Source: an uncultured Bacteroidales bacterium
Lineage (GTDB): Bacteria; Bacteroidota; Bacteroidia; Bacteroidales; P3
Reading direction: 5' to 3'
NCBI GenBank assembly: GCA_944321735.1
Contig: CALUMK010000010.1
Coordinates: forward strand, 1-64,000
DNA: 64,000 nucleotides
Positions 1 to 64,000 of the stretch are shown in pieces; the first letter of the stretch is position 1; every line of letters begins with the position of its first letter. The translations under genes were made by a program, and so were the position numbers. The notes beneath the pieces were generated by a model. That model made no database searches and was not told the DNA's origin. It saw nothing but the letters and a program-made list of their open reading frames with translations.

Positions 1-434
1 TTGCTTCTTGCTATTGCTTCTGTCGCAGTGTGTCAATGAACTCTCCGTTCCGCGTCCGCCTCAGGGCTCGCGCCCCCCGGCTTCCGCCTTGCCCCGTCCC
101 GGCCTCCCGGCCGTCCCGGTCGCCCCCTCTTTCCGTTTGGGGGTGCAAAGGTACATCTTTTTTTCGAACCGCCAAACTTTTTCGGAAAAATTTTTCGAAA
201 AGTTTTTTTTCCCCGCGGCTCCCGTCCCCTCTGCCTCCCTCGCCCGCCCCGCTCCCGCGAAACAGGACCGCAAAAGTACTGCTTTTTTACAATCCGCCAA
301 ACTTTTTTCAAGAAATTTTTTGAGAAAATCTTCAATCCGCTGATTGTCAGCATCAAAAAAAACGCCCGAATTCTCATCGATTCACCCCCGGAACGCGGCT
401 CCGGACTCAAAAACGCACCTCCGCCCCACCGAAA
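1..434. other. non-coding spacer with a diverged direct repeat
   Basis: No credible gene is seen. The stretch alternates C-rich and A/T-homopolymer segments. Two diverged copies of a roughly 65-base unit lie at about 144-210 and 267-333. Each begins with GCAAAGGTAC or GCAAAAGTAC, continues through CCGCCAAACTTTTT, and ends in runs of A and T. Small open frames here have no signal or domain. From memory this style of sequence resembles spacer found next to Bacteroidota rRNA operons, but no rRNA is visible in the window, so that link is only a guess. Confidence 0.5.
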
Positions 435-1688
435 CTATTCCCGATTCCGGGCTTCGATATCCAACTGCAGCCTCCACTTCCCGTCAAGCCAAACATAGGC
501 CTGATATACCCCACCCTGCGGCACATAATAAGCATAATCATCCGACATGGCCATCTGCTGGGGCACCAACTGGTCAAAAACAATCATATTGGCATTGACC
601 TTTTTAGGCTTTCCCCGCTTGTTTAGGGCAATATATGACTGATAATCATAACGAAGAATCATGCCAGTACGTTTGCCGAAACGGAAGACCACCCTCCGGT
701 AATCTTGATCAGCTATCTGAACTGGCATCGGATTACGCCCAGGCACACGACCGTTATTGGCAAAGACCGGCGCACCGAAATGCACATCGCCCTGCTCCCC
801 TATATACATGGCCTCAATCACGCTTTGCTGATACAGAGGCTGTCCGGCATTCCAACCCAGGAATGTATAATAGGTCTTTCCCTCGGCCTGCCTTTCGATG
901 CAACTGTAATAAAACGCACCCCACCAGGTTTCCGGCGTGCATTCCAGCTGTTCCGGATACGGCTGGTACAAGGACATGTCCGACATATCATATATTATAT
1001 ATGTATAGGATCGGGGTGGCAAAGATTGGGAACGAGGACGATCCTTCTTAGCTGTCGGCTTCCGACAATCCGAATCCAACGACTGCAATGCCGAAGAACT
1101 ATCGCCAGATTGAGAAACCCTCACTTGCAACAAGGCCTTGTAGCTGACCGTGCCGTTGTCATCGGGTATTCCCCAGTTCAACATCCGGAAACTGCCGTCC
1201 GAAGCCTGGAAATAATTGAGATTCCGTATCTGGCCAAACGGGAAATCCCTGCCGGCATAGCGATCCAAAACAGCCTTGGCAAAGAGACCGAAACTATCGC
1301 TGGCCGCCCAACGCTGAGAGGATGGACACTCATATATATAGGCAAAGAGGCGGTTCAGTTCGGAACGGTAATGGTTCAGAGAGTCTTCGGGCGATGCCGA
1401 AGGAGCCGAGAACCGAGAATCAGCCCGAAACCGGCACGAAGACTCCTGCCGGAACAAGGGATTGCCAAAAGTATTGGAAGAATGCACAATAGGTTGAATC
1501 CAAGAATGCCGGATGGTTTGGACAGAAGGGGTTGGGGCGGAGCAGCGGCCAAAGGGAGCTGCCGGAGTGGATGCCTGGTCCGAAGCCAAGGCCGGGGAGT
1601 GGCTCAGGGAAGCGTGCGCCGGATGGATGGAAATGACACCAAGGGTCAGAGCCAAGGTCAACAGAGCTGATTTCAATGCGTTCATCAT
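435..1688 (-). CDS. conserved secreted protein of unknown function
   Basis: A 417-residue protein with a clear N-terminal signal peptide (hydrophobic LLTLALTLGVISI, then AHA). The first 100 residues after it are Ser/Pro-rich and look like a linker. The body, from about residue 105, is rich in aromatic residues (RNLNYFQASDGSFRMLNWG, WWGAFYYSC, YYTFLGWNAG, YAYYVPQGGVYQAYVW), suggesting a folded beta-rich extracytoplasmic domain. I recognise it as the type of conserved hypothetical found across Bacteroidales, with no known function. A -7 box TACTTTTG lies just upstream on the same strand. It is transcribed away from clpB. Confidence 0.8.
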   Translation of the reverse strand: MMNALKSALLTLALTLGVISIHPAHASLSHSPALASDQASTPAAPFGRCSAPTPSVQTIRHSWIQPIVHSSNTFGNPLFRQESSCRFRADSRFSAPSASPEDSLNHYRSELNRLFAYIYECPSSQRWAASDSFGLFAKAVLDRYAGRDFPFGQIRNLNYFQASDGSFRMLNWGIPDDNGTVSYKALLQVRVSQSGDSSSALQSLDSDCRKPTAKKDRPRSQSLPPRSYTYIIYDMSDMSLYQPYPEQLECTPETWWGAFYYSCIERQAEGKTYYTFLGWNAGQPLYQQSVIEAMYIGEQGDVHFGAPVFANNGRVPGRNPMPVQIADQDYRRVVFRFGKRTGMILRYDYQSYIALNKRGKPKKVNANMIVFDQLVPQQMAMSDDYAYYVPQGGVYQAYVWLDGKWRLQLDIEARNRE

Positions 1689-1717
1689 GATACCGGTTCT
1701 TTCTATGGTCTAAGGTT

Positions 1718-1725
1718 CAAAAGTA
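1718..1725 (-). promoter_or_regulatory. candidate -7 box (TACTTTTG)
   Basis: On the minus strand this reads TACTTTTG, matching the Bacteroidota TAnnTTTG -7 element. It lies about 30 bases before the start codon of the conserved secreted protein. No clear -33 TTTG was found. Confidence 0.45.
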
Positions 1726-2350
1726 CGAAATTCAGGCAATCCAGGAATAAAAGAGGGACGAGGCAAGCGGAATAGCCGGGCAGGGCATGACGAGAAGGGC
1801 AACACGGGACGAAGCCCGGATGTGTAGCAGCAGGCAAGCCAAAAGGATAAAGCTAGAAGGGAGGGGCAGCGCGGGACGGGCAGGGTTAAGCGGCGGCAAG
1901 CAGGTCAATTTGACAGGGCAAGCTGGAGGGGGCGGACGGCAATCTGTGGCGATGGGTTCATCAAAAAAATAATAAATCAGAGTGCCTTTCAAATGCTCCC
2001 TCACATCGGAGAAGCCACAGACCTTTCCGTTCAACGAACTGAACATCAAGACAAAATTACAGGATTTCAAGACAAAATTGCAGAATTCGGAACATGGAAA
2101 GGCGATTAGGAGGCTCTTGACGGGATTGGCAAAGATTTTGATGAAAGGAGTTCCGGGTCTTTTAAGCGGAAGATGCCGAAAAGGGCGGGCAACGCAAGGC
2201 GCAAACGAATGCAAGCGACCCGGAATCCAGGAATCCAATAGGCATCGCCCGGAAAAGTTCAATGCCAAAGCAAGCGAACCCCAGGGAATCGATGGGAACC
2301 GGATGGGCATCGGCCGAGAAAGAAAAGACCCGGAAAGGAAAATTAAGACT
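1726..2350. other. intergenic region upstream of clpB with a 21-bp tandem repeat
   Basis: About 600 bases with no recognisable gene. The clpB frame stays open upstream to about 1982, but that extension has no similarity to ClpB N-termini. A 21-base unit (core TCAAGACAAAATT) is repeated in tandem at 2046-2066 and 2067-2087 with two differences. I could not find a convincing heat-shock element or promoter. Confidence 0.5.
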
Positions 2351-4945
2351 ATGACATTCAATAATTTTACTATCAAAGCACAGGAAGCCGTCCAGAAAGC
2401 TATCGAGGTGGCTTCCGCCCATCAGACCCAAGCGGTGGACGATGTTCACTTGCTGAAAGGCTTGCTGATGGCTGACGAACACGTGCTTCCGTTCTTGTTC
2501 AAGAAAGTGGAAGCGGATCCAAACGAGATAAGCCGAAAGGTGGATGCCAAGATCGAGATCCTGCCGAAGGTGAGCGGCAACGGGAATCCTTATTTGACGG
2601 CGAATGCCGAGCAAGCTCTGCTCAAAGCGCAAGGACTGCTAAAATCGTTTGGCGATGAATACGTTACTTTGGAAACCATGCTGATGGCCTTGCTGCAGCA
2701 GAATGCGGATGCGGCCCGGATCATGAAGGAATGCGGAGTGACGGAATCGGCACTGAAAACGGCGGTCAAGGAATTGCGCAAAGGCTCGTCGGTCAAAGAC
2801 CAGAATGCGGAAGAAACCTACCAGGCGCTGAGCAAATACGCCAAGAACCTGAACGATATGGCGCGGAACGGCAAGTTGGACCCGGTCATCGGGCGTGACG
2901 AGGAAATCCGCCGGGTGTTGCAGATCCTGAGCCGTCGTACCAAGAACAATCCGTTGCTGATTGGCGAACCCGGGGTCGGCAAAACCGCGATTGCGGAAGG
3001 TTTGGCGCAGCGTATCATCAGCGGCGATGTTCCGGAAGGACTGAAAACCAAACAGATCTTCTCTTTGGACATGGGGGCATTGATTGCCGGTGCCAAGTAC
3101 AAAGGGGAATTTGAGGAACGTCTGAAAAGCGTGGTGAAAGAAGTGGTTCAAGCCGATGGGGAAATCATCTTGTTCATCGACGAAATCCATACCTTGGTAG
3201 GCGCCGGTGGCGGCGAAGGGGCGATGGATGCGGCCAATATCCTGAAGCCTGCCTTGGCACGTGGCGAACTGAGGGCCATCGGGGCTACGACCTTAGGCGA
3301 ATACCAGAAGTATTTTGAAAAGGACAAGGCGTTGGCGCGTCGTTTCCAGACGGTCTATGTGGACGAACCGAGCGTGGAAGACAGCATCTCGATTTTGCGT
3401 GGCCTGAAGGAAAGGTATGAGACTCACCACCATGTGCGTATCAAGGATGAAGCCTTGATTGCGGCGGTGGAACTCTCGCACCGTTACATCACCGACCGTT
3501 ACTTGCCCGACAAGGCGATTGACCTGGTGGACGAGGCGGCGGCCAAGGTTCGGATGGAAATCGATTCGGTTCCTGAAAAGCTGGACGAGGTGGAACGCCA
3601 GATCCGCCAATTGGAAATCGAACGCGAGGCCATCAAGCGGGAAAAGGACGATGCCAAGCTGGCCGAACTCAAGGAAAAAATCGCCAACTTGTCGGCCGAA
3701 CGCGACAGCATGATGGCTAAATGGAAGACGGAAAAGGAAACCGTGGAAGGCATCCAGGCGGAAAAGAACGCGATTGAGCAATACAAGTTCGAAGCCCAGC
3801 AGGCGGAACGCCTCGGCAATTACGAGAAAGTGGCCGAATTGCGCTACGGGCGTATCAAGGAGGCCGAAAAGAAGGTGGAAGAACTCAAAGCCCGGCTGAA
3901 AGAGGAACAGAAGGACGGGGCGATGATCAAGGAGGAAGTGGGAAGCGAGGAAATCGCCGACGTGGTTTCGCGCTGGACGGGGATTCCGCTGAGCCGTATG
4001 TTGCAAAGCGAACGTGAAAAGCTGCTGCATATCGAGGAGGAACTGCACAAACGGGTGGTCGGACAGGATGAAGCCATCCAAGCCATCTCGGATGCGATCC
4101 GCCGGAGTCGTGCGGGCTTGAGCGACGAGAACCGGCCTATCGGTTCGTTCATCTTCCTGGGGACTACCGGTGTCGGCAAGACGGAACTGGCGAAGGCTTT
4201 GGCCGATTACCTGTTCAACGACGAGAAGGCGATGATCCGTATCGATATGTCGGAATACCAGGAAAAGCATACGGTTTCGCGTCTGGTGGGGGCGCCTCCG
4301 GGATACGTGGGATACGAGGAAAGCGGCCAGCTGACCGAAGCGGTGCGCCGCCGTCCGTACTCGGTAATCCTACTGGATGAAATCGAAAAGGCGCACCCGG
4401 ATGTGTTCAATATCTTGTTGCAGGTGTTGGACGATGGGCGTCTGACGGACAACAAGGGGCGTGTGGCCGACTTCAAGAACACGATTATCATCATGACCTC
4501 GAACCTCGGTGCACAGTACATCCAGCAGGCTTTCGAGGAAATGAAACCGGGCGAAGAGGAACAGGCTTACGAGAAGAGCAAGGAAGAGGTGCTGAACGAG
4601 CTGAGGATGCGGATGCGTCCGGAGTTCCTGAACCGGGTGGACGAGCTTATCGTGTTCAGGCCGCTGAGCCGAGACCAGATCCTGGATGTGGTCAAGTTGC
4701 AAATGCAGTATGTGGAAAAACTGATGGAACGCAATGGTTTCAGGCTGGAAGTAAGCGAGGAAGTCTATAAGGACATTGCCCGTCAGTCGTACAACCCGCA
4801 ATACGGTGCGCGTCCTATCCGCCGCTTCATCCAGCAGCATGTCATCAACGAGCTGTCGAAGATGATTCTGTCGGGTTCGGTGAGCAAGGACAAGCCGGTG
4901 AAACTGGATGTATTCGAAGGGAAATACGTGCTGTATAACAAGTAA
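2351..4945 (+). CDS. clpB: ATP-dependent disaggregase ClpB
   Basis: A 864-residue Hsp100 chaperone that, with DnaK/DnaJ, pulls polypeptides out of cytosolic aggregates. Order of parts: N-domain (1-145), first AAA+ module with Walker A GEPGVGKT at 205-212 and Walker B LFIDEIH, a long Glu/Lys-rich coiled-coil middle domain (about 410-530), and a second AAA+ module with Walker A GTTGVGKT at 604-611 and [10 protein letters not shown]. The middle domain separates ClpB from ClpA/ClpC. Length is normal. The ATG at 2351 is chosen because [17 protein letters not shown] is the typical family start, although the frame is open further upstream. The gene stands alone and is followed by a strong terminator. 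Confidence 0.97.
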
Positions 4946-5037
4946 TCCGGTTTGATGCCGGATCTAGCAAGGCGCAAATCTTTGTCAGACAGGGTTCAAT
5001 GTCTTGTGATTACATTATAAGAAAAGCCGATTGGGAG

Positions 5038-5071
5038 ACGGCGGATTCCGTTTGGAGTCCGCCGTTTTTTT
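5038..5071 (+). terminator. rho-independent terminator after clpB
   Basis: An inverted repeat ACGGCGGATTCC / GGAGTCCGCCGT with a four-base loop is followed by seven T. One G-T pair is in the stem. It lies 93 bases after the clpB stop. Confidence 0.9.
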
Positions 5072-5140
5072 ATGCGCATTGGCGCTCCTGCCATACCGGC
5101 TTTCCTATCTTGGAGCATTTTAGGAGGCCTGTCTAATAAA

Positions 5141-5333
5141 CCCAAATCGGTCATTAGACACGCCGTGTCCGTTTCTGATTGGGGAAATGAGGCTTTCGGG
5201 CATCTTGCCCGCTTCTGTCCGCATCCTGTTTCTCGCTACGCCTCGACGTAGCCCGCTACGCCTTCGGCTAAGCGAGAAGCATGCTGCATGACACAAGCGG
5301 GCAATCTCCCCAAAGTCTAATGACCGATTTGGG
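5141..5333 (+). mobile_element. 193-bp inverted-repeat element (MITE-like), copy 1
   Basis: The ends are perfect 19-base inverted repeats, CCCAAATCGGTCATTAGAC on the left and its complement on the right. Inside are a subterminal inverted repeat (TTGCCCGCTT / AAGCGGGCAA) and a further one (TTCTCGCT / AGCGAGAA), so the whole element can fold into a long imperfect hairpin. Flanks are ATAAA and TTAAA, a 5-bp target duplication with one mismatch. No transposase is encoded, and short frames inside are incidental. Same orientation as the copy at 50417; the copies at 30125 and 30805 are reversed. Confidence 0.85.
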
Positions 5334-5391
5334 TTAAAAGTATGAGATTTAGCTAATAATTTTTCAGAAACAACTACAAATTTTTGAATAT

Positions 5392-6093
5392 CTATACTTT
5401 AAAAACCTCTTTCTGAAATGCGATACGCGGGGTGCCGTTTTCCACATGAATGATGCCGCAGCGAACGAAGCCGAGCTTGGAGAGAAGGTGCAGCATGGGG
5501 CGGTTGTCCTGATGGGTATCGACCCGGAGAACGGGATGCCGTTGCAAGCACCAGTCCATGGCAAAGGCGGCAAAGCCGTGAACGCCGGGGGCGGAGGCAA
5601 TCCGATGCAGGACATAATAAGGCTTGTCATCGGGCCAGGTGCCGTCCTCAATCCGGGCATAATTGGATTCCGGCCCAGGACGATGGCAGAACACGCCCAG
5701 AATCGGCTGCACGGGATTCGAGGCGGGAGCAGCGGACGAACTTGCCAAGACGGAGGCTTGAGGGATGGCCGGTCGGGACTGGGAAGAAGCGGGATGGCCG
5801 GAAACGAGGTCTCCTGCCCCAAGGATTCCCTCGGCAGGCCGGTCGAAACGAGCCTCGCCTTGGTGGCGATGGGCTTCGCCAACCTCATCAGAACCTATCC
5901 CAACGAACAAATGCCCGTCGGCCAAGTCCCGACGTACCACTTCCTCTTGCGGATAGCCGTCTATCCACTGGCCGGGATTACCGTTCCGACGCATGAACTC
6001 CCTCGCTTCCGCGTAAATTTCCATGACCCGCGGAATATCGGCAGGAACCGCCGGACGGATAAAACACACCTGACTTTTCAACGCTGCATTCAT
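5392..6093 (-). CDS. GNAT-family N-acetyltransferase with a low-complexity insertion
   Basis: A 233-residue protein with a GNAT fold: N-terminal FIRPAVPADIPRVMEIY, the segment ILGVFCHRPGPESNYARIEDG, GVHGFAAFAMDWCLQ in the acetyl-CoA-binding helix region, and C-terminal VDTHQDNRPMLHLLSKLGFVRCG. It probably transfers an acetyl group from acetyl-CoA to a small molecule or protein; the substrate is unknown. Residues about 72-130 are a Pro/Ser/Ala-rich stretch splitting two core strands that are normally contiguous; without it the protein would be about 175 residues, the usual family size. It is the last gene of a minus-strand group that starts with the R-M system. Confidence 0.8.
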   Translation of the reverse strand: MNAALKSQVCFIRPAVPADIPRVMEIYAEAREFMRRNGNPGQWIDGYPQEEVVRRDLADGHLFVGIGSDEVGEAHRHQGEARFDRPAEGILGAGDLVSGHPASSQSRPAIPQASVLASSSAAPASNPVQPILGVFCHRPGPESNYARIEDGTWPDDKPYYVLHRIASAPGVHGFAAFAMDWCLQRHPVLRVDTHQDNRPMLHLLSKLGFVRCGIIHVENGTPRIAFQKEVFKV

Positions 6094-6158
6094 AACCCAA
6101 ACTCAATAAAAAACGAACTTGCCCAACGAAAAAAAAACATGACAAACCTTGCAATCTG

Positions 6159-6368
6159 TCAAAACTCCTCACAATCCACCAACCCCCTGCAAACCGCCTT
6201 ATCCAACGAAAAGCCCCGCCCTTTCATCCAAGCATTTTCCTTTTTGAACTTACGCCAAGCCTGCCGCACCCCTTCCGCTTCTACAAAGGCCAATATCTGG
6301 CAATTTTCTATCACCTCCCCATCCGGAGCTTGCGTAAATCCTTCCGTTGTATAAAAAACGTACTGCAT
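6159..6368 (-). CDS. small conserved-looking hypothetical protein
   Basis: A 69-residue ORF, MQYVFYTTEGFTQAPDGE onward, with no signal peptide or membrane segment. It sits 24 bases after the methyltransferase and 65 bases before the acetyltransferase on the same strand. An AAAGG lies immediately upstream of the ATG. The composition (strand-like start, then a basic WRKFKKENAWMKGRGF segment) looks protein-like rather than random. I do not recognise a family. It could be part of the R-M operon or an unrelated conserved ORF. Confidence 0.55.
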   Translation of the reverse strand: MQYVFYTTEGFTQAPDGEVIENCQILAFVEAEGVRQAWRKFKKENAWMKGRGFSLDKAVCRGLVDCEEF

Positions 6369-6392
6369 CCTTTTAACAGCTTTCTATCGTTT

Positions 6393-7763
6393 TCATTGGG
6401 AAACATCGTGCTTATGCAACAGTACTATTCCAATTTTTTCCACGATACCCGTCACCAATGCATTCCCCATCAGAAAAGCCCTTCGCATATCCGAAACTCC
6501 TTCCGTATGCCGGTCTGGAAACATATTCAAACGCTCCAATTCGATGGGGGCAAGCCGGCGATACCGCCCACTTGGAGTCAAAACGACATGTTTGAAACGA
6601 GAAGGCCCACTGCCGCCTTCGCCTGTAATGATAGTTCGCGAGGGCTTGTCCAATGAATCTGGAAAAGCCATTCCGCCTTCGGAATACTTGTATTCAAACC
6701 CTTCCGGACTTTTCCTGACCTCACTCTTGCTGCCTTTCAAATACTTCCATTTGGGCAAATCTTCCTCCTTAATGAAAAATTCTTCGGGGACATCTTCTTC
6801 CGGCAACAGCAATTGCCCCAAAGTCAACCTTTCCCCCTCATAATTTGGAACCGTTTCGATAGTAAAAACATCCCTATTCTTCATCAAACCCGCATTCGCG
6901 AACACATATTTCTCCGCTCCTTTATTGAATTCTGCCGAAACCCGGTCCAAAGCTCCCTCTATTCGGAAACATTTCAGACTACACCTATCTTTCGCCCTCA
7001 CAGGAAATGCTAAAGCCATAGTTCCCGAAGCCAAAACCCATTCTTCCTCATTGTTGACCGAACGCGCCAATGCTGTATCGTCCCTATAGGCTACCATATA
7101 AGTGCGTCGCCTACGTTGCGGCATTCCGTATTCAGCGGCATTGATGACCCTCCATTCCACCACATAACCTAAATCACTGAGCGAAGCCAGGATGATAGCA
7201 AAGTCCCGACCACGCTGGGATGCCGGGGATTTGAGCAAACGGTCCACATTCTCAAACAACAAATAAGAAGGCTTCTCAGGCATTTCGCGAACTATCCGGT
7301 AAATCTGCCACCACAAAACACCCTTTTTCCCTTCAATGCCACCCGATCGCTTCAATGTCGTGGCTACCGAATAATCCTGACAAGGGAAACCTCCCACAAG
7401 CAAATCGCATGACGGGATTTCTTCCGTAGGGACAGTGGCAATATCTTCATTGCTATGTCCTTCCAAACCGAAACGATGGCAATATACCATGGATGCATCC
7501 TGTCTTTTAGTCGATGGCTCCCATTGATTATTCCATACAGTCTTGTACCGGGAAGAAGCTCTTTCAAGCCCGATACGAAAACCACCCACCCCGGCGAACA
7601 ACTCAACCACACGTATATCCGCAGGCAACGTTTCCACCTTTTCTATCCCAAACAATTCCATCTGCTTGAAACAAGGACGTGTCGCCTTACAATACTCCAT
7701 GATGGAATCACACAACACTCCCTTTCTTACCTTCTGCTGATGCGTATCCCTTGTGCTTTTCAT
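6393..7763 (-). CDS. DNA (cytosine-5) methyltransferase of a Sau3AI-like R-M system
   Basis: A 456-residue C5 methyltransferase that would protect the host from the neighbouring nuclease. Motifs are in the canonical order: I FAGVGGF (56-62), IV with the catalytic Cys in GGFPCQDYS (127-129), VI ENV (171-173), VIII QRRRR (216-220), then the variable target-recognition region, and motif X MGNALVTGIV near the C-terminus. It follows the nuclease gene by 55 bases on the same strand and is probably co-transcribed. Because Sau3AI-type enzymes cut GATC, the likely product is GAT-5mC; that specificity is inference from the partner. Confidence 0.92.
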   Translation of the reverse strand: MKSTRDTHQQKVRKGVLCDSIMEYCKATRPCFKQMELFGIEKVETLPADIRVVELFAGVGGFRIGLERASSRYKTVWNNQWEPSTKRQDASMVYCHRFGLEGHSNEDIATVPTEEIPSCDLLVGGFPCQDYSVATTLKRSGGIEGKKGVLWWQIYRIVREMPEKPSYLLFENVDRLLKSPASQRGRDFAIILASLSDLGYVVEWRVINAAEYGMPQRRRRTYMVAYRDDTALARSVNNEEEWVLASGTMALAFPVRAKDRCSLKCFRIEGALDRVSAEFNKGAEKYVFANAGLMKNRDVFTIETVPNYEGERLTLGQLLLPEEDVPEEFFIKEEDLPKWKYLKGSKSEVRKSPEGFEYKYSEGGMAFPDSLDKPSRTIITGEGGSGPSRFKHVVLTPSGRYRRLAPIELERLNMFPDRHTEGVSDMRRAFLMGNALVTGIVEKIGIVLLHKHDVSQ

Positions 7764-7818
7764 CTACTGTTTTTATTCGGTATCAAAAACAAACATCTCA
7801 AAAACGGACAATTTACCT

Positions 7819-9309
7819 CTACGAATATTCCTCGAACAGCCCTTTCCCCGAACCCGCATACGCCCATTGCAAAATCTTCTGCACATAGCTGCCATTGAAC
7901 CAATAAGCCTTTTTAGGAACTTCAACCCCGCTAACCGGACTAAAACTTACATCTGTCCTCCGCCTGGCTTTAGGCCGGACATGAAAATCCTTGCCATCGG
8001 AAAGTTTCCAATAGGTATTCGTTGAATCCTGCAAAGTATCTTTCACTACGTTCTGACGAATATTAAGCCAATAATCTTCCGCCTCTTTCATATCCCCCGA
8101 CGGCATCGTCCAAAAGAAAACCTTGTCAAGGACATACCGAGTCTCGTTGTCCCAACCGGTCCGGCAACCTTCCACAGCCCGGAATACTACAAAAAGGAAA
8201 CGGGATGTCACAATCTCATACCATCGGGAATCCACCCAATCTTCCGTCTCGTAAACCTCTTCGTAATCGATATTCTCAAAAGACATATCCTCTTTTATCC
8301 TTCCGTTTACTTCCACCCGGACAGTCTTGACCACCAGCCCCGCCTTACGGACTTCTTCGGCATCCTCGAATTTTGCAAGACCTTCTTTCATGATTCGCTT
8401 GACCACCCGCGCATAACGGCTCTTATCATGTGGATTTATATCCATCTTAAAAGTCTCTGCTATTTGCCTGTAATCCTGACCATTAAAAACATCAAACCTC
8501 TGAATCACCACCTGTTCAAAAGAAGACGAGGCCAGTTCCTTTACAGAAACCAACTCTATTTCAGGAAGCCGGATATCCGTATTGGTCACCATCTCTTTCC
8601 CGCTGGATTTGACAAAATCCAGAATAGTACGCATATAAGCCGGCTTCAATGAAAAAGCTCTTTGCGGAGCACCTATATCACTGAAAGGCTGCTTCCGCAA
8701 CGAGTCTCCTTTTTGTCCTTTCCGGCAAGCAGCCAGATACAAAGTATCCCCTTCTGACAATTCGTGCGCCTTGCCTGCTTTTATCTTGGAGACAATAGTT
8801 TCATAGTCTTGCTTGATAATCAACAAATCCTTATCCTGCAGTTTCCATAAAACGCTGTACAAAAATTCCAAATCCCGCAACTCTACTCCTTTGACATGCA
8901 GATAAAAAATAATAAGCATCAATAAAGATTTCTTGTAAAAAGGAGAATCCTCAAACGGAATATCTACAATTCGGCAGAAATCTATCATATCGCAAACCAG
9001 CCGTTCCTTGATTTGCAATTCTTCTTTGACGTTCCTTTTCAACGGCGTCGTTTTCAATTCCACGCCAGCCTCTTGAAAATCCGCATCCGGACAGCTATTG
9101 GGTTCATATCCATAATAGAATTTTTCCACCATCTGCCCAAGACCGCCTTTTCCTTTGCTTACAATATCCTCTGGCTTTATAGTCGAATCCAATAACGTTA
9201 CCGCCTCCGCCAAAGTCTTATGCAACAGCCCCTTGCTAAAAGCAAAAATGGAAGCCGCATCCGTAGGGTCGTAATTGCGTTTAGCTATATTGATTTTTGA
9301 TGATGTCAT
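7819..9309 (-). CDS. Sau3AI-family (MutH-like) type II restriction endonuclease
   Basis: A 496-residue protein when started at the ATG at 9309 (MTSSKINIAK); the frame is open to 9387, but the extra 26 residues look non-family. The MutH-like catalytic part contains GLGQMVEKFYYG (56-67) and DFQEAGVELK (77-86), which supplies D77, E84 and K86 of the PD-(D/E)XK site. Later LSEGDTLYLAAC and QRAFSLKPAYM are typical of the Sau3AI family, whose founder is 489 residues, has two MutH-like halves and cuts GATC. First gene of the minus-strand group; the methyltransferase follows. Confidence 0.88.
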   Translation of the reverse strand: MTSSKINIAKRNYDPTDAASIFAFSKGLLHKTLAEAVTLLDSTIKPEDIVSKGKGGLGQMVEKFYYGYEPNSCPDADFQEAGVELKTTPLKRNVKEELQIKERLVCDMIDFCRIVDIPFEDSPFYKKSLLMLIIFYLHVKGVELRDLEFLYSVLWKLQDKDLLIIKQDYETIVSKIKAGKAHELSEGDTLYLAACRKGQKGDSLRKQPFSDIGAPQRAFSLKPAYMRTILDFVKSSGKEMVTNTDIRLPEIELVSVKELASSSFEQVVIQRFDVFNGQDYRQIAETFKMDINPHDKSRYARVVKRIMKEGLAKFEDAEEVRKAGLVVKTVRVEVNGRIKEDMSFENIDYEEVYETEDWVDSRWYEIVTSRFLFVVFRAVEGCRTGWDNETRYVLDKVFFWTMPSGDMKEAEDYWLNIRQNVVKDTLQDSTNTYWKLSDGKDFHVRPKARRRTDVSFSPVSGVEVPKKAYWFNGSYVQKILQWAYAGSGKGLFEEYS

Positions 9310-9433
9310 TGCTGCAATATTCGTAAAAAGTAACGACTTCTCAAAAAATTTAACTTTTCTTATAAATCGTACGACCCTTGCCACCAAAGCAATTCCTAAC
9401 CGGGTAACAGTGGTTTTATTGCCGCCTATTTCG

Positions 9434-9441
9434 TATTTTCG
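9434..9441 (+). promoter_or_regulatory. candidate -7 box (TATTTTCG)
   Basis: TATTTTCG resembles the TAnnTTTG -7 element with T to C at the seventh base, a variant seen at several genes in this window. It lies 27 bases before the DUF4294 start codon. Confidence 0.3.
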
Positions 9442-9467
9442 CTGGTTGGAGTGTTCAAAACGGACTT

Positions 9468-10340
9468 ATGCGCATGACTTGGAGACATAGGAGGCTTGGG
9501 AGCGGCAGCAAATTGAAACTTATCTACGTGATTCAATTTGTTTTGCTGGGGTTCAGCATGGCATTGGGAGGCGGGATGACCGTGGAAGCGAAGACGAACG
9601 GAAGCATAGAAACAGAAGCAGTAGCCATACGACGAGAAAGAATCCTGCTGGAAACCGAGGCGATACCAGCACATCCCGATACGCTGCCCGTAGCTGAAAA
9701 CCAAGGGGAGCTGCTGCCGGTGCAAGTGCTGGAGCAGGTGGAGGTACACCGCAGACCGCTCACGGCCGAAGAACGTAACGAATATCTCCGTCTGGTCTAT
9801 AATGTAAGGCGCACCTACCCTTATGCCGTTCTGGCCAAGGAAAGAATGGAGCAATACAACGCCATCCGGGACTCTTTGCACGCCGCAGGCCGTAAAAGGG
9901 AATCCCGGAAATACCTCAAGGAACAAGAGCAGCAAATCCGGGACGACTTCCTGGAAGACCTCAAGAACATGACCAAAAGCCAAGGCGCGATCCTCATCAA
10001 GCTGCTGGCCCGGCAGACCGACACCACCGCCTATTTCCTACTCAAGGACTTCCGCGGCGGAGCCAGAGCCTTCGCCTACCAGACGATGGCCGTCTTCTGG
10101 GGCTACGACCTCAAAGCCGGCTACGACCCTGAAGGCGAAGACTGGGACATTGAGAGCGTTGTCCGACTCATCGAACAGAAACGCCTCAGCACGATAACCC
10201 CACGCAAGACACCCGCCTTGGACAAGAAAGCCAAGAAAAACAAGAAGAAAGCCGCTAAAGCGAGGACATCGGCAGCCACCGCACCCGCTACGCTTCCCCA
10301 AAACAGCTATGGCGGCCTGCATACCCAAAACCGAAACTAA
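9468..10340 (+). CDS. DUF4294-family secreted protein
   Basis: A 290-residue protein with an N-terminal hydrophobic segment (LKLIYVIQFVLLGFSMALGGG) that is probably a signal sequence. The DUF4294 core spans about 100-240: NEYLRLVYNVRRTYPYAVLAKERM, then GAILIKLLARQTDTTAYFLLKDFRGGARAFAYQTMAVFWGYDLKAGYDPEGEDWDIE. The last 50 residues are Lys/Ala-rich and low complexity. DUF4294 is restricted to Bacteroidota and has no known biochemical role. It precedes the AddB-like gene by about 100 bases, but the functional relation is unknown. The N-terminal start is uncertain (two ATGs six bases apart). Confidence 0.82.
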   Translation: MRMTWRHRRLGSGSKLKLIYVIQFVLLGFSMALGGGMTVEAKTNGSIETEAVAIRRERILLETEAIPAHPDTLPVAENQGELLPVQVLEQVEVHRRPLTAEERNEYLRLVYNVRRTYPYAVLAKERMEQYNAIRDSLHAAGRKRESRKYLKEQEQQIRDDFLEDLKNMTKSQGAILIKLLARQTDTTAYFLLKDFRGGARAFAYQTMAVFWGYDLKAGYDPEGEDWDIESVVRLIEQKRLSTITPRKTPALDKKAKKNKKKAAKARTSAATAPATLPQNSYGGLHTQNRN

Positions 10341-10439
10341 AACCTCCAAAAGCCCGAAACCACAAGCCGGATTCCTGGCAACCCCGATTCCGCCTTACCG
10401 GATTCCTCCAGATTGGATTCGAACGAAAAAAAACTGACC

Positions 10440-13400
10440 ATGCCCAGAACCATCTCCTTTACCGACTATGTTTGCCAGCACATACAGCAATACGACCTCA
10501 AAGACACCAACCTCCATGTGGTTCTTCCCACCCTCCGGTTGCAACGGACCATCCGCCAGAAACTGATCCGGCAGGCCCAGACCGAGGACAAGCTCCCCCT
10601 CTGGCTTCCCAAGTTCGAGAGCATGGACCAGATCGTCTTCCAATGGGCCGGACTACGCAAAGCCCAACCCATCGAACTGCAAGTGCGGCTCTACCAAAGC
10701 TACCGCCACATCTACCAGCAAGACAGAGAACCCGCCCGAAGCTTCGACCAGTTCGCCGACTGGGGACGGATGCTGGCCTCGGATTTCAACCAGATAGACA
10801 ACCAGCTCGCCCCCGCCCAAGAAATCCTCTCCTACATAGCCGAAGACAAACGCATCGGCAGCTGGCACTTGGACCTCGGAAGTTCAAAGGATGACTCCCT
10901 GCAAAGCCATTACTTAGCCTTCTATCAGAAATTAGGCCGCATTTATCAGGATTTCACCCAAAGGCTCATAGAAGAAGGCTGCGCCTACACCGGGCTGGCC
11001 GGACGAATCGCCTGCCAGAATCTTCCCCATCTGCTCCAAGACGGGCTGTCCCAAAACGATTTCTACCTCTTTGCCGGGCTCAACGCCCTGACCGCCGCCG
11101 AACACAGATTAATCAAAAGCCTGATTCGAGCCAGCAAAGCCGAAATCCTCTGGAATGCCGACCGCTACTACATGGACGACCCGGTACAGGAAGCCGGACA
11201 TTTCCTGCGCGAATACCGAAAAGACCCCGACCTGAACCATCATCTCCAAGACGAAGACATAGCCGACAGCCTCAAAGACATCCGTCTCCGGATCATCGAA
11301 TGCCCCCAGAACACCGGCCAAGCCAAGACCGTGGCGCAAATCCTCCAAAGCCTGCCCCGGACAGAGCAGCCTCGCACGCTCATCGTCCTCAACGACGAAA
11401 GCCTGTTCGCCCCCCTGATGAACTCCCTGCCCGAAGGGACGGATTACAACGTCAGCATCGCCAGCCCTTTGTCGGGAACCTATTCCGGCTCGCTCTTCAG
11501 CACCTTGCTGCAAGCCAAGGAGTTCATTTACCAAAACCAAAGCCGGAACCTCCAAGCAGGCTTTATCATGAGCCTGCTCCGCAACCCCCTCTTCCGGCGT
11601 TTAGCAGCACTCAAAGAAAACCCAACAGGCAAAGACTTGCGCAAGAGCCAGTCCCGGAACGGGGAAAATGCCAAGCCAGATGCCGAGGACTGCACCGCTG
11701 AGGATATAGCCAACTGGATGATTTCCGGCCACCAGCTTTACTTTTCCCAAACGGAATTCCGAAGCCTTTTCCCAAGCCGGAATCCGATGACCGACCAGAT
11801 TTGCCGCTTCATTTTCGGCCAAAATTCCCAGAACCCCCAAGAAGCCGTCCAAGGAAGAGCGGAAGAAGGCAGCCAGAGCGCCCCATCCGTGGCGATAGGT
11901 TCAGCCTTGGCTTCCCTTTCCTTCTTCATCGGCATCGCCCAGACACTCATAGAAATAGACCAGAACAGCAACCAAGCCCAACAAACCGACCTGTTCCAGG
12001 CCACCAACCCCAAGCAGAAGCTCAATCCATTCGAAACCAGCTTCCTGAAAACCCTTATCAACGAAGCGCAAGAACAAACGAATGCCCTGCGACTCCTTCC
12101 GGAAGAAGAACTCGGCCCGCTGTCCAGCCTCCACCTGCTCCAAGATCTGCTATCGGGTATCAGCCTCAATTACACCGGAAATCCGGATGCTCCACTCAAT
12201 ATCATGGGCATGTTAGAGACCCGGGGCATGGACTTCGAGCATGTCATCCTGCTGTCGATGAACGAAGGCTTCCTGCCCAGCACGCCCTCCCAAGAAAGCT
12301 TCCTGCTGTACAACCTCAAGAAACACTATCATATCCCTACCGAAACCGAGCAAACCGCGATGCAGGCCCACCATTTCTACAGCCTGCTGCAAAACTGCCG
12401 TCAAGCCACCCTGCTCTATCTCGGTTCCCAGCCCGGAAAAACAGAAAAAAGCCGTTTCCTATTGCAGTTGGAACACGAGCTGCCGGACAACCTCTTCCAA
12501 GGGAACCCCGTCGACACCCCAATGCCATCCGAAGAAGGAGCTGTCCAAGGGAGACTTCCGGCACAAGCGAATGAAACGGTGACGAGGCAAGAAAAAACGC
12601 TTGCAACGGAGACCGGCTTCTGCCTCCTTCACCCCCAGTACCAGCCTCGCAGCCTGCGTGTTCCAAAGAGCGAACCCCTGCTGCAAGCCGTAAGAAGAAT
12701 CCTGGACAAGGGCAACGACCGAAGCGGAATCTCGTTCAGCGCCATGTCCACTTTCTTGCAATGCCCCCTCCGATTTTATTTCCAATACCTGCTCCGCTTG
12801 GGCGAACCGCCCGAAGTGAGCGACCAATTGGACCACAGCCTCAAAGGCAAAGTCTTCCACCGGGCGATGGAAAACTTTTTTACGGGAAACGGCCCGGACA
12901 AACTCGACAAACGAGGACGGCTGTTGCAACAGGAAGACGTGGACATACTGCGCCGGCACAGCGAAAGCCTGCTCCAACAGGCCCTCGAAGAGGAATTTTC
13001 CGGAGGGCAGTACGACCACGGCGCAAACTACCTGGCTTTCGAGGAACTCAAAATCTGGATGCAACGCTATGCCGCTGCCTTAGAAGAGGAAATCCAAAAC
13101 GGGGAACTTTGCATATTGCGATGCGAGGAATTCATGCACCAACGGGAAAACCTTGCAGGAAACCCCGTGAACCTGATAGGCTATGCCGACAGGGTGGACA
13201 CCTACCGCCCGGCCGGTTCGGACAAGACGTACATCCGGATTGTGGACTACAAGACCGGCAAGACCAAGAACCTTTGCTTGGACGATTGGGACCAGCTCAA
13301 GGACAAAGACTACGCCCAGGCCTTCCAGCTGCTGATGTACCTTTATTTATATACATCCATGAATCCCGAGGAAAAAAGGCCGCTCCAAGCCTGCATCTGC

Positions 13401-13631
13401 AGCTTGAAAAACCAAGGCCGGATGGCCTCGTTAGGGGGATGCCAGATTGAAGAAGTCCCGATGAACGAAATCATGGAACATACCCGGCAGTTCCTGGACG
13501 ATACCATCCGAGCGATGCTCGACACTGAGACGGATTTCTGCCGCACCGAAAACCCGGACAATTGCGAATATTGCCATTACAAGGAATTCTGCCGATTCAA
13601 TACCATCATGGAGAATCCGGATTCCGAATAA
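10440..13631 (+). CDS. AddB-like PD-(D/E)XK nuclease/inactive helicase subunit
   Basis: A 1063-residue protein, probably the partner of the next gene in double-strand-break resection (AddAB-type). The first two thirds are helicase-like without a good Walker A. The C-terminal nuclease starts near FSAMSTFLQCPLRFYFQYLLRL and has the active-site segment VDYKTGK (D936, K938). The cysteine in LQCP plus the terminal CRTENPDNCEYCHYKEFC supply the four cysteines expected for the AddB iron-sulfur cluster. Two or three low-complexity stretches (around 11840-11910 and 12490-12600) interrupt the helicase part. The ATG at 10440 is preferred to a TTG 27 bases upstream. Confidence 0.85.
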   Translation: MPRTISFTDYVCQHIQQYDLKDTNLHVVLPTLRLQRTIRQKLIRQAQTEDKLPLWLPKFESMDQIVFQWAGLRKAQPIELQVRLYQSYRHIYQQDREPARSFDQFADWGRMLASDFNQIDNQLAPAQEILSYIAEDKRIGSWHLDLGSSKDDSLQSHYLAFYQKLGRIYQDFTQRLIEEGCAYTGLAGRIACQNLPHLLQDGLSQNDFYLFAGLNALTAAEHRLIKSLIRASKAEILWNADRYYMDDPVQEAGHFLREYRKDPDLNHHLQDEDIADSLKDIRLRIIECPQNTGQAKTVAQILQSLPRTEQPRTLIVLNDESLFAPLMNSLPEGTDYNVSIASPLSGTYSGSLFSTLLQAKEFIYQNQSRNLQAGFIMSLLRNPLFRRLAALKENPTGKDLRKSQSRNGENAKPDAEDCTAEDIANWMISGHQLYFSQTEFRSLFPSRNPMTDQICRFIFGQNSQNPQEAVQGRAEEGSQSAPSVAIGSALASLSFFIGIAQTLIEIDQNSNQAQQTDLFQATNPKQKLNPFETSFLKTLINEAQEQTNALRLLPEEELGPLSSLHLLQDLLSGISLNYTGNPDAPLNIMGMLETRGMDFEHVILLSMNEGFLPSTPSQESFLLYNLKKHYHIPTETEQTAMQAHHFYSLLQNCRQATLLYLGSQPGKTEKSRFLLQLEHELPDNLFQGNPVDTPMPSEEGAVQGRLPAQANETVTRQEKTLATETGFCLLHPQYQPRSLRVPKSEPLLQAVRRILDKGNDRSGISFSAMSTFLQCPLRFYFQYLLRLGEPPEVSDQLDHSLKGKVFHRAMENFFTGNGPDKLDKRGRLLQQEDVDILRRHSESLLQQALEEEFSGGQYDHGANYLAFEELKIWMQRYAAALEEEIQNGELCILRCEEFMHQRENLAGNPVNLIGYADRVDTYRPAGSDKTYIRIVDYKTGKTKNLCLDDWDQLKDKDYAQAFQLLMYLYLYTSMNPEEKRPLQACICSLKNQGRMASLGGCQIEEVPMNEIMEHTRQFLDDTIRAMLDTETDFCRTENPDNCEYCHYKEFCRFNTIMENPDSE

Positions 13632-13753
13632 GCCCATAGACACCCTTGGAATACTGCCAAGAACGCCCAAAGTCAATCCGGCACCATCCTCTACGATAAC
13701 TTAGCGGAAAGACAGGGAAAGCACTTAGGACAACCGACAAAACGACCCGAGCC

Positions 13754-16700
13754 ATGCACGACTTCAACACAGACCATACCCAAGCCGACAACCAGCTGCT
13801 CATCTATAAAGCTTCCGCCGGAAGCGGCAAGACCTACACCCTGACCCAGGAATACATGCGCCATCTGCTCAAACCCGGCGCCTCGGTTTCCCGGATTCTG
13901 GCCATCACTTTCACTAACGCCGCCACGGCCGATATGAAGCGCAAGATACTTGAGACCCTTGCCCAAATAGCAGAGGGAGGGTATCCCGACTGGAAAAAAC
14001 TGCTCAGCCGCCATCAGAGGCAACAATACCAGCAATGTCCGGAGCAAGCCGATGCCGTCAAGGCAGAACTGCAAGCACAGGCCCGGCTGAAACTCCGCCA
14101 AATCCTGCACCAATACCAAGACTTCTCGGTCAAGACCATCGACAGTTTCGTGCAGAACCTGATACGCCCTTTCGCCTTCGAGCTCGGCCTTCCGCAAAAC
14201 TACACCCCGACCATTGAACTGAACCAGCTTAGCCAAGAGATAACCGAACGCCTCTTGGATGAATGCGGCCGCCCCGGCAAAGAGAACCAGACCGAAATCC
14301 TCAACCAGTTTCTCCAAAAACGGGACGAAGAAGAAAAGAGCTTACAGCTCAACGAAATAATCCAAAACACCGTCCAGCTTCTGTTTGATGAAGGCAGCTT
14401 TGAAGCCTTGGAGATCCTGAAATCCATCCATGCCGAAGATTTCAAGAACATCATCGGAAAGATTCAAGACTATTGCCAGCAGATTGAAAAACAAGTAGAT
14501 GAAATCCTGAACCAAGGAAAGAGAATCGTCAGCCTTGCCGGATTGACCGCCGAAGACTTCCATGAGAAAAGCAAAGGCCTCTATGCTTGGTTCAATCCCG
14601 AATCCGCATCCGGCAGCATCCCGCCCCTGGCCATCGCCTCCCCCTCGTCCAGCATCCTCAAATGCGTGACGAAAGGCATACTCAAATCCAAAGGCCGCCA
14701 AAACGATGCCGAAGCCCTGCAACAATGCTTCGAGGCCCTGACACAATTGGATTTCAGCCATTACGCCCTGATCAAAGAAGTCCTGAACAATACCATCTAT
14801 TCGCTGGCCCTGCTCGAACGCGCCAACGAAATCCTGGAAGACATCAAAGAAACCACCGGGGACATCCCCCTTTCGGAATTCAACCAACGCATCGACAAAG
14901 CCTTGACGGAAGAGAACAACGACTTCATCTACGAACGCTGCGGCATCCGGTACCACCATATCTGCATCGATGAATTCCAGGATACCTCCAAGCTGCAATG
15001 GAAGAACCTCCGGCCTTTAGTGGAAAACAACTTGGCCCAAGGCCATGAATGCCTGATAGTAGGCGACCCCAAACAGTCCATCTACCGTTTCCGAAACGCC
15101 AACTTAGCCCAGTTCGTGAACCTCTGCGAACACAAAGGCGGGCTGGAGGTGGAAGTCCGCGACCTGCAAAGCAACTGGCGCTCCGAAGCCGGCATCATCG
15201 CTTTCAACAACCTTTTCTACGAGTTCATCAAGAACCGATACCCGTTCTGCCCAGACTTCGGCGAAAGCGAAAACACCAAAACTGCCGGCACTGCCGACAC
15301 CCAAAATGATGCCCATGACCCGGCTTTGCCCGAGAACCTGGCCCAACGGGTATTCAAAGCCCATGAACAATACCATAAGAACCACACGGAACGCTTGCCC
15401 GAACCGGATTTCAATGCTGTACGCATCTATTTAGCCAAGAAGATGAAAGGCGAATACCTGCAAGACTGGTATCTCCGCCACACCTTGGAAATCGTCCGCC
15501 AACACCAGCCCGGAAAAGTGGCTATCCTCTGCCAGCACAATGCCCATTGCCGCCTCGTGGCCGACTACTTGGTATCGCATGGCATCCCCGTCTCCACCCC
15601 CGACTCGCTGACCTTAGGTTCGCACGACGGGCTCCGCTTGCTCATCGCTTCTTTGCGTTACATTGATCGCCAAGAAGAGTACTACAAAGCCGAAGCCTAC
15701 CATCTGGCCAAGCAACTGGGGCTTTGGCCGGGCACAGAAGCCGATATCTTCAAGGAATGGGCATCGTCCGATACCCGGCAAAGATTCAAAGCCTTGCAGC
15801 AGATTGGCTGGCAACAGGCCGATGTTTACGACACGGTGGAAGCCGTGCTCCGCTTCTGGAAAATGCAGGAATCGGCAGATCAGTTCCTGCTGACGTTCCT
15901 TGACCAAGTGCAGGAACACCGCTTCGGACGGCTGTCGGATCTGACCGACTGGTGGACCGAAGGCGGATCGGACACAACCGTCTGCCCGCCGCCCGATGGA
16001 CAGACAGTCCGCATCATGAGCATCCACAAATCCAAAGGACTGGAATTTCCCGTGGTCATCATGCCTTTTATCAGCAACAGCCGACTGCATACTTCCGAAC
16101 TGCACTGGCTCCCGACCGGCTATATGCCCGAGAGCATCGGTCTCCCTACCGCCTTGGTACGCTACGTGAACGCCTTGAACGGATCCCCGGCCGAAAAAGA
16201 CAAGCAAACAGAGAAGCAGATGATTGAAATCGATGATCTGAACGCCCTCTACGTAGCCACGACCCGGCCGTGCCAAAGGCTCTATCTTTTGGATGCCGTA
16301 CCGGAAAAGAATTCCAATACCTTCAAACCCACCGATGCCATCGCCCGCTTTGCCGAACTTCATCCGGACTATGTGGAACTGGAAGAGGACGGGGGCGAAC
16401 TGCTGCCGCAAGAAGAAAACGGAGACTTGCAGAATGTTCTTCCATCGCCCGGTTTCCCCTGCGATACCGAGGGTATCCGAACCGATAAAGACAACGGAAT
16501 CAAAGCGAAGGAGGAACTGCCGAGCCTAAAGGGACTAAGCCGGTTCACCAGCACCGACTGGCGTTTCCAAGCCCAAGCCACCGCCTTGCCGCCAAGCATC
16601 CTGAGCCAAGAACAGGAATGGGGCAACTTCATCCACAAGACCCTCTCGCGCATCTTAACCTATACAGAAGAGAGCGTGGAGCAGGCCTTGAAAACGAACC

Positions 16701-17062
16701 TCAACGAATATCCCATGTTCCGCGAACGGGCAGAGGAGGCTCGATCGGCCTTGCAACAGCTGCTGACGCATCCCCGTTTGGCTTCGTATTTTGCCGAGGG
16801 ATGCCAAGTGAAGACCGAGATGCCGATAGCCCTCTCCCCTGAGCGGACATACATCCCCGACCGGGTCGTACTCCAAGACAAAGGTGCCGTGGTACTGGAT
16901 TTCAAGACGGGCGAAGCCCTGCCGCAATACAAGAAACAGGTTCGCGAATATATGAACGCGCTGAATGCCATGGGCTTCGAGCCATGCCGAGGCCTGATTG
17001 CCTATATCGGCAAAAGCATCAAAATCGAAGAAGTGGACGAAGACAAACAACGCCCCGAATAA
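13754..17062 (+). CDS. AddA-like UvrD/Rep helicase-nuclease
   Basis: A 1102-residue superfamily 1 helicase with C-terminal nuclease. Motif I ASAGSGKT is at 20-27, with NAATADMKRK and KTIDSFVQ following. Motif II is CIDEFQDTSKLQW and motif III DPKQSIYRFRNAN. Motif V is MSIHKSKGLEFPVVIMPF and motif VI YVATTRPCQRLYLL. The PD-(D/E)XK nuclease ends the protein, with VVLDFKTGEA (D1049, K1051) and QVREYM. Together with the upstream gene (122-base gap, same strand) it forms a Bacteroidota AddAB-type recombination nuclease that processes broken DNA ends for RecA. Confidence 0.9.
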   Translation: MHDFNTDHTQADNQLLIYKASAGSGKTYTLTQEYMRHLLKPGASVSRILAITFTNAATADMKRKILETLAQIAEGGYPDWKKLLSRHQRQQYQQCPEQADAVKAELQAQARLKLRQILHQYQDFSVKTIDSFVQNLIRPFAFELGLPQNYTPTIELNQLSQEITERLLDECGRPGKENQTEILNQFLQKRDEEEKSLQLNEIIQNTVQLLFDEGSFEALEILKSIHAEDFKNIIGKIQDYCQQIEKQVDEILNQGKRIVSLAGLTAEDFHEKSKGLYAWFNPESASGSIPPLAIASPSSSILKCVTKGILKSKGRQNDAEALQQCFEALTQLDFSHYALIKEVLNNTIYSLALLERANEILEDIKETTGDIPLSEFNQRIDKALTEENNDFIYERCGIRYHHICIDEFQDTSKLQWKNLRPLVENNLAQGHECLIVGDPKQSIYRFRNANLAQFVNLCEHKGGLEVEVRDLQSNWRSEAGIIAFNNLFYEFIKNRYPFCPDFGESENTKTAGTADTQNDAHDPALPENLAQRVFKAHEQYHKNHTERLPEPDFNAVRIYLAKKMKGEYLQDWYLRHTLEIVRQHQPGKVAILCQHNAHCRLVADYLVSHGIPVSTPDSLTLGSHDGLRLLIASLRYIDRQEEYYKAEAYHLAKQLGLWPGTEADIFKEWASSDTRQRFKALQQIGWQQADVYDTVEAVLRFWKMQESADQFLLTFLDQVQEHRFGRLSDLTDWWTEGGSDTTVCPPPDGQTVRIMSIHKSKGLEFPVVIMPFISNSRLHTSELHWLPTGYMPESIGLPTALVRYVNALNGSPAEKDKQTEKQMIEIDDLNALYVATTRPCQRLYLLDAVPEKNSNTFKPTDAIARFAELHPDYVELEEDGGELLPQEENGDLQNVLPSPGFPCDTEGIRTDKDNGIKAKEELPSLKGLSRFTSTDWRFQAQATALPPSILSQEQEWGNFIHKTLSRILTYTEESVEQALKTNLNEYPMFRERAEEARSALQQLLTHPRLASYFAEGCQVKTEMPIALSPERTYIPDRVVLQDKGAVVLDFKTGEALPQYKKQVREYMNALNAMGFEPCRGLIAYIGKSIKIEEVDEDKQRPE

Positions 17063-17701
17063 CAGCAATACGCTGAGGATACAAGGAACAGGACAACCAG
17101 CTTGGATGTGGCAAAATGCCTTGCCGCGTTCTTAGTTGTGGCCATACATGCGGACTTTCCCGGAATGTTCGGCAAGTATGTCAACGCATGGGCGCGGATT
17201 GCCGGTCCCCTTTTCTTTATCATCAGCGGGTATTATTATCCGATCCTGGCTTCCCAAGGGAAACAGAAGCGACAGATACGCAAACTTCTCAAGTACCTGC
17301 TGATTGGCAGTACGGTTTTTATCGTTTACGAATGCACCGTGGCCGCCCTCAAGGGAAACCTATCCGAATGCCTGAACATATGGATTATTTTCACGGGCTT
17401 GCCTTATGTCTTGCTCGGATGCCTGATTCGAAAAAATGGGGGTTGGCATCCCTGCAAAACCAATGCCGGCTTCGGAAACAAAAGCATGGCCGCTGCTATC
17501 GGGCAGCGATACTCTTCCTATATCTATATGTACCATCCCCTTGTCATAAGCCTGTTCTCAAGCATTCCATGGCTGTCCCAAAACAAACTCTACGTTTCTA
17601 TCCAGCCCATCGTGGTCTTCACAGCCACGACAGCCTGCATAATACTAATCCAGGGCCTTTACTCCGTAATCCAAAAAACAAGGCAGCGCCCCATTTCCTG
17701 A
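17063..17701 (+). pseudogene. remnant of an acyltransferase 3 (OafA/WecH-like) membrane protein
   Basis: The frame reads NRTTSLDVAKCLAAFLVVAIHADF, the classic N-terminus of acyltransferase-3 proteins, but no ATG precedes it; the only start is a TTG at 17102. It is in frame directly after the AddA stop. From TTG it gives 199 residues, against about 330-350 for the family. After LKGNLSECLN it jumps to IWIIFTGLPYVLLGCLIRK, which normally lies some 100 residues later, so the middle membrane segments are missing. The C-terminal part (SSYIYMYHPLVISLF) is intact. Loss of the start plus an in-frame internal deletion argue for a decaying gene. Confidence 0.75.
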
Positions 17702-18065
17702 AACCGCCATGCTTTCTCTTAAAAAATTGTTAAAAGAAAGAGATTGATTGCGCAAAACAGAGGCTCTTGCTCGATCCCGCTTTGTTCCCCCAAACCGAAT
17801 AGAACCGAAAAACCGAGGAACAATCCGGGGAGGCAAGCCGCCAAGACCAAGAATCATGAAGATGATTAAGAATATTTAACTTTCACTTAATATTATTGCC
17901 TATCTGAAAATTAGGACAAAAATTCTCGTCTTCCGTCCTTCCCGGCTTCGTTAAAATCCTGCTTCGAGCGTTTTATAGGTAAAGAGCCTGTGATTACAAC
18001 CCTGACTCGCCGGCCAACCGATCAAATTTCGATCAAATTTCAACAACCCCATAAAACGCCAAGAC
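17702..18065. other. intergenic spacer
   Basis: An A/T-rich stretch between the acyltransferase remnant and the Rpn-like gene. I see no gene, convincing terminator or promoter. Confidence 0.4.
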
Positions 18066-19010
18066 ATGGAAGCAAAAACGAACAAGATTCCCATCCCGGA
18101 CTTTCCCCAGCCCCGGCAAGCCAGCCGTTTCATGAACCCCTTCACTGACATGGGCTTCAAACGCATCTTCGGCCAGGAAGCCAACAAAGACCTGTTGCTG
18201 GATTTCCTCAACGAACTACTCGATGGCGAGGATCGCATCGCGGACGTGCAGTTCCTGGACAAGGAAATCATCCGGGGCAACGAACAAAACCGTGGTATCA
18301 TCTACGATGTGTTCTGCCGCACCGCCGACGGGAAATATCTCATCATCGAGATGCAGGCCAGTTCCCAGAAAGCCTACCGGGAACGCGCGATTTATTACAG
18401 CGGCAAGGCCTTGTCCCGGCAGGGGACACCCGGGAAAGGCTGGGATTTCGACCAGCTGGCCGCTGTCTATAGCATAAATTTCCTTAACTTTGTCCTGTTG
18501 GGGAAGTTCCGTTCGGACATCCTTCTGATGGATCGGGACACCCAGCAGGTCTTCAGCACCAAGCAGCGGTTCATCTTCCTGGAGTTCCCGCTCTTCCGCA
18601 AGAAGGAGCAGGAGTGCAAGACCGATTTTGAGAGATGGATTTATATCTTGAAGCATATGGAAACACTAAATCGGATACCGTTCCAGCCGATGAAGGCCAT
18701 CTTCGAGCGGCTGGCCAAAGTGACCAATGTTGAGTCCCTGACCCCGGACGAACGCTATGCCTACGAACGAGACTTGAAAGCCTACCGGGACTACAAGGCT
18801 CAGATGGACTATGCCATCGAAGAAGGATTTGACAAGGGGATGAAAAAGGGAATGAAAGAAGGCATTGAAAAAGGCATCGAGAAAGGCATTGAGAAAGGCA
18901 TTGAGAAAGAAAAGATGCGCAATGCCAAAGCGATGAAAGAAATAGGCATCGAAGCGGAAAAGATTGCCCAAGTCACCGGACTCCCTATCCAGGACATCGA
19001 GAAACTCTGA
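18066..19010 (+). CDS. Rpn/PD-(D/E)XK nuclease-family putative transposase protein
   Basis: A 314-residue member of the Rpn (recombination-promoting nuclease; former transposase_31) group. The N-terminal domain carries FMNPFTDMGFKRIFGQEANKDLLLDFLNELL, then IYDVFCRTADGKYLIIEMQ, which supplies the acidic-ExQ/K catalytic pattern, then YRERAIYYSGK. The C-terminal part is a Lys/Glu/Gly array (KGIEKGIEKGIEKGIEKEK) encoded by near-perfect 12-base repeats at about 18858-18908, followed by the usual EKIAQVTGLPIQDIEKL tail. These proteins nick or cut DNA and promote RecA-independent recombination; many copies per genome are common. It is a single gene with its own terminator. Confidence 0.85.
   Translation: MEAKTNKIPIPDFPQPRQASRFMNPFTDMGFKRIFGQEANKDLLLDFLNELLDGEDRIADVQFLDKEIIRGNEQNRGIIYDVFCRTADGKYLIIEMQASSQKAYRERAIYYSGKALSRQGTPGKGWDFDQLAAVYSINFLNFVLLGKFRSDILLMDRDTQQVFSTKQRFIFLEFPLFRKKEQECKTDFERWIYILKHMETLNRIPFQPMKAIFERLAKVTNVESLTPDERYAYERDLKAYRDYKAQMDYAIEEGFDKGMKKGMKEGIEKGIEKGIEKGIEKEKMRNAKAMKEIGIEAEKIAQVTGLPIQDIEKL
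18858..18908 (+). repeat. 12-bp in-frame tandem repeats inside the Rpn-like gene
   Basis: Four near-identical 12-base units of the AAAGGCATTGAG type encode repeated GIEK. Because the unit is a multiple of three, copy-number change would alter protein length without breaking the frame. Confidence 0.7.
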
Positions 19011-19143
19011 TTCGGGAAGGCGGGAGACCTCGGAAGGATATTCCTCCCAAAAAGAGAAAAAACTTTCCCAGCAAAATACTTTCCCGGATTTTCACATATA
19101 AATAAGGCATAAAGGAGCAAAGAAACTTCTATGAACTGTCATG

Positions 19144-19187
19144 AGACCGCTTGCAGCAGCCCATAGGCTCGCAGTCGGTCTTTTTTC
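19144..19187 (+). terminator. terminator after the Rpn-like gene
   Basis: Outer stem AGACCG/CGGTCT encloses an inner AGCC/GGCT hairpin and is followed by a run of T (TTTTTT). It lies about 135 bases after the stop codon. Confidence 0.75.
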
Positions 19188-19293
19188 GTAAAGCCAAAAC
19201 AACAAATACATAATATTCAATCAAATAACAAAACAAGCGCCAAAGTTTAATATTAATTTAACACTATGAGGGATACCCTGAGGGGAATTTGTG

Positions 19294-19301
19294 TAACTTC
19301 G
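19294..19301 (+). promoter_or_regulatory. candidate -7 box (TAACTTCG) for the first lamin-tail protein
   Basis: TAACTTCGC is preceded closely by TTTG. The second lamin-tail gene has a matching arrangement (TTTG, three bases, TATCTTCGC). This box lies 72 bases before the ATG at 19374. Confidence 0.45.
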
Positions 19302-19373
19302 CAGCCGGAAAACGAGCCAAAAACAAAACTATAAACCTGTAAATTAATTTAATAACATAAAAACCAAACCAAA

Positions 19374-22300
19374 ATGAAAAAGACATCAATTTTCGGCAAA
19401 TGGGTCTTAGGACTGTTTACCGGACTGTCTGCTTTCTGCATAGGGAGCACTCAGACGAATGCCCAAACTCATTCCGACCTGATTATATCGGAATACGTGG
19501 AAGGGTCAGCCAACAACAAGGCTATCGAAATTTATAACGGCACGGGCGTCAATGTAGATTTGTCTGTTTATACCTTGCAGAAACAGACAAATGGCGCAGG
19601 GAATTATGGAAACTCTTTGAAACTAACGGGGACATTGAATAATGGCTCCACATATGTTATTGTCCTTAATACAGCCTCTCAGTCTTTAAAAGATTTGGCC
19701 AATCTGACCACAACATCGCAGGCTCTTAATTTCAACGGTAATGACGCAGTAGCTTTGTTCAAAAATTCGGAAAAGATTGACGAAGTCGGCGTGTTCGGTA
19801 GCAAAGAAGATTGGGGTAAAGATATAACCCTCCGCCGCAATCCAAGCAAAGGTCCTACCCCCACTTATGATGCATCCGAATGGACTGAACTCGCTCAAGA
19901 TACTTTTGACGGATTAGGAACCCATGACGCAGGTTCCGTTCCAGATCCAAGCGTTCCAACTATTAGCTTGAATCCAAACAGCCTGAACCTCAGCACCACA
20001 CCTAACAATGCTGCTACCGAAACCATTACGGTGACGGGGACTAACCTGACCAGTGCTGTAACGGTGGCCATCAGCGGGGACAATGCCGATTTGTTCAAAG
20101 CCGATGCTACCACACTGACAGCCTCCGAAATCATGGCTGAGGGCGGCAAAGAACTGACCATCACCTACACCCCGACCGAAGCCGGTGTCCACAGCGCCAC
20201 CTTGACCCTGAGCAGCGAAGATTTGACCTCTCCTGTTACGGCTGCGCTGAACGGTGTCGCCACCAAGGAAGTTGCTAACTTGGCCGCTTTGTACAATGAC
20301 TATGAAAGCCTCAATGAAGCCCAAATCTACAAAGTGACAGGCGATGTTGTCGTAACCCATAAAGACAGCTACAATAACCGCGTATTTGTACAAGACGCCG
20401 ATATGGAAAACGGTGCTTCTATTCAAATCTATGAGACTCCTTCGTACAATAATTTGAATGTGGGGGATGTTATCTCCAACCTTACAGGAAAATTATCTCT
20501 GTACAATAAGCTTCTCAGAATAACCCCTTCCACTTCTTCTTTAACCGTACCTTCTCAAAGCCACACTTTGCATGTCGATACCTTGACCTTTAGCGAAATC
20601 CAAAACAATCTCTTGGATTACCAAAGCGCGTTGGTTTGTGTGGAAAATGTCGTATTCGAGGGAGCAACCGGCAATTTCGAAACCGGGGAAAATTACACAT
20701 TAAAACAAAACGAAGAAACCCTCACATTCCGCACCGATTATCATGGTGCCAATTACATTGGGCAAGCCATTCCTACTACGGAACCTCAAAATATTACGGG
20801 CATTATCATTCAATTCAACAATAACGCACAGATTGCAGCCCGCAATGCCAACGACATCCAAGTAGCTCCCTGCCCGGTTCCGACCAACTTGTTTGCCGAT
20901 GGCATAACCGCTACTTCCGCTACTATCAACTTCCAAAGCGAGGTAGGTTCGTATGCACTGCGCTATGCCGCTTCGGAAGAAGCCTTAGCTGATGCCGAAC
21001 TCGTCACCTTCAATGAAACATCCAAAGAAATCACCGGCTTGACACCGGAAACCAAATACTTCTTCCAAGTAAAAGCCATCTGCACGCCGGAAACCCGCGA
21101 AAGCGAATGGAGCGCAGTTCAAAACTTCACCACCTTGGCAGAAGCCACCCCGGCCATGACCGTTTTAAGCCCGGCTGCCAATGCCAAAATCGATACTGCT
21201 ATCCGTTTTGCCATCCGCACCCAGAACTTCGAGCTCGGCACTGACGGACACTTCATGGTCAGCGTCCGCGGAGAAGTAAAAACCTCAGAAAACAACGACT
21301 CGGTAATGTGGTTCAACCTGGTTTCGAGCAAAACCCCCGATACGGCTATCATCCGCTTGGTTGACATGGAAGGCGACACCTTGGAAAGCGGGGACATCAA
21401 AGCCACCCGTATCTTTACCGTTGACTTGAAAGACGTAGCTGTACCGACATTCAACCCGAAAGCCGACAGCCTCTACACCGATTCCGTAGAAGTAAGCATT
21501 GCCTGCGCCACCGAAGGGGCTTCTCTCTTCTATGCCCTGGGCAATGCCGAATACGAAGCCTATACCAAAGCCATCCTCCTCAAGGAAAACGCCACAGTCC
21601 GTGCCATGGCGGTAAAAGCCGGAATGGATACCAGCTATGCCGAAGCCGAATACAACGTCATGAAACAATTGACACCGGAAGGCGTTATCGTATTCCAGGA
21701 AAACTTTGAAGGTTTCACCAAAGGCAATATGTCCGAAAGCAATCCTGCCGACGGCACAGACATTGCAACCTCTTTGGACGAATATACGAACCTTCCCGGT
21801 TGGAGCGGTGATAAAGTTTACCAAGCCGATGGTACCGCCAAAATGGGAACCGGCTCAAGCAAAGGTTTCATCACGTTGCCGGTCATCGACCTGAGCGAAG
21901 ACAACGGCAAGTTCTATGTGGCATTCACCGCCATGGCTTGGAACAAAGACGCCCAAGAGATTAACCTGATTATCAATGAAGATACCACGGCAGTTGTCGG
22001 CCTTTACAGCGGTGCTGAGTCAAGCACGCCGTACAGCATGGACAATATGCGCGAATACGTCTTCCTGCTCGACAACGGGACAGAAAACACCACCATCAGC
22101 TTTGCTGCCCAAAAAGCCAGCGGCAACCGTTTCTTCCTGGATAGCATCCGCATCTACCAAGTTCTGCCGGAAGAACCCACATTGATGATAGCTGAAACCG
22201 TCAATATGGAAGCCATCTTGGGTGATACCACCGAAGAGAGCATCAACGTCCGCGGTCTTTACCTGACCGAAGACGTGAAGATTGCCTGCGAAGGCAGCAA

Positions 22301-23318
22301 CTTCTACACCGACTCCGCTTCCTTGAACATGGTTTCGGTGATGAGCACCAACGGTGCCGACTTCAAGGTATTCTACAAGGGGGCCGCCACTGTAGATTCC
22401 ACCACTTTGACCCTGACCTCCGGCGAACTGAGCCAGACTATCAAGGTCTATGCCCGCGCCATTGAAAGGACCGAAGTGGCCAACCTGGCAGCCCTCTACG
22501 ATTACTACGAAGACTTGGATAAAGAAGAAACCTTCCGTGTGACAGGCGAAATCGTGGTTACGCATACCGATGCGTTCAACACCCGCATCTGGGCGCAGGA
22601 TGCCGACATGACCGATGGTGCCTCCATCTTGATTTTCCGCGCTGAAGACTACGGCTTTGAAAACATCAAGGCAGGCGATGTCATCGAAGGCTTGACCGGT
22701 ACGATGGAAGTGTACAACAACCTCTTGGAATTCCTGCCCACCGAAACCCTGACAGTTTCCGAAAGCGGCCGTGCCCTGCATGTGGATACCTTGAGCTTCG
22801 CCGAAATCGAAGCCAACATCCTGGATTACCAGAGCGCCTTGGTTTGCGTGGAAGATGTAGTATTCGCTGCCCCTGACAGCGTATTTGCCACCGGCACCAA
22901 CTACAATCTGGTTCAAGAATCCGACACCTTGGTATTCCGCACCGACTACCACAATGCCGACTACATTGAAACAGCAATGCCGACCGGAAACCTCAACATC
23001 ACCGGTATTCTGACCCAATATTTCGAAAACGCTCAGATTACGGCTCGTAACCTTGCCGACATCGTAAGCGTTCCTACTGCCAACGAAGCTCGCGAAACGA
23101 TTGCCAGCCGCCTCTATCCCAACCCGACCAGCGGCATGTTCTACTTGGATATCGAACGCGATGCCCGAGTTGACATCTTCTCGGCTAACGGAGCTTTGGT
23201 TGAATCGAGCAAACTGACCGCCGGTCTGCACGAAATGAACCTTGACCACAAGGGCATCTACTTCATTCGGATCAGCAACGGCAAGGCGGTTACCGTAAAA
23301 CGTGTGATTGTTCTCTAA
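19374..23318 (+). CDS. lamin-tail-domain T9SS cargo protein, multidomain
   Basis: A 1314-residue secreted protein. Signal peptide 1-30, with cleavage expected before Gln31. Then a lamin-tail domain (about 35-165, DLIISEYVEGSANNKAIEIYNGTG), an Ig-like repeat (192-295), an OB-fold-like domain (297-497, VTGDVVVTHKDSYNNRVFVQDADM), a fibronectin III-like domain (500-590), a chitobiase C-terminal-like domain (690-765), a jelly-roll-like segment (772-930), a second OB-like domain (1032-1235) that duplicates the first, and a T9SS type A sorting domain (about 1240-1314, RLYPNPTSGMFYLD to VKRVIVL). It should be exported by T9SS and anchored or released at the surface. No enzyme domain is seen; adhesion or nucleic-acid binding is only inference. 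Confidence 0.88.
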   Translation: MKKTSIFGKWVLGLFTGLSAFCIGSTQTNAQTHSDLIISEYVEGSANNKAIEIYNGTGVNVDLSVYTLQKQTNGAGNYGNSLKLTGTLNNGSTYVIVLNTASQSLKDLANLTTTSQALNFNGNDAVALFKNSEKIDEVGVFGSKEDWGKDITLRRNPSKGPTPTYDASEWTELAQDTFDGLGTHDAGSVPDPSVPTISLNPNSLNLSTTPNNAATETITVTGTNLTSAVTVAISGDNADLFKADATTLTASEIMAEGGKELTITYTPTEAGVHSATLTLSSEDLTSPVTAALNGVATKEVANLAALYNDYESLNEAQIYKVTGDVVVTHKDSYNNRVFVQDADMENGASIQIYETPSYNNLNVGDVISNLTGKLSLYNKLLRITPSTSSLTVPSQSHTLHVDTLTFSEIQNNLLDYQSALVCVENVVFEGATGNFETGENYTLKQNEETLTFRTDYHGANYIGQAIPTTEPQNITGIIIQFNNNAQIAARNANDIQVAPCPVPTNLFADGITATSATINFQSEVGSYALRYAASEEALADAELVTFNETSKEITGLTPETKYFFQVKAICTPETRESEWSAVQNFTTLAEATPAMTVLSPAANAKIDTAIRFAIRTQNFELGTDGHFMVSVRGEVKTSENNDSVMWFNLVSSKTPDTAIIRLVDMEGDTLESGDIKATRIFTVDLKDVAVPTFNPKADSLYTDSVEVSIACATEGASLFYALGNAEYEAYTKAILLKENATVRAMAVKAGMDTSYAEAEYNVMKQLTPEGVIVFQENFEGFTKGNMSESNPADGTDIATSLDEYTNLPGWSGDKVYQADGTAKMGTGSSKGFITLPVIDLSEDNGKFYVAFTAMAWNKDAQEINLIINEDTTAVVGLYSGAESSTPYSMDNMREYVFLLDNGTENTTISFAAQKASGNRFFLDSIRIYQVLPEEPTLMIAETVNMEAILGDTTEESINVRGLYLTEDVKIACEGSNFYTDSASLNMVSVMSTNGADFKVFYKGAATVDSTTLTLTSGELSQTIKVYARAIERTEVANLAALYDYYEDLDKEETFRVTGEIVVTHTDAFNTRIWAQDADMTDGASILIFRAEDYGFENIKAGDVIEGLTGTMEVYNNLLEFLPTETLTVSESGRALHVDTLSFAEIEANILDYQSALVCVEDVVFAAPDSVFATGTNYNLVQESDTLVFRTDYHNADYIETAMPTGNLNITGILTQYFENAQITARNLADIVSVPTANEARETIASRLYPNPTSGMFYLDIERDARVDIFSANGALVESSKLTAGLHEMNLDHKGIYFIRISNGKAVTVKRVIVL

Positions 23319-23338
23319 TAGGCGGCTTGCCCACCTCG

Positions 23339-23374
23339 AAAGCCGGCTGGAATTTGCTTCCAGCCGGCTTTTTT
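23339..23374 (+). terminator. terminator after the first lamin-tail gene
   Basis: A perfect stem AAAGCCGGCTGGAA / TTCCAGCCGGCTTT with a five-base loop and a following T run. Confidence 0.92.
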
Positions 23375-23439
23375 CTTCTATGCAGTATGCCTTGGGCTAC
23401 GTTTCGCTATCGTTGGCTGCATCGAATCGAGCAAGCTCG

Positions 23440-23470
23440 TTTGCTCTGCGCTCGACTTTCGCTATCGTTG
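23440..23470 (+). promoter_or_regulatory. degenerate copy of the repeat-borne promoter
   Basis: TTTG at 23440-23443, a 19-base spacer, then TATCGTTG at 23463-23470, one base off the TAnnTTTG consensus. It is the first of two tandem copies. Confidence 0.5.
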
Positions 23471-23600
23471 ATTGCTCCGCATCGAAGATAGCTTGGTCTC
23501 GGCAAAGGCAGTGCAAGCCGAACGCAGAGGCAAAGCGAGCTTTGACCATGCTGAGGCGCAGCCTGCCTTCGCTGAAAGCAAAGCAAATCGAGCAAGCTCG

Positions 23601-23631
23601 TTTGCTCTGCGCTCGACTTTCGCTATCTTTG
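23601..23631 (+). promoter_or_regulatory. consensus Bacteroidota promoter driving the toxin-antitoxin pair
   Basis: TTTG at 23601-23604, exactly 19 bases, then TATCTTTG at 23624-23631, matching the established primary sigma-factor promoter of Bacteroides (TTTG / TAnnTTTG). Transcription would begin near 23638, only about 10 bases before the antitoxin ATG. The promoter is carried on the dispersed repeat. Confidence 0.8.
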
Positions 23632-23647
23632 CAAAAGCTTTGACAAA

Positions 23648-23893
23648 ATGGAAACTTTAGTAGAAAGGAAGCAGACATCTTTCCGCTTGCCCTTGGATTT
23701 GATAAATCGCTTACGGGCAGAAGCTCAAAAAGAGCATAGGAGCTTAAATAATTATGTCGAATCGCTCTTGACTTCTGCCGTGCGCAGGATTCCAAATGAA
23801 ACCACCTTGGCTGCAATACGGGAAGCGGAAACATCTGAAGACCTTGAAACCTTGGACATAGACCATCTGAAGGAATATATCGCTTCCCTATGA
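23648..23893 (+). CDS. ribbon-helix-helix antitoxin
   Basis: An 81-residue protein. The N-terminal half, RKQTSFRLPLDLINRLRAEAQKEHRSLNNYVESLL, is a typical MetJ/Arc ribbon-helix-helix DNA-binding domain: a strand with alternating polar residues, then two helices. The acidic C-terminal half (EAETSEDLETLDIDHLKEYIASL) would bind and neutralise the toxin. Its stop overlaps the toxin start (ATGA), so translation is probably coupled. As in other type II modules it likely represses its own promoter, which lies immediately upstream in a repeat. Confidence 0.85.
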   Translation: METLVERKQTSFRLPLDLINRLRAEAQKEHRSLNNYVESLLTSAVRRIPNETTLAAIREAETSEDLETLDIDHLKEYIASL

Positions 23894-24158
23894 AACGTTT
23901 CAAACAAACCAGCCAATTCAAAAAAGATTTGAAACGGATTCAAAAAACCCGAAAAAAATTGAAAGCCTTCAAATCGTCTTGAATATTCTTTCCAAAGGAG
24001 AAAAACTCCCGTCAAAATACAAACCGCACATCCTCATCGGCGAGTATTCAGGATACATGGAATGCCATGTAGAAAACGACATGCTCCTAATCTGGATAGA
24101 CAACAAAAGCGACTTAATCAAGCTCATCCGCTTAGGAAGCCATTCTGAACTTTTTTAA
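23890..24158 (+). CDS. YafQ-like mRNA interferase toxin, interrupted by a -1 frameshift at A7
   Basis: From the ATG at 23890 the frame reads MKRFKQTSQFKKDLKRIQKTRKK and then stops at 23980-23982 (30 residues). Shifting -1 within the seven A at 23952-23958 joins it to an open frame ending at 24158, giving 89 residues with GYMECHVENDMLLIWI and the terminal IRLGSHSELF. That is the length and pattern of YafQ-type RelE-superfamily endoribonucleases (YafQ 92 residues). The run is in the register A AAA AAA, a canonical slippery heptamer, so programmed or transcriptional slippage is possible. A sequencing error or an inactivated toxin are the alternatives. Starts inside the antitoxin stop. Confidence 0.75.
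23952..23958 (+). other. A-AAA-AAA slippery heptamer in the toxin gene
   Basis: Seven consecutive A in the zero-frame register CGA AAA AAA. A -1 slip here exactly restores the full toxin reading frame (next codons ATT GAA AGC). Confidence 0.7.
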
Positions 24159-24227
24159 ATTTCTGTCCTTGCAAGCTCAATTTCTTCTTAACAGGAAAAA
24201 CATACGGGCATAGCAAATTTGGACTAT

Positions 24228-24242
24228 CTTCGCGGCTTGAAA
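24228..24242 (+). promoter_or_regulatory. candidate promoter of the second lamin-tail gene
   Basis: TTTG (24228-24231), three bases, then TATCTTCG (24235-24242), closely parallel to the arrangement upstream of the paralogous gene at 19374. The TTTG is too close to be a classical -33 element, so only the -7-like box may be functional. Confidence 0.45.
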
Positions 24243-24310
24243 GGAGGAGTGATACAGGATACTTTCTTTGCGTATCCTGTTCCAAATGACAATCAAATCA
24301 ACCAAACATT

Positions 24311-26389
24311 ATGAAAAAGTTTCTTGTCCCCGGGAAATGGCTTATCGGGCTGTTTGCCGGCATGCTGGCTTGCGGCATGAATTCCCAATTGCAAGCGCAG
24401 GATTATTCCGACTTGATTATTTCGGAATACGTGGAAGGTTCGGGCAATAACAAGGCCATTGAAATTTACAATGGAACGGGAGAGTCCGTATCATTGGATG
24501 ATTACGTGATACGAATCGCTCAAAACGGCAATGATTTTAACCTAAGCGATAACAACCAAGGACTGTATTCCAAACTGAGCGGTTCTTTAGCCAATGGAGA
24601 AACTTACGTAATCGTCAGCAATGCCGGAGGCAGTGCTGCTCCAAACCAGGAACTAACAGACTTGGCGCAACTGAAATCCGCCGCCGTCGCAGCCATGAAC
24701 GGAGACGATGCCATCGGCCTTTTCAAAGGAGAGACACTCGTCGACGTGGTGGGCATCTCGGAAAAAAACAATAAAATCCTTGAAGATGTAACCCTCCGCC
24801 GCCTGCCAGGCTTCGGGCCAAACACGACCTTCACAATGGAAGAATGGGAAAAAGCGGAAAAAGACGACTTCTCCGACCTCGGTTCGTTCGAAGCCACGCC
24901 TTCCACCGACCCTTCCTTGAGTCTGCAACCTAGCAGCCTCAGCCTGAAAGCCGAAGTGGATGCCACAGACGAAGGCACAATGGTCGTTTCGGGCCGAAAC
25001 CTGACCGAAGATGTAAAAGTGGCTTTGAGCGGGGATGATGCCGCCATGTTCAGCCTCAGCGCCGCCACGCTGAGCGCCGCCGAACTCATGGCCGATGGCA
25101 TCGAACTGACCATCACCTACGCTCCGACCGCCGAAGGCGACCATACCGCCACCCTGACTTTCTCCAACGAGGAAGTGAACAAGACCGCCACCATCAAGGG
25201 TTCCACCGAAAGCCAGCAAGAAGAAGGCAGCTATCCTACACTGGCATCGCTCTACGACTTGTATGATACGGAAATTCCAACGGAAGCCATTACCATAGCA
25301 GGCGATGTAGTGGTAACGCACAAAGACGATTACAATACCCGTATCTACGTTCAGGATGCCGATATGACCAACGGGGCTTCGATGCTGCTTTTCCGCGCTG
25401 AGGATTACGGTTATGCCGAACTGCAAGTGGGCGATGTCATCAAGAACCTGACCGGAACGATGGAAGTATTCAACGGACTGCTGGAGTTCAAGCCCACCGA
25501 GACCTTGACCGCTTCGGCTCACGACCACGAGATCCATATCACTGATGCTACCGTGGCCGAAATCAATGCCGACCCCGTGGCATACCAAAGCGCACTGCTC
25601 CGTGTAAAGAACGTCCGCTTTGAGGAAAGCGGCGAGTTCGCACTGACCGAAAATGGCCGAGGTGTAAACTATAGCCTGCTGCAAGGCGAAGACATATTGG
25701 TTTTCCGGACCGAATTTGCCGATGCCGATTACATTGGAACAACCATCCCGGAAGGAGCTCTCGACATTACCGGCATCATGACCCAGTACAATGAAGATGC
25801 GCAATTAAGCGCCCGCAGCTTGGCCGATATCGTGCCGGCCGACACCACAGGCTCGGAATGCGAAGCGCCGAGCAATCTGCAAGTGGAGTGCACCACAAGG
25901 CTCACAGATCCGTACTTTGACACCTATGCATACAACGCCCACTTCACTTGGGAGGGATCAGCCAGTGCCTATCTATTCATGGTAATACAATCTTCCGATA
26001 CCGTCCAAATGGACACAGTAACCGACACGTTTGCAGATATAACGATAGCCGAAGTAAAATGGGTCATCACACGCGGAGAATGGGCGGTAGCTTCCATTTG
26101 CGAGGATGGAAGCTTAGCTTGGAGCGAGACTTTGCCCTTCGAAATAACCGAGAACAAAACGATGGATGCCATGGATGTCCGCCTCTACCCCAACCCGACT
26201 TCCGGCCGGTTCTACCTTGAAACAGACCGCGATGCCCGCGTAGAAGTATTCTCTGCCAACGGGAGCTTGATAGAATCGTTCGATTTGAACGTCGGTCTGA
26301 ACGAGATGAACCTGCGGCAGAAAGGCGTTTACTTTGTCCGCGTAAGCAATGGAAAGGCCTCGACTGTGAAACGGGTCGTTGTCCGTTAA
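24311..26389 (+). CDS. lamin-tail-domain T9SS cargo protein, shorter paralogue
   Basis: A 692-residue secreted protein, paralogous to the 1314-residue protein upstream. Signal peptide ends LQAQ, with cleavage expected before Gln30. Lamin-tail domain about 33-165 (DLIISEYVEGSGNNKAIEIYNGTG), Ig-like repeat about 198-297, OB-fold-like domain about 310-515 (IAGDVVVTHKDDYNTRIYVQDADM), a further unassigned beta-domain about 520-615 (SNLQVECTTRLTDPYFDTYAY), and a C-terminal T9SS type A sorting domain (RLYPNPTSGRFYLE to VKRVVVR). It lacks the central fibronectin, chitobiase-like and jelly-roll parts of its neighbour. A duplication followed by domain loss or gain, with the toxin-antitoxin region between, is the simplest history. 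Confidence 0.88.
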   Translation: MKKFLVPGKWLIGLFAGMLACGMNSQLQAQDYSDLIISEYVEGSGNNKAIEIYNGTGESVSLDDYVIRIAQNGNDFNLSDNNQGLYSKLSGSLANGETYVIVSNAGGSAAPNQELTDLAQLKSAAVAAMNGDDAIGLFKGETLVDVVGISEKNNKILEDVTLRRLPGFGPNTTFTMEEWEKAEKDDFSDLGSFEATPSTDPSLSLQPSSLSLKAEVDATDEGTMVVSGRNLTEDVKVALSGDDAAMFSLSAATLSAAELMADGIELTITYAPTAEGDHTATLTFSNEEVNKTATIKGSTESQQEEGSYPTLASLYDLYDTEIPTEAITIAGDVVVTHKDDYNTRIYVQDADMTNGASMLLFRAEDYGYAELQVGDVIKNLTGTMEVFNGLLEFKPTETLTASAHDHEIHITDATVAEINADPVAYQSALLRVKNVRFEESGEFALTENGRGVNYSLLQGEDILVFRTEFADADYIGTTIPEGALDITGIMTQYNEDAQLSARSLADIVPADTTGSECEAPSNLQVECTTRLTDPYFDTYAYNAHFTWEGSASAYLFMVIQSSDTVQMDTVTDTFADITIAEVKWVITRGEWAVASICEDGSLAWSETLPFEITENKTMDAMDVRLYPNPTSGRFYLETDRDARVEVFSANGSLIESFDLNVGLNEMNLRQKGVYFVRVSNGKASTVKRVVVR

Positions 26390-26416
26390 GCCGTTAGACA
26401 TTCCGTCTGACAAGCC

Positions 26417-26456
26417 GAAAAGCCGCATCGGAGCGTTTCTCCGATGCGGCTTTTTC
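26417..26456 (+). terminator. terminator after the second lamin-tail gene
   Basis: A long perfect stem AAAAGCCGCATCGGAG / CTCCGATGCGGCTTTT with loop CGTTT and a following T run. Confidence 0.93.
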
Positions 26457-26537
26457 TTTGGCATCGTGCCAAGAATCCCCCTTCACCACCTTCTCATCTT
26501 GCGAATCGCAACCAAAAGTTTTGGCTGATTCCTTAAA

Positions 26538-26603
26538 CCCAAATCGGACATTAGACTTTTGGCAATCAGAACCGAACTCAGCGAGGCTAATGACCGATTT
26601 GGG
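26538..26603. mobile_element. 66-bp internally deleted inverted-repeat element
   Basis: The left end CCCAAATCGGACATTAGAC and right end CTAATGACCGATTTGGG match the termini of the 193-bp family (one base changed on the left), but only about 30 unrelated bases lie between. Flanks are TTAAA and TTTAA, near-matching 5-bp A/T duplications. It ends 12 bases from the stop codon of the YiiX-like gene. Confidence 0.8.
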
Positions 26604-26615
26604 TTTAAGATATTT

Positions 26616-27350
26616 TCAGAAAGGACGCCGTAAACGAAGCACCTTGGAACGGGACATGGCTCCGGGATTGATGCCGGCTTCGCCTTCGGGAACGGGAGCG
26701 GAATGCTGTTTGAAATAAGCTTCCCAGGCAGGTAAAACACGACCCGTGGAATCGCAGAAAGTCATCACATTGAGCGGAAAAACCTCTTCCCCTTGGTTGG
26801 CATCCTTCAAAATCTGATAGATAAGTTCCGAACAATAATACCGGTCATTGCCCAAGACATAGGCATAATCGTAAGACTTGCCAAGATACCCCAGCCCCAT
26901 GCGCAGAGCTTCGGGAATCAGTTTTCGGTATTCAGGCTTCAAGCGAGCCAGCACCGAGACAGGCGGGCAGGAATCGGTTTCGGGATACAAGAAATCCCGG
27001 ATCGGGGTCAAGGCCACGCAAGGCACGGTAGCTTCCAGAACATAGGCTTCGCCCCCTTGGATGCAAACCATGCCCACATGCGTGAAATCATAATCTTCCG
27101 CACTGGAAGTCACACTCTTGATAGCATCTTCCGTATTCCCGCCGCAGGCTTCCTGAAAAATCAAGTCTCCGTTACGAATACGCATTCCATGACAAGAACG
27201 TACTCTTTCTCTTTCCTGAGCCATTGCCTGACTATCCAGGCCCAAACAAAAACACCCCGCCAGCAAAGCGCAAAACGCAGTCCTGGCAAGGTGTCCTTTC
27301 TTACGTTTGGCCGAAGCATGAATCCTCTTCGGCGAAACCTTATAACACAT
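26616..27350 (-). CDS. YiiX-like NlpC/P60-superfamily cysteine hydrolase, secreted
   Basis: A 244-residue protein from the ATG at 27350; the frame is open further upstream but that part overlaps the next gene out of frame and is not family-like. A signal sequence (ARTAFCALLAGCFCLGLDSQAMA) is followed by Gln45. The permuted papain-like fold shows the catalytic His in DFTHVGMV and the catalytic Cys in YYCSELIYQ, with the start of the domain at IRNGDLIFQEA. Family members cleave lipid- or peptide-linked amides; the substrate here is unknown. It lies 14 bases downstream of the DUF3127 gene on the same strand. Confidence 0.82.
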   Translation of the reverse strand: MCYKVSPKRIHASAKRKKGHLARTAFCALLAGCFCLGLDSQAMAQERERVRSCHGMRIRNGDLIFQEACGGNTEDAIKSVTSSAEDYDFTHVGMVCIQGGEAYVLEATVPCVALTPIRDFLYPETDSCPPVSVLARLKPEYRKLIPEALRMGLGYLGKSYDYAYVLGNDRYYCSELIYQILKDANQGEEVFPLNVMTFCDSTGRVLPAWEAYFKQHSAPVPEGEAGINPGAMSRSKVLRLRRPF

Positions 27351-27364
27351 GATGTCCTGCAAAC

Positions 27365-27817
27365 TTAGAATGGAAGGTCGTCGGACGTATCCCCTCCTGC
27401 CGGAGCATTCGGAAATTCCGGCGCCTGGGCGGCAGGCTGCTGGGGCATTCCCGCCGGAGCGGCATACGGCTGAGCGGCCGGAGCTTGATACCCGGCCTGC
27501 GGAGCCTGATAGGCTTGAGCGGACATCCCCGGAACCGCACCAGGAGCGGTCGGCAAAGTGATTCTCCACGGACGCACATCGGTGTACCAGCGACCGTTGT
27601 ATTCCCGGCTTTCCAAATCGAAGGCCACCGTCAACACATTGCCCACCTGCATGATGCTGGGATCCTGGATGGCACGGTCGCCCCATACCGAAACGCAAAT
27701 CTTGCGGGGGTACTGGCTTTCGGTTTCAAATATGAATTCCTGACGTTTCCAAGGGCCGTTCTTGCCCTCGCCCGTCACCGGTTCGTTAATCTGGATCAAT
27801 TTTGCTGTAAATTCCAT
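27365..27817 (-). CDS. DUF3127 SSB-like protein
   Basis: A 150-residue protein. The N-terminal 90 residues are the DUF3127 OB-fold-like domain (TGEGKNGPWKRQEFIFETESQYPRKICVSVWGD, then DLESREYNGRWYTDVRPWRI). Then a Pro/Ala/Gln-rich linker (AQAYQAPQAGYQAPAAQPYAA) and an acidic tip TSDDLPF that mirrors the C-terminal partner-binding tail of bacterial SSB. It probably binds single-stranded DNA and recruits proteins through the tail; that role is inferred from the architecture. The neighbouring upstream topB supports a DNA-metabolism role. Confidence 0.85.
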   Translation of the reverse strand: MEFTAKLIQINEPVTGEGKNGPWKRQEFIFETESQYPRKICVSVWGDRAIQDPSIMQVGNVLTVAFDLESREYNGRWYTDVRPWRITLPTAPGAVPGMSAQAYQAPQAGYQAPAAQPYAAPAGMPQQPAAQAPEFPNAPAGGDTSDDLPF

Positions 27818-27851
27818 ATCGCGTATAATTTTTATCTCTCCAAAAGGGCTG

Positions 27852-27859
27852 CGAAATTA
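27852..27859 (-). promoter_or_regulatory. candidate -7 box (TAATTTCG) for the DUF3127 gene
   Basis: On the minus strand TAATTTCGC lies 34 bases before the start codon, with TTTGCAC eight bases further upstream. Confidence 0.35.
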
Positions 27860-27899
27860 CGAAAGTGCAAAGAAATTTTCCCTGCCACTTGGCAAGAAT

Positions 27900-27981
27900 C
27901 TATTAACATCCTTGGAAATTCCTCTGCTGTCCGCCCCCTTTCCTCCCCTCGAACAGAAGGAACTATTAACATCCTTGGAAA
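27900..27981. repeat. 19-bp direct repeat between topB and the DUF3127 gene
   Basis: CTATTAACATCCTTGGAAA occurs twice without mismatch, at 27900-27918 and 27963-27981 (63 bases apart). It lies upstream of the DUF3127 gene. Confidence 0.8.
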
Positions 27982-28060
27982 ACCCCGGCAAAAGCCCCAC
28001 AAAACCAAGCCCGCCGAACAAGACAGCCAAGCCGCAAAAAAACTTCGGCAACGCAGCCAA

Positions 28061-30088
28061 TCAGCCATTTCCCTCTGCTTCGCCTATCTCGGTCCGCCGG
28101 GCCGCCTTCACTTCCTCCACCACCCCGCAGACCATCTGTTTGAGCTGCACCATGAACTGGGCGGCAGAGTATTTCCCGTCGGCTATTTCCCTTAGTTTCT
28201 TCTCCCATTGCCCGGTCAGTTCGGCCGACTTGAGCAAGCGATTCTGTATCGTCTCGATCAGTTTTATCCCCGTCGGCGTAGGCAGAATCCGCTTCTTGTC
28301 CTTATAGACATACTTGCGCTTGAGCAAGGTCTCTATAATCGCCGCCCGGGTGGAAGGCCTCCCTATCCCGTTGGCTTTCATCAGATCGCGCAGTTCCTCA
28401 TCGTCCACGTTCTTGCCCGCCGTCTCCATCGCCTTGAGCAAATCGCCCTCGCTCATATACTTGGGAGGCTGGGTCTGCTTCTGGACAATTTCCGGCTTAT
28501 GCGGTCCTTTCTCGCCCACCTTGTACTCCGGCAGCACATTTTCTTGATTATCCTTCTCCTCCTCTTCCCCTTGCTGCGCCTTGGAAGGGAACACCACCCG
28601 CCAGCCAGGCTCGGTTATCACCTTGCCGGTAGCTTTGAATTGTATCAGCGTGTCTTTCTTCTTTTTGCCTTTCCCCGCCGAACTAGTTTCCCCGCTTTCT
28701 TCGCGCGATGCCAAAGCGGACTGATTGCCGCCTGCCGAAACCGCCGCCTCAACATCCTCCGGGCTTTCCCCCACTTCCGGCATCGTACGCTCCAAGCTTT
28801 CCGCAACATTCCCTTGAAGCCCGGCATCCGCATCGGGCAACCCGCCCGCCATTCCGCCCAAGTCCACTTGCGCCATCACCGTCGTGTTGGCATACTCGCA
28901 ATCGGGATAAAACACCGCGATGAAACGGCGGATTACCATATCCAACACCAATTTCTCGTTCCGGTTCAGCGTGGCAGCCGCCCCGAACTCCCCGGTGGGA
29001 ATAATGGCATGGTGGTCGGTTATCTTCTTGTCGTTAAATACCTTGCTACTCTTTCGCAAGCTTTTCTGCGCCAATAAAGGAGCGGTCAGATCGGCGTACG
29101 GGCTTAGTCCGCGCAACATCCCCGGCACTTTGGGATAAATGTCGTTGGGAAGGAAGTTGGTATCGACGCGAGGATAGGTAGTCAGTTTCTTTTCGTAAAG
29201 GTTCTGAATGATTTGCAAGGTCTCATCGGCCGAGAAGCCGAACTTTTTGTTGCTTTCCACCTGCAAAAGGGTCAAATCGAAGAGCTTGGGCGGATGCTCC
29301 TTGGCCTTTTTCTTTTCCACCTTGGTGATTTCCAGCGGTTTGTCCGCCACTTGCCGGCAAAGCTCCTTGGCGGCCTCTTCCGTGGCGAGCCTGCCTTTGG
29401 TACTTTGGAACTGGCCTCCCCGGTAAAGGGTACGGAGTTCCCAAAATTTTTCCGGCTTGAAATTCTCTATCGCCTTCTGGCGTTCCACCAAGATAGCCAA
29501 GGTCGGGGTCTGGACGCGGCCTATCGACAAGACCTGGCCGGGGATGCCGAATTTGAGGGTATAGGCGCGGCTGGCATTCATCCCCAGCAGCCAGTCGCCG
29601 ATGGCCCGCACCGAACCGGCAGCATAGAGATTGTCGAAATCGGAAGCGGGATAGAGTTTGGCGAAGCCTTCCTTGATGGCTTCTTCGGTCAAAGAGGATA
29701 TCCAAAGGCGTTTCACCGGCACTTTGCAGCCCGCCTTCTGCATGACCCATCGCTGGATTACTTCCCCTTCCTGCCCGGCATCGCCGCAGTTGATCACTTC
29801 CTCGCACCGGGCCATCAGGTCGCTCAGAATCTGGAACTGGTTCATGCTGCCTTTTTCCGGAATCAGCTTCAGCTTGAAAGTCGGGGGTATCATCGGCAGC
29901 ACTTCCATCCGCCAGCGTTTCCATTCGGGGGTATAGTCGTCGGGCTCGAAAAGGGTGCAGAGATGGCCGAAGGTCCACGACACCCAGTAGCCGTTGCCTT
30001 CCATATAGCCGTTCTTGGCGGTCGTGGCCCCGATTACACGCGCTATTTCCCTGCCCACGCTGGGCTTTTCGGCTATACAGAGTTTCAT
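28061..30088 (-). CDS. topB: DNA topoisomerase III (type IA)
   Basis: A 675-residue type IA topoisomerase that relaxes and decatenates DNA by a single-strand break. The toprim domain is at the N-terminus (LCIAEKPSVGREIARVIGA, then NCGDAGQEGEVIQRW). The catalytic tyrosine is in TYPRVDT (304-310, Tyr305). DHHAIIPTGE and ANGIGRPSTRAAIIETLLKRKYV follow. Residues about 411-478 are an Ala/Glu/Gly/Lys-rich insertion not expected in the fold (GGLPDADAGLQ to GKGKKKKDT). No C-terminal zinc ribbon is present. AAGGAA precedes the ATG. Probably the first gene of a minus-strand group with DUF3127 and the hydrolase. Confidence 0.93.
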   Translation of the reverse strand: MKLCIAEKPSVGREIARVIGATTAKNGYMEGNGYWVSWTFGHLCTLFEPDDYTPEWKRWRMEVLPMIPPTFKLKLIPEKGSMNQFQILSDLMARCEEVINCGDAGQEGEVIQRWVMQKAGCKVPVKRLWISSLTEEAIKEGFAKLYPASDFDNLYAAGSVRAIGDWLLGMNASRAYTLKFGIPGQVLSIGRVQTPTLAILVERQKAIENFKPEKFWELRTLYRGGQFQSTKGRLATEEAAKELCRQVADKPLEITKVEKKKAKEHPPKLFDLTLLQVESNKKFGFSADETLQIIQNLYEKKLTTYPRVDTNFLPNDIYPKVPGMLRGLSPYADLTAPLLAQKSLRKSSKVFNDKKITDHHAIIPTGEFGAAATLNRNEKLVLDMVIRRFIAVFYPDCEYANTTVMAQVDLGGMAGGLPDADAGLQGNVAESLERTMPEVGESPEDVEAAVSAGGNQSALASREESGETSSAGKGKKKKDTLIQFKATGKVITEPGWRVVFPSKAQQGEEEEKDNQENVLPEYKVGEKGPHKPEIVQKQTQPPKYMSEGDLLKAMETAGKNVDDEELRDLMKANGIGRPSTRAAIIETLLKRKYVYKDKKRILPTPTGIKLIETIQNRLLKSAELTGQWEKKLREIADGKYSAAQFMVQLKQMVCGVVEEVKAARRTEIGEAEGNG

Positions 30089-30124
30089 TTCCTTAGCTTG
30101 CTTTACCTATCGATACCCCTTAAA

Positions 30125-30317
30125 CCCAAATCGGTCATTAGACTTTGGGTAGATTGTCCGCTTATGTCATGCAGCATGCTTCTCGCCTAGCCGAAGGCGT
30201 AGCGGGCTACGTCGAGGCGTAGCGAGGAGCAAGATGCGGACAGAAGCGGGCAAGATGCCCGAAAGCCTCACTTTCCCAATCAAAAACGGACTCGGCGCGT
30301 CTAATGACCGATTTGGG
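30125..30317 (-). mobile_element. 193-bp inverted-repeat element (MITE-like), copy 2
   Basis: Same family as the element at 5141 but inverted. It has perfect 19-base termini and an exact 5-bp target duplication, TTAAA, at 30120-30124 and 30318-30322. Confidence 0.9.
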
Positions 30318-30392
30318 TTAAAGGCATAGAGCAGCAAAAATACAAAAACCTCTCTGATTCCCGGAAAAACCGTAATATTGGAACCCGCAGAT

Positions 30393-30673
30393 GGCGGTGT
30401 GTCATAATGAGCAATCGGCTTCGTTGCTTTGGTTTCACCGAAAACAGGCTGCACCTCGGCCAAACTCGAACCTATCGGCTGGGTTTGGCTCTCGGTTTGC
30501 ACTGTTTTTCGAGTCTCGGACTCAGTCACGAACCGCAGTGCAAGCCGAATGCAGAGGGCATGTCTGCTTGCACTATGCTGAGGCGCAGCCTGCGTTCGCT
30601 GCGGAGCAGCAACAGTACGCTCCTTCGTTCTCGCTCTCTGCGCCTTGCATCTTACTCACTCTGACACACCGCC
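30393..30673. repeat. 281-bp hairpin element with self-complementary ends
   Basis: The left end GGCGGTGTGTCATAATGAG pairs with the right end CTCACTCTGACACACCGCC (two mismatches). The inner bases CTTCGTTGC (left) and GCATCTTA (right) recur in the shorter element at 37635-37754, whose outer arms are different but again complementary to each other. The centre carries GCAGTGCAAGCCGAATGCAG and GCTGAGGCGCAGCCTGC, shared with the repeat near 23510-23575. Confidence 0.65.
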
Positions 30674-30804
30674 TGAGATTTATTTCAAATCCCTATTTTG
30701 ATACACCCTCATCTTTCTCCTAAGCTGCATTTTCTACTTGAACTTGCTCAGGCAAGCGAAACCCAATCTTGCATTTCCAAACGCAGACACGGTTCCCTAT
30801 TTAT

Positions 30805-30996
30805 CCCAAATCGGTCATTAGACTTTGGGAGATTGCCCGCTTGTGTCATGCAGCATGCTTCTCGCCTAGCCGAAGGCGTAGCGGGCTACGTCGAGGCGTA
30901 GCGAGAAACAGGATGCGGACAGAAGCGGGCAAGATGCCCGAATGCCTCATTTTCCTAATCAGAAACGGACTCGGCGTGTCTAATGACCGATTTGGG
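30805..30996 (-). mobile_element. 192-bp inverted-repeat element (MITE-like), copy 3
   Basis: Inverted relative to copy 1. Termini match the family and the exact 5-bp duplication TTTAT is present at 30800-30804 and 30997-31001. Confidence 0.9.
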
Positions 30997-31070
30997 TTTA
31001 TAGAACATACCACATTATTTGTACCTTTGGCTGTAGCGAAGGTAGCTTGGCCACCATCGTCTAAACAAGC

Positions 31071-31102
31071 TTTGTTTCTAATCTCGACTTTCGCTACCTT
31101 TG
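31071..31102 (+). promoter_or_regulatory. repeat-borne promoter upstream of the second R-M system
   Basis: TTTG (31071-31074), 20 bases, then TACCTTTG (31095-31102). The stretch CTCGACTTTCGCTA just before and into the -7 box is identical to that of the promoter ahead of the toxin-antitoxin pair at 23601-23631. Transcription would start near 31109, leaving a leader of about 230 bases. Confidence 0.65.
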
Positions 31103-31340
31103 TCTACGGACTCTGGTTGAATCATAGGAAAAACATTGGATATAAAGGTTTTTTGAGAAAACCACCACACATGCCAATGGCTATCCAAAGAGCCAGAGAA
31201 AAATCAAACAACCTTTTCAAAGGGAGTATGAATCAGCTCGACCTACTTGGGAGATTCTGCTTTGCATAGTAACTATATGCAGCAAGTCACACGAGTCGGC
31301 CAGACTGGCCGCAAAGTTGAATAAATAGCACAATGAAGCC

Positions 31341-33215
31341 ATGGCTGAAAAGAAAGAATTTATTTCAAATCGAAAAGCTGTCACATATCTTGATTTGTTT
31401 GCAGGGGCTGGAGGATTCAGCGAGGGTTTCATGCAAGCCTATACGGATGACAAATACTATGACTTCCGTCTGGCGAGCGACATTAACGAGAATTGCGAAC
31501 TTACGCACCGTATCCGCTATAACAAGATGCTCGGACTTGACACAAAATTCATATGCCAAGACATCATGGAGGATTCCTTTCTGCCGAATCTCTTGAAAGA
31601 AATCGGCAATCAAGAAATAGATGTCGTCACAGGGGGACCGAGCTGCCAATCATTCAGCCTCGCAGGACGTAGAAGAAAACTCGATAAGCGCGATGATTTG
31701 TTTTATCATTATTTGAAGGTCATCAAAGCCTTACGCCCTAAATATTTCGTAATGGAAAATGTTAAAGGAATCCTTACCAAAGATGAAGGACGCATAAAAG
31801 AGAGGATTCTTCGTGAAATCAGGTCAATCGTTGACGATACAAAGATGTACATGTTGTTTGCCTTCATGGATGATGTCCTTAAGCCACAAATGCCCAATTC
31901 GCTTTATTACGCTTTATATGTCAGGTTGCATATGGAAACATCCATAGATGATGCAGACAAACAAAATGAAATCTTCTTCAATAACCTTGACCAACAGCTG
32001 AAAGATATCACCAAACATCTCCCTTATAGCGTAAGCAAGAGTGACAAATACGTAAATACAATTCGTCATGGGCTTTTGTTGCTTCAAATGAAGCAGCAGC
32101 GTGAAGCCATCCGCAAGCAGGTTATTCAACTGAAAACCAACGCTCATATCGACAACGATACCTTTGTAGACGGCTACAATAATATCATCGAGACCCTATC
32201 GGACGAACAGATTCGCGAAAAGACTTTGAATGCGATTGATAAGATAGCAGAAAGGGGAGATTGCGCAGAAGAAGCCAAAACGCTGAAAAAATCCCTTGAA
32301 ATCCTTACTTCCACTTTCGATGAGTGTATTGAGTATATCCAAAAACAACTCCAAGACAATAAAAGCATTCTCGACCATCTGAACGACTTAATGAAGGAGA
32401 TACGATTATATAACATAGAGGAACCCTTGATACTCCTCTCTTCCAATTATGGCGTGCCACAGAATCGGGAAAGGGTTGTATTTATTGGCTGCCGGAACGA
32501 TCAGGAAGTAATCAATGAGATTCCTCCAACAGTTGCAGAAAAAGACAAGGTAAATGTCTATGAGGCACTTTGGGACTTGAACATGGTTGGCAATGGTGAA
32601 ACCGCCACTTCGTATAAGAAACCTGAATTGATTCCCGAATTTGAAAGCACAAAAATCCAACGAGCTGTTCAAGGCGAACCTGACAAACGCGGGCTTCTAT
32701 TCTCCGAATGGTCAAAGATTGGCCGTCTAGGGCATCGGTTCACATTCGATGAAAAACCCTTTTATATACTGAATATGAACGACTTGAATAAACCAACAAA
32801 ATACCAACGCATGGAACTTTTCAATCATCAGACAAGTCTTCAGAATAACACTGTGCGTGAACGATTGAAAATCATTGCCAAGTATGGATCCTATGATGAT
32901 GCAAAAGCAGAACTCCAAGCCAAAGGGGTAGCATCTCAAAAGCGTAATTATGTAGTCCTGAATCCCCTCGGACAAAGCCCGACTGTCTGCACGATGCCTG
33001 ATGACTTCATTCATTATTCCGCATACCGTCCTACGACTGTCCGAGAAATGGCGCGTCTGCAGAGTTTTGACGATTCATTTGTTTTCCAAGGGAAGCGTCA
33101 GACCGGAGGCAATAACCGTCAAAAGGAAATACCCCAATATACATTGGTAGGCAATGCCGTTCCTCCGCTAATGGCAAGAGCCATCGCCAACACCTTATTG
33201 AAACATATTAAATAG
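31341..33215 (+). CDS. DNA (cytosine-5) methyltransferase of an MvaI/BcnI-like R-M system
   Basis: A 624-residue C5 methyltransferase. Motif I FAGAGGF (20-26), motif IV GGPSCQSFS (98-106) where the usual second Pro is Ser but the catalytic Cys102 is kept, motif VI MENV (138-141), motif VIII QNRERV (374-379), and motif X GNAVPPLMARAIA near the end. The 235 residues between motifs VI and VIII are normally about 40; the extra segment is largely helical and charged (KQQREAIRKQVIQL, DEQIREKTLNAID). It lies 13 bases upstream of the nuclease. Base composition is visibly more A/T-rich than the flanking housekeeping genes, suggesting horizontal acquisition. Confidence 0.92.
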   Translation: MAEKKEFISNRKAVTYLDLFAGAGGFSEGFMQAYTDDKYYDFRLASDINENCELTHRIRYNKMLGLDTKFICQDIMEDSFLPNLLKEIGNQEIDVVTGGPSCQSFSLAGRRRKLDKRDDLFYHYLKVIKALRPKYFVMENVKGILTKDEGRIKERILREIRSIVDDTKMYMLFAFMDDVLKPQMPNSLYYALYVRLHMETSIDDADKQNEIFFNNLDQQLKDITKHLPYSVSKSDKYVNTIRHGLLLLQMKQQREAIRKQVIQLKTNAHIDNDTFVDGYNNIIETLSDEQIREKTLNAIDKIAERGDCAEEAKTLKKSLEILTSTFDECIEYIQKQLQDNKSILDHLNDLMKEIRLYNIEEPLILLSSNYGVPQNRERVVFIGCRNDQEVINEIPPTVAEKDKVNVYEALWDLNMVGNGETATSYKKPELIPEFESTKIQRAVQGEPDKRGLLFSEWSKIGRLGHRFTFDEKPFYILNMNDLNKPTKYQRMELFNHQTSLQNNTVRERLKIIAKYGSYDDAKAELQAKGVASQKRNYVVLNPLGQSPTVCTMPDDFIHYSAYRPTTVREMARLQSFDDSFVFQGKRQTGGNNRQKEIPQYTLVGNAVPPLMARAIANTLLKHIK

Positions 33216-33228
33216 AAAACGGTTTCAC

Positions 33229-34407
33229 ATGGTCAATATGCGTCCATTCACTGACTTTGAGCAGAAGAACTTGAAATTTCTTGTAAACCACAATGTGAAG
33301 TTTACACTTGTTGAGATTACCCCTACCGGCTTAGGAAAGGGCATTCTCGACTCAACTGCCCCTATGCGATCCTATTTCCTTGAAAACGGAATCCACAACT
33401 ACGAAGAGCAGCTTCAAGGACAAGAACACAAGCAGATGAAAAACGCTTGCATTCTGACAGAGACCACCAACATTGACACCAAGGCATCTTTCTATCGTCC
33501 AAACACAAAGAAAGGTGACCCACGCATGTGGATTTATGGATTTGGGTCATACACACAAGGTAATGATATTCATGTCCTTTTCTGGCATGAAAACACATTA
33601 TACACCATTAATATCACCCGCATTGACATAGAGAAGTGTTACAACACTGCCATTATCAATCCCATGCAAGAGATTCTAAAAACCATCAACAGAATGGGGA
33701 GCTCTGTTTCCGAAGAACTCCTTGGACGCTTCCGTGCGGTTAAAGACCAATGGTTTGAAACCGAGGTTACCGCCGATACAGGTATCGGAAGAACCATCGA
33801 GTCCTTCCTCGGCATCACCATGAACAGCGATAAGACTCCTGACTACAAGGGTATTGAATTGAAGAGTCACCGAGAGAAAAGAAGCAGCAAGAAGAATGTG
33901 CTGTTTACACAAACTCCCGATTGGGACATCAGTACATTGAAATCCGGGCGTGAAATCGTCGAAAGATATGGCTATGTAAATGCAGATGGATTCAAAACCT
34001 ACCAGAATACCGTGCAATGCACACCTCCCAACAGCAATACGTTATTCCTGAACGTCAACCACTTGAACAAACTCCTTGAACTGCAAGCAGAAAGACAAAA
34101 CATTGAGGACATTGCCGCATGGAGGTTAGTAAAGTTGCACCAACGACTCCTAACAAAACATCGTGAAACATTCTGGATAGAAGTAGAGAACACGCTGAAT
34201 GATGGCAAGGAGTACTTCCGCTACAAGCAGATTGAACACACAAAGAATCCTAACATCGGCCAATTTGACGTACTCCTTGAGCAGAACATGATCACAGTTG
34301 ATTTGCTTCTATGCCGCCCAAGCGGGCATGGAGACACTTATTCATTCAAAATCAAAAAGAAAGGCATGCCATTGCTCTTCCCTGAAAACGTAATTTATGT
34401 CCTATAG
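33229..34407 (+). CDS. MvaI/BcnI-family type II restriction endonuclease
   Basis: A 392-residue nuclease. The catalytic region IGRTIESFLGITMNSDKTPDYKGIELKSHR gives E191, D205, E210 and K212 of a MutH-like PD-(D/E)XK site, the arrangement of the MvaI/BcnI family, monomeric enzymes that nick each strand in turn. Family members cut CCWGG (MvaI) or CCSGG (BcnI); which applies here cannot be read from sequence. The founders are guarded by N4-cytosine methylases, whereas this one is paired with a C5 enzyme. An alternative start is the ATG nine bases downstream. It follows the methyltransferase by 13 bases. Confidence 0.87.
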   Translation: MVNMRPFTDFEQKNLKFLVNHNVKFTLVEITPTGLGKGILDSTAPMRSYFLENGIHNYEEQLQGQEHKQMKNACILTETTNIDTKASFYRPNTKKGDPRMWIYGFGSYTQGNDIHVLFWHENTLYTINITRIDIEKCYNTAIINPMQEILKTINRMGSSVSEELLGRFRAVKDQWFETEVTADTGIGRTIESFLGITMNSDKTPDYKGIELKSHREKRSSKKNVLFTQTPDWDISTLKSGREIVERYGYVNADGFKTYQNTVQCTPPNSNTLFLNVNHLNKLLELQAERQNIEDIAAWRLVKLHQRLLTKHRETFWIEVENTLNDGKEYFRYKQIEHTKNPNIGQFDVLLEQNMITVDLLLCRPSGHGDTYSFKIKKKGMPLLFPENVIYVL

Positions 34408-34497
34408 CCAATTTGATAAATTTTGCCTATTGGTCCAATCTATCCAATACGTCAAAGATACGCAAACGCATCTGCCAAAACATTACACATTATTTTC

Positions 34498-35121
34498 ATG
34501 AAAGGCAAAGTGAACTTCAAACCGGGGACGATGATTTATCCGTTGCCGGCGGTCTTGGTGGGCTGCGGGGCGAGCGAGGAAGACTACAATCTTATCACCG
34601 TTGCATGGACAGGCATCCTCTGCACCAACCCGCCCGTCTGCTACATTTCCATCCGTCCGGAGCGGCACTCCTACGGCCTTATAAAGAAATACGGCGAATT
34701 CACGATAAACCTGACCACTCAGGCTTTGGCCAAGGCTACCGACTGGTGCGGGGTCAAGTCCGGGCGGGATTATGACAAATTCAAGGAATGCGGGCTGCAG
34801 GCTGCGGCGGGGGAAGAGGTCAAGGCACCGATTGTCGTGGAATCCCCATTGAGCTTGGAATGCAAAGTGCGGCAGTCGCTGCCTTTGGGTTCGCACGAGG
34901 TCTTCATAGCCGATATTGTCAACATCCAAGCCGATGAGAAGTACATGGATCCGGAAACCGGCAAATTCGACTTGGCCCGTTCCGGACTCTTGGTCTATGC
35001 ACACGGGGACTACTATGAGACGGGCGAAGCGATAGGCCGCTTCGGCTGGTCGGTGCAGAAGAAAAAACGGAAAACAAGCAAGCAATCCCCCAAAGGAGGC
35101 AATAAAGAAAGCCTTGCCTAA
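34498..35121 (+). CDS. flavin reductase-like FMN-binding protein
   Basis: A 207-residue member of the flavin reductase-like split-barrel family, which binds FMN and often transfers electrons from NAD(P)H. The pattern is visible in PGTMIYPLPAVLVGCGASEEDYNLITVAWTGILCTNPPVCYISIRPERHSYGLI and GEFTINLTT. The ATG at 34498 is preferred to an upstream ATG because MKGKVNFKPGTMIYP is the usual beginning. The last 20 residues are Lys/Ser-rich. Single gene following the R-M system. Confidence 0.87.
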   Translation: MKGKVNFKPGTMIYPLPAVLVGCGASEEDYNLITVAWTGILCTNPPVCYISIRPERHSYGLIKKYGEFTINLTTQALAKATDWCGVKSGRDYDKFKECGLQAAAGEEVKAPIVVESPLSLECKVRQSLPLGSHEVFIADIVNIQADEKYMDPETGKFDLARSGLLVYAHGDYYETGEAIGRFGWSVQKKKRKTSKQSPKGGNKESLA

Positions 35122-35198
35122 GGAAGCCGAGACCTCTTAGCACAAGGCTGATGGAAACCGAAGCATAACTGCCGGCATGACAGCCGTCAAGCACAAAA

Positions 35199-35867
35199 CT
35201 AAGCTTTTGGGTTCTGCTGTCCTGCCTGAGCTGCCTTGCGCTTCTTGACTACCCGCTTCACTATAAAATACCCGAGAACCACTACCACGATGGCCAGAAT
35301 GCCATAGCCAATCTCATGACTGTAGGTCGAAGCCAAGTTGGATACATCCTCGGTGGTTTCGACATTGGGGAAAGAGACCCGTACCACATAACCCAAAACG
35401 GCCAGAACGATATTCCAAAGACCGGCGCCCAGCGTAGTAAAGAGCAAAAACGTATGCAGCTTCATCTCGGCCAGACCCGCCGGAATGGAAATCAGCTGGC
35501 GGACCGCAGGCACCAAACGGCCAAAGAAGGTGGAAACGACCCCGTGCTTGCGGAAATATTCCTCGGCATGAGCCACCTTTTCCCCATTGAGCAGGCAAAG
35601 ATGCCCTACCCGGCTGTTGGCGAACTTATAGACGATAGGACGCCCCAGCCATTTGGCCAAGTAATAGTTAATCAACGCGCCCGCATCCGCCCCCAAGGTA
35701 GCCACCAAGACCACCAGGACGATATTCATTTCCGAGTCCGGCCCCAAAGCCAGCCAAGCGGCCGGAGGCACAATCACTTCGGAAGGGAAAGGGATGAACG
35801 AGCTTTCAATCATCATTCCCAAGAAAACCGTCCAATAATTCAGGTTGTCGAGAAAAAATTCAATCAT
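35199..35867 (-). CDS. DedA-family membrane protein
   Basis: A 222-residue inner-membrane protein of the DedA/VTT family, implicated in lipid carrier recycling (undecaprenyl phosphate or phospholipid flipping) and membrane homeostasis. It shows the re-entrant segment ESSFIPFPSEVIVPPAAWLAL, ALINYYLAKWLGRP, the signature FFGRLVPAVRQLISIPAGLAEM, and C-terminal transmembrane helices, ending with a Lys-rich tail. A TATCTTCG -7-like box lies 30 bases upstream of the start on the same strand. Confidence 0.92.
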   Translation of the reverse strand: MIEFFLDNLNYWTVFLGMMIESSFIPFPSEVIVPPAAWLALGPDSEMNIVLVVLVATLGADAGALINYYLAKWLGRPIVYKFANSRVGHLCLLNGEKVAHAEEYFRKHGVVSTFFGRLVPAVRQLISIPAGLAEMKLHTFLLFTTLGAGLWNIVLAVLGYVVRVSFPNVETTEDVSNLASTYSHEIGYGILAIVVVVLGYFIVKRVVKKRKAAQAGQQNPKA

Positions 35868-36185
35868 ATAGCAGCCTGTATTTCGAATTAGAAAGCGCGA
35901 AGATAGTGCAAATCGCGTGTAGTGCCAAACTCGCTGTTTCGGTAAAAATCAAAGGCATCGTGCAAACAGTCCCACCAACCCAACATTCACATCACAATCA
36001 ATCAATTAAAAAACAAATCACTTCTCACTCAAATCCAAATTTCGGCATTTTCATCTTGATTCCACCCCTCCACGCCCCCTGTGACGGCTATCTTCGCCTG
36101 CCTTATCGAAAACGGGTACCTTTAACAATACCGTGCCCTCCTGACGAGGAATGGCAAGACACCTGTCCCGAAGTTGACAAGAACC
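35868..36185. other. intergenic region between divergent genes
   Basis: About 320 bases, A/T-rich in the middle. A minus-strand TATCTTCG box at 35898-35905 with TTTG three bases upstream probably serves the DedA gene. I see no gene or hairpin. Confidence 0.45.
35898..35905 (-). promoter_or_regulatory. candidate -7 box (TATCTTCG) for the DedA gene
   Basis: Minus-strand TTTG, three bases, TATCTTCGC: the same unusual arrangement as at 24228-24242. Confidence 0.45.
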
Positions 36186-36656
36186 ATGCACCTAAAGACA
36201 CTGCTCTTCGTATTTTCACTTCTGCTGTGCCTGCCGGCCGGGCTGCAGGCTCAAAGCTTAGGCGCCAAGGCCGACGATATCGTAGGGGATTACGAAGTAT
36301 TCGACCGAGGGACAGGGGAACGGATGCATCTGAATTTCTACCGGGCCGATGACGGAGACTACGAAGCCCGGATTGTCTGGATGGAAAACCCCTTGGACGA
36401 CTTGGGCAAACCCAAGACCGATGTCCAAAACCCCCGCGCCGACAAACGCCATATCCCGCTCACCCATGTGGTGGTGGTCCGCAAGCTAAGCTACGATGCC
36501 CGCAGCAAGGAGTGGAACGGCGGCCGCGTCTACGACCCCACCAGCGGCAAGACCTACCGCTGCGCCATCGAATTCGAGAACGACAGCACGATGAAAGTCA
36601 GAGCCTATATCGGCTTCCGGATCTTAGGACGAAGCCTGTACTGGAACCGTCTGTAA
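36186..36656 (+). CDS. DUF2147-family periplasmic protein
   Basis: A 156-residue secreted protein. The signal peptide MHLKTLLFVFSLLLCLPAGLQA is followed by Gln23. The DUF2147 beta-barrel-like domain includes DDIVGDYEVFDRGTGERMHLNFYRADDGDYEARIVWM, the conserved DDLGKPKTDVQNPRADKRHIPLTHVVVVRKL and the ending YIGFRILGRSLYWNRL. Function is unknown. The ATG at 36186 is chosen over a TTG 12 bases upstream because it begins the signal peptide. Confidence 0.85.
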   Translation: MHLKTLLFVFSLLLCLPAGLQAQSLGAKADDIVGDYEVFDRGTGERMHLNFYRADDGDYEARIVWMENPLDDLGKPKTDVQNPRADKRHIPLTHVVVVRKLSYDARSKEWNGGRVYDPTSGKTYRCAIEFENDSTMKVRAYIGFRILGRSLYWNRL

Positions 36657-36824
36657 GCCATAAGCCCATCGAACAAGAACCGCCCTCCCGCCATCCGCCC
36701 CTAACACATCCATAGCCTCCGATTCGGATTAACCAGTCCGCCTTTGGATTCTTTTTCGTACATTCGCCAGCCTGAATCCAAGCGATTCCCACGACAAGGG
36801 CTTCGCGTGAAAAGTCTTAATCAC

Positions 36825-37643
36825 ATGGTCTACAAATACGGCGAACCCGTCAGAATCTACAACCACTACACCGACAAGAAGCACCGGCTCAAAATCAAGA
36901 CGCTCTGCGACCTATTCAACGATATGGCCGAGCTGCACACCTACCGGCAAGGCGTGAACGCGGATATCCTCAACCAGCAAGGGCTCACCTGGATGCTGAG
37001 ACGAATCCACATCTTCATCCCCGATATGCCCCAGCGCGAGGAAAGGGTGCTGTTCGAAAGCTGGAATCCGGCCTGCGAAGGGCTGCTGGTGCCCCGGCTC
37101 TACAAGGTCAGCGACTGGAACGAGGAAACCGCCGCCTTATATAATAATGGTATCACCACCGAAAAAGTCTCCACTGGCGCTTTGCGGGCTTTCGCCTACA
37201 CCGACTGGATGCTGATCAATTTGGAAGGCCGCCGACCGGAACGCCCCACCGAGATGATGAAACCGCTGGCGGGATACTACAACGAGGAACTGCCTTTCAA
37301 GCCGTCGATGTTCGACCGCCGGGAACAGAAAGGGATGCTGGATTTCAACCAGCCCGCCTGGCACGAAGCCTGCCGGGTACAAGCCCACTACCGGGACATC
37401 GACTTCAACGGCCACGTAACCCAAAGTTCCTATATCCAATGGATGATGGATGCCCACTCGGACTCGTTCATGGAAACGCACCGGCTCGATGAGATGGAAG
37501 TGATTTACGCCCATGAGCTGAAACCGGGAAGCGAGGTGTCCGTATGGCTATGCGATGCCGAGGAACACCAAATCTCCTATGCGATCCGGAGTTTGGACGG
37601 GGGTATTCTTCATGCGTGGGCCCGTGCCCATTTTGGCTCGTGA
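36825..37643 (+). CDS. acyl-ACP thioesterase
   Basis: A 272-residue double hot-dog-fold thioesterase that hydrolyses acyl-acyl carrier protein to release fatty acids. The N-terminal half contains LFNDMAELHTYRQG and LTWMLRRIHIFI; the C-terminal half contains the RDIDFNGHVTQSSYIQWMMDAH segment, with the Asn/His active-site pattern of FatA/FatB-like enzymes. The start is the ATG at 36825 (MVYKYGEPVRIYN). The last codons GGC TCG and the TGA stop form the left arm of the hairpin element that follows. Confidence 0.87.
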   Translation: MVYKYGEPVRIYNHYTDKKHRLKIKTLCDLFNDMAELHTYRQGVNADILNQQGLTWMLRRIHIFIPDMPQREERVLFESWNPACEGLLVPRLYKVSDWNEETAALYNNGITTEKVSTGALRAFAYTDWMLINLEGRRPERPTEMMKPLAGYYNEELPFKPSMFDRREQKGMLDFNQPAWHEACRVQAHYRDIDFNGHVTQSSYIQWMMDAHSDSFMETHRLDEMEVIYAHELKPGSEVSVWLCDAEEHQISYAIRSLDGGILHAWARAHFGS

Positions 37644-37754
37644 TAACGGCCAAGCTGCTTCGTTGCGCGAGAAGCTCGAAAATGCTCACATACTAAAGTA
37701 TGCTCCGCTTTTCTCGTCCTCGCGCGCCTCGCATCTTAGCCGTTCTGACGAGCC
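37635..37754. repeat. 120-bp hairpin element overlapping the thioesterase 3' end
   Basis: Left arm GGCTCGTGATAACGGC pairs with right arm GCCGTTCTGACGAGCC (three mismatches); the arms continue inward imperfectly to a central CATACTAAAGTATG. The inner motifs CTTCGTTGC and GCATCTTA and the outer TCTGAC are shared with the 281-bp element at 30393-30673, while the variable arm bases differ but stay complementary within each element. Confidence 0.65.
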
Positions 37755-37994
37755 AAAGAGGACGCGCCAAAGAGACAGACACAAGAATTTACTGGCAAAG
37801 CGACCGATAAATGCGATCTCATTTTTTTCAAAACCACATTCAATACAATTCTTCCGTCCGCAGAACCACACAACAGTAAAAGAAATACCACCAGCAAATA
37901 AAAAAACGCCCCCACGTACTTCCCGCACCTGAGGACGTTTAAAGCCTAAGCCTGCGCACAACGCAGCAGAGGCTTTTCAGAAAAGACCCTGAAA
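37755..37994. other. intergenic spacer
   Basis: No gene seen. It lies downstream of both convergent genes. A weak inverted sequence (AAACGCCCCCACGT / GAGGACGTTT, about 37904-37940) could be a poor terminator. Confidence 0.35.
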
Positions 37995-39413
37995 TTATTC
38001 AGCCGCAGCTACATATTCCGTGTTCTGGGGATCGAAGTTGCACCAGCCAGCCGTCCAGTCTTCCGTACCGAAAGCCCCGATGAAATTGACGGTTTCAAAG
38101 CCGGTCAGGCCGCTGAAGTCAGCACCGGAAAGCAAAGCCGAACCGCTTTCGGGCAGGAAAGAAGGAGAAGCCAAGTTGAAAGCACCGGCAATGCCCAGTT
38201 CAGCATTGGTAGCCACCACGCGGTTGTTCAAAGCCGCATTGTTGAAGTATTCTTCGGTAGTCAGGGTAGCGCTTTCCACATCCTGGTCGAAGTTCTGACG
38301 CATACCTGCCAAGATACAGTTCTTTACCACCAAGTTGTTGACAGGATCGGAGATACCCGCTTCCGCCGAGTTCATGCAGTTGTCGCTGTCGAGCAACAGA
38401 CCCAGAGGCCAGCCGGCGAATACCGAATTGTAAACCTGCAAACGGGTGTTGCGACGCAGGTGCATGGCAGCCTGGAATGGACCATAAGCGTTGTCGCTGG
38501 CAAAAGAGCTGTTGGTATTGGCCGTATCAGCCAAGGTAGCGTAAGGGCCAATCAGGGTCACGTTCGAGAAACGAGGGTTGTTCAACGGAGTGTTGCTGGA
38601 GCCGTCGCCATCGTTATCCGATTCAAAACCGTTGGACTTGGACTTGTCGGAAACCTGAATGTCGCGAACCGAAACCGCAAACTGAACCGTTCCACGGAAA
38701 CCGGCATCGGTATCGAAGTCGTCATCCCAGCCGCGGAAAGCCACCAAATTACGGCAATTCACCGTACCGCCGAACCATTCAAAGCTGTCATCCTTGATAT
38801 AGGAACACTGCACGTGGTCGATTACCGTCTGGCTACCCACGGCGCAAAGAGTCAAACCATTGATTTCCTTGTCAGTGTCAAATTCAACACCACCGTATTC
38901 GATACGGACATAACGGAGAATGCCGGAATTGTCGTTGTCATTCTGGCCACCGTACATAGTACGCGGACCACCTTCCACCTGGGCTTCGCCCGAGTTGATC
39001 ACCGCCTTGCCGCAGATAATAACGCCGCCCCAGTCACCGTAGTTACGCTGGCCGGCCGGTTTGTCGGAAGTGAAGATGATAGGGTCTTCGGCCGTACCTT
39101 CGGCCATCAGCTTGCCGCCGCGTTCCACGATCAAAGCCGCCTTGGTACCGCTCTTGCCTTGGATTACCGTACCGGCAGGAATCGTCAAGGTAGCCCCATC
39201 CACTACGTAAACGAAGCCGTCCAAGGTATAGACCGTATCGGCCGACAAAGTACGGTTGCCTTTGATTTCACCTTTCAGGACCGGATCGCCGGCAACGACA
39301 TCATCACCACCGTTGTCGTCGCTACCATTTTTGTCGTCGCAGGAGGTGAACGCCAACATTCCGCCGGCCATCATGGCCATCAGGAACCACATTTTCATTT
39401 TGTTCATTTTCAT
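37995..39413 (-). CDS. surface-type lipoprotein with beta-helix repeat fold
   Basis: A 472-residue lipoprotein with lipobox LAFTSC and an Asp-rich stretch just after the cysteine (CDDKNGSDDNGGDD), which resembles Bacteroidota lipoprotein export signals for surface display. The body has parallel beta-helix-like features: GFVYVVDGATLTIPAGTVIQG, AALIVERGGKLMAEGTAEDPIIFTS, then many short Asn/Val-rich turns. It follows a TonB-dependent receptor by 29 bases and is probably co-transcribed, acting as its surface partner in binding a ligand; the ligand is unknown. The exact start is ambiguous among several close ATGs. Confidence 0.83.
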   Translation of the reverse strand: MKMNKMKMWFLMAMMAGGMLAFTSCDDKNGSDDNGGDDVVAGDPVLKGEIKGNRTLSADTVYTLDGFVYVVDGATLTIPAGTVIQGKSGTKAALIVERGGKLMAEGTAEDPIIFTSDKPAGQRNYGDWGGVIICGKAVINSGEAQVEGGPRTMYGGQNDNDNSGILRYVRIEYGGVEFDTDKEINGLTLCAVGSQTVIDHVQCSYIKDDSFEWFGGTVNCRNLVAFRGWDDDFDTDAGFRGTVQFAVSVRDIQVSDKSKSNGFESDNDGDGSSNTPLNNPRFSNVTLIGPYATLADTANTNSSFASDNAYGPFQAAMHLRRNTRLQVYNSVFAGWPLGLLLDSDNCMNSAEAGISDPVNNLVVKNCILAGMRQNFDQDVESATLTTEEYFNNAALNNRVVATNAELGIAGAFNLASPSFLPESGSALLSGADFSGLTGFETVNFIGAFGTEDWTAGWCNFDPQNTEYVAAAE

Positions 39414-39442
39414 TTTGTTATAAAAATTTATAGGTTTATTTT

Positions 39443-42295
39443 CTAAAGTTTGAAAGTCACGCCGACTTGGAACTCAACCCCCAGCTTGTACGAACGCGGC
39501 GTTTGGGTCACCGTATGTCCCACTCCGTCGGAATCCGTGTAATGCGCAAACTGGCACTCGGTATAATCCTGGTTCAGCAGGTTGCTGGCAAGGAACTTGA
39601 TTTCCCAATGCTTGCCAATGCTTTTCTTGAGGCCGAACGACAAATCGTTGCGCGGCATCTCGTAAATGTCCGGGATATCCTCATCCGGGTTCTGGAACAC
39701 CTCGCCCACCGCCAGGATGCGGCGGCCGTAACGCCCGTACATCAGGCTCAACACCCAGCCCTTGTTCTCGTAGAACAAACCGGCATTGACCAAGTAAGGC
39801 GATTGCCCCTGCATGGCGCGGTCGCGGTCGAAGTCCTCGTCCCGGAAACGCACCTGGCTGTAAATCCAAGCTGCGTTCACCACCAAGGAGAAGTTCTTGA
39901 GCTTCATGAAGTCGAGGCTCTTTCGCAATTCCAGTTCCACGCCGGTGGTATAGGCGAAGTCGGCATTCTTGAAGGTGTAAATCGCGTTCCCGCCCGAGGA
40001 GCGGATATAGGAAACCTCGATAGGATCGCGGAAATGCTTGTAGAACGCCCCTACCGAAATCAATTCCTTGGGAGAAGGATAGAACTCGTATCGCAAGTCC
40101 ACGTTCTGGATCTTGGCATTCTTCAAATCGGTATTCCCGGTATAATCGGCAAACTGGTCGAAGTCGTAATAGACGTAAGGCGCGATTTCCCGCAACTCTG
40201 GACGGTTGATCGTGTAGGCGTAAGCCGCACGGAGGATATGCTTGTCGTTGAAATGGTAGGATCCGTTGAAGGAGGGGAACACATTCAGCTCGCTCCGGTT
40301 CACCTGTACCGGCATCGAACCGTCTGCCGTATAGCCGTTCAGGATGGTCCGCTCGTATTCGGCCCTCGCCCCTGCCGCCAAATGCCATCCGCCCACTTGC
40401 ATCTTGACCGATGCATAGAGTGCCGGAATAAAGGTGGTAGCCGTATAGGCATCGGACTTGCGGGTGTTCTCATCAATGAAGTAACCATCGGCTCGAAGGT
40501 TCTCCGGCTGGAATATCTCGGTCAAATCCCCGTACAGGAAATCCGAAGGCAGCGTGGAAGGATAACCCGAAGTGTACAGGAACTTGCGGCCGTCGAAAAC
40601 CCGGTTCTTGTACTGGGCGGCAGCCCCGGCAAGCAGCTCCAGCTTCAAGCCCTTATCCACCAACAAGCCCTTGTAGTCGATTCCTCCCGCTACCAAATGC
40701 TCGTTCATGTCCTGGTAGTAGCGGTTCACATCGGTCGCCTTGTACATCTCGTAATTCGGCATCGAAGGGTCGGTCTGCTGGCGGAAAGTCACCAAGCGGC
40801 GATCCGGCTCCTGGCGGTTCGTGAAACCGTAAGTCAGGCGGTAATCCAGCTTATGCCCTTTGGCAGGGTTGTGCGTGTAGAGCAACTGCCCCAAGTAGAG
40901 GGAACGCTGCGTATAGATGTATTCTTGTTCCCGGATATGGTAATCGTTGTTGTAGTCGATACCTTGACGGAAAGCCGTCTTGTCCTGGGCATTCTGGCTG
41001 AAAAGGTTCTTGAACTCGAAGCGCGAACCGTCCTTGAACTGGAAGCCGATATTGCCCAAAGCGTTGAGCTTGACCTTGGTACCATAATCCTCATCGGTAT
41101 AAGCATTCAGGTAACGCGGTTGCTCGTTAATCAAGTCAAACACCCCGAAGCGGTTGTTCTCGAATGCCTCGCGAACCGTGTTCTCGTAACCGTAATTGAG
41201 CGCGAACAGGCTCCCGAACTTGATATCCTTGTCTTTGCCCACCATGGCCGACTTGTCCCACTGCATCGAAAAGCCTTGGGACGGCAGGGAGGTCCGAGTA
41301 GAAGTAGCCCAGTCGTTGTCCAGCATCCGGGCGTATTCCGCTTTCTCGGCATTGCTGGCCTGGCTGATATCCGAAGGGAAGCCCGCAGGCAGCTGGCGCG
41401 AAGCCCCGCCGAAGCCTATCGCATCCGCCCCGTTGCCGTGATAATGCACAAAGTCCTTGCCGATGCTGGCCGTATTGACACCTATATTATAAGAGAAGCT
41501 CAAGGCATCCTCCGTGGGCATGCTCTTGGTGGTGATGCCGATCAGACCGCCGGAGAAATCGGCCGGAAATTCAGGCGATGCGGTCTTGTACAGCATCAAA
41601 TGATCGATGGCGTTCCCGGCAATGACATCCAAGGCGAACGCCCGGCTGTCGTTCTCTGTTCCCGGCGCCGTGGTCCCGTTGAGCAAGACCGTGTTGTACC
41701 TCACGTTCAAGCCCCGCACGTTGACCATCCCGCCTTCTTCCACGCTGACCCCCGGAAGCTTGGACACCACCTCGGCGGCATCTTTCGACTGGGAACGGGA
41801 AATCAGCTGGGACGAAGCCCCGGTAGCCACCACGTCGGCCTGCTTCATCGTGCTCAGGACCGCCGCATCGGTATGCCGCACCCGGCGTGCCGTCACCTTC
41901 ACTTCCTTCAACTCCGTAGCCGTGCTTTCCATTGCCACATCCAAATGCGTGTTCTGACCGGCCACAATCTTGATATTGGGAATCACCTGCGTCTTATAGG
42001 AAGTGAAGCTGACCTTGACAGAATAAGTACCCGGCATCAGATTGAACGTATAGCTCCCGTCCAAACCGGCTACCGCCCCCAAGGCTGTACCTTCTATCTG
42101 CACCGCGGCAAACGGCAAGGTCTCGCCCGTACCTTTGTCGGTCACCACGCCTTGCAGAACGCCTTTCGCCTTGCTTTCGCCCGTCTCCGCAATCCCCTCG
42201 CCTTCCATCGTCCCGAATCTTGCGCCATAGGAAAGACTCCCGCAACAGGCCGAGGCCCAAACCAGGCACAATATCAAAACCCTTTTTCTCATCAC
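39443..42295 (-). CDS. TonB-dependent outer-membrane receptor
   Basis: A 950-residue receptor. Signal peptide, then a carboxypeptidase-regulatory-like domain (LQGVVTDKGTGETLPFAAVQIEGT to VSFTSYKTQVIPNI), a plug domain (VVSKLPGVSVEEGGMVNVRGLNVRYNTVLLNGT), and a long beta-barrel ending in aromatic-rich strands (LGVEFQVGVTFKL). It would import a large ligand across the outer membrane using TonB-ExbBD energy. It is not of the longer SusC type. First gene of a two-gene minus-strand operon with the beta-helix lipoprotein, divergent from SusC/SusD. Confidence 0.92.
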   Translation of the reverse strand: MMRKRVLILCLVWASACCGSLSYGARFGTMEGEGIAETGESKAKGVLQGVVTDKGTGETLPFAAVQIEGTALGAVAGLDGSYTFNLMPGTYSVKVSFTSYKTQVIPNIKIVAGQNTHLDVAMESTATELKEVKVTARRVRHTDAAVLSTMKQADVVATGASSQLISRSQSKDAAEVVSKLPGVSVEEGGMVNVRGLNVRYNTVLLNGTTAPGTENDSRAFALDVIAGNAIDHLMLYKTASPEFPADFSGGLIGITTKSMPTEDALSFSYNIGVNTASIGKDFVHYHGNGADAIGFGGASRQLPAGFPSDISQASNAEKAEYARMLDNDWATSTRTSLPSQGFSMQWDKSAMVGKDKDIKFGSLFALNYGYENTVREAFENNRFGVFDLINEQPRYLNAYTDEDYGTKVKLNALGNIGFQFKDGSRFEFKNLFSQNAQDKTAFRQGIDYNNDYHIREQEYIYTQRSLYLGQLLYTHNPAKGHKLDYRLTYGFTNRQEPDRRLVTFRQQTDPSMPNYEMYKATDVNRYYQDMNEHLVAGGIDYKGLLVDKGLKLELLAGAAAQYKNRVFDGRKFLYTSGYPSTLPSDFLYGDLTEIFQPENLRADGYFIDENTRKSDAYTATTFIPALYASVKMQVGGWHLAAGARAEYERTILNGYTADGSMPVQVNRSELNVFPSFNGSYHFNDKHILRAAYAYTINRPELREIAPYVYYDFDQFADYTGNTDLKNAKIQNVDLRYEFYPSPKELISVGAFYKHFRDPIEVSYIRSSGGNAIYTFKNADFAYTTGVELELRKSLDFMKLKNFSLVVNAAWIYSQVRFRDEDFDRDRAMQGQSPYLVNAGLFYENKGWVLSLMYGRYGRRILAVGEVFQNPDEDIPDIYEMPRNDLSFGLKKSIGKHWEIKFLASNLLNQDYTECQFAHYTDSDGVGHTVTQTPRSYKLGVEFQVGVTFKL

Positions 42296-42329
42296 TGTAT
42301 TCGTCGATTTTGCTTTCTGAAATTCGGCG

Positions 42330-42337
42330 CAAAAGTA
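42330..42337 (-). promoter_or_regulatory. candidate -7 box (TACTTTTG) for the TonB receptor operon
   Basis: Minus-strand TACTTTTGC lies 34 bases before the receptor start codon. Confidence 0.5.
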
Positions 42338-42669
42338 GAAGCTAGTTGTTACGATTTCCCATACGGAATTATTGCCTTTCTATGGAGTATTTGTTACGGA
42401 ATCATTTCAATGCCCCAAAAGACGACACGCCAGAAAACCTGATACCACACAAACAGCATACCTATATATAATAGTAGGAGATGCACCTTTCCACCCGCCA
42501 TAGAAAAGACAATCCGATACGAGGAAAGGAACCGCACACCGTCCCATTTAACATTTGTTAACTCTTTTTTAACCCGCTTAACATTTTTTTAGAAGCACAT
42601 TCTTAGACATTTAACTTTTCATAGTTAATTTTTTTTCAGAAACGGGCAAGGAATGTTAAAGCCGTTCAC

Positions 42670-42699
42670 TTGGCTTTATGGAAAAATTATCTAAATTTG
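42670..42699 (+). promoter_or_regulatory. candidate promoter of the SusC/SusD operon
   Basis: TTGG at 42670-42673, 18 bases, then TAAATTTG at 42692-42699, an exact match to TAnnTTTG. Start of transcription would fall near 42706. Confidence 0.65.
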
Positions 42700-42906
42700 C
42701 TACCCTCAATTTAATGCCGAAGTGTGGGCAATAGGGAATCTTTCCCCATCAGAACGGGTTCTGAAAGCCAACCAAAGCATTGAAACTTATTGAAGAGCGA
42801 TGAAACAGATCGGATACCGTTCGAGATACGCATGAGTGTTGATGGATGACTCTCTTGCGAATAGAAAACACGAATTAAATAACACAAATCCAAATCAGCT
42901 TTTTTT

Positions 42907-45900
42907 ATGAAAAAACTAGTGCTCTTTGTGGTGTCCTTGTTCCTTATGGGAGCCGCCAACATGGCTTTCGGGCAACGCACCGTCACAGGTAAGGTCACGA
43001 GTGCGGATGACCCGATGGGTATCCCCATGGTGGCAGTCCAAATCGAAGGGACAACGATTGGTACCTCAACCGACCTCAATGGTGTTTACACCTTGAACAA
43101 CATCCCCGCCACGGCCAAGAACCTGAAATTCTCGGCTATGGGTATGAAAGACAAAATCGTGCCTATTACCAGCGGTGTGATCAATGTCGTGATGGAAACA
43201 CAAGCCGTTGCGTTGCAGGAAGTCCAAGTTTCCGCCTCCGGTTACGGGGTACGCAAGAAAGTGGACAATGTAGGTTCTGCTGTCGAGGTAGGTGAAGAAG
43301 TCATCACCCGTCAAACAGAATCCAACGTAATCAACTCCCTGCAAGGTAGTGTTCCTGGTATGCAGGTTAGTACGGCTTCCGGACAGCCCGGTTCGTCAAC
43401 TACCGTCCGTATTCGTGGTACAAGCTCCTTGTCCTCCGGCAACGACCCCTTGTACGTAATCGACGGGGTGCCCATCATTACCGGAGCCATGGGTATGACA
43501 TCCTACACCGATGGACAAGGTACCGACCCTCTGGCATCTTTGAATCCTGAAGATATCGAAAGCATCCAGTTGCTGAAAGACGCTAGTGCCACATCCATCT
43601 ATGGTTCGCGTGCCTCCAACGGGGTTATCGTAGTTACCACGAAAAAAGGTAAAGAAGGCAAGGTTTCCTTCGGGGTCAATGCCAAAATCGGTCTTTCCAC
43701 GCCTCCTAACGTAAAGAAGCGTTTCCAGAAAGTGAACATGGAAGACTTCAAGGACTTCTTGTTCGAATCCCGTCTGAACACAGCCGCCGTTAACGAAAGA
43801 ACTTATTACCGTTGGATCAACAATCCTGATTTGGCGCTGTCTTACTATGCCGAAACGCCGTCCATGAATATCGATTTCTTGAACAATAACGGCTTCCGTA
43901 CGGCAGAAGAAATCGCCGAATATGGCCCGAACACGATTTATTATACCGACTGGTGGGATGAAGTGACCCGCAACGGCCTCATCCAAGACTACTCGATGAC
44001 CGCATCGGGTGGCACCAAGAACGTCAACTACTATGCATCGGTTGGCTATTTCAACAACAAAGGTATTGTCATCGGATCTGACTACACCCGGTACAACGCT
44101 CGTTTGAACTTGGATGTCAATCCTACCGACTGGTTGTCTTTCGGTATGAACTTGACCGGGTCGTATGCCGAAGTAAACACGGTTCCTACCGGTCTGGCTT
44201 ACGCTTCGCCTATCTGGGGCGCTTCCATGATGCGTCCGACAGACCCCGTTTACGCCACCGACCCTGTTACCGGTGAAGTAAACTACAACGAATGGAACTA
44301 CACGACCAACCCGGCTTCGCAAGGTTACAACCCGGTAGCCCTTTATACCGATGAATACCGCGACCGCGCTTTCCAGCAGCAGTACAAAGCCTTGTTCAGC
44401 CCGTACTTGCGTGTCAAGCTGTACAAGAATTTGTATGTGCAGTCCAAGATTGGTATCGACTTTGTAACTTTGAAAGAAGAAAACGTTTGGTCGATGGTCG
44501 TTAACCCGCAAGGTCAGGACTTGGGCGGTTTGACCCAGATACAGGATGAAACCTACGCCTACATGAACATCACCAACACCATCAACTGGATGCCTTCCAT
44601 CAAGAAGAACAACTTCAATATCTTGATCGGTCAGGAAGCCCAGAGGTTCAACAACTACACCTCTTTTGTTTCCGGTCAGGGTTACGCTACTCCGCAGTTG
44701 ATGGCTGTCTCCAATGCTACCGACACCCGTGGTGCTGCTAACCGTGCGGATGCTACCTTGGCTTCTTACTTCGGTAACATCGAATACGATTATGACAACA
44801 AGTACTACGTATCTGCCAGTGTACGTCGCGATGGTTCTTCCCGTTTCGGTGAAGACAAACGCTGGGGTACCTTCTGGTCGGTAGGTGCAAGATACCGTAT
44901 CTCGGCTGAACGCTTCATGGCTGCCACACAAAACTGGTTGAACAACTTGAGCGTACGTATCAGCTACGGTACTTCCGGTAACCAGAACGTAGGGTACTAC
45001 CAGGCTCGCGGGGTTTACGCCTCGACCCGTTATGGCGGTCTTGCCGGTTTCGGTCCTTCTCAGTTGGCCAACCCCAATCTGGAATGGGAATCCAGAAATA
45101 AATTCGACGTGGGTTTGGAATTCATGTTGTTCAACGTGTTGACCGTTGAAGCAGACTACTACAACGACCGCACTGTCGATATGATTTTCTCCCGTCCTCT
45201 GTCTTACGCTACCGGTTTCGGTGCCATTGCCACCAACTTGGGTAGCATGCGTAACCAAGGGGTTGAAATCCAAGTGAGCGCCTTGCTGATGAACCGCAAG
45301 AACTTCCGCTGGACCTTGGGATTCAATATCACCACTAACGACAATAGGGTACTGGAATTGCCCGACCACCAACCGATCCAAAGCGGTACCATCGGACGTA
45401 TCGAAGAAGGCCGTCCTTCCAGCCAGTTGTACATGCGCGAATGGGCAGGCGTTGACCCTGCGACAGGCCGTCCCCGCTGGTATGGAGAAAACGGTGAATA
45501 CGTTTTCAACTACAACGATGCAGCCCTGCGTTATGTCGGCTTCAGCGACCCCAAATTCTACGGAGGTTTGCAGATGGGCTTTGAATTCTACAACTTCGAT
45601 ATCAGCTTCCAGTTCAACTACAACTACGGTAACTATATCTTGAGCAACGACCTTCCGTATTTGGAAAACGAAGGCCACCAGCCCGGCCAGACCACTACCT
45701 ACTGGATTATGGAAAACCGTTGGCAGCGTCCCGGCGATGATGTCGTAGTTCCGCAATTGATGAATGGCGGTAACAACAACGCCAACCAGTTGAGCTCCCG
45801 TCTGCGTATGTCCGGATCCTACCTCCGTCTCAAATCCATCATGGTAGGATACACCTTGCCCAAGAAACAGTGCGAAAAGATTTTCTTGAGCAGCCTGCGT

Positions 45901-46044
45901 ATCTATGCCAGCATCGACAATGCGTGGACCTGGTGCGCCAAGGACTTCCGCGGGTACGACCCCGAATCCGGTTTGAGCGCAATCCAAACCTCAAACTATC
46001 CTGTGCCAATCAACTATTCGATCGGTCTTAATGTTGGATTCTAA
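42907..46044 (+). CDS. SusC/RagA-family TonB-linked outer-membrane transporter
   Basis: A 1045-residue SusC-like channel. Signal peptide ends NMAFG, with Gln23 next; then a carboxypeptidase-regulatory-like domain (TVTGKVTSADDPMGIPMVAVQIEGT), the SusC-specific plug (NVINSLQGSVPGMQVSTASGQ, IRGTSSLSSGNDPLYVIDGVPI, IESIQLLKDASATSIYGSRASNGVIVVTTKKG) and the barrel to INYSIGLNVGF. It forms the transport half of a pedal-bin complex with the following SusD-like lipoprotein. Known substrates of such pairs are glycans or peptides. No glycoside hydrolase, sulfatase or sensor is nearby, so a peptide or other ligand is as likely as a glycan. Confidence 0.95.
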   Translation: MKKLVLFVVSLFLMGAANMAFGQRTVTGKVTSADDPMGIPMVAVQIEGTTIGTSTDLNGVYTLNNIPATAKNLKFSAMGMKDKIVPITSGVINVVMETQAVALQEVQVSASGYGVRKKVDNVGSAVEVGEEVITRQTESNVINSLQGSVPGMQVSTASGQPGSSTTVRIRGTSSLSSGNDPLYVIDGVPIITGAMGMTSYTDGQGTDPLASLNPEDIESIQLLKDASATSIYGSRASNGVIVVTTKKGKEGKVSFGVNAKIGLSTPPNVKKRFQKVNMEDFKDFLFESRLNTAAVNERTYYRWINNPDLALSYYAETPSMNIDFLNNNGFRTAEEIAEYGPNTIYYTDWWDEVTRNGLIQDYSMTASGGTKNVNYYASVGYFNNKGIVIGSDYTRYNARLNLDVNPTDWLSFGMNLTGSYAEVNTVPTGLAYASPIWGASMMRPTDPVYATDPVTGEVNYNEWNYTTNPASQGYNPVALYTDEYRDRAFQQQYKALFSPYLRVKLYKNLYVQSKIGIDFVTLKEENVWSMVVNPQGQDLGGLTQIQDETYAYMNITNTINWMPSIKKNNFNILIGQEAQRFNNYTSFVSGQGYATPQLMAVSNATDTRGAANRADATLASYFGNIEYDYDNKYYVSASVRRDGSSRFGEDKRWGTFWSVGARYRISAERFMAATQNWLNNLSVRISYGTSGNQNVGYYQARGVYASTRYGGLAGFGPSQLANPNLEWESRNKFDVGLEFMLFNVLTVEADYYNDRTVDMIFSRPLSYATGFGAIATNLGSMRNQGVEIQVSALLMNRKNFRWTLGFNITTNDNRVLELPDHQPIQSGTIGRIEEGRPSSQLYMREWAGVDPATGRPRWYGENGEYVFNYNDAALRYVGFSDPKFYGGLQMGFEFYNFDISFQFNYNYGNYILSNDLPYLENEGHQPGQTTTYWIMENRWQRPGDDVVVPQLMNGGNNNANQLSSRLRMSGSYLRLKSIMVGYTLPKKQCEKIFLSSLRIYASIDNAWTWCAKDFRGYDPESGLSAIQTSNYPVPINYSIGLNVGF

Positions 46045-46082
46045 AAGCTTGGATTAAGAACAAATCATAAAAAGAAAAAGAG

Positions 46083-47810
46083 ATGAAAAAAATTCAAAAT
46101 ATAGCAATCGTAGCAGCCATGGTTCCCGTTGTGCTGTTCTCGTCCTGCTCGAACGATTTCTTTGACAGGACTCCAGAAACGGCCATGGACACGGAAGTCG
46201 TCCTCAGCGACCCCTCCTTGGTTCCGAGCACCGTCGTGGGTACAATGGCCATGATGTATTCGGCTGGCGCATGGGGACGGGATTTGACAGTAGTAGGAGA
46301 TGTCATGACCGACCTTGTCAGCACCATCCGGAGCAACCAAGGTACCATGCGTGATATCGAACAATGGATTATCACCACATCGTCCACCGATGCAGCCAGC
46401 TACTGGGCCGGACCTTACCAGATTGCAGCCAGTGCTGCCCGTACCGTTGAAGCGGCCAAACGTCTGTTGGCGGATTCCGCTTCCTTGAACGAAACGGAAA
46501 TCACCAACTTGAATAGTGCCATTGCAGCCTCTTTGACAATCAAAGTTCTTTGCGAATATACTTTGGCTCAGTTCTTCTGCGTGGATTACAACCTGACGGA
46601 TGTTCCAGGCAACAACCCCACGAAGGTCGGTCTCATTCTGCTCCGCGACAGGGCGTTGAATACGGACGAACCAGCCAATATGTCCTCGCTGGAAGACAGC
46701 TACACCTTCATGGAACAAGAAATTGCAGAAGCCATCGAGCGGTTTGAAGCAGTGGGCGGTACGTTTACTTTGCAGGTAAGCCAAGATACGCGTTTCTATC
46801 CTACGCTGGGTGCTGCCTATATGGTTCAGGCTCGTGTTTACTTAGCACAGCATCAATACCAAGAGGCTTTGACCGCTGTGGAAAACGCGCTTGCCAACTT
46901 GCCAAGCGGTGCCCAGGCAGAACTGATTACAACGGAAGAAGCTCTTGTTGACGCATACGGTGAAACGCCTTCTTCGGAAGACATCTGGTTGCTGAACTAC
47001 ACCACCCAGGACAACCTTTCCGCCAATAGCTTGAATACCTTGTTCGGTTCTTACGGTTTCAGCCCTACCAAATATGCGGTGGATCTGTTCAACGGTACCG
47101 ACATCCGGAGCGCCCTGTACGGTGGCTGGCCCGATGGAGTCCAACCCAGCGAAGAAAGCAGCAGCTGGTGCTTGAAATATCCGGCTGATAACGGCGTCTT
47201 CAATGTACCGGTTCTCCGTGTTCCTGAATTGTACTTGATGAAAGCAGAATGCCAAGCCGCCATGAACGATGTTGCTTCTGCAAGAACAACCTTGATCGAA
47301 AATTTGATTTCCAAGAGGGATACCGTAATTGACATGGACAATTACTCCAACTATGAGGCTTATTCCGACCTTGCTGGAACCGAATGGAAATCCGGATACG
47401 ATAACAATGGGGTTGCTGAAGGCTTCTTGGCCGGACTCTTGAAGGAATACACCCGCGAACTCTTGTGCGAAGGCCAACGTTGGTCCACTCTGCGCAGAAA
47501 CGGGGTATCGCTGAACCGCAACGGTTCTGCTACCAACGAACAGTTCAGAAGCCACTTCCTGCAGTATCCTGTAAGCCGGTTCTCTTTCCCGGTTCCGTTT
47601 GTCGAATTTACGACCCAGCAATGGATCGATGGCCGTCCGATTGACTTGAACGGCAAATTCATCCCCGGTCAGAACGCCAACTGGCAGACCAATGCCTGGG
47701 ACAAGCCGAACGGTCAGGACTACAGCCCGCAAATCGAATTGCCGCAAGACGGTTACGACTACAACAACCGGAATGATCAAGCGGGAACTCCGATGGCAAC
47801 AGCCAAATAA
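46083..47810 (+). CDS. SusD/RagB-family surface lipoprotein
   Basis: A 575-residue lipoprotein with lipobox LFSSC (Cys23), 38 bases after SusC on the same strand. The alpha-helical TPR-like SusD fold is visible in the segments AAYMVQARVYLAQHQYQEALTAVENAL, PVLRVPELYLMKAECQAAMNDVASARTTL and LKEYTRELLCEGQRWSTLRRNG (the usual C-terminal signature ExxGEGxRWxDLxR in altered form). It is the ligand-binding lid of the SusCD complex at the cell surface. Confidence 0.93.
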   Translation: MKKIQNIAIVAAMVPVVLFSSCSNDFFDRTPETAMDTEVVLSDPSLVPSTVVGTMAMMYSAGAWGRDLTVVGDVMTDLVSTIRSNQGTMRDIEQWIITTSSTDAASYWAGPYQIAASAARTVEAAKRLLADSASLNETEITNLNSAIAASLTIKVLCEYTLAQFFCVDYNLTDVPGNNPTKVGLILLRDRALNTDEPANMSSLEDSYTFMEQEIAEAIERFEAVGGTFTLQVSQDTRFYPTLGAAYMVQARVYLAQHQYQEALTAVENALANLPSGAQAELITTEEALVDAYGETPSSEDIWLLNYTTQDNLSANSLNTLFGSYGFSPTKYAVDLFNGTDIRSALYGGWPDGVQPSEESSSWCLKYPADNGVFNVPVLRVPELYLMKAECQAAMNDVASARTTLIENLISKRDTVIDMDNYSNYEAYSDLAGTEWKSGYDNNGVAEGFLAGLLKEYTRELLCEGQRWSTLRRNGVSLNRNGSATNEQFRSHFLQYPVSRFSFPVPFVEFTTQQWIDGRPIDLNGKFIPGQNANWQTNAWDKPNGQDYSPQIELPQDGYDYNNRNDQAGTPMATAK

Positions 47811-47860
47811 AGGAGAATCCTCCTATCAAAGAGGGTGACTAAAACACCTCTTTCTATACG

Positions 47861-47897
47861 AAGCGGCCCTGTTAGAAGTTTTCTAACAGGGCCGCTT
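47861..47897 (+). terminator. hairpin after the SusC/SusD operon
   Basis: A perfect 17-base stem (AAGCGGCCCTGTTAGAA and its complement) with a three-base loop, 50 bases after the SusD stop. It lacks a good T run on the plus strand. Confidence 0.7.
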
Positions 47898-47959
47898 CCG
47901 TTATAATAGGAAGTTTTTGGCCAGCCTCTTTTTTTGTATACCTCATTGAAATATTTTTG

Positions 47960-47967
47960 TAATTTTG
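47960..47967 (+). promoter_or_regulatory. candidate -7 box (TAATTTTG) for the WbpM-like gene
   Basis: An exact TAnnTTTG match 106 bases before the ATG at 48073. A TTTG lies at 47933-47936, 23 bases upstream of the box, slightly farther than typical. Confidence 0.45.
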
Positions 47968-48072
47968 TAAGTTGGTATTTGCATACTGGCATCTGTTCTT
48001 GATTTTCCGGGCTCACCCCCGCACAAACAAGGCGTATGCCAGCATAAATGTTGAGAAAAGCGAGCTCCTAGA

Positions 48073-50001
48073 ATGACACTTTCTTTAGGAACAAAACTGG
48101 CCAAGAAAATCATAAGCGAACCCTATATAAACCGTTGGTTTGTGTTGGCTTTCGACCTCGTTGTGTCCACAATAGGGACATGCGCGTCGTATGCTTTGTG
48201 CCGAAGGCTGTTCCATCAGACATTCCAATCCACCTCCTTTGTAGAAATAGCTCTTTTCAGCTTGTTTTCCAGTGCTATAGGATTCCTGCTTTTCAAAACG
48301 TACAAAAACATCATCCGGCATTCGTCCATGCAATCCATTTGGCGGATTGCTGCCGCACTCATGGTCAAAGTCTTATTTGTCGGCTTGGCCTTGCTCTTGT
48401 ACGGACATATCTCCAATATGGAAATAGGCGTCACTCTGCTGATCGATATCAGTTTCACTTTTTCTTGCCTGGTATTGTCGCGGGTGGTCGTAGTCATTGC
48501 CTATCAATACGCGATCAACAACTCAAATAAGACAAAACAGAATGTCTTGATTTATGGAGCCAATCCAAACGATTTGACTCTTAGCAGCGTATTAAACTTA
48601 AATACCCAATCGAACTATAAAATTGCAGGTTACCTCCGTTTTGGGAAAAGAGCGGACACTTACCCCATCGGCAATCTTCCCGTTTATGTACTCGACCGGG
48701 TAAACAGCATCAAGGCAATCATCGAAAAAGACGACATAGAAGGCATACTTTTCACTCGCCAGTCCGATATATGGAACGAACGGAATCGATTGATTGCTTA
48801 CTGCCTATCCCGGAACTTGAAATTATTCACGGTTCCCCCTATCGGGAAATGGCGCCACTCGATTCCCCAAGTCCGGAAACTGGACATCTCCGATTTGCTT
48901 GGAAGGGAAGAAATACAAATCAATACCTTGCAAATAGCCGAAGACCTCCACGACAAGACCATCGTGGTAACGGGTGCGGCTGGTTCCATCGGCAGCGAAC
49001 TCTGCCGCCAAATCGCATCGTTCCAAGTCCGCAGGCTGGTCTTGTTCGACAATTGCGAGACAGGCATCCATAACCTGCGCCTCGAACTGGAAGAAAAATT
49101 CCCAAAACTGGAATTGGTTCCCATGGTCGGCGATGTGCGCTTCAAAGAACGCCTCACCCACCTCTTTGAAACCTACCACCCCCAGATTGTATTCCATGCC
49201 GCGGCATACAAGCACGTTCCTTTAATGGAAAGCAATCCCAACGAAGCCTTTATGGTCAATGTGGTCGGAACCCGGAACATTGCCCACATGGCATTGAAAT
49301 ACCAAGCCGAAAAATTCGTCATGATTTCTACCGACAAGGCTGTGAATCCGACCAATGTCATGGGGGCTTCCAAACGTCTGGCGGAAATCTATGTACAAAG
49401 CCTGAACTACGCCATCAAAGCCGGCAGGGTCGCAGGCAAAACCCAGTACATAACCACCCGTTTCGGCAATGTATTAGGCAGCCAAGGTTCGGTCATCCCT
49501 CTCTTCGAATCGCAGATTTCCAAAGGCGGCCCGGTCACGGTTACCCATCCGGAAATCACACGCTACTTCATGACAATCCGAGAAGCCTGCCTTTTGGTCT
49601 TGGAAGCATCCAATATAGGACATGGAGGCGATATCCTGGTATTCGACATGGGCACGCCTATCAAGATAGCAGACCTTGCCAAGAAGATGATTCTCCTTTC
49701 CGGATATAATCTGGACACCATCAAAATAGAATATACCGGCCTCCGCCCAGGAGAAAAACTATACGAAGAGGTATTGAGTTCCATAGAACATACACACCCA
49801 ACCTCGAACAAGAAAATCCGGATTGCAGATGCCAGGGTCTATGACTTCGAGGATTTGCTGCCCGATTACGATCAATTGGAGGCATTGGCCCGCAACTGCA
49901 AGACAGAAGATGCTGTAAAGAAAGCCAAGGAAATCGTCCCTGAGTTCATCAGCAATAATTCCGAATTTGCAAAATTGGATCGAAAAACCGTAGCTGCATA
50001 A
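48073..50001 (+). CDS. membrane nucleoside-sugar 4,6-dehydratase (WbpM/FlaA1-like)
   Basis: A 642-residue enzyme for surface polysaccharide precursor synthesis. Four transmembrane segments lie in the first 150 residues, followed by a CoA-binding-like Rossmann domain (VLIYGANPNDL) and a C-terminal short-chain dehydratase domain with NAD(P)-binding VTGAAGSIGSELCRQ (from about 299) and the catalytic-region STDKAVNPTNVMGASKR (from about 419). Family enzymes convert UDP-GlcNAc to the 4-keto-6-deoxy sugar. A single gene, convergent with yraN. Confidence 0.9.
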   Translation: MTLSLGTKLAKKIISEPYINRWFVLAFDLVVSTIGTCASYALCRRLFHQTFQSTSFVEIALFSLFSSAIGFLLFKTYKNIIRHSSMQSIWRIAAALMVKVLFVGLALLLYGHISNMEIGVTLLIDISFTFSCLVLSRVVVVIAYQYAINNSNKTKQNVLIYGANPNDLTLSSVLNLNTQSNYKIAGYLRFGKRADTYPIGNLPVYVLDRVNSIKAIIEKDDIEGILFTRQSDIWNERNRLIAYCLSRNLKLFTVPPIGKWRHSIPQVRKLDISDLLGREEIQINTLQIAEDLHDKTIVVTGAAGSIGSELCRQIASFQVRRLVLFDNCETGIHNLRLELEEKFPKLELVPMVGDVRFKERLTHLFETYHPQIVFHAAAYKHVPLMESNPNEAFMVNVVGTRNIAHMALKYQAEKFVMISTDKAVNPTNVMGASKRLAEIYVQSLNYAIKAGRVAGKTQYITTRFGNVLGSQGSVIPLFESQISKGGPVTVTHPEITRYFMTIREACLLVLEASNIGHGGDILVFDMGTPIKIADLAKKMILLSGYNLDTIKIEYTGLRPGEKLYEEVLSSIEHTHPTSNKKIRIADARVYDFEDLLPDYDQLEALARNCKTEDAVKKAKEIVPEFISNNSEFAKLDRKTVAA

Positions 50002-50010
50002 GCATAATAC

Positions 50011-50400
50011 CTATCCACCAAAAGGAGCAAATGCATTCTCTATATGCTCCACGACCCGATAGAAGATTTGCCGGCCTTGACGCCGGCATTCCACCCAAAT
50101 GATATCAAAGCGGATATCCATGGTCAATGCATGCTGACGCACATATCGGGAAGCGGCGGAATACAAAAACATCTGCTTCCGCCAATCCACGGCACAGGGT
50201 GCGGCCAACAAAGCATTGGACGCCCTGGTCTTGACCTCTACAAAAACCAGAATTCCCTCCTTTTCGACAATCAAATCGATTTCCCGATGCCGAGAGCGAT
50301 AATTGGCTTCTAAGACCCGATACCCCAACGACTGCAAGTAAGCTGCAGCCCATCGTTCGCCGCCTTTGCCTGCGTTCCTGTATGCCAGCGAATATCCCAT
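50011..50400 (-). CDS. YraN/UPF0102-family putative endonuclease
   Basis: A 129-residue protein of the UPF0102 family, a restriction-endonuclease-like fold. The motif is GKGGERWAAAYLQSLGYRVLEANYRSRHREIDLIVEKEGILVFVEVKTR, containing the E-x-D and E-V-K residues of the family. Role unproven; such proteins are linked to DNA processing or recombination. It converges on the dehydratase with nine bases between stops. A 193-bp inverted-repeat element lies just upstream of its start. Confidence 0.9.
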   Translation of the reverse strand: MGYSLAYRNAGKGGERWAAAYLQSLGYRVLEANYRSRHREIDLIVEKEGILVFVEVKTRASNALLAAPCAVDWRKQMFLYSAASRYVRQHALTMDIRFDIIWVECRRQGRQIFYRVVEHIENAFAPFGG

Positions 50401-50416
50401 ATATAGCCGTATTTAA

Positions 50417-50609
50417 CCCAAATCGGTCATTAGACACGCCGGGGCTGTTTTCGGTTAGGAAAATGAGGCTTTCGGGCATCTTGCCCGCTTCTGTCCGCAT
50501 CCTGTTTCTCGCTACGCCTCGACGTAGCCCGCTACGCCTTCGGCTAGGCGAGAAGCATGCTGCCTGACACAAGCGGGCAATCTCCCCAAAGTCTAATGAC
50601 CGATTTGGG
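50417..50609 (+). mobile_element. 193-bp inverted-repeat element (MITE-like), copy 4
   Basis: Same orientation as copy 1. Perfect 19-base termini and an exact 5-bp duplication, TTTAA, at 50412-50416 and 50610-50614. Its left end is 17 bases upstream of the yraN start codon, so it may displace or supply that gene's promoter. Confidence 0.92.
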
Positions 50610-50763
50610 TTTAATTCCATCATATACGAATTACTGTCCGACCCGAAACCGGAACAGAGTCCGCCCTTTATATATTAGTCGCTATTTCCTGCTTTTAACG
50701 AACTTTCTTGAAGAAAAAAAACAAAAGCCCAATGCCTAGGATATCGCATCTTCGTTTTTTTTG

Positions 50764-50771
50764 TAATTTCG
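50764..50771 (+). promoter_or_regulatory. candidate -7 box (TAATTTCG) for the ROK gene
   Basis: TAATTTCGCCGG, 42 bases before the ATG at 50813, with TTTTTTTTG directly before it. Confidence 0.35.
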
Positions 50772-50812
50772 CCGGCTTCAAAAAGCATCTTGTTTCATTA
50801 AAAAAGAGGAAA

Positions 50813-51736
50813 ATGCGCTGCGGTGTGGACATAGGAGGCACCAACACCATGATTGGTTTGGTGGACGAAAACGGAAGGATTGCAGATTACGACTGCATCA
50901 AAACGGGCAAATACGAAATGGCTTTCGATTTGGTTGTAACGATTGCCTATTCCATATTGAGAATGGCAAAAGTAAACCAAGTAAAAATAGAAAGCATAGG
51001 CGTAGGATGCCCCAACATCAACCCAGAAACCGGCATCATAGAAAAAGCCGCCAATTTGAAATTCAAAAGCCCGGTATCCCTATTGGACGAGTTCAGGCGC
51101 TATTTCCCGGAAACCCCTCTCTTTTTTGAAAACGATGCCCGCGCTGCCGCCTTGGGCGAAGCCGTGTACGGATCAGCCAAGGGACTGAAAAATTTCCTGG
51201 AAATCACATTGGGCACAGGCTTAGGATGCGGTATCATGGCCGAAGGGAACCTGTTGGCAGGAAACCGAGGCATGGCCGGAGAAGTAGGGCATTCCATCAT
51301 CGTTCCTGAGGGCCGGGAGTGCGGCTGCGGACGTCGAGGTTGCCTGGAGCAATACGTAGTAGCCAATGGAATATACCGCACCTACACGGAACTCTGCCAA
51401 CAGTTAAACCAGCCGCCCAAAGCCGCAGACTACCGCAGCCTTGCCATTCTGGCCAAAGCCGGAGACTCTATCGCCATCGATACTTACCAGAAAACAGGGA
51501 AAATCCTCGGTCTCGCTTTGGCCAACATGGCCTGCTGCTATGCTCCATCGCATATCTTCATCTTCGGAGGCGTAGCCCAGGCGGGAGATGTCCTGATGGA
51601 ACCCACCCGGGAATCCTTCGAAAAGAACCTTCTCTTCTGCTACAAGGATCACATCAAGCTGGAATTTTCCGGATTGATGGCCAGCAGCAAAAATGCAGGA
51701 ATCCTTGGCGCGGCAGCCCTCGCCGACAGAGCATAG
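50813..51736 (+). CDS. ROK-family sugar kinase (glucokinase-like)
   Basis: A 307-residue kinase. Phosphate-binding VDIGGTNTMIGLVDENG near the N-terminus, catalytic region FENDARAAALGEAVYG, second ATP segment TLGTGLGCGIM, and the ROK zinc motif GRECGCGRRGCLEQYV. It would phosphorylate glucose or an N-acetylated hexose in the cytosol. The ATG at 50813 is chosen because it is preceded by a good ribosome-binding site (AAGAGGA) and starts MRCGVDIGGTN; the frame is open further upstream. No helix-turn-helix domain, so it is an enzyme rather than a repressor. Confidence 0.92.
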   Translation: MRCGVDIGGTNTMIGLVDENGRIADYDCIKTGKYEMAFDLVVTIAYSILRMAKVNQVKIESIGVGCPNINPETGIIEKAANLKFKSPVSLLDEFRRYFPETPLFFENDARAAALGEAVYGSAKGLKNFLEITLGTGLGCGIMAEGNLLAGNRGMAGEVGHSIIVPEGRECGCGRRGCLEQYVVANGIYRTYTELCQQLNQPPKAADYRSLAILAKAGDSIAIDTYQKTGKILGLALANMACCYAPSHIFIFGGVAQAGDVLMEPTRESFEKNLLFCYKDHIKLEFSGLMASSKNAGILGAAALADRA

Positions 51737-51744
51737 CCAGGCAT

Positions 51745-52668
51745 CTAATCCCGGATAGAAAAACCGGTACGGCCGATTTCGCGTCCATCCATATACACCA
51801 CCACCGCATATTGCCCAGCCATGGCATGGTTATCGTCTGTCAAACGATCCCAATGCATACGGACATCTTGCGCTTGGTTGGTGTAATCGATATCTTTCCT
51901 AAGGGTGTATTGCAAAGTATCCCCATCTACAAGGAAAGAGCAACTGTCATCGGTGCTCATAGACATCACCGCTCCGTCAGGACGGGATATCCGGGCATAT
52001 ACGGTCTTGAGACCAGCTTCCACAATCTTATTCTCGCTCAAGGTAAAGGACAGGTTTATCCTCGTCACCCGGCGAGCCCGATCCGTAGGGACTTCTTTCC
52101 CATCGGCTCTCACCCTGACTGTCATAGCCGTCAAATCGTAGGCCTTGAACTCCGAAGCCAAGGTTATTTTCTCGTCCAATTCGGTCTTCAACTGCGTGTT
52201 TTCCTGCCGAGCCCGATTCATCTCTTCCTTGATTTGCGTATTCTCCTCCGCCAAGACCCTGTTCGCCGTTACCAACGAATCGATACGAACCACGTAATCC
52301 TGCGTGATATTCCGAAGCAGCTCCAGCTTCCGTTTGATCTTGTTATAATCGGCCTGACGGGCTATCAACCGTTCTATCTCCTGCTTATTGGCCATAATAA
52401 GACTATCCTTGTCGGACATCTGCCCTATCAAATCCTGGTTTTCCATCCTGATATCGTTGTAGTCTTCCATCAGCTTGTCCAATTCGCCTTTCAACTGAAC
52501 GCCTTGCGCAAAACTTTCGTTTCGCTCGGAAGCCACCTTCTGGTTGTGGAAAATCAAAAATGCCAACGCTATCACCAATATAACGATGACCACATACAAA
52601 ATCTTGATTTTACGATCCGAACGAGGAGCCTTCCCCGTCTGAACCTGTGCATTGTTTGACGATTCCAT
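51745..52668 (-). CDS. membrane-anchored coiled-coil protein of unknown function
   Basis: A 307-residue protein with a single transmembrane helix at about 24-40 (ILYVVIVILVIALAFLIF), then a long coiled coil (about 45-170, Glu/Lys/Gln-rich with heptads such as LKGELDKLMEDYNDIRMENQDLIGQM), then a C-terminal beta-rich domain (about 175-307, RRVTRINLSFTLSENKIVEAGLKTVYARISRPDG). A periplasmic C-terminus is expected. I recall similar proteins in other Bacteroidales but know no function. It is convergent with the ROK gene (eight bases between stops) and divergent from comF. Confidence 0.78.
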   Translation of the reverse strand: MESSNNAQVQTGKAPRSDRKIKILYVVIVILVIALAFLIFHNQKVASERNESFAQGVQLKGELDKLMEDYNDIRMENQDLIGQMSDKDSLIMANKQEIERLIARQADYNKIKRKLELLRNITQDYVVRIDSLVTANRVLAEENTQIKEEMNRARQENTQLKTELDEKITLASEFKAYDLTAMTVRVRADGKEVPTDRARRVTRINLSFTLSENKIVEAGLKTVYARISRPDGAVMSMSTDDSCSFLVDGDTLQYTLRKDIDYTNQAQDVRMHWDRLTDDNHAMAGQYAVVVYMDGREIGRTGFSIRD

Positions 52669-52876
52669 ACTATCTCTGTTTTGGTTGTTTTTACTCTACA
52701 CACCCTGATGCCGGACTTTTCCGGAAAGCAAGGAGACAACACCCGTCCCAACAGCATCTTCCCCCTGCGAACCCAGCAAGCCCGTATTCCTACCTCTTTC
52801 AATAATAAATTCGTAAAAACTCAAGCAGTCGAACAGCTTTTAAGACTTTTTAACATTAGATAAGGCAAAGATAACG

Positions 52877-52884
52877 TATTTTTG
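52877..52884 (+). promoter_or_regulatory. candidate -7 box (TATTTTTG) overlapping the comF start region
   Basis: TATTTTTG ends only six bases before the comF ATG at 52890. If used, the mRNA would be almost or fully leaderless. Confidence 0.45.
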
Positions 52885-52889
52885 CCAAA

Positions 52890-53609
52890 ATGCAAACCAT
52901 GGAGCATAAAGCAAGCCTGTGGAGGGACTGCCTCCATTTTTTCTATCCGGATTGCTGCCTATGCTGCGGACAGCGGCTAATCGGGACAGAAAAGATTCTC
53001 TGCGCCGACTGCCTGGGACGATTGACCTATACCGGATATGAAAACCATGAAAGGAATCCTCTGAACATGCGCATGAAAACAAAAATACCAATCCGGGGAG
53101 CCAGCGCATTGCTGCATTTCAATAAAGAAGGAGTCATCCAGAAACTCTTGCATGTGCTCAAATACCAAAAGCAATCCGAGGTCGGTCTCTTCCTTGGACG
53201 GTTGGCCGGACTACGGCTCATCGGCCAAACTCCTTTTTGCGAGGCCGATTTTCTCGTACCAGTTCCCATACACCCGAAGAAACTCCGGAAACGGGGTTAC
53301 AACCAAAGCATGCTCATTGCCCAAGGCATGAATGAAATCCTGCGAAAAGAGATAAGCGGCGACCTGTTAATAAAGCAGGAAAGAACCCAAAGCCAGACAA
53401 AAAAAAGCCGGGAAGCCCGCTGGGCCAATATACAAGGAAGCTTTTGCCTGAATCCGGAATTTCTCCACGAACAACGTTTCCACCAGCAGCATTTCTTGCT
53501 CATAGACGATGTGGTGACAACCGGTGCCACCTCCGCAAGCTGCTGCCAGGAACTGCTCAAGATTCCCGGAAGCCAAGTGTCCTTTTTCGCCATAGCCCAT
53601 CCCGAATAA
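52890..53609 (+). CDS. comF: ComF-family phosphoribosyltransferase-like protein
   Basis: A 239-residue ComF-family protein, linked in other bacteria to DNA uptake or recombination. N-terminal zinc finger of four cysteine pairs (CCLCCGQRL, then ILCADCLGRL), the domain VPVPIHPKKLRKRGYNQSMLIAQGM, and the PRPP-binding loop FLLIDDVVTTGATSASC near the C-terminus. A second possible start is the ATG at 52899. It is followed by the cyclophilin after 180 bases with its own candidate promoter. Confidence 0.9.
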   Translation: MQTMEHKASLWRDCLHFFYPDCCLCCGQRLIGTEKILCADCLGRLTYTGYENHERNPLNMRMKTKIPIRGASALLHFNKEGVIQKLLHVLKYQKQSEVGLFLGRLAGLRLIGQTPFCEADFLVPVPIHPKKLRKRGYNQSMLIAQGMNEILRKEISGDLLIKQERTQSQTKKSREARWANIQGSFCLNPEFLHEQRFHQQHFLLIDDVVTTGATSASCCQELLKIPGSQVSFFAIAHPE

Positions 53610-53661
53610 AACACCTGCGCTTTCCAAAATGGATTTTTACCGCAGATTAAGCAAATTGAAC

Positions 53662-53669
53662 TATTTTTG
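53662..53669 (+). promoter_or_regulatory. candidate -7 box (TATTTTTG) for the cyclophilin gene
   Basis: An exact TAnnTTTG match about 120 bases before the start codon. No clear TTTG at -33. Confidence 0.45.
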
Positions 53670-53791
53670 TAGGTTCTATCTTTCCGATACCAGACCGACC
53701 GCTATCGGCAGATAGGAAAAAGGAACGGATTGCCAAACCTAAGACACACGAATCGGCAACCGGAACCCGGAAACATAAAACGAATAAATAG

Positions 53792-54478
53792 ATGAACATG
53801 ATTGGAAAAGGCTTGGCCTTGGTTGCCAGCCTCCTCACACTAAATTTCGTAACACCTATGCAAGCGCAAACCACCCAAGACGCAACAGAGAAAGAGCAAT
53901 TGGTCGTCATCCACACCTCCTACGGGGACATGACCGTCAAATTATACAACGAAACCCCGCAGCACCGCGATAATTTCATCAAGCTTGTCAAGGAAAAACA
54001 ATATGACAGCACACTTTTCCACCGGGTTATCAAAGGATTCATGATTCAAGGGGGCGATCCCGGCTCCAAACATGCCAAACCGGGACAGATGTTGGGCGGC
54101 GGAGACCTGGGATATACCATCCCGGCCGAATTCGTACCCAATCTGATTCATAAAAAGGGCGCTTTGGCCGCAGCCCGGACCGGAGACCAGATAAACCCGC
54201 AGAAACGCTCCTCTTCCTGCCAGTTCTACATCGTGCAAGGCAAAACATGGACACCGCAGGAGCTCCAGATGATTTCCATGCAATACGGTATCCAGTTCAC
54301 ACCCGAGCAAATCGAAGTTTACACCTCTTTAGGCGGCACGCCATTCTTGGATATGCAATATACCGTTTTCGGTGAAGTGGTTGAAGGATTGGATGTCATC
54401 GACAAGATTGCCAGCCAGCCGACCCAACCCGGAGACCGTCCGGTGGAAGACATCCGGATGACCATGACGCTCGAATAG
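53792..54478 (+). CDS. periplasmic cyclophilin-type peptidyl-prolyl isomerase
   Basis: A 228-residue isomerase that speeds proline isomerisation during folding of secreted proteins. The signal peptide ends TPMQA, with Gln26 next. The cyclophilin core includes YDSTLFHRVIKGFMIQGGDPGSK (catalytic Arg in FHRV, the FMIQGGD segment), AAARTGDQINPQKRSSSCQFYIVQG, and QYTVFGEVVEGLDVIDKIA. An approximately 25-residue insertion (KTWTPQELQMISMQYGIQFTPEQ) before the last strands is common in Bacteroidales members. A second start at Met3 is possible. Confidence 0.93.
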   Translation: MNMIGKGLALVASLLTLNFVTPMQAQTTQDATEKEQLVVIHTSYGDMTVKLYNETPQHRDNFIKLVKEKQYDSTLFHRVIKGFMIQGGDPGSKHAKPGQMLGGGDLGYTIPAEFVPNLIHKKGALAAARTGDQINPQKRSSSCQFYIVQGKTWTPQELQMISMQYGIQFTPEQIEVYTSLGGTPFLDMQYTVFGEVVEGLDVIDKIASQPTQPGDRPVEDIRMTMTLE

Positions 54479-54549
54479 GATTCCTCGCGGAACCGAACTG
54501 AAAAACGAAACACCAATCTGGGCCTCAAGATGCCCTAAAGAATAAAGAA

Positions 54550-55575
54550 ATGCAACTTAAGGAAAAGATAGAAAGCTTATTGGATGAAGCTCGGAAAATC
54601 CGGCTCCAAACAATGGAAGAAGCAGAACAATACCGTATCCGGCTTCTGGGACGCAAAGGGGAAATGAACGACCTGTTCGAGGAATTCAAAAAGGTCGAAC
54701 CCGGCTTGAAGAAAGATATTGGACAGGCTCTCAACCAATTGAAAACAGCCGTGCAGGAAGCCATCCAGAAAGCCAAAGACGAATGCGGCGCGAAAGCCTC
54801 CGCCCAAGCGGCTTCCGAACTCGACCTCAGCCGCCCGGTCGATGAAAGAATCGGCCACCGGCATCCCCTTTCCCAGGTTCGAGAAGAGATTTTCCGCATT
54901 TTCGGCAAAATCGGTTTCGACGTTTCGGACGGCCCTGAAATAGAGGACGACTGGCACGTGTTCACCGCATTGAACTTCTCGGCCGACCACCCTGCCCGCG
55001 ACATGCAGGACACTTTCTTCATCGAACGCCAAGGCTCGCCCCAGGACGTACTGCTCAGAACCCATACCTCCTCGGTCCAAATCCGAAGCATGATGAGCCA
55101 TCCGCTGCCTATCCGCACGCTTTGTCCCGGCCGGGTATATCGCAACGAAGTGGTTTCAGCCCGTGCCCATTGCTTCTTCCACCAAATCGAAGGGCTCTAT
55201 GTGGACAAGAACGTCTCCTTTGCCGACTTGCACGACACCCTGCTTTACTTTGCCCGGGAAATGTTCGGGAACGACACCAAAATCCGGCTTCGGCCCTCCT
55301 ATTTCCCGTTCACCGAACCTTCAGCCGAAATGGACATCGCCTGCACGATCTGCGGAGGCAAAGGATGCCCGCTCTGCAAACACACCGGCTGGGTGGAAAT
55401 CCTCGGCTGCGGCATGGTGGATCCGGCGGTCTTGGAAAACTGCGGCATTGACCCTGGCGAATATAGCGGCTTCGCCTTTGGCGTCGGCGTGGAACGCATC
55501 GCCAACCTGCTCTACCGGGTCAACGATTTGAGATTGTTCTCGGAAAACGACCGCCGCTTCCTCTCCCAGTTCTAA
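54550..55575 (+). CDS. pheS: phenylalanine--tRNA ligase alpha subunit
   Basis: A 341-residue class II aminoacyl-tRNA synthetase subunit, charging tRNA-Phe as an alpha2-beta2 complex. N-terminal coiled coil (1-100), then RIGHRHPLSQVREEIFRIFGKIGFDVSDGPEIEDDWHVFTALNF, motif 2 LPIRTLCPGRVYRNEVVSARAHCFFHQIEGLYVD, and motif 3 GFAFGVGVERIANLLY near the end. A cysteine cluster CTICGGKGCPLC is also present. The pheT partner is not in the window. It is the first of a dense plus-strand run continuing to the window edge. Confidence 0.96.
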   Translation: MQLKEKIESLLDEARKIRLQTMEEAEQYRIRLLGRKGEMNDLFEEFKKVEPGLKKDIGQALNQLKTAVQEAIQKAKDECGAKASAQAASELDLSRPVDERIGHRHPLSQVREEIFRIFGKIGFDVSDGPEIEDDWHVFTALNFSADHPARDMQDTFFIERQGSPQDVLLRTHTSSVQIRSMMSHPLPIRTLCPGRVYRNEVVSARAHCFFHQIEGLYVDKNVSFADLHDTLLYFAREMFGNDTKIRLRPSYFPFTEPSAEMDIACTICGGKGCPLCKHTGWVEILGCGMVDPAVLENCGIDPGEYSGFAFGVGVERIANLLYRVNDLRLFSENDRRFLSQF

Positions 55576-55678
55576 ACAGGCATGCAATCAGCGGTGGCGA
55601 ACCATCCCCACCGCTGAAGCATCTTCACATTTGCCACCGATTCCCTTACAAGTCGTCACCGCAAAGCAGCAACTCAAG

Positions 55679-56698
55679 ATGAACCGAAGGATTTTCCATA
55701 CATTGTCCGCCTTGCTCCTGATTTCAAGCCTCTGCCTTTCAGGCTGCCAAAACAAGAATAGCCAAAGAAAGCCGGCATCCCCGGCCATGACAGAAAACAC
55801 AAGGCCGACCCCAAAGGCACCGGTCTGCCATGCCGACTCGGCCTACCGTTTCGCCGCCGAGCAAGTGGCTTTCGGCCCCCGTATTCCCAATTCGGAAGCG
55901 CAAAGGCAATGCGCCCGGTACCTGCACGAAAAACTATCTTCCTACGGCGCTGACGTACAGACACAAAAATTCCAGGCCCGCCGTTGGGACGGGCAAATGT
56001 TGGACGGATACAACATCATCGCCTCCTTCAACCCGGACAAAACCCAGCGGATCCTGCTCTGCGCCCATTGGGATTCCCGTCCTTATGCCGACCACGACCC
56101 CGACCCCCAAGCCCGCCGGGATGCCATCGATGGTGCCAATGACGGCGCCAGTGGAACCGCCGTGCTCTTGGAAGTGGCCAGAGTAATGCGGCAGGCACTG
56201 CCCGAAGTCGGCGTGGACATCATCCTTTTCGACTTGGAAGACTCCGGCAAACCGGAATGGGAAGCCAACCAATACGGAGACGAATTCACATGGGCCCTGG
56301 GATCCCAATACTGGGCTAACAACCCCCATATCCCCGGATACAACGCACTCTACGGTATCCTTCTCGACATGGTAGGAACGCCTCGTCCTTGCTTTGCGAT
56401 GGAAGCCACCTCGATGTACTACGCCCCCGACATCATGGCCAAAGTCTGGAACACAGCAGCCAAACTTGGCTACAGCCACGCCTTCCAAAGCCGCGAAGCC
56501 GGAGCCATCATCGACGACCATCTGTTCATCAACGACATACTGGGAATCCCCACGATTGATATCATCCACTATGAAATGCAGAGCGGATCGGGATTCTTCC
56601 CCCATTGGCACACGAAACAGGACAATATGGACAATATCTCGGCAGAAACGCTCAAAATGGTAGGAGACGTGGTCCTGGCCGTAGTCTATGGAGAATGA
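55679..56698 (+). CDS. M28-fold glutaminyl cyclase, lipoprotein
   Basis: A 339-residue lipoprotein (lipobox LSGC, Cys22 region) with an M28 peptidase-like zinc fold: AHWDSRPYADHDPD, DGANDGASGTAVLLEVARVM, FDLEDSGKPEW, and DIIHYEMQSGSGFFPHWHTKQDN. It matches bacterial animal-type glutaminyl cyclases such as that of Porphyromonas, which convert N-terminal Gln to pyroglutamate on secreted proteins in the periplasm. Distinction from M28 aminopeptidases rests on the overall pattern and is not absolute. The ATG at 55679 begins the lipoprotein signal. Confidence 0.82.
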   Translation: MNRRIFHTLSALLLISSLCLSGCQNKNSQRKPASPAMTENTRPTPKAPVCHADSAYRFAAEQVAFGPRIPNSEAQRQCARYLHEKLSSYGADVQTQKFQARRWDGQMLDGYNIIASFNPDKTQRILLCAHWDSRPYADHDPDPQARRDAIDGANDGASGTAVLLEVARVMRQALPEVGVDIILFDLEDSGKPEWEANQYGDEFTWALGSQYWANNPHIPGYNALYGILLDMVGTPRPCFAMEATSMYYAPDIMAKVWNTAAKLGYSHAFQSREAGAIIDDHLFINDILGIPTIDIIHYEMQSGSGFFPHWHTKQDNMDNISAETLKMVGDVVLAVVYGE

Positions 56699-56731
56699 AC
56701 CTTCGGCATCGGCCGATAAAAACACAAAGAA

Positions 56732-58228
56732 ATGCAACTGAAGAGTTTGGCAAAACAGACAGTGATTTACGGGATTCCCTCCATCGTGGGGCGTTTCCTC
56801 AATTACCTGCTGGTGCCGCTCTATACGTACACCTTCGCGCCCGACCAGTACGGAATCGTCATCGAACTCTATGCCTATGTGGCCTTGCTGCTTGTCCTGC
56901 TCACCTACGGCATGGAGACCACGTTCTTCCGCTTCATGCAGAAATACAAGGAAGACCCAAGCGTCTATAGCACCTCCGTCTGGTCGCTGGCTGCCACCAC
57001 TTCGCTATTCCTCGCCTTGGTCATCGGCTTCCACGACCAGATCGGGCAAGCCTTGGGGTATCCCGATGCCGGGCAATACATCACTTGGTTCGGCATTATC
57101 CTATCGGCCGATGTGATGTCGGCCATCCCTTTCTGCCTGCTCCGGGAACAGAACAAGGCAGGCCGTTTCGCGCTGCTCAAATCGCTCAATATCGCGCTCA
57201 ACATCGCGCTCAACCTATTCTTCATCGTCTATTGCCCGCACAGGATTGAATCCAACCCGGACAGCTGGCTGCAACACATCTACGACCCAGGCATGGGCGT
57301 GGGATATATCTTCATATCGAACCTGATTGCCAGCCTGTTCACCTTTGCCTGCCTGTTGCCGCAATGGCTGCAGCTGCGTTTCAGGTTCCGGTGGGGTCTG
57401 TGGAAAGAAATGATGATTTACAGCCTCCCCATCATGATATGGGGCTTGGCCGGCATCATCAACGGCACGTTCGACCGTATCCTGCTCAAATACCTGAGTC
57501 CCGACCCGGCCACAGCAATGAGCCAAGTGGGAATCTACGGAGCCTGCTACAAGTTGTCCATCATCATGACCCTCTTCGTGCAGGCGTTCCGGTTTGCCGC
57601 CGAACCTTTCTTCTTCAAGCAAATGGACCAGAAAGACGCGCCGCGGACATACGCCCAGGTGATGCGTTATTTCGTGATAGCATGCTCGTTCATCTACCTG
57701 ATTTGCGTGCTGTTCCTGCCGCAGCTGATGTACTTCGTGGGGCCTGAATACCGGGAAGGCGCCGATGTCGTGCCCATACTTCTGATGGCCAACTTCTTCT
57801 TAGGCGTTTTCTTTAACCTCTCGGTCTGGTACAAGGTCAGCGACAAGACCCGGATCGGGATGTATATCTCGCTTATCGGAGCTGCCATCACGCTGGGGAT
57901 GAACTTCGCTCTGATTCCGCATTTCGGCTATCACGGTGCAGCTTGGACAGTATTCACCTGTTATGCCGTGCTATGCATTATCTCGTATATTTGGGGGCAG
58001 AAATGCTATCCGGTCCCTTACCCGCTTGGCAGGATGCTGATTTACACCGCGATTCCTGTCCTTCTGGGCTGGCTCGGCCGGACTTTTGCATGGAACAGCC
58101 TCGCTGCCCAGCTGCTATTCGGCGCAACTGGCCTGATTGCCTTCACGCTATTCGTCGGCAAGATGGAACCCGAACTTCCTTCCACCCTCAAAGGAATAGT
58201 CCACAGCATCCGGCGAAGCAAGAAATAG
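56732..58228 (+). CDS. polysaccharide flippase (MATE/Wzx-like)
   Basis: A 498-residue protein with about 12-14 transmembrane helices of the MOP exporter superfamily. The start LKSLAKQTVIYGIPSIVGRFLNYLLVPLYTYTFAPDQYGIVIELYAYVALLLVLLTYGMETTFFRF is typical of oligosaccharide flippases. It likely translocates a lipid-linked glycan across the inner membrane. It starts 34 bases after the glutaminyl cyclase stop. Confidence 0.9.
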   Translation: MQLKSLAKQTVIYGIPSIVGRFLNYLLVPLYTYTFAPDQYGIVIELYAYVALLLVLLTYGMETTFFRFMQKYKEDPSVYSTSVWSLAATTSLFLALVIGFHDQIGQALGYPDAGQYITWFGIILSADVMSAIPFCLLREQNKAGRFALLKSLNIALNIALNLFFIVYCPHRIESNPDSWLQHIYDPGMGVGYIFISNLIASLFTFACLLPQWLQLRFRFRWGLWKEMMIYSLPIMIWGLAGIINGTFDRILLKYLSPDPATAMSQVGIYGACYKLSIIMTLFVQAFRFAAEPFFFKQMDQKDAPRTYAQVMRYFVIACSFIYLICVLFLPQLMYFVGPEYREGADVVPILLMANFFLGVFFNLSVWYKVSDKTRIGMYISLIGAAITLGMNFALIPHFGYHGAAWTVFTCYAVLCIISYIWGQKCYPVPYPLGRMLIYTAIPVLLGWLGRTFAWNSLAAQLLFGATGLIAFTLFVGKMEPELPSTLKGIVHSIRRSKK

Positions 58229-58291
58229 AAGCGAGTCCGACTGCAAGCCCCTGCGAACAACACGCATTACCAAAGCCGAAAAACAATAGTC

Positions 58292-58744
58292 ATGGAAGCA
58301 AAAAAAACGATACAAGTCAAAATCGTAAACCGTTCCGGGAACGCGCTCCCGTCCTATGCCACGCCGGCATCGGCCGGGATGGATTTGCGGGCCAACATCC
58401 AAGAGCCCGTGATCCTCAAAGCCCGCGGACGAATCATTGTCCCGACCGGCCTGTTCATTGAGCTGCCAGTCGGATTCGAGGCTCAGATCCGCCCCCGCAG
58501 CGGGCTGGCCGCCAAGAACGGCATCACCGTGCTCAACTCTCCTGGAACCATCGACGCCGACTACCGGGGCGAGATAAAAATCATCCTGGTCAACCTCTCC
58601 GATGAGGATTTCTGCATCCGGAACGGAGACCGGATCGCCCAAATGGTAGTGGCCCGGCACGAATGCGTGGAATGGATCCCTACAGAAAACTTGAGCGATT
58701 CCGAACGGGGCGATGGCGGCTTCGGGCATACAGGGAAACAATAA
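58292..58744 (+). CDS. dut: deoxyuridine 5'-triphosphate nucleotidohydrolase
   Basis: A 150-residue trimeric dUTPase, hydrolysing dUTP to dUMP to keep uracil out of DNA. All five motifs are present: [47 protein letters not shown] and the C-terminal [10 protein letters not shown] that closes over the active site. Normal length. Confidence 0.97.
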
Positions 58745-58828
58745 AGCCCTCGGACTGACCCTGAAAAAAAACAGAAACACAATACGATCCGGGCGTGCGA
58801 CGAACCGCCCTCAAAAAAAAGATACAAG

Positions 58829-59827
58829 ATGAAAATTATCATACCTATGGCCGGTATGGGGAAACGGATGCGTCCCCACACCCTGACTACCCCGAAACCC
58901 TTGATTCACTTGGCTGGAAAACCCATCGTGGAACACTTGATTAATGAAATCGCGCTGGCTGTCAAAGAGCCGGTGGACGAAATCGCTTTCATCATCGGTA
59001 ATTTCGGGGAAGCGACGGAAAACGCGCTGAAAGCCTCCGCTGCCAAAATCGGAGCCAAGGGCAGCATCTACCATCAAGAAGAAGCCTTGGGTACCGCCCA
59101 CGCCATCCTCTGCGCGGCCGATTCGCTGCAAGGGCCGGTCGTGGTAGCCTTTGCCGACACGCTTTTCTTCTGCCACAACAAACTCAATTTGGACAAAGAT
59201 TCCATCATCTGGACAAAAAAAGTACCCGACCCCAGCGCTTTCGGCGTGGTATTGACCGACCCATACAACCGGATTACCGGTTTCGTAGAGAAACCCAAGA
59301 CACCAGTCTCGAACCAGGCCATCATCGGAATCTATTTCTTCAAGGACGGGGAAAACCTGAAAAGGGAACTCCAATACCTGATCGACCACGACATCAGGAA
59401 AGGCGGGGAATACCAACTGACCGACGCGCTGCAGAACATGATGGAAAAAGGCTTGAAGTTCTACAGCGAACCTGTCGATGAATGGCTGGACTGCGGCAAC
59501 AAGGATGCCACTGTAGCCACGCATACCAGCGTGCTCCAGCACATCGGGCATTATGTGGACCCCAAAGCCAAGGTGGAAGAGTCCATCATCATCCCGCCCT
59601 GTTTCATCGCAGCCGACACCGAAATCCGGCAATCGGTCATAGGCCCGTTCGTTTCAGTCGAATCGGGCAGCCGGATTCAACATGCCGTGCTTTCCGAAAC
59701 GATTATCCAAAAGAAATCCGAAGTCGAGAACATGGTCCTGACCAAATCGATGATCGGGAACGAAGCCTATATCAGCACGAAGGTGACATCGGTGAACCTG
59801 GGAGACTTTTCCCGATTCGAATCCTAA
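58829..59827 (+). CDS. sugar-phosphate nucleotidyltransferase
   Basis: A 332-residue enzyme joining a nucleotide to a sugar 1-phosphate. The N-terminal Rossmann-like transferase domain has IIPMAGMGKRMRPHTLTTPKPLIHLAGKPIVEHLI, TAHAILCAADSLQGPVVVAFADTLFF, GVVLTDPYNRITGFVEKP, and EWLDCGNKDATVATH. The C-terminus is a short left-handed beta-helix-like region (PCFIAADTEIRQSVIGPFVSVESGSRI). Exact sugar and nucleotide are unknown; it fits surface-glycan precursor supply next to the flippase. Confidence 0.88.
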   Translation: MKIIIPMAGMGKRMRPHTLTTPKPLIHLAGKPIVEHLINEIALAVKEPVDEIAFIIGNFGEATENALKASAAKIGAKGSIYHQEEALGTAHAILCAADSLQGPVVVAFADTLFFCHNKLNLDKDSIIWTKKVPDPSAFGVVLTDPYNRITGFVEKPKTPVSNQAIIGIYFFKDGENLKRELQYLIDHDIRKGGEYQLTDALQNMMEKGLKFYSEPVDEWLDCGNKDATVATHTSVLQHIGHYVDPKAKVEESIIIPPCFIAADTEIRQSVIGPFVSVESGSRIQHAVLSETIIQKKSEVENMVLTKSMIGNEAYISTKVTSVNLGDFSRFES

Positions 59828-59935
59828 GAGTGAATATCCGAACGAATAATCCGGCCTGGACGAACTCGAGTCACCGCAAAGAGGATGCCATGCCGGATTC
59901 AAGACCTACGGGGTCACCCAAAAACAACATAAACT

Positions 59936-61741
59936 ATGCCTTTATTTTCTTTGGGAAAGAAAATTTTATACCGGATGGCGGTAGCCCTTGCCGCAGGATT
60001 CTGGTGCCTGTCTGCCTGCCAAGCGTCCGCAACAACGGATTCCACCCGCCTTGGCTCTGCTCCCAGGCAAAGCGCCAGTACCATTCCAACCCTCTACAAC
60101 GAGCAGGATCGAATCAATGATTCTATTTTCCTCTCGGCCACATCGCTTTTCCTGACGGACAAGACGGAAGAAGCAATGAAGGCATACCTGCATTTGCTCG
60201 AACAAAATCCGGAAAATGCAACGGCCGCCTTCCAAATTGCCAATATCCTAGCGGCCCGAAAAAACTTTACCGACGCCTTGGCCTATGCGGAACAAGCCTG
60301 CAAGCTGGATGCGCAAAATGAGTGGTTCCAGTTGCTGCTGGCGCAGCTATACAAGACGAACAGGCAATTCAACAAGGCGGCGCCCATCTTCGCCAAGCTC
60401 TACGAAATGCGACCTGACAAATTGGACTACGCTTACGAACAGGCCAATATGTACATCCTTTCCGGCGACTTCCTTTCTGCCATCTCCGTTTACAATGCCC
60501 TGCAAGAACGGTTAGGCTACACAGACACTTGGAGCATGCAGAAATACAAAATTTACCTCGGGCTGAACGACACGGAATCGGCTCGTCGTGAGATAGAAGA
60601 AATCAGCAATGCCATTCCCGGGCAAGCCAAATACCTGGAAATGCTGGCTCAGATGTGCATGAAGGAAAAAGACTACAAACAGGCTTATGTTTACTTAAAA
60701 AAAGTCCTGGAAATCAAGCCTGACGACCCTTACATCCACGTCTCCCTAGTGGACTATTACCGCAACACGGGAAATTTCAAGCAAGCTTTTGCCTCTTTGG
60801 AAAAAGCCATCCAGAACCCGCGCTTGGACTTCAAGACCAAACAATCCCTCTTACGGGCATATTACACAGGGAAAGACGAACTCAAACCTGAAGGGGATCT
60901 TCTCAAACAGACCGGGACACTGTTCCGCCTGCTCACCGAAACGCATCCCAACGAAGCCGAAGGATACTTTGATTATGCCCGTTTCCAACTCATGCAGGAA
61001 CAGCCGCGACACGCCATTGCGCTATTAGAAAAAGCCATCAGCATAGATTCGAATGCAACGGGAAGCTGGGAATTGCTCCTATTGGCCTCAAACCAAATAG
61101 GAGACACCGCACGGATGATACGGGCCGGCATACACGCGGCAAAACTCTTCCCTGAACAAACTTTTCCATTCATGTACCTGGCCATTGCCTCCTTTTTAGA
61201 GAACCATACCGAAAACGCTATCCAGTATGCAACAATCTGCCTGCAAAGAAACCGCAGGCACAATGCCTTCGTCGAGAAAATCGCTCTGCAAATCCTAGGA
61301 GATGCATATTTTGAAGTGGACAAGCTGCAAGAAAGCCTGGAAGCCTATCAAACTTTATTCCTATTGGATCCCGACGATCCCTATATCCGGAATAATTACG
61401 CTTATTACTTGGCATTGAGTGGAAATGATCTGTCTTTTGCCGAAAACATAGCCTCGCAACTCTGCAAAAACGACCCCAAAAACGCCACTTTCCTAGACAC
61501 TTATGCCTGGGTACTCTATAAATTAGGAAAATACGAAAAAGCTTTGGATTATATCAAAGCCGCGCACAAATACGATGCCGGGAATGACAGTGTCATACTG
61601 GATCACTATGGCGATATTCTTTTCCAATTGGGCAAAAAGAAAGAAGCCGTAGAATTCTGGAAAAAAGCCTTGCAAAAAGATCCCGGGAATACGCGATTGC
61701 AACAAAAAATAAAACAGGAGAATCCGACATGGAACAGATAA
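59936..61741 (+). CDS. TPR-repeat lipoprotein
   Basis: A 601-residue lipoprotein (lipobox LSAC at about residues 25-28). Ten or more tetratricopeptide repeats cover about 60-590, for example AMKAYLHLLEQNPENATAAFQIANILAARKNFTDALAYAEQACKLD and the last YLDTYAWVLYKLGKYEKALDYIKAAHKYDAGNDSVILDHYGDILFQLGKKKEAVEFWKKAL. A protein-protein scaffold at the envelope is likely. The stop overlaps the next gene by 13 bases. Confidence 0.88.
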   Translation: MPLFSLGKKILYRMAVALAAGFWCLSACQASATTDSTRLGSAPRQSASTIPTLYNEQDRINDSIFLSATSLFLTDKTEEAMKAYLHLLEQNPENATAAFQIANILAARKNFTDALAYAEQACKLDAQNEWFQLLLAQLYKTNRQFNKAAPIFAKLYEMRPDKLDYAYEQANMYILSGDFLSAISVYNALQERLGYTDTWSMQKYKIYLGLNDTESARREIEEISNAIPGQAKYLEMLAQMCMKEKDYKQAYVYLKKVLEIKPDDPYIHVSLVDYYRNTGNFKQAFASLEKAIQNPRLDFKTKQSLLRAYYTGKDELKPEGDLLKQTGTLFRLLTETHPNEAEGYFDYARFQLMQEQPRHAIALLEKAISIDSNATGSWELLLLASNQIGDTARMIRAGIHAAKLFPEQTFPFMYLAIASFLENHTENAIQYATICLQRNRRHNAFVEKIALQILGDAYFEVDKLQESLEAYQTLFLLDPDDPYIRNNYAYYLALSGNDLSFAENIASQLCKNDPKNATFLDTYAWVLYKLGKYEKALDYIKAAHKYDAGNDSVILDHYGDILFQLGKKKEAVEFWKKALQKDPGNTRLQQKIKQENPTWNR

Positions 61742-62610
61742 AGGAACCTGCAATGCATAGCAGAGGGACAAAAATCCTCGGCCTGTGCTTCAGCCTGTGT
61801 GTCACGCTTGTGGTATCGGTATCCTGCCGTTCCGACCGTTCGGATACCGGATGGATGAATCAAAGCTTTGACTTTGCATCCGAAATCCCAGCCACAACCC
61901 GCGACTCGGCAACTTATATCATGCAACAAAGCCTGCAACATAATTCAAAGTTCCAGACTTTCGCTTCCAACATAGAAGCAAAAATGAAAGTAGGCGCTTT
62001 CAAAATCGGGATGGGCGGACAAGTGAGGATTGCCGAAGATTCCGTGTTATGGGCAATCGTCCACAAGATGGGAATGGAGTTGGTCAGACTGAAACTCACG
62101 CCCGACAGCCTGTTCATGTGCAGCAAGGTCGCGAATATGGCAGCCATCTATACCGACAGACAAAACCATGAGATGATGGCAGGCTTTTACCGGATTTGCC
62201 AAAACCTGTTAATGCGCCAAATGGACACCTCCTTGTTCCAGAACCCGGCCAGCCTGGTCTTGAACAAAAACAAAGCCTGGGAAATCAAGGGACTTTCGGA
62301 CGACAGCGTAGCTTGGACCACTTGGATTGATGCCCGTTCATTCAAAATCCTGCAATTCGACGTGGCGCTACAGGATGAAGGCTCGGAAATGCAGGCCTCA
62401 TTCAAGTATCTTGCAGACAACCTGATGGATATCCGGCTCGCCCAGGACAGAAAGGAACTGATCCGCGTGGAAATCGGCTATGCCAATCCGCAATGGAACA
62501 TACCCCTGTCGTTTCCTTTCCAGATTCCAGCTTCCATTCCGGTCTCTGTCAACCACGGATTGATAAAGAGCATGCAAAAGGTTGAAAACGAATTCATACG
62601 ACCCGAATAA
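61729..62610 (+). CDS. DUF4292-family lipoprotein
   Basis: A 293-residue lipoprotein (VVSVSC lipobox) of the DUF4292 family, with the ending typical of the family (LAQDRKELIRVEIGYANPQWNIPLSFPFQIPASIPV). The fold resembles LolA/LolB-like outer-membrane lipoprotein carriers, so an envelope role is likely but unproven. It overlaps the TPR gene by 13 bases; the ATG at 61753 (MHSRGTKILG) is an equally good start and would remove the overlap. Confidence 0.85.
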   Translation: MEQIKEPAMHSRGTKILGLCFSLCVTLVVSVSCRSDRSDTGWMNQSFDFASEIPATTRDSATYIMQQSLQHNSKFQTFASNIEAKMKVGAFKIGMGGQVRIAEDSVLWAIVHKMGMELVRLKLTPDSLFMCSKVANMAAIYTDRQNHEMMAGFYRICQNLLMRQMDTSLFQNPASLVLNKNKAWEIKGLSDDSVAWTTWIDARSFKILQFDVALQDEGSEMQASFKYLADNLMDIRLAQDRKELIRVEIGYANPQWNIPLSFPFQIPASIPVSVNHGLIKSMQKVENEFIRPE

Positions 62611-62624
62611 CCGCATTAACATAC

Positions 62625-63866
62625 ATGACAATGAGCCACTTGTATAAAAAAAGGTTATTTCTTCCAGCAATCCTGCTGATGGCTGTCGTGCTGCTGACAA
62701 ACTCGGCCATGGGACAAGACAGAAAAACGCTGGAAGCCAACAAGAAAAAACTCGAACAGGAAATAGCCCAAACAGAAAAACAATTGGATCAGACCCGCAA
62801 CCGCCGCAAAAACACGGTGGCCGAATTGCAATTGGTCAACAGCAATATCAGCAAACGGGAAGAACTCATCAGCGGATTGAACAAGGAAGTGAACCTGACC
62901 AACCGGGAAATCAACAATCTGAGTTCCAAAATCACACGCCTGAGCAACGATATCGAGACGCTCAAAGAGGAATACGCAGAGATGATTGTGGCATCGCAAC
63001 GGCATCGCAACCAATATTCCTTGCTGATGTTCATTTTCGCCTCCCAGGATTTCAACCAGGCATGGAGAAGGCTGCGATACATTGGCCAATACAATGACTA
63101 CTTGAAAAAGCAGGTAGCCTTGATCAAGGAAAAACAAGTGGTATTGCGCGACAGCAAGGAAAAATTGGAAGAAGAAAGGGAATCGAAGAAAGAGCTTGTC
63201 CGCGAGCAACAGACGGCCAAGCAGAAACTTGAAAAAGAGAAACAAAACAAGAACCGGCTCGTTTCCCAGCTCAAATCCAAGGAAAACAAGCTGCGCAAAC
63301 AGATGAAAGATCAGCAAAAGAAAGTCAACCAGCTCAATGCGCAGATCCAGAAAATCATCGAAGAGGAAATCAGACGTTCGCAAGAAGAGGCGCGCAAGAA
63401 AGGAGAAACCAGCAGCGGGAACACCTACGCGCTGACCCCGGAAGAAAAGACGCTATCCTCGAATTTCGAGAGCAACAAGGGGAAACTGCCCTGGCCATTG
63501 GAAAGAGGCGTGATTTCGGGCAAGTTCGGAACCCATCCGCACCCGGTCATCAGCAGCGTGACGGTGACCAACAACGGCATCGACATCCTGACCGACAAGA
63601 ACGCTCCTGTCCGGGCCGTCTTCTCAGGCGAAGTCTGCAACGTAGGTTCGGTCTATGGCTTGAAATTCGTCATGATCCGCCACGGGGCATACGTGACGGT
63701 CTATGCCAATCTGGATCAAGTCTATGTGAAGGAAGGAGACAAAGTGGACACCAAGGAAAAGATCGGCCGGGTCTATTACGATGCCGAGGAAGGCAAGTCG
63801 GAATTGCAGTTCCAGGTGTGGAAGAGCACGGCCAAGCAAAACCCGGAATACTGGATTGCCAAATGA
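62625..63866 (+). CDS. EnvC-like murein hydrolase activator (M23/LytM)
   Basis: A 413-residue secreted protein. Signal peptide ends NSAMG, with Gln31 next. A long coiled coil (about 35-270, LEANKKKLEQEIAQTEKQLDQTRNRRKN onward) precedes a C-terminal LytM/M23 domain (about 290-413) with GVISGKFGTHPHPVISSVTVTNNGIDI and YGLKFVMIRHGAYVTVYANLDQVYVKEGDKV. The catalytic zinc ligands appear altered (NGIDI where active enzymes have HxGxD; YANL in place of HxH), so it is probably a non-enzymatic activator of amidases at the division site, like EnvC. Confidence 0.9.
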   Translation: MTMSHLYKKRLFLPAILLMAVVLLTNSAMGQDRKTLEANKKKLEQEIAQTEKQLDQTRNRRKNTVAELQLVNSNISKREELISGLNKEVNLTNREINNLSSKITRLSNDIETLKEEYAEMIVASQRHRNQYSLLMFIFASQDFNQAWRRLRYIGQYNDYLKKQVALIKEKQVVLRDSKEKLEEERESKKELVREQQTAKQKLEKEKQNKNRLVSQLKSKENKLRKQMKDQQKKVNQLNAQIQKIIEEEIRRSQEEARKKGETSSGNTYALTPEEKTLSSNFESNKGKLPWPLERGVISGKFGTHPHPVISSVTVTNNGIDILTDKNAPVRAVFSGEVCNVGSVYGLKFVMIRHGAYVTVYANLDQVYVKEGDKVDTKEKIGRVYYDAEEGKSELQFQVWKSTAKQNPEYWIAK

Positions 63867-63916
63867 CGAGGCGTTTTAGCCGGCAATCTGCGGTAGGAAG
63901 CCTAAAAAGAAAGAAT

Positions 63917-64000
63917 ATGAGAATCTGTGTTTATTGCGCCTCCTCGATGGGCAACAACGAGGTCTTCGCCCAAGCAGCCCGGGACTTAGGGCAATGGATC
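63917..64000 (+). CDS. LOG-family protein, N-terminal fragment (runs off the window)
   Basis: The first 28 codons read MRICVYCASSMGNNEVFAQAARDLGQWI, the N-terminus of the TIGR00730/LOG family (cytokinin riboside monophosphate phosphoribohydrolase-like). The rest lies beyond the window. It starts 50 bases after the EnvC-like gene. Confidence 0.8.
   Translation, partial: MRICVYCASSMGNNEVFAQAARDLGQWI

Follow-up and report, generated by a model that had tools for sequence, protein, structure and literature searches.

A short inverted-repeat element of an uncultured Bacteroidales bacterium: a MITE family probably derived from IS1380

Background

Four inverted repeats of about 193 bp are spread over a 64,000-nt stretch of DNA from an uncultured Bacteroidales bacterium (hereafter the window, part of contig C10 of G000, a 2.71-Mb draft genome of 39 contigs, 94.67% complete). 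What these repeats are, and how such sequences could have multiplied, was the question addressed here. A sequence-only reading had taken them for a MITE mobilised in trans, a proposal supported by the copies, the target duplications (exact in 42 of 49 cases), the empty sites in relatives and the existence of autonomous IS elements that share its outer 17 bases and its duplications. Judged from sequence comparison, the four repeats are very probably copies of an IS1380-derived MITE family on which a transposase would act in trans, because their outer 17 bases and 5-bp A/T duplications match those of full-length IS1380 elements (about 1.47 kb).

Copies of the element in the window

Direct reading of the sequence recovered the four full copies at the positions previously given, with lengths of 193, 193, 192 and 193 bp. 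As had been described, the 19-base terminus was perfect at 8 of 8 ends, two copies lay in each orientation, and the 5-bp duplication was exact for three copies and matched at 4 of 5 positions for the copy at 5141. An internal-deletion derivative with 1 mismatch per end had been overlooked. The features are listed below, G001 and G006 being sister genomes.

5141-5333 (with flanks 5136..5338), minus strand: full copy, 193 bp; flanks ATAAA / TTAAA, 4/5
30125-30317 (with flanks 30120..30322), plus strand: full copy, 193 bp; flanks TTAAA / TTAAA; site element-free in G001 and G006
30198..30211, plus strand: hairpin apex of copy 30125, CGTAGCGGGCTACG; one of the most strongly conserved parts of the interior and also present in elements of a second genus
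30805-30996 (with flanks 30800..31001), plus strand: full copy, 192 bp; flanks TTTAT / TTTAT; apparently common to G006
50417-50609 (with flanks 50412..50614), minus strand: full copy, 193 bp; flanks TTTAA / TTTAA; G001 and G006 without the copy, by spacing
26538-26603 (with flanks 26533..26608), plus strand: deletion derivative, 66 bp; flanks TTAAA / TTTAA, 4/5

A search of the window for the 19-base terminus at up to 3 mismatches yielded 10 matches for 0.03 expected, a number reached in 0 of 100 shuffles: the eight exact matches were the ends of the four copies and the two with one mismatch those of the 66-bp remnant. The long hairpin claimed for the copies was confirmed by a single-strand DNA fold of copy 5141-5333 (-57.1 kcal/mol versus a shuffle mean of -26.5, z = -9.0), and none of 200 shuffles was equally stable. 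An Rfam search of the window gave no match at the gathering score, and a tRNA scan found none.

A second repeat is present at positions 30393-30673, between two MITE copies. Its 22-bp inverted arms (GGCGGTGTGTCATAATGAGCAA) are 86% complementary and lie 237 nt apart, and many partial matches to it were found in G006, G007 and G001. The window also contains two DNA cytosine-5 methyltransferase genes (6393-7763, minus strand, and 31341-33215, plus strand), with TIGR00675 above cut-off.

Distribution and target sites

Searching the whole of G000 for the terminus at up to 3 mismatches, as the earlier reading had advised, revealed 80 forward and 79 reverse ends, against 1 and 0 for a reversed-pattern control; two DNA searches each scored at least 40 places. 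The stretches examined contained 52 paired elements, of which 33 were 193 bp long, 13 were 195 bp, 2 were 192 bp and one each was 191, 137, 77 and 66 bp; thus 49 of 52 had the 191-195 bp length of a short, gene-less element with inverted-repeat ends. Ten ends were unpaired, 7 of them at contig ends. Within the 195-bp subfamily 9 of 13 copies were identical (3 others had 99% and one 96% identity to the query), and identical pairs made up 39 of the 78 in this subfamily, compared with 7 of 630 for the remaining 36 full-length copies. The nine identical copies point to recent transposition of the family.

Within the genus, the terminus was detected at up to 2 mismatches in 4 of 13 genomes (forward/reverse ends: G000 70/72, G006 207/212, G007 44/45, G001 18/17). 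A query with the 193-bp element, scored at about 4 places in each genome, matched 28 of 189 genomes of the family. These belong to 2 of 12 genera, and in the second of them a large share of the matches comprised only 20-30 bp of the end or of the core. Viral contigs gave no exact match to the terminus. Remnants of 25 bp (CCCAAATCGGTCATTAGACTTTGGG), flanked by ATAAA and TTAAA, were seen in two genomes (L040 near 2020-2045, L078 at 1454-1478) and are possibly deletions between internal and terminal TTTGGG.

Examination of the flanks of the 49 full-length copies confirmed the duplications: 42 were exact over 5 bp, and 7 were not (5 at 4/5, 1 at 3/5 and 1 at 2/5). For all 52 paired elements the figures were 43 exact, 6 at 4/5, 1 at 3/5 and 2 at 2/5. 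Pairing the flanks of different copies gave 9.5 exact duplications expected for the 42 found (n = 49), a control value as high as this because the target itself is biased. The other widths from 2 to 8 showed no signal among the 49 full-length copies. The target can be written nTnAn, since each of the 49 left flanks carried T as its second and A as its fourth base; TTAAA (18), TTTAA (9), ATAAA (8) and TTTAT (5) were the commonest left flanks.

Most of the 49 copies lay 1-650 bp from neighbouring ORFs according to rough ORF calls. For 8 of the 49 an ORF was called as an open frame right up to the element, and some of these copies may have inserted into a gene. With respect to flanking genes, 21 copies were tandem, 12 convergent, 9 divergent and 7 unassigned, the rough calls having overlooked a UPF0102 gene beside copy 50417, which was counted as tandem and is divergent once this gene is included. 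The UPF0102 start follows that copy at a distance of 16 bp, and a topoisomerase III start follows copy 30125 at 36 bp.

Comparison with sister genomes, also proposed earlier, supplied three empty sites, one of them clean and two of a supporting kind, as evidence of transposition. A copy additional in G006 has TTGAA on both sides where the window holds a single TTGAA, as expected of a clean insertion. At the site of copy 30125 the flanks are contiguous, without element, in G001 (97.6% and 98.3% identity) and G006 (95.7% and 99.2%); the bases at the empty site, read by eye, were TTACG and TTTAC, respectively, and differ from TTAAA of the window. The region of copy 50417 is 190 bp shorter in G001 and 194 bp shorter in G006, a difference of spacing between flanks only 74-79% identical, at which the junction is unreadable base by base. 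Copy 30805 appears to be common to the window and G006, where its halves occupy the end of contig C2 and the start of C7, with TTTAT outside each. The 66-bp remnant is present in G001. The family thus combines many copies with absence from some sites in relatives.

Relationship to the IS1380 family

The suggestion that a transposase-encoding element with matching ends might be found was partly borne out: full-length IS1380 elements carry these ends in other Bacteroidales, and none was found in G000. Transposase searches of G000 covered PF01609 and PF13701, and in this draft assembly neither the PF13701 profile nor tblastn detected an IS1380 transposase, hence no cognate IS in the same genome. 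The gene may be missing for technical reasons, given 39 contigs, 94.67% completeness and 7 contig ends inside copies of the element; we infer that it has been lost from G000 or is unassembled.

Among the 13 genomes of the genus, PF13701 had a single match, a 197-aa fragment of G006 truncated at its start. It scored above cut-off with PF13701 (8.9e-20) and, being a fragment, under the whole-protein cut-off with the IS1380 model NF033539 (2.7e-28). About 30 bp past its stop codon stands the end CCCAAATCGGTCATTAGGA (17 of 19 bases), preceded by TTTAA. By eye, this truncated IS1380 adjoins a stretch resembling the MITE interior (L098, 2140-2240), perhaps an IS-MITE junction.

A search of genome contigs provided 46 candidate stretches, of which 33 were confirmed as encoding relatives; the hosts were Prevotella, Palleniella, Hallella, Phocaeicola, unnamed Bacteroidales and others. 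Fifty loci (L099-L148) were scanned for termini, and 12 had two ends 1.2-1.8 kb apart (11 from the contig search and L100 from the tblastn search, with L118 and L119 representing one strain). In ten of the 12, which measured 1465-1471 bp, neither 17-base end had a mismatch; L100 (1430 bp) and L132 (1444 bp) each had a single mismatched base, at one end. Their flanks were identical over 5 bp in 7 cases (ATAAA, TTTAT, TTTAA, TTAAA) and agreed at 4/5 in 3, at 3/5 in one and at 2/5 in one. An open frame of 442-471 aa was present in 10 of the 12, and the two transposases tested both scored above the IS1380 cut-off (9e-72 and 7.1e-74).

The outer 17 bases of the MITE are therefore identical to the IS ends, and duplication length and target are alike. 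Bases 18-19 differ between the MITE end and the full-length IS1380 elements examined in sequence. In a second genus (g4), ends were located next to short IS1380 C-terminal matches at contig edges in G045 and G057 (27-29 residues; E-values 8.6e-6 to 2.4e-4 and 4.5e-7), and these ends match that of the MITE for 22 bp. The likeness stops at the ends (17-22 bases), and the MITE does not contain the interior of the IS. These common features suggest that the enzyme acting here is of IS1380 type.

Other candidate partners were examined and discarded. Among the G006 candidates listed for termini 0.8-3 kb apart within the genus, two (2.3 and 2.5 kb) resolved into a MITE plus a lone end and into two separate MITEs. 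Most of the 12 places with PF01609 transposases in G001, G006 and G007 had no terminus at up to 4 mismatches nearby; one of them, L096, was the IS1380 fragment itself, and another, L093, had a complete MITE nearby.

The hairpin interior in two genera

The DNA examined from the second genus contained 23 distinct pairs of 17-base ends at most 0.7 kb apart. Twelve were 191-193 bp long, 60-67% identical to a window copy and exact for the core CGTAGCGGGCTACG, 7 of these 12 having been chosen because they matched; the other 11 had other lengths, between 109 and 439 bp. In all 12 the core began at offset 73 and in the same orientation, as in the 193-bp window copies. Larger elements with the same ends (L202 of G114, 262 bp; L219 of G064, 331 bp; L215 and L200 of G057, 261 and 352 bp) gave the visual impression of a 193-bp element into which hairpin modules of about 69 bp, at least one in each, had been inserted at different internal places. 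Four others from G064 (L207, L210, L216 and L225; 226-439 bp) had interiors unlike that of the window element between identical IS1380-type ends, so that in this genus the transposase signal may be common to several MITE families.

A joint fold of 16 elements from both genera gave 61 pairs, 22 of which showed both-sided change in some sequence. These elements form alignment A3, a subset of the 20-row alignment A2; both alignments retain the divergent rows C19:13263 and L068, the latter being excluded from both group consensuses in the single-copy test described below. When compared with 500 shuffles, the cells paired (96.1% vs 84.9), the cells changed on both sides (116 vs 46.4) and the covariation score (0.332 vs 0.144; 0.06-0.09 in slid versions) were reached by none, the pairs with both-sided change (22 vs 19.1) by 21 and the further pair types (47 vs 45.3) by 158; the alignment tested here is also the one that supplied the structure, and since relatedness is not modelled in the shuffles, related sequences can exceed them without any structure. 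When the structure was taken from a single window copy, 24 of its 54 internal pairs differed on both sides in the second-genus consensus and 17 of these 24 still paired, for 9.4 expected (4 of 10,000 shuffles). Two of 6 one-sided changes still paired.

A G-U wobble test on 80 copies from the genus, de-duplicated by flank with some duplicates possibly remaining, was null: wobble-keeping and wobble-breaking alleles numbered 19 vs 23 in paired and 14 vs 12 in unpaired columns (Fisher p 0.62). An RNA reading of the hairpin was discarded in view of this lack of strand preference. A side hairpin near the 3' end (columns ~143-180) was also discarded, as it is not conserved between genera. The palindrome was read as being kept at the DNA level, either by function or by template-switch correction.

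Alternative explanations

Long stable hairpins located largely between predicted ORFs (by the rough calls) could also belong to a non-transposon repeat of the host that recombination has spread, such as a hairpin that stabilises or terminates transcripts. This is scarcely credible, however, in the face of exact 5-bp duplications around most copies, the G006 copy cleanly inserted at what is a single TTGAA in the window, ends common to IS1380 elements, the lack of any preference in gene orientation as judged by the same rough calls, and wobble alleles without strand-specific G-U bias. Transposition by an enzyme of another family sharing IS1380-like ends is also improbable, if slightly less so. 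The candidate would be a 400-aa DDE_Tnp_1 protein encoded on contig C4, which together with a 96-codon piece at the end of C26 accounts for the two PF01609 matches of G000, a genome in which the family searches were those for PF01609 and PF13701. Yet no terminus at up to 5 mismatches was found around either gene (1.5 kb on each side for the first), and it is IS1380 elements that have the same ends and duplications.

It is less easily dismissed, though still doubtful, that the interior is a functional folded module, of RNA or DNA, selected for itself rather than passive filler. The both-sided cells and the covariation score, neither matched by any shuffle, speak for such a module, as do the 17 changes still paired under a structure from one window copy. 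Against it, shuffles did reach the count of both-sided pairs and that of further pair types, the structure came from the alignment on which it was scored, relatedness was ignored by the shuffles, just 2 of 6 one-sided changes paired and the wobble test within the genus was null; moreover, palindrome correction by template switching would give the same pattern without selection. The idea that the hairpin, with its nearly fixed length of ~193 bp, its constant CGTAGCGGGCTACG apex and its covarying arms, is a working part of the element is likewise tentative and rather unlikely. If it were true, a DNA fold could for instance unite both ends on one strand and permit efficient movement by a foreign or rare IS1380 transposase, and it could explain why G006, in which the search detected no intact IS1380, has over 200 ends on each strand.

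According to the preferred reading, that of an IS1380-derived MITE, an IS1380-family transposase would recognise in trans the 17-19-bp inverted ends of a mostly 191-195-bp non-coding element, mobilise it and insert it at nTnAn with duplication of 5 bp. A process at the level of the DNA fold, be it transposition efficiency or palindrome correction, seems to maintain the internal palindrome.

Comparison with known systems

The MITEs of Porphyromonas gingivalis (MITE239, MITE464/MITEPgRS, MITE700 and BrickBuilt), to which the sequence-only reading had pointed, are alike in being non-coding inverted-repeat elements of Bacteroidales. That hint was not supported: the terminal repeats published for them differ when compared by eye, matching IS5-family elements, and none in Table 2 of PMC4596501 resembles CCCAAATCGGTCATTAGAC.

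The Bacteroidales members of the IS1380 family (NF033539) found here have the outer 17 bases of the MITE and 5-bp A/T duplications, whereas the MITE has no transposase gene and measures about 193 bp, not about 1.47 kb. The likeness was established for these Bacteroidales members; named members of the family include ISEcp1, IS613 and IS942 (PMC9330008), and for IS1247, another member, 5-bp repeats are listed (PMC3281130). In the papers examined that treat both IS1380 and MITEs, those MITEs tied to an IS or transposon family were tied to IS1182 or Tn3, and one paper found no similarity to its ISs; further sources were PMC5771137, PMC10969869, PMC4133298 and PMC3542288. The open-access literature searched yielded no IS1380-driven MITE, and no paper in it printed the 14-base end string as text. 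The family is ordinary in kind and apparently new as a family.

Similar elements have been described in other hosts. MITECca01 of Cardinium, about 240 bp long, is also abundant (169 copies) and its parental IS has been identified, but it belongs to family IS982 and intact parental copies reside in the same genome (PMC9769881). MITEPye1 of Paracoccus yeei is likewise small; its ends resemble those of an IS, and it has direct repeats as well as a long stem-loop. It differs by its IS1182-family ends and its 1-3 chromosomal copies (PMC11578231). PINSR of Prevotella intermedia is a short intergenic repeat too (188 bp, 177 and 184 copies in two strains), although stated to be without terminal inverted repeats (PMC4755523).

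A high-copy Bacteroidales repeat is now linked to the IS1380 family, which is better known for moving and activating resistance genes (PMC9330008). A family whose copies are almost identical, whose target follows a clear rule and whose hairpin covaries across two genera is a good system for asking whether the interior of a MITE affects its spread.
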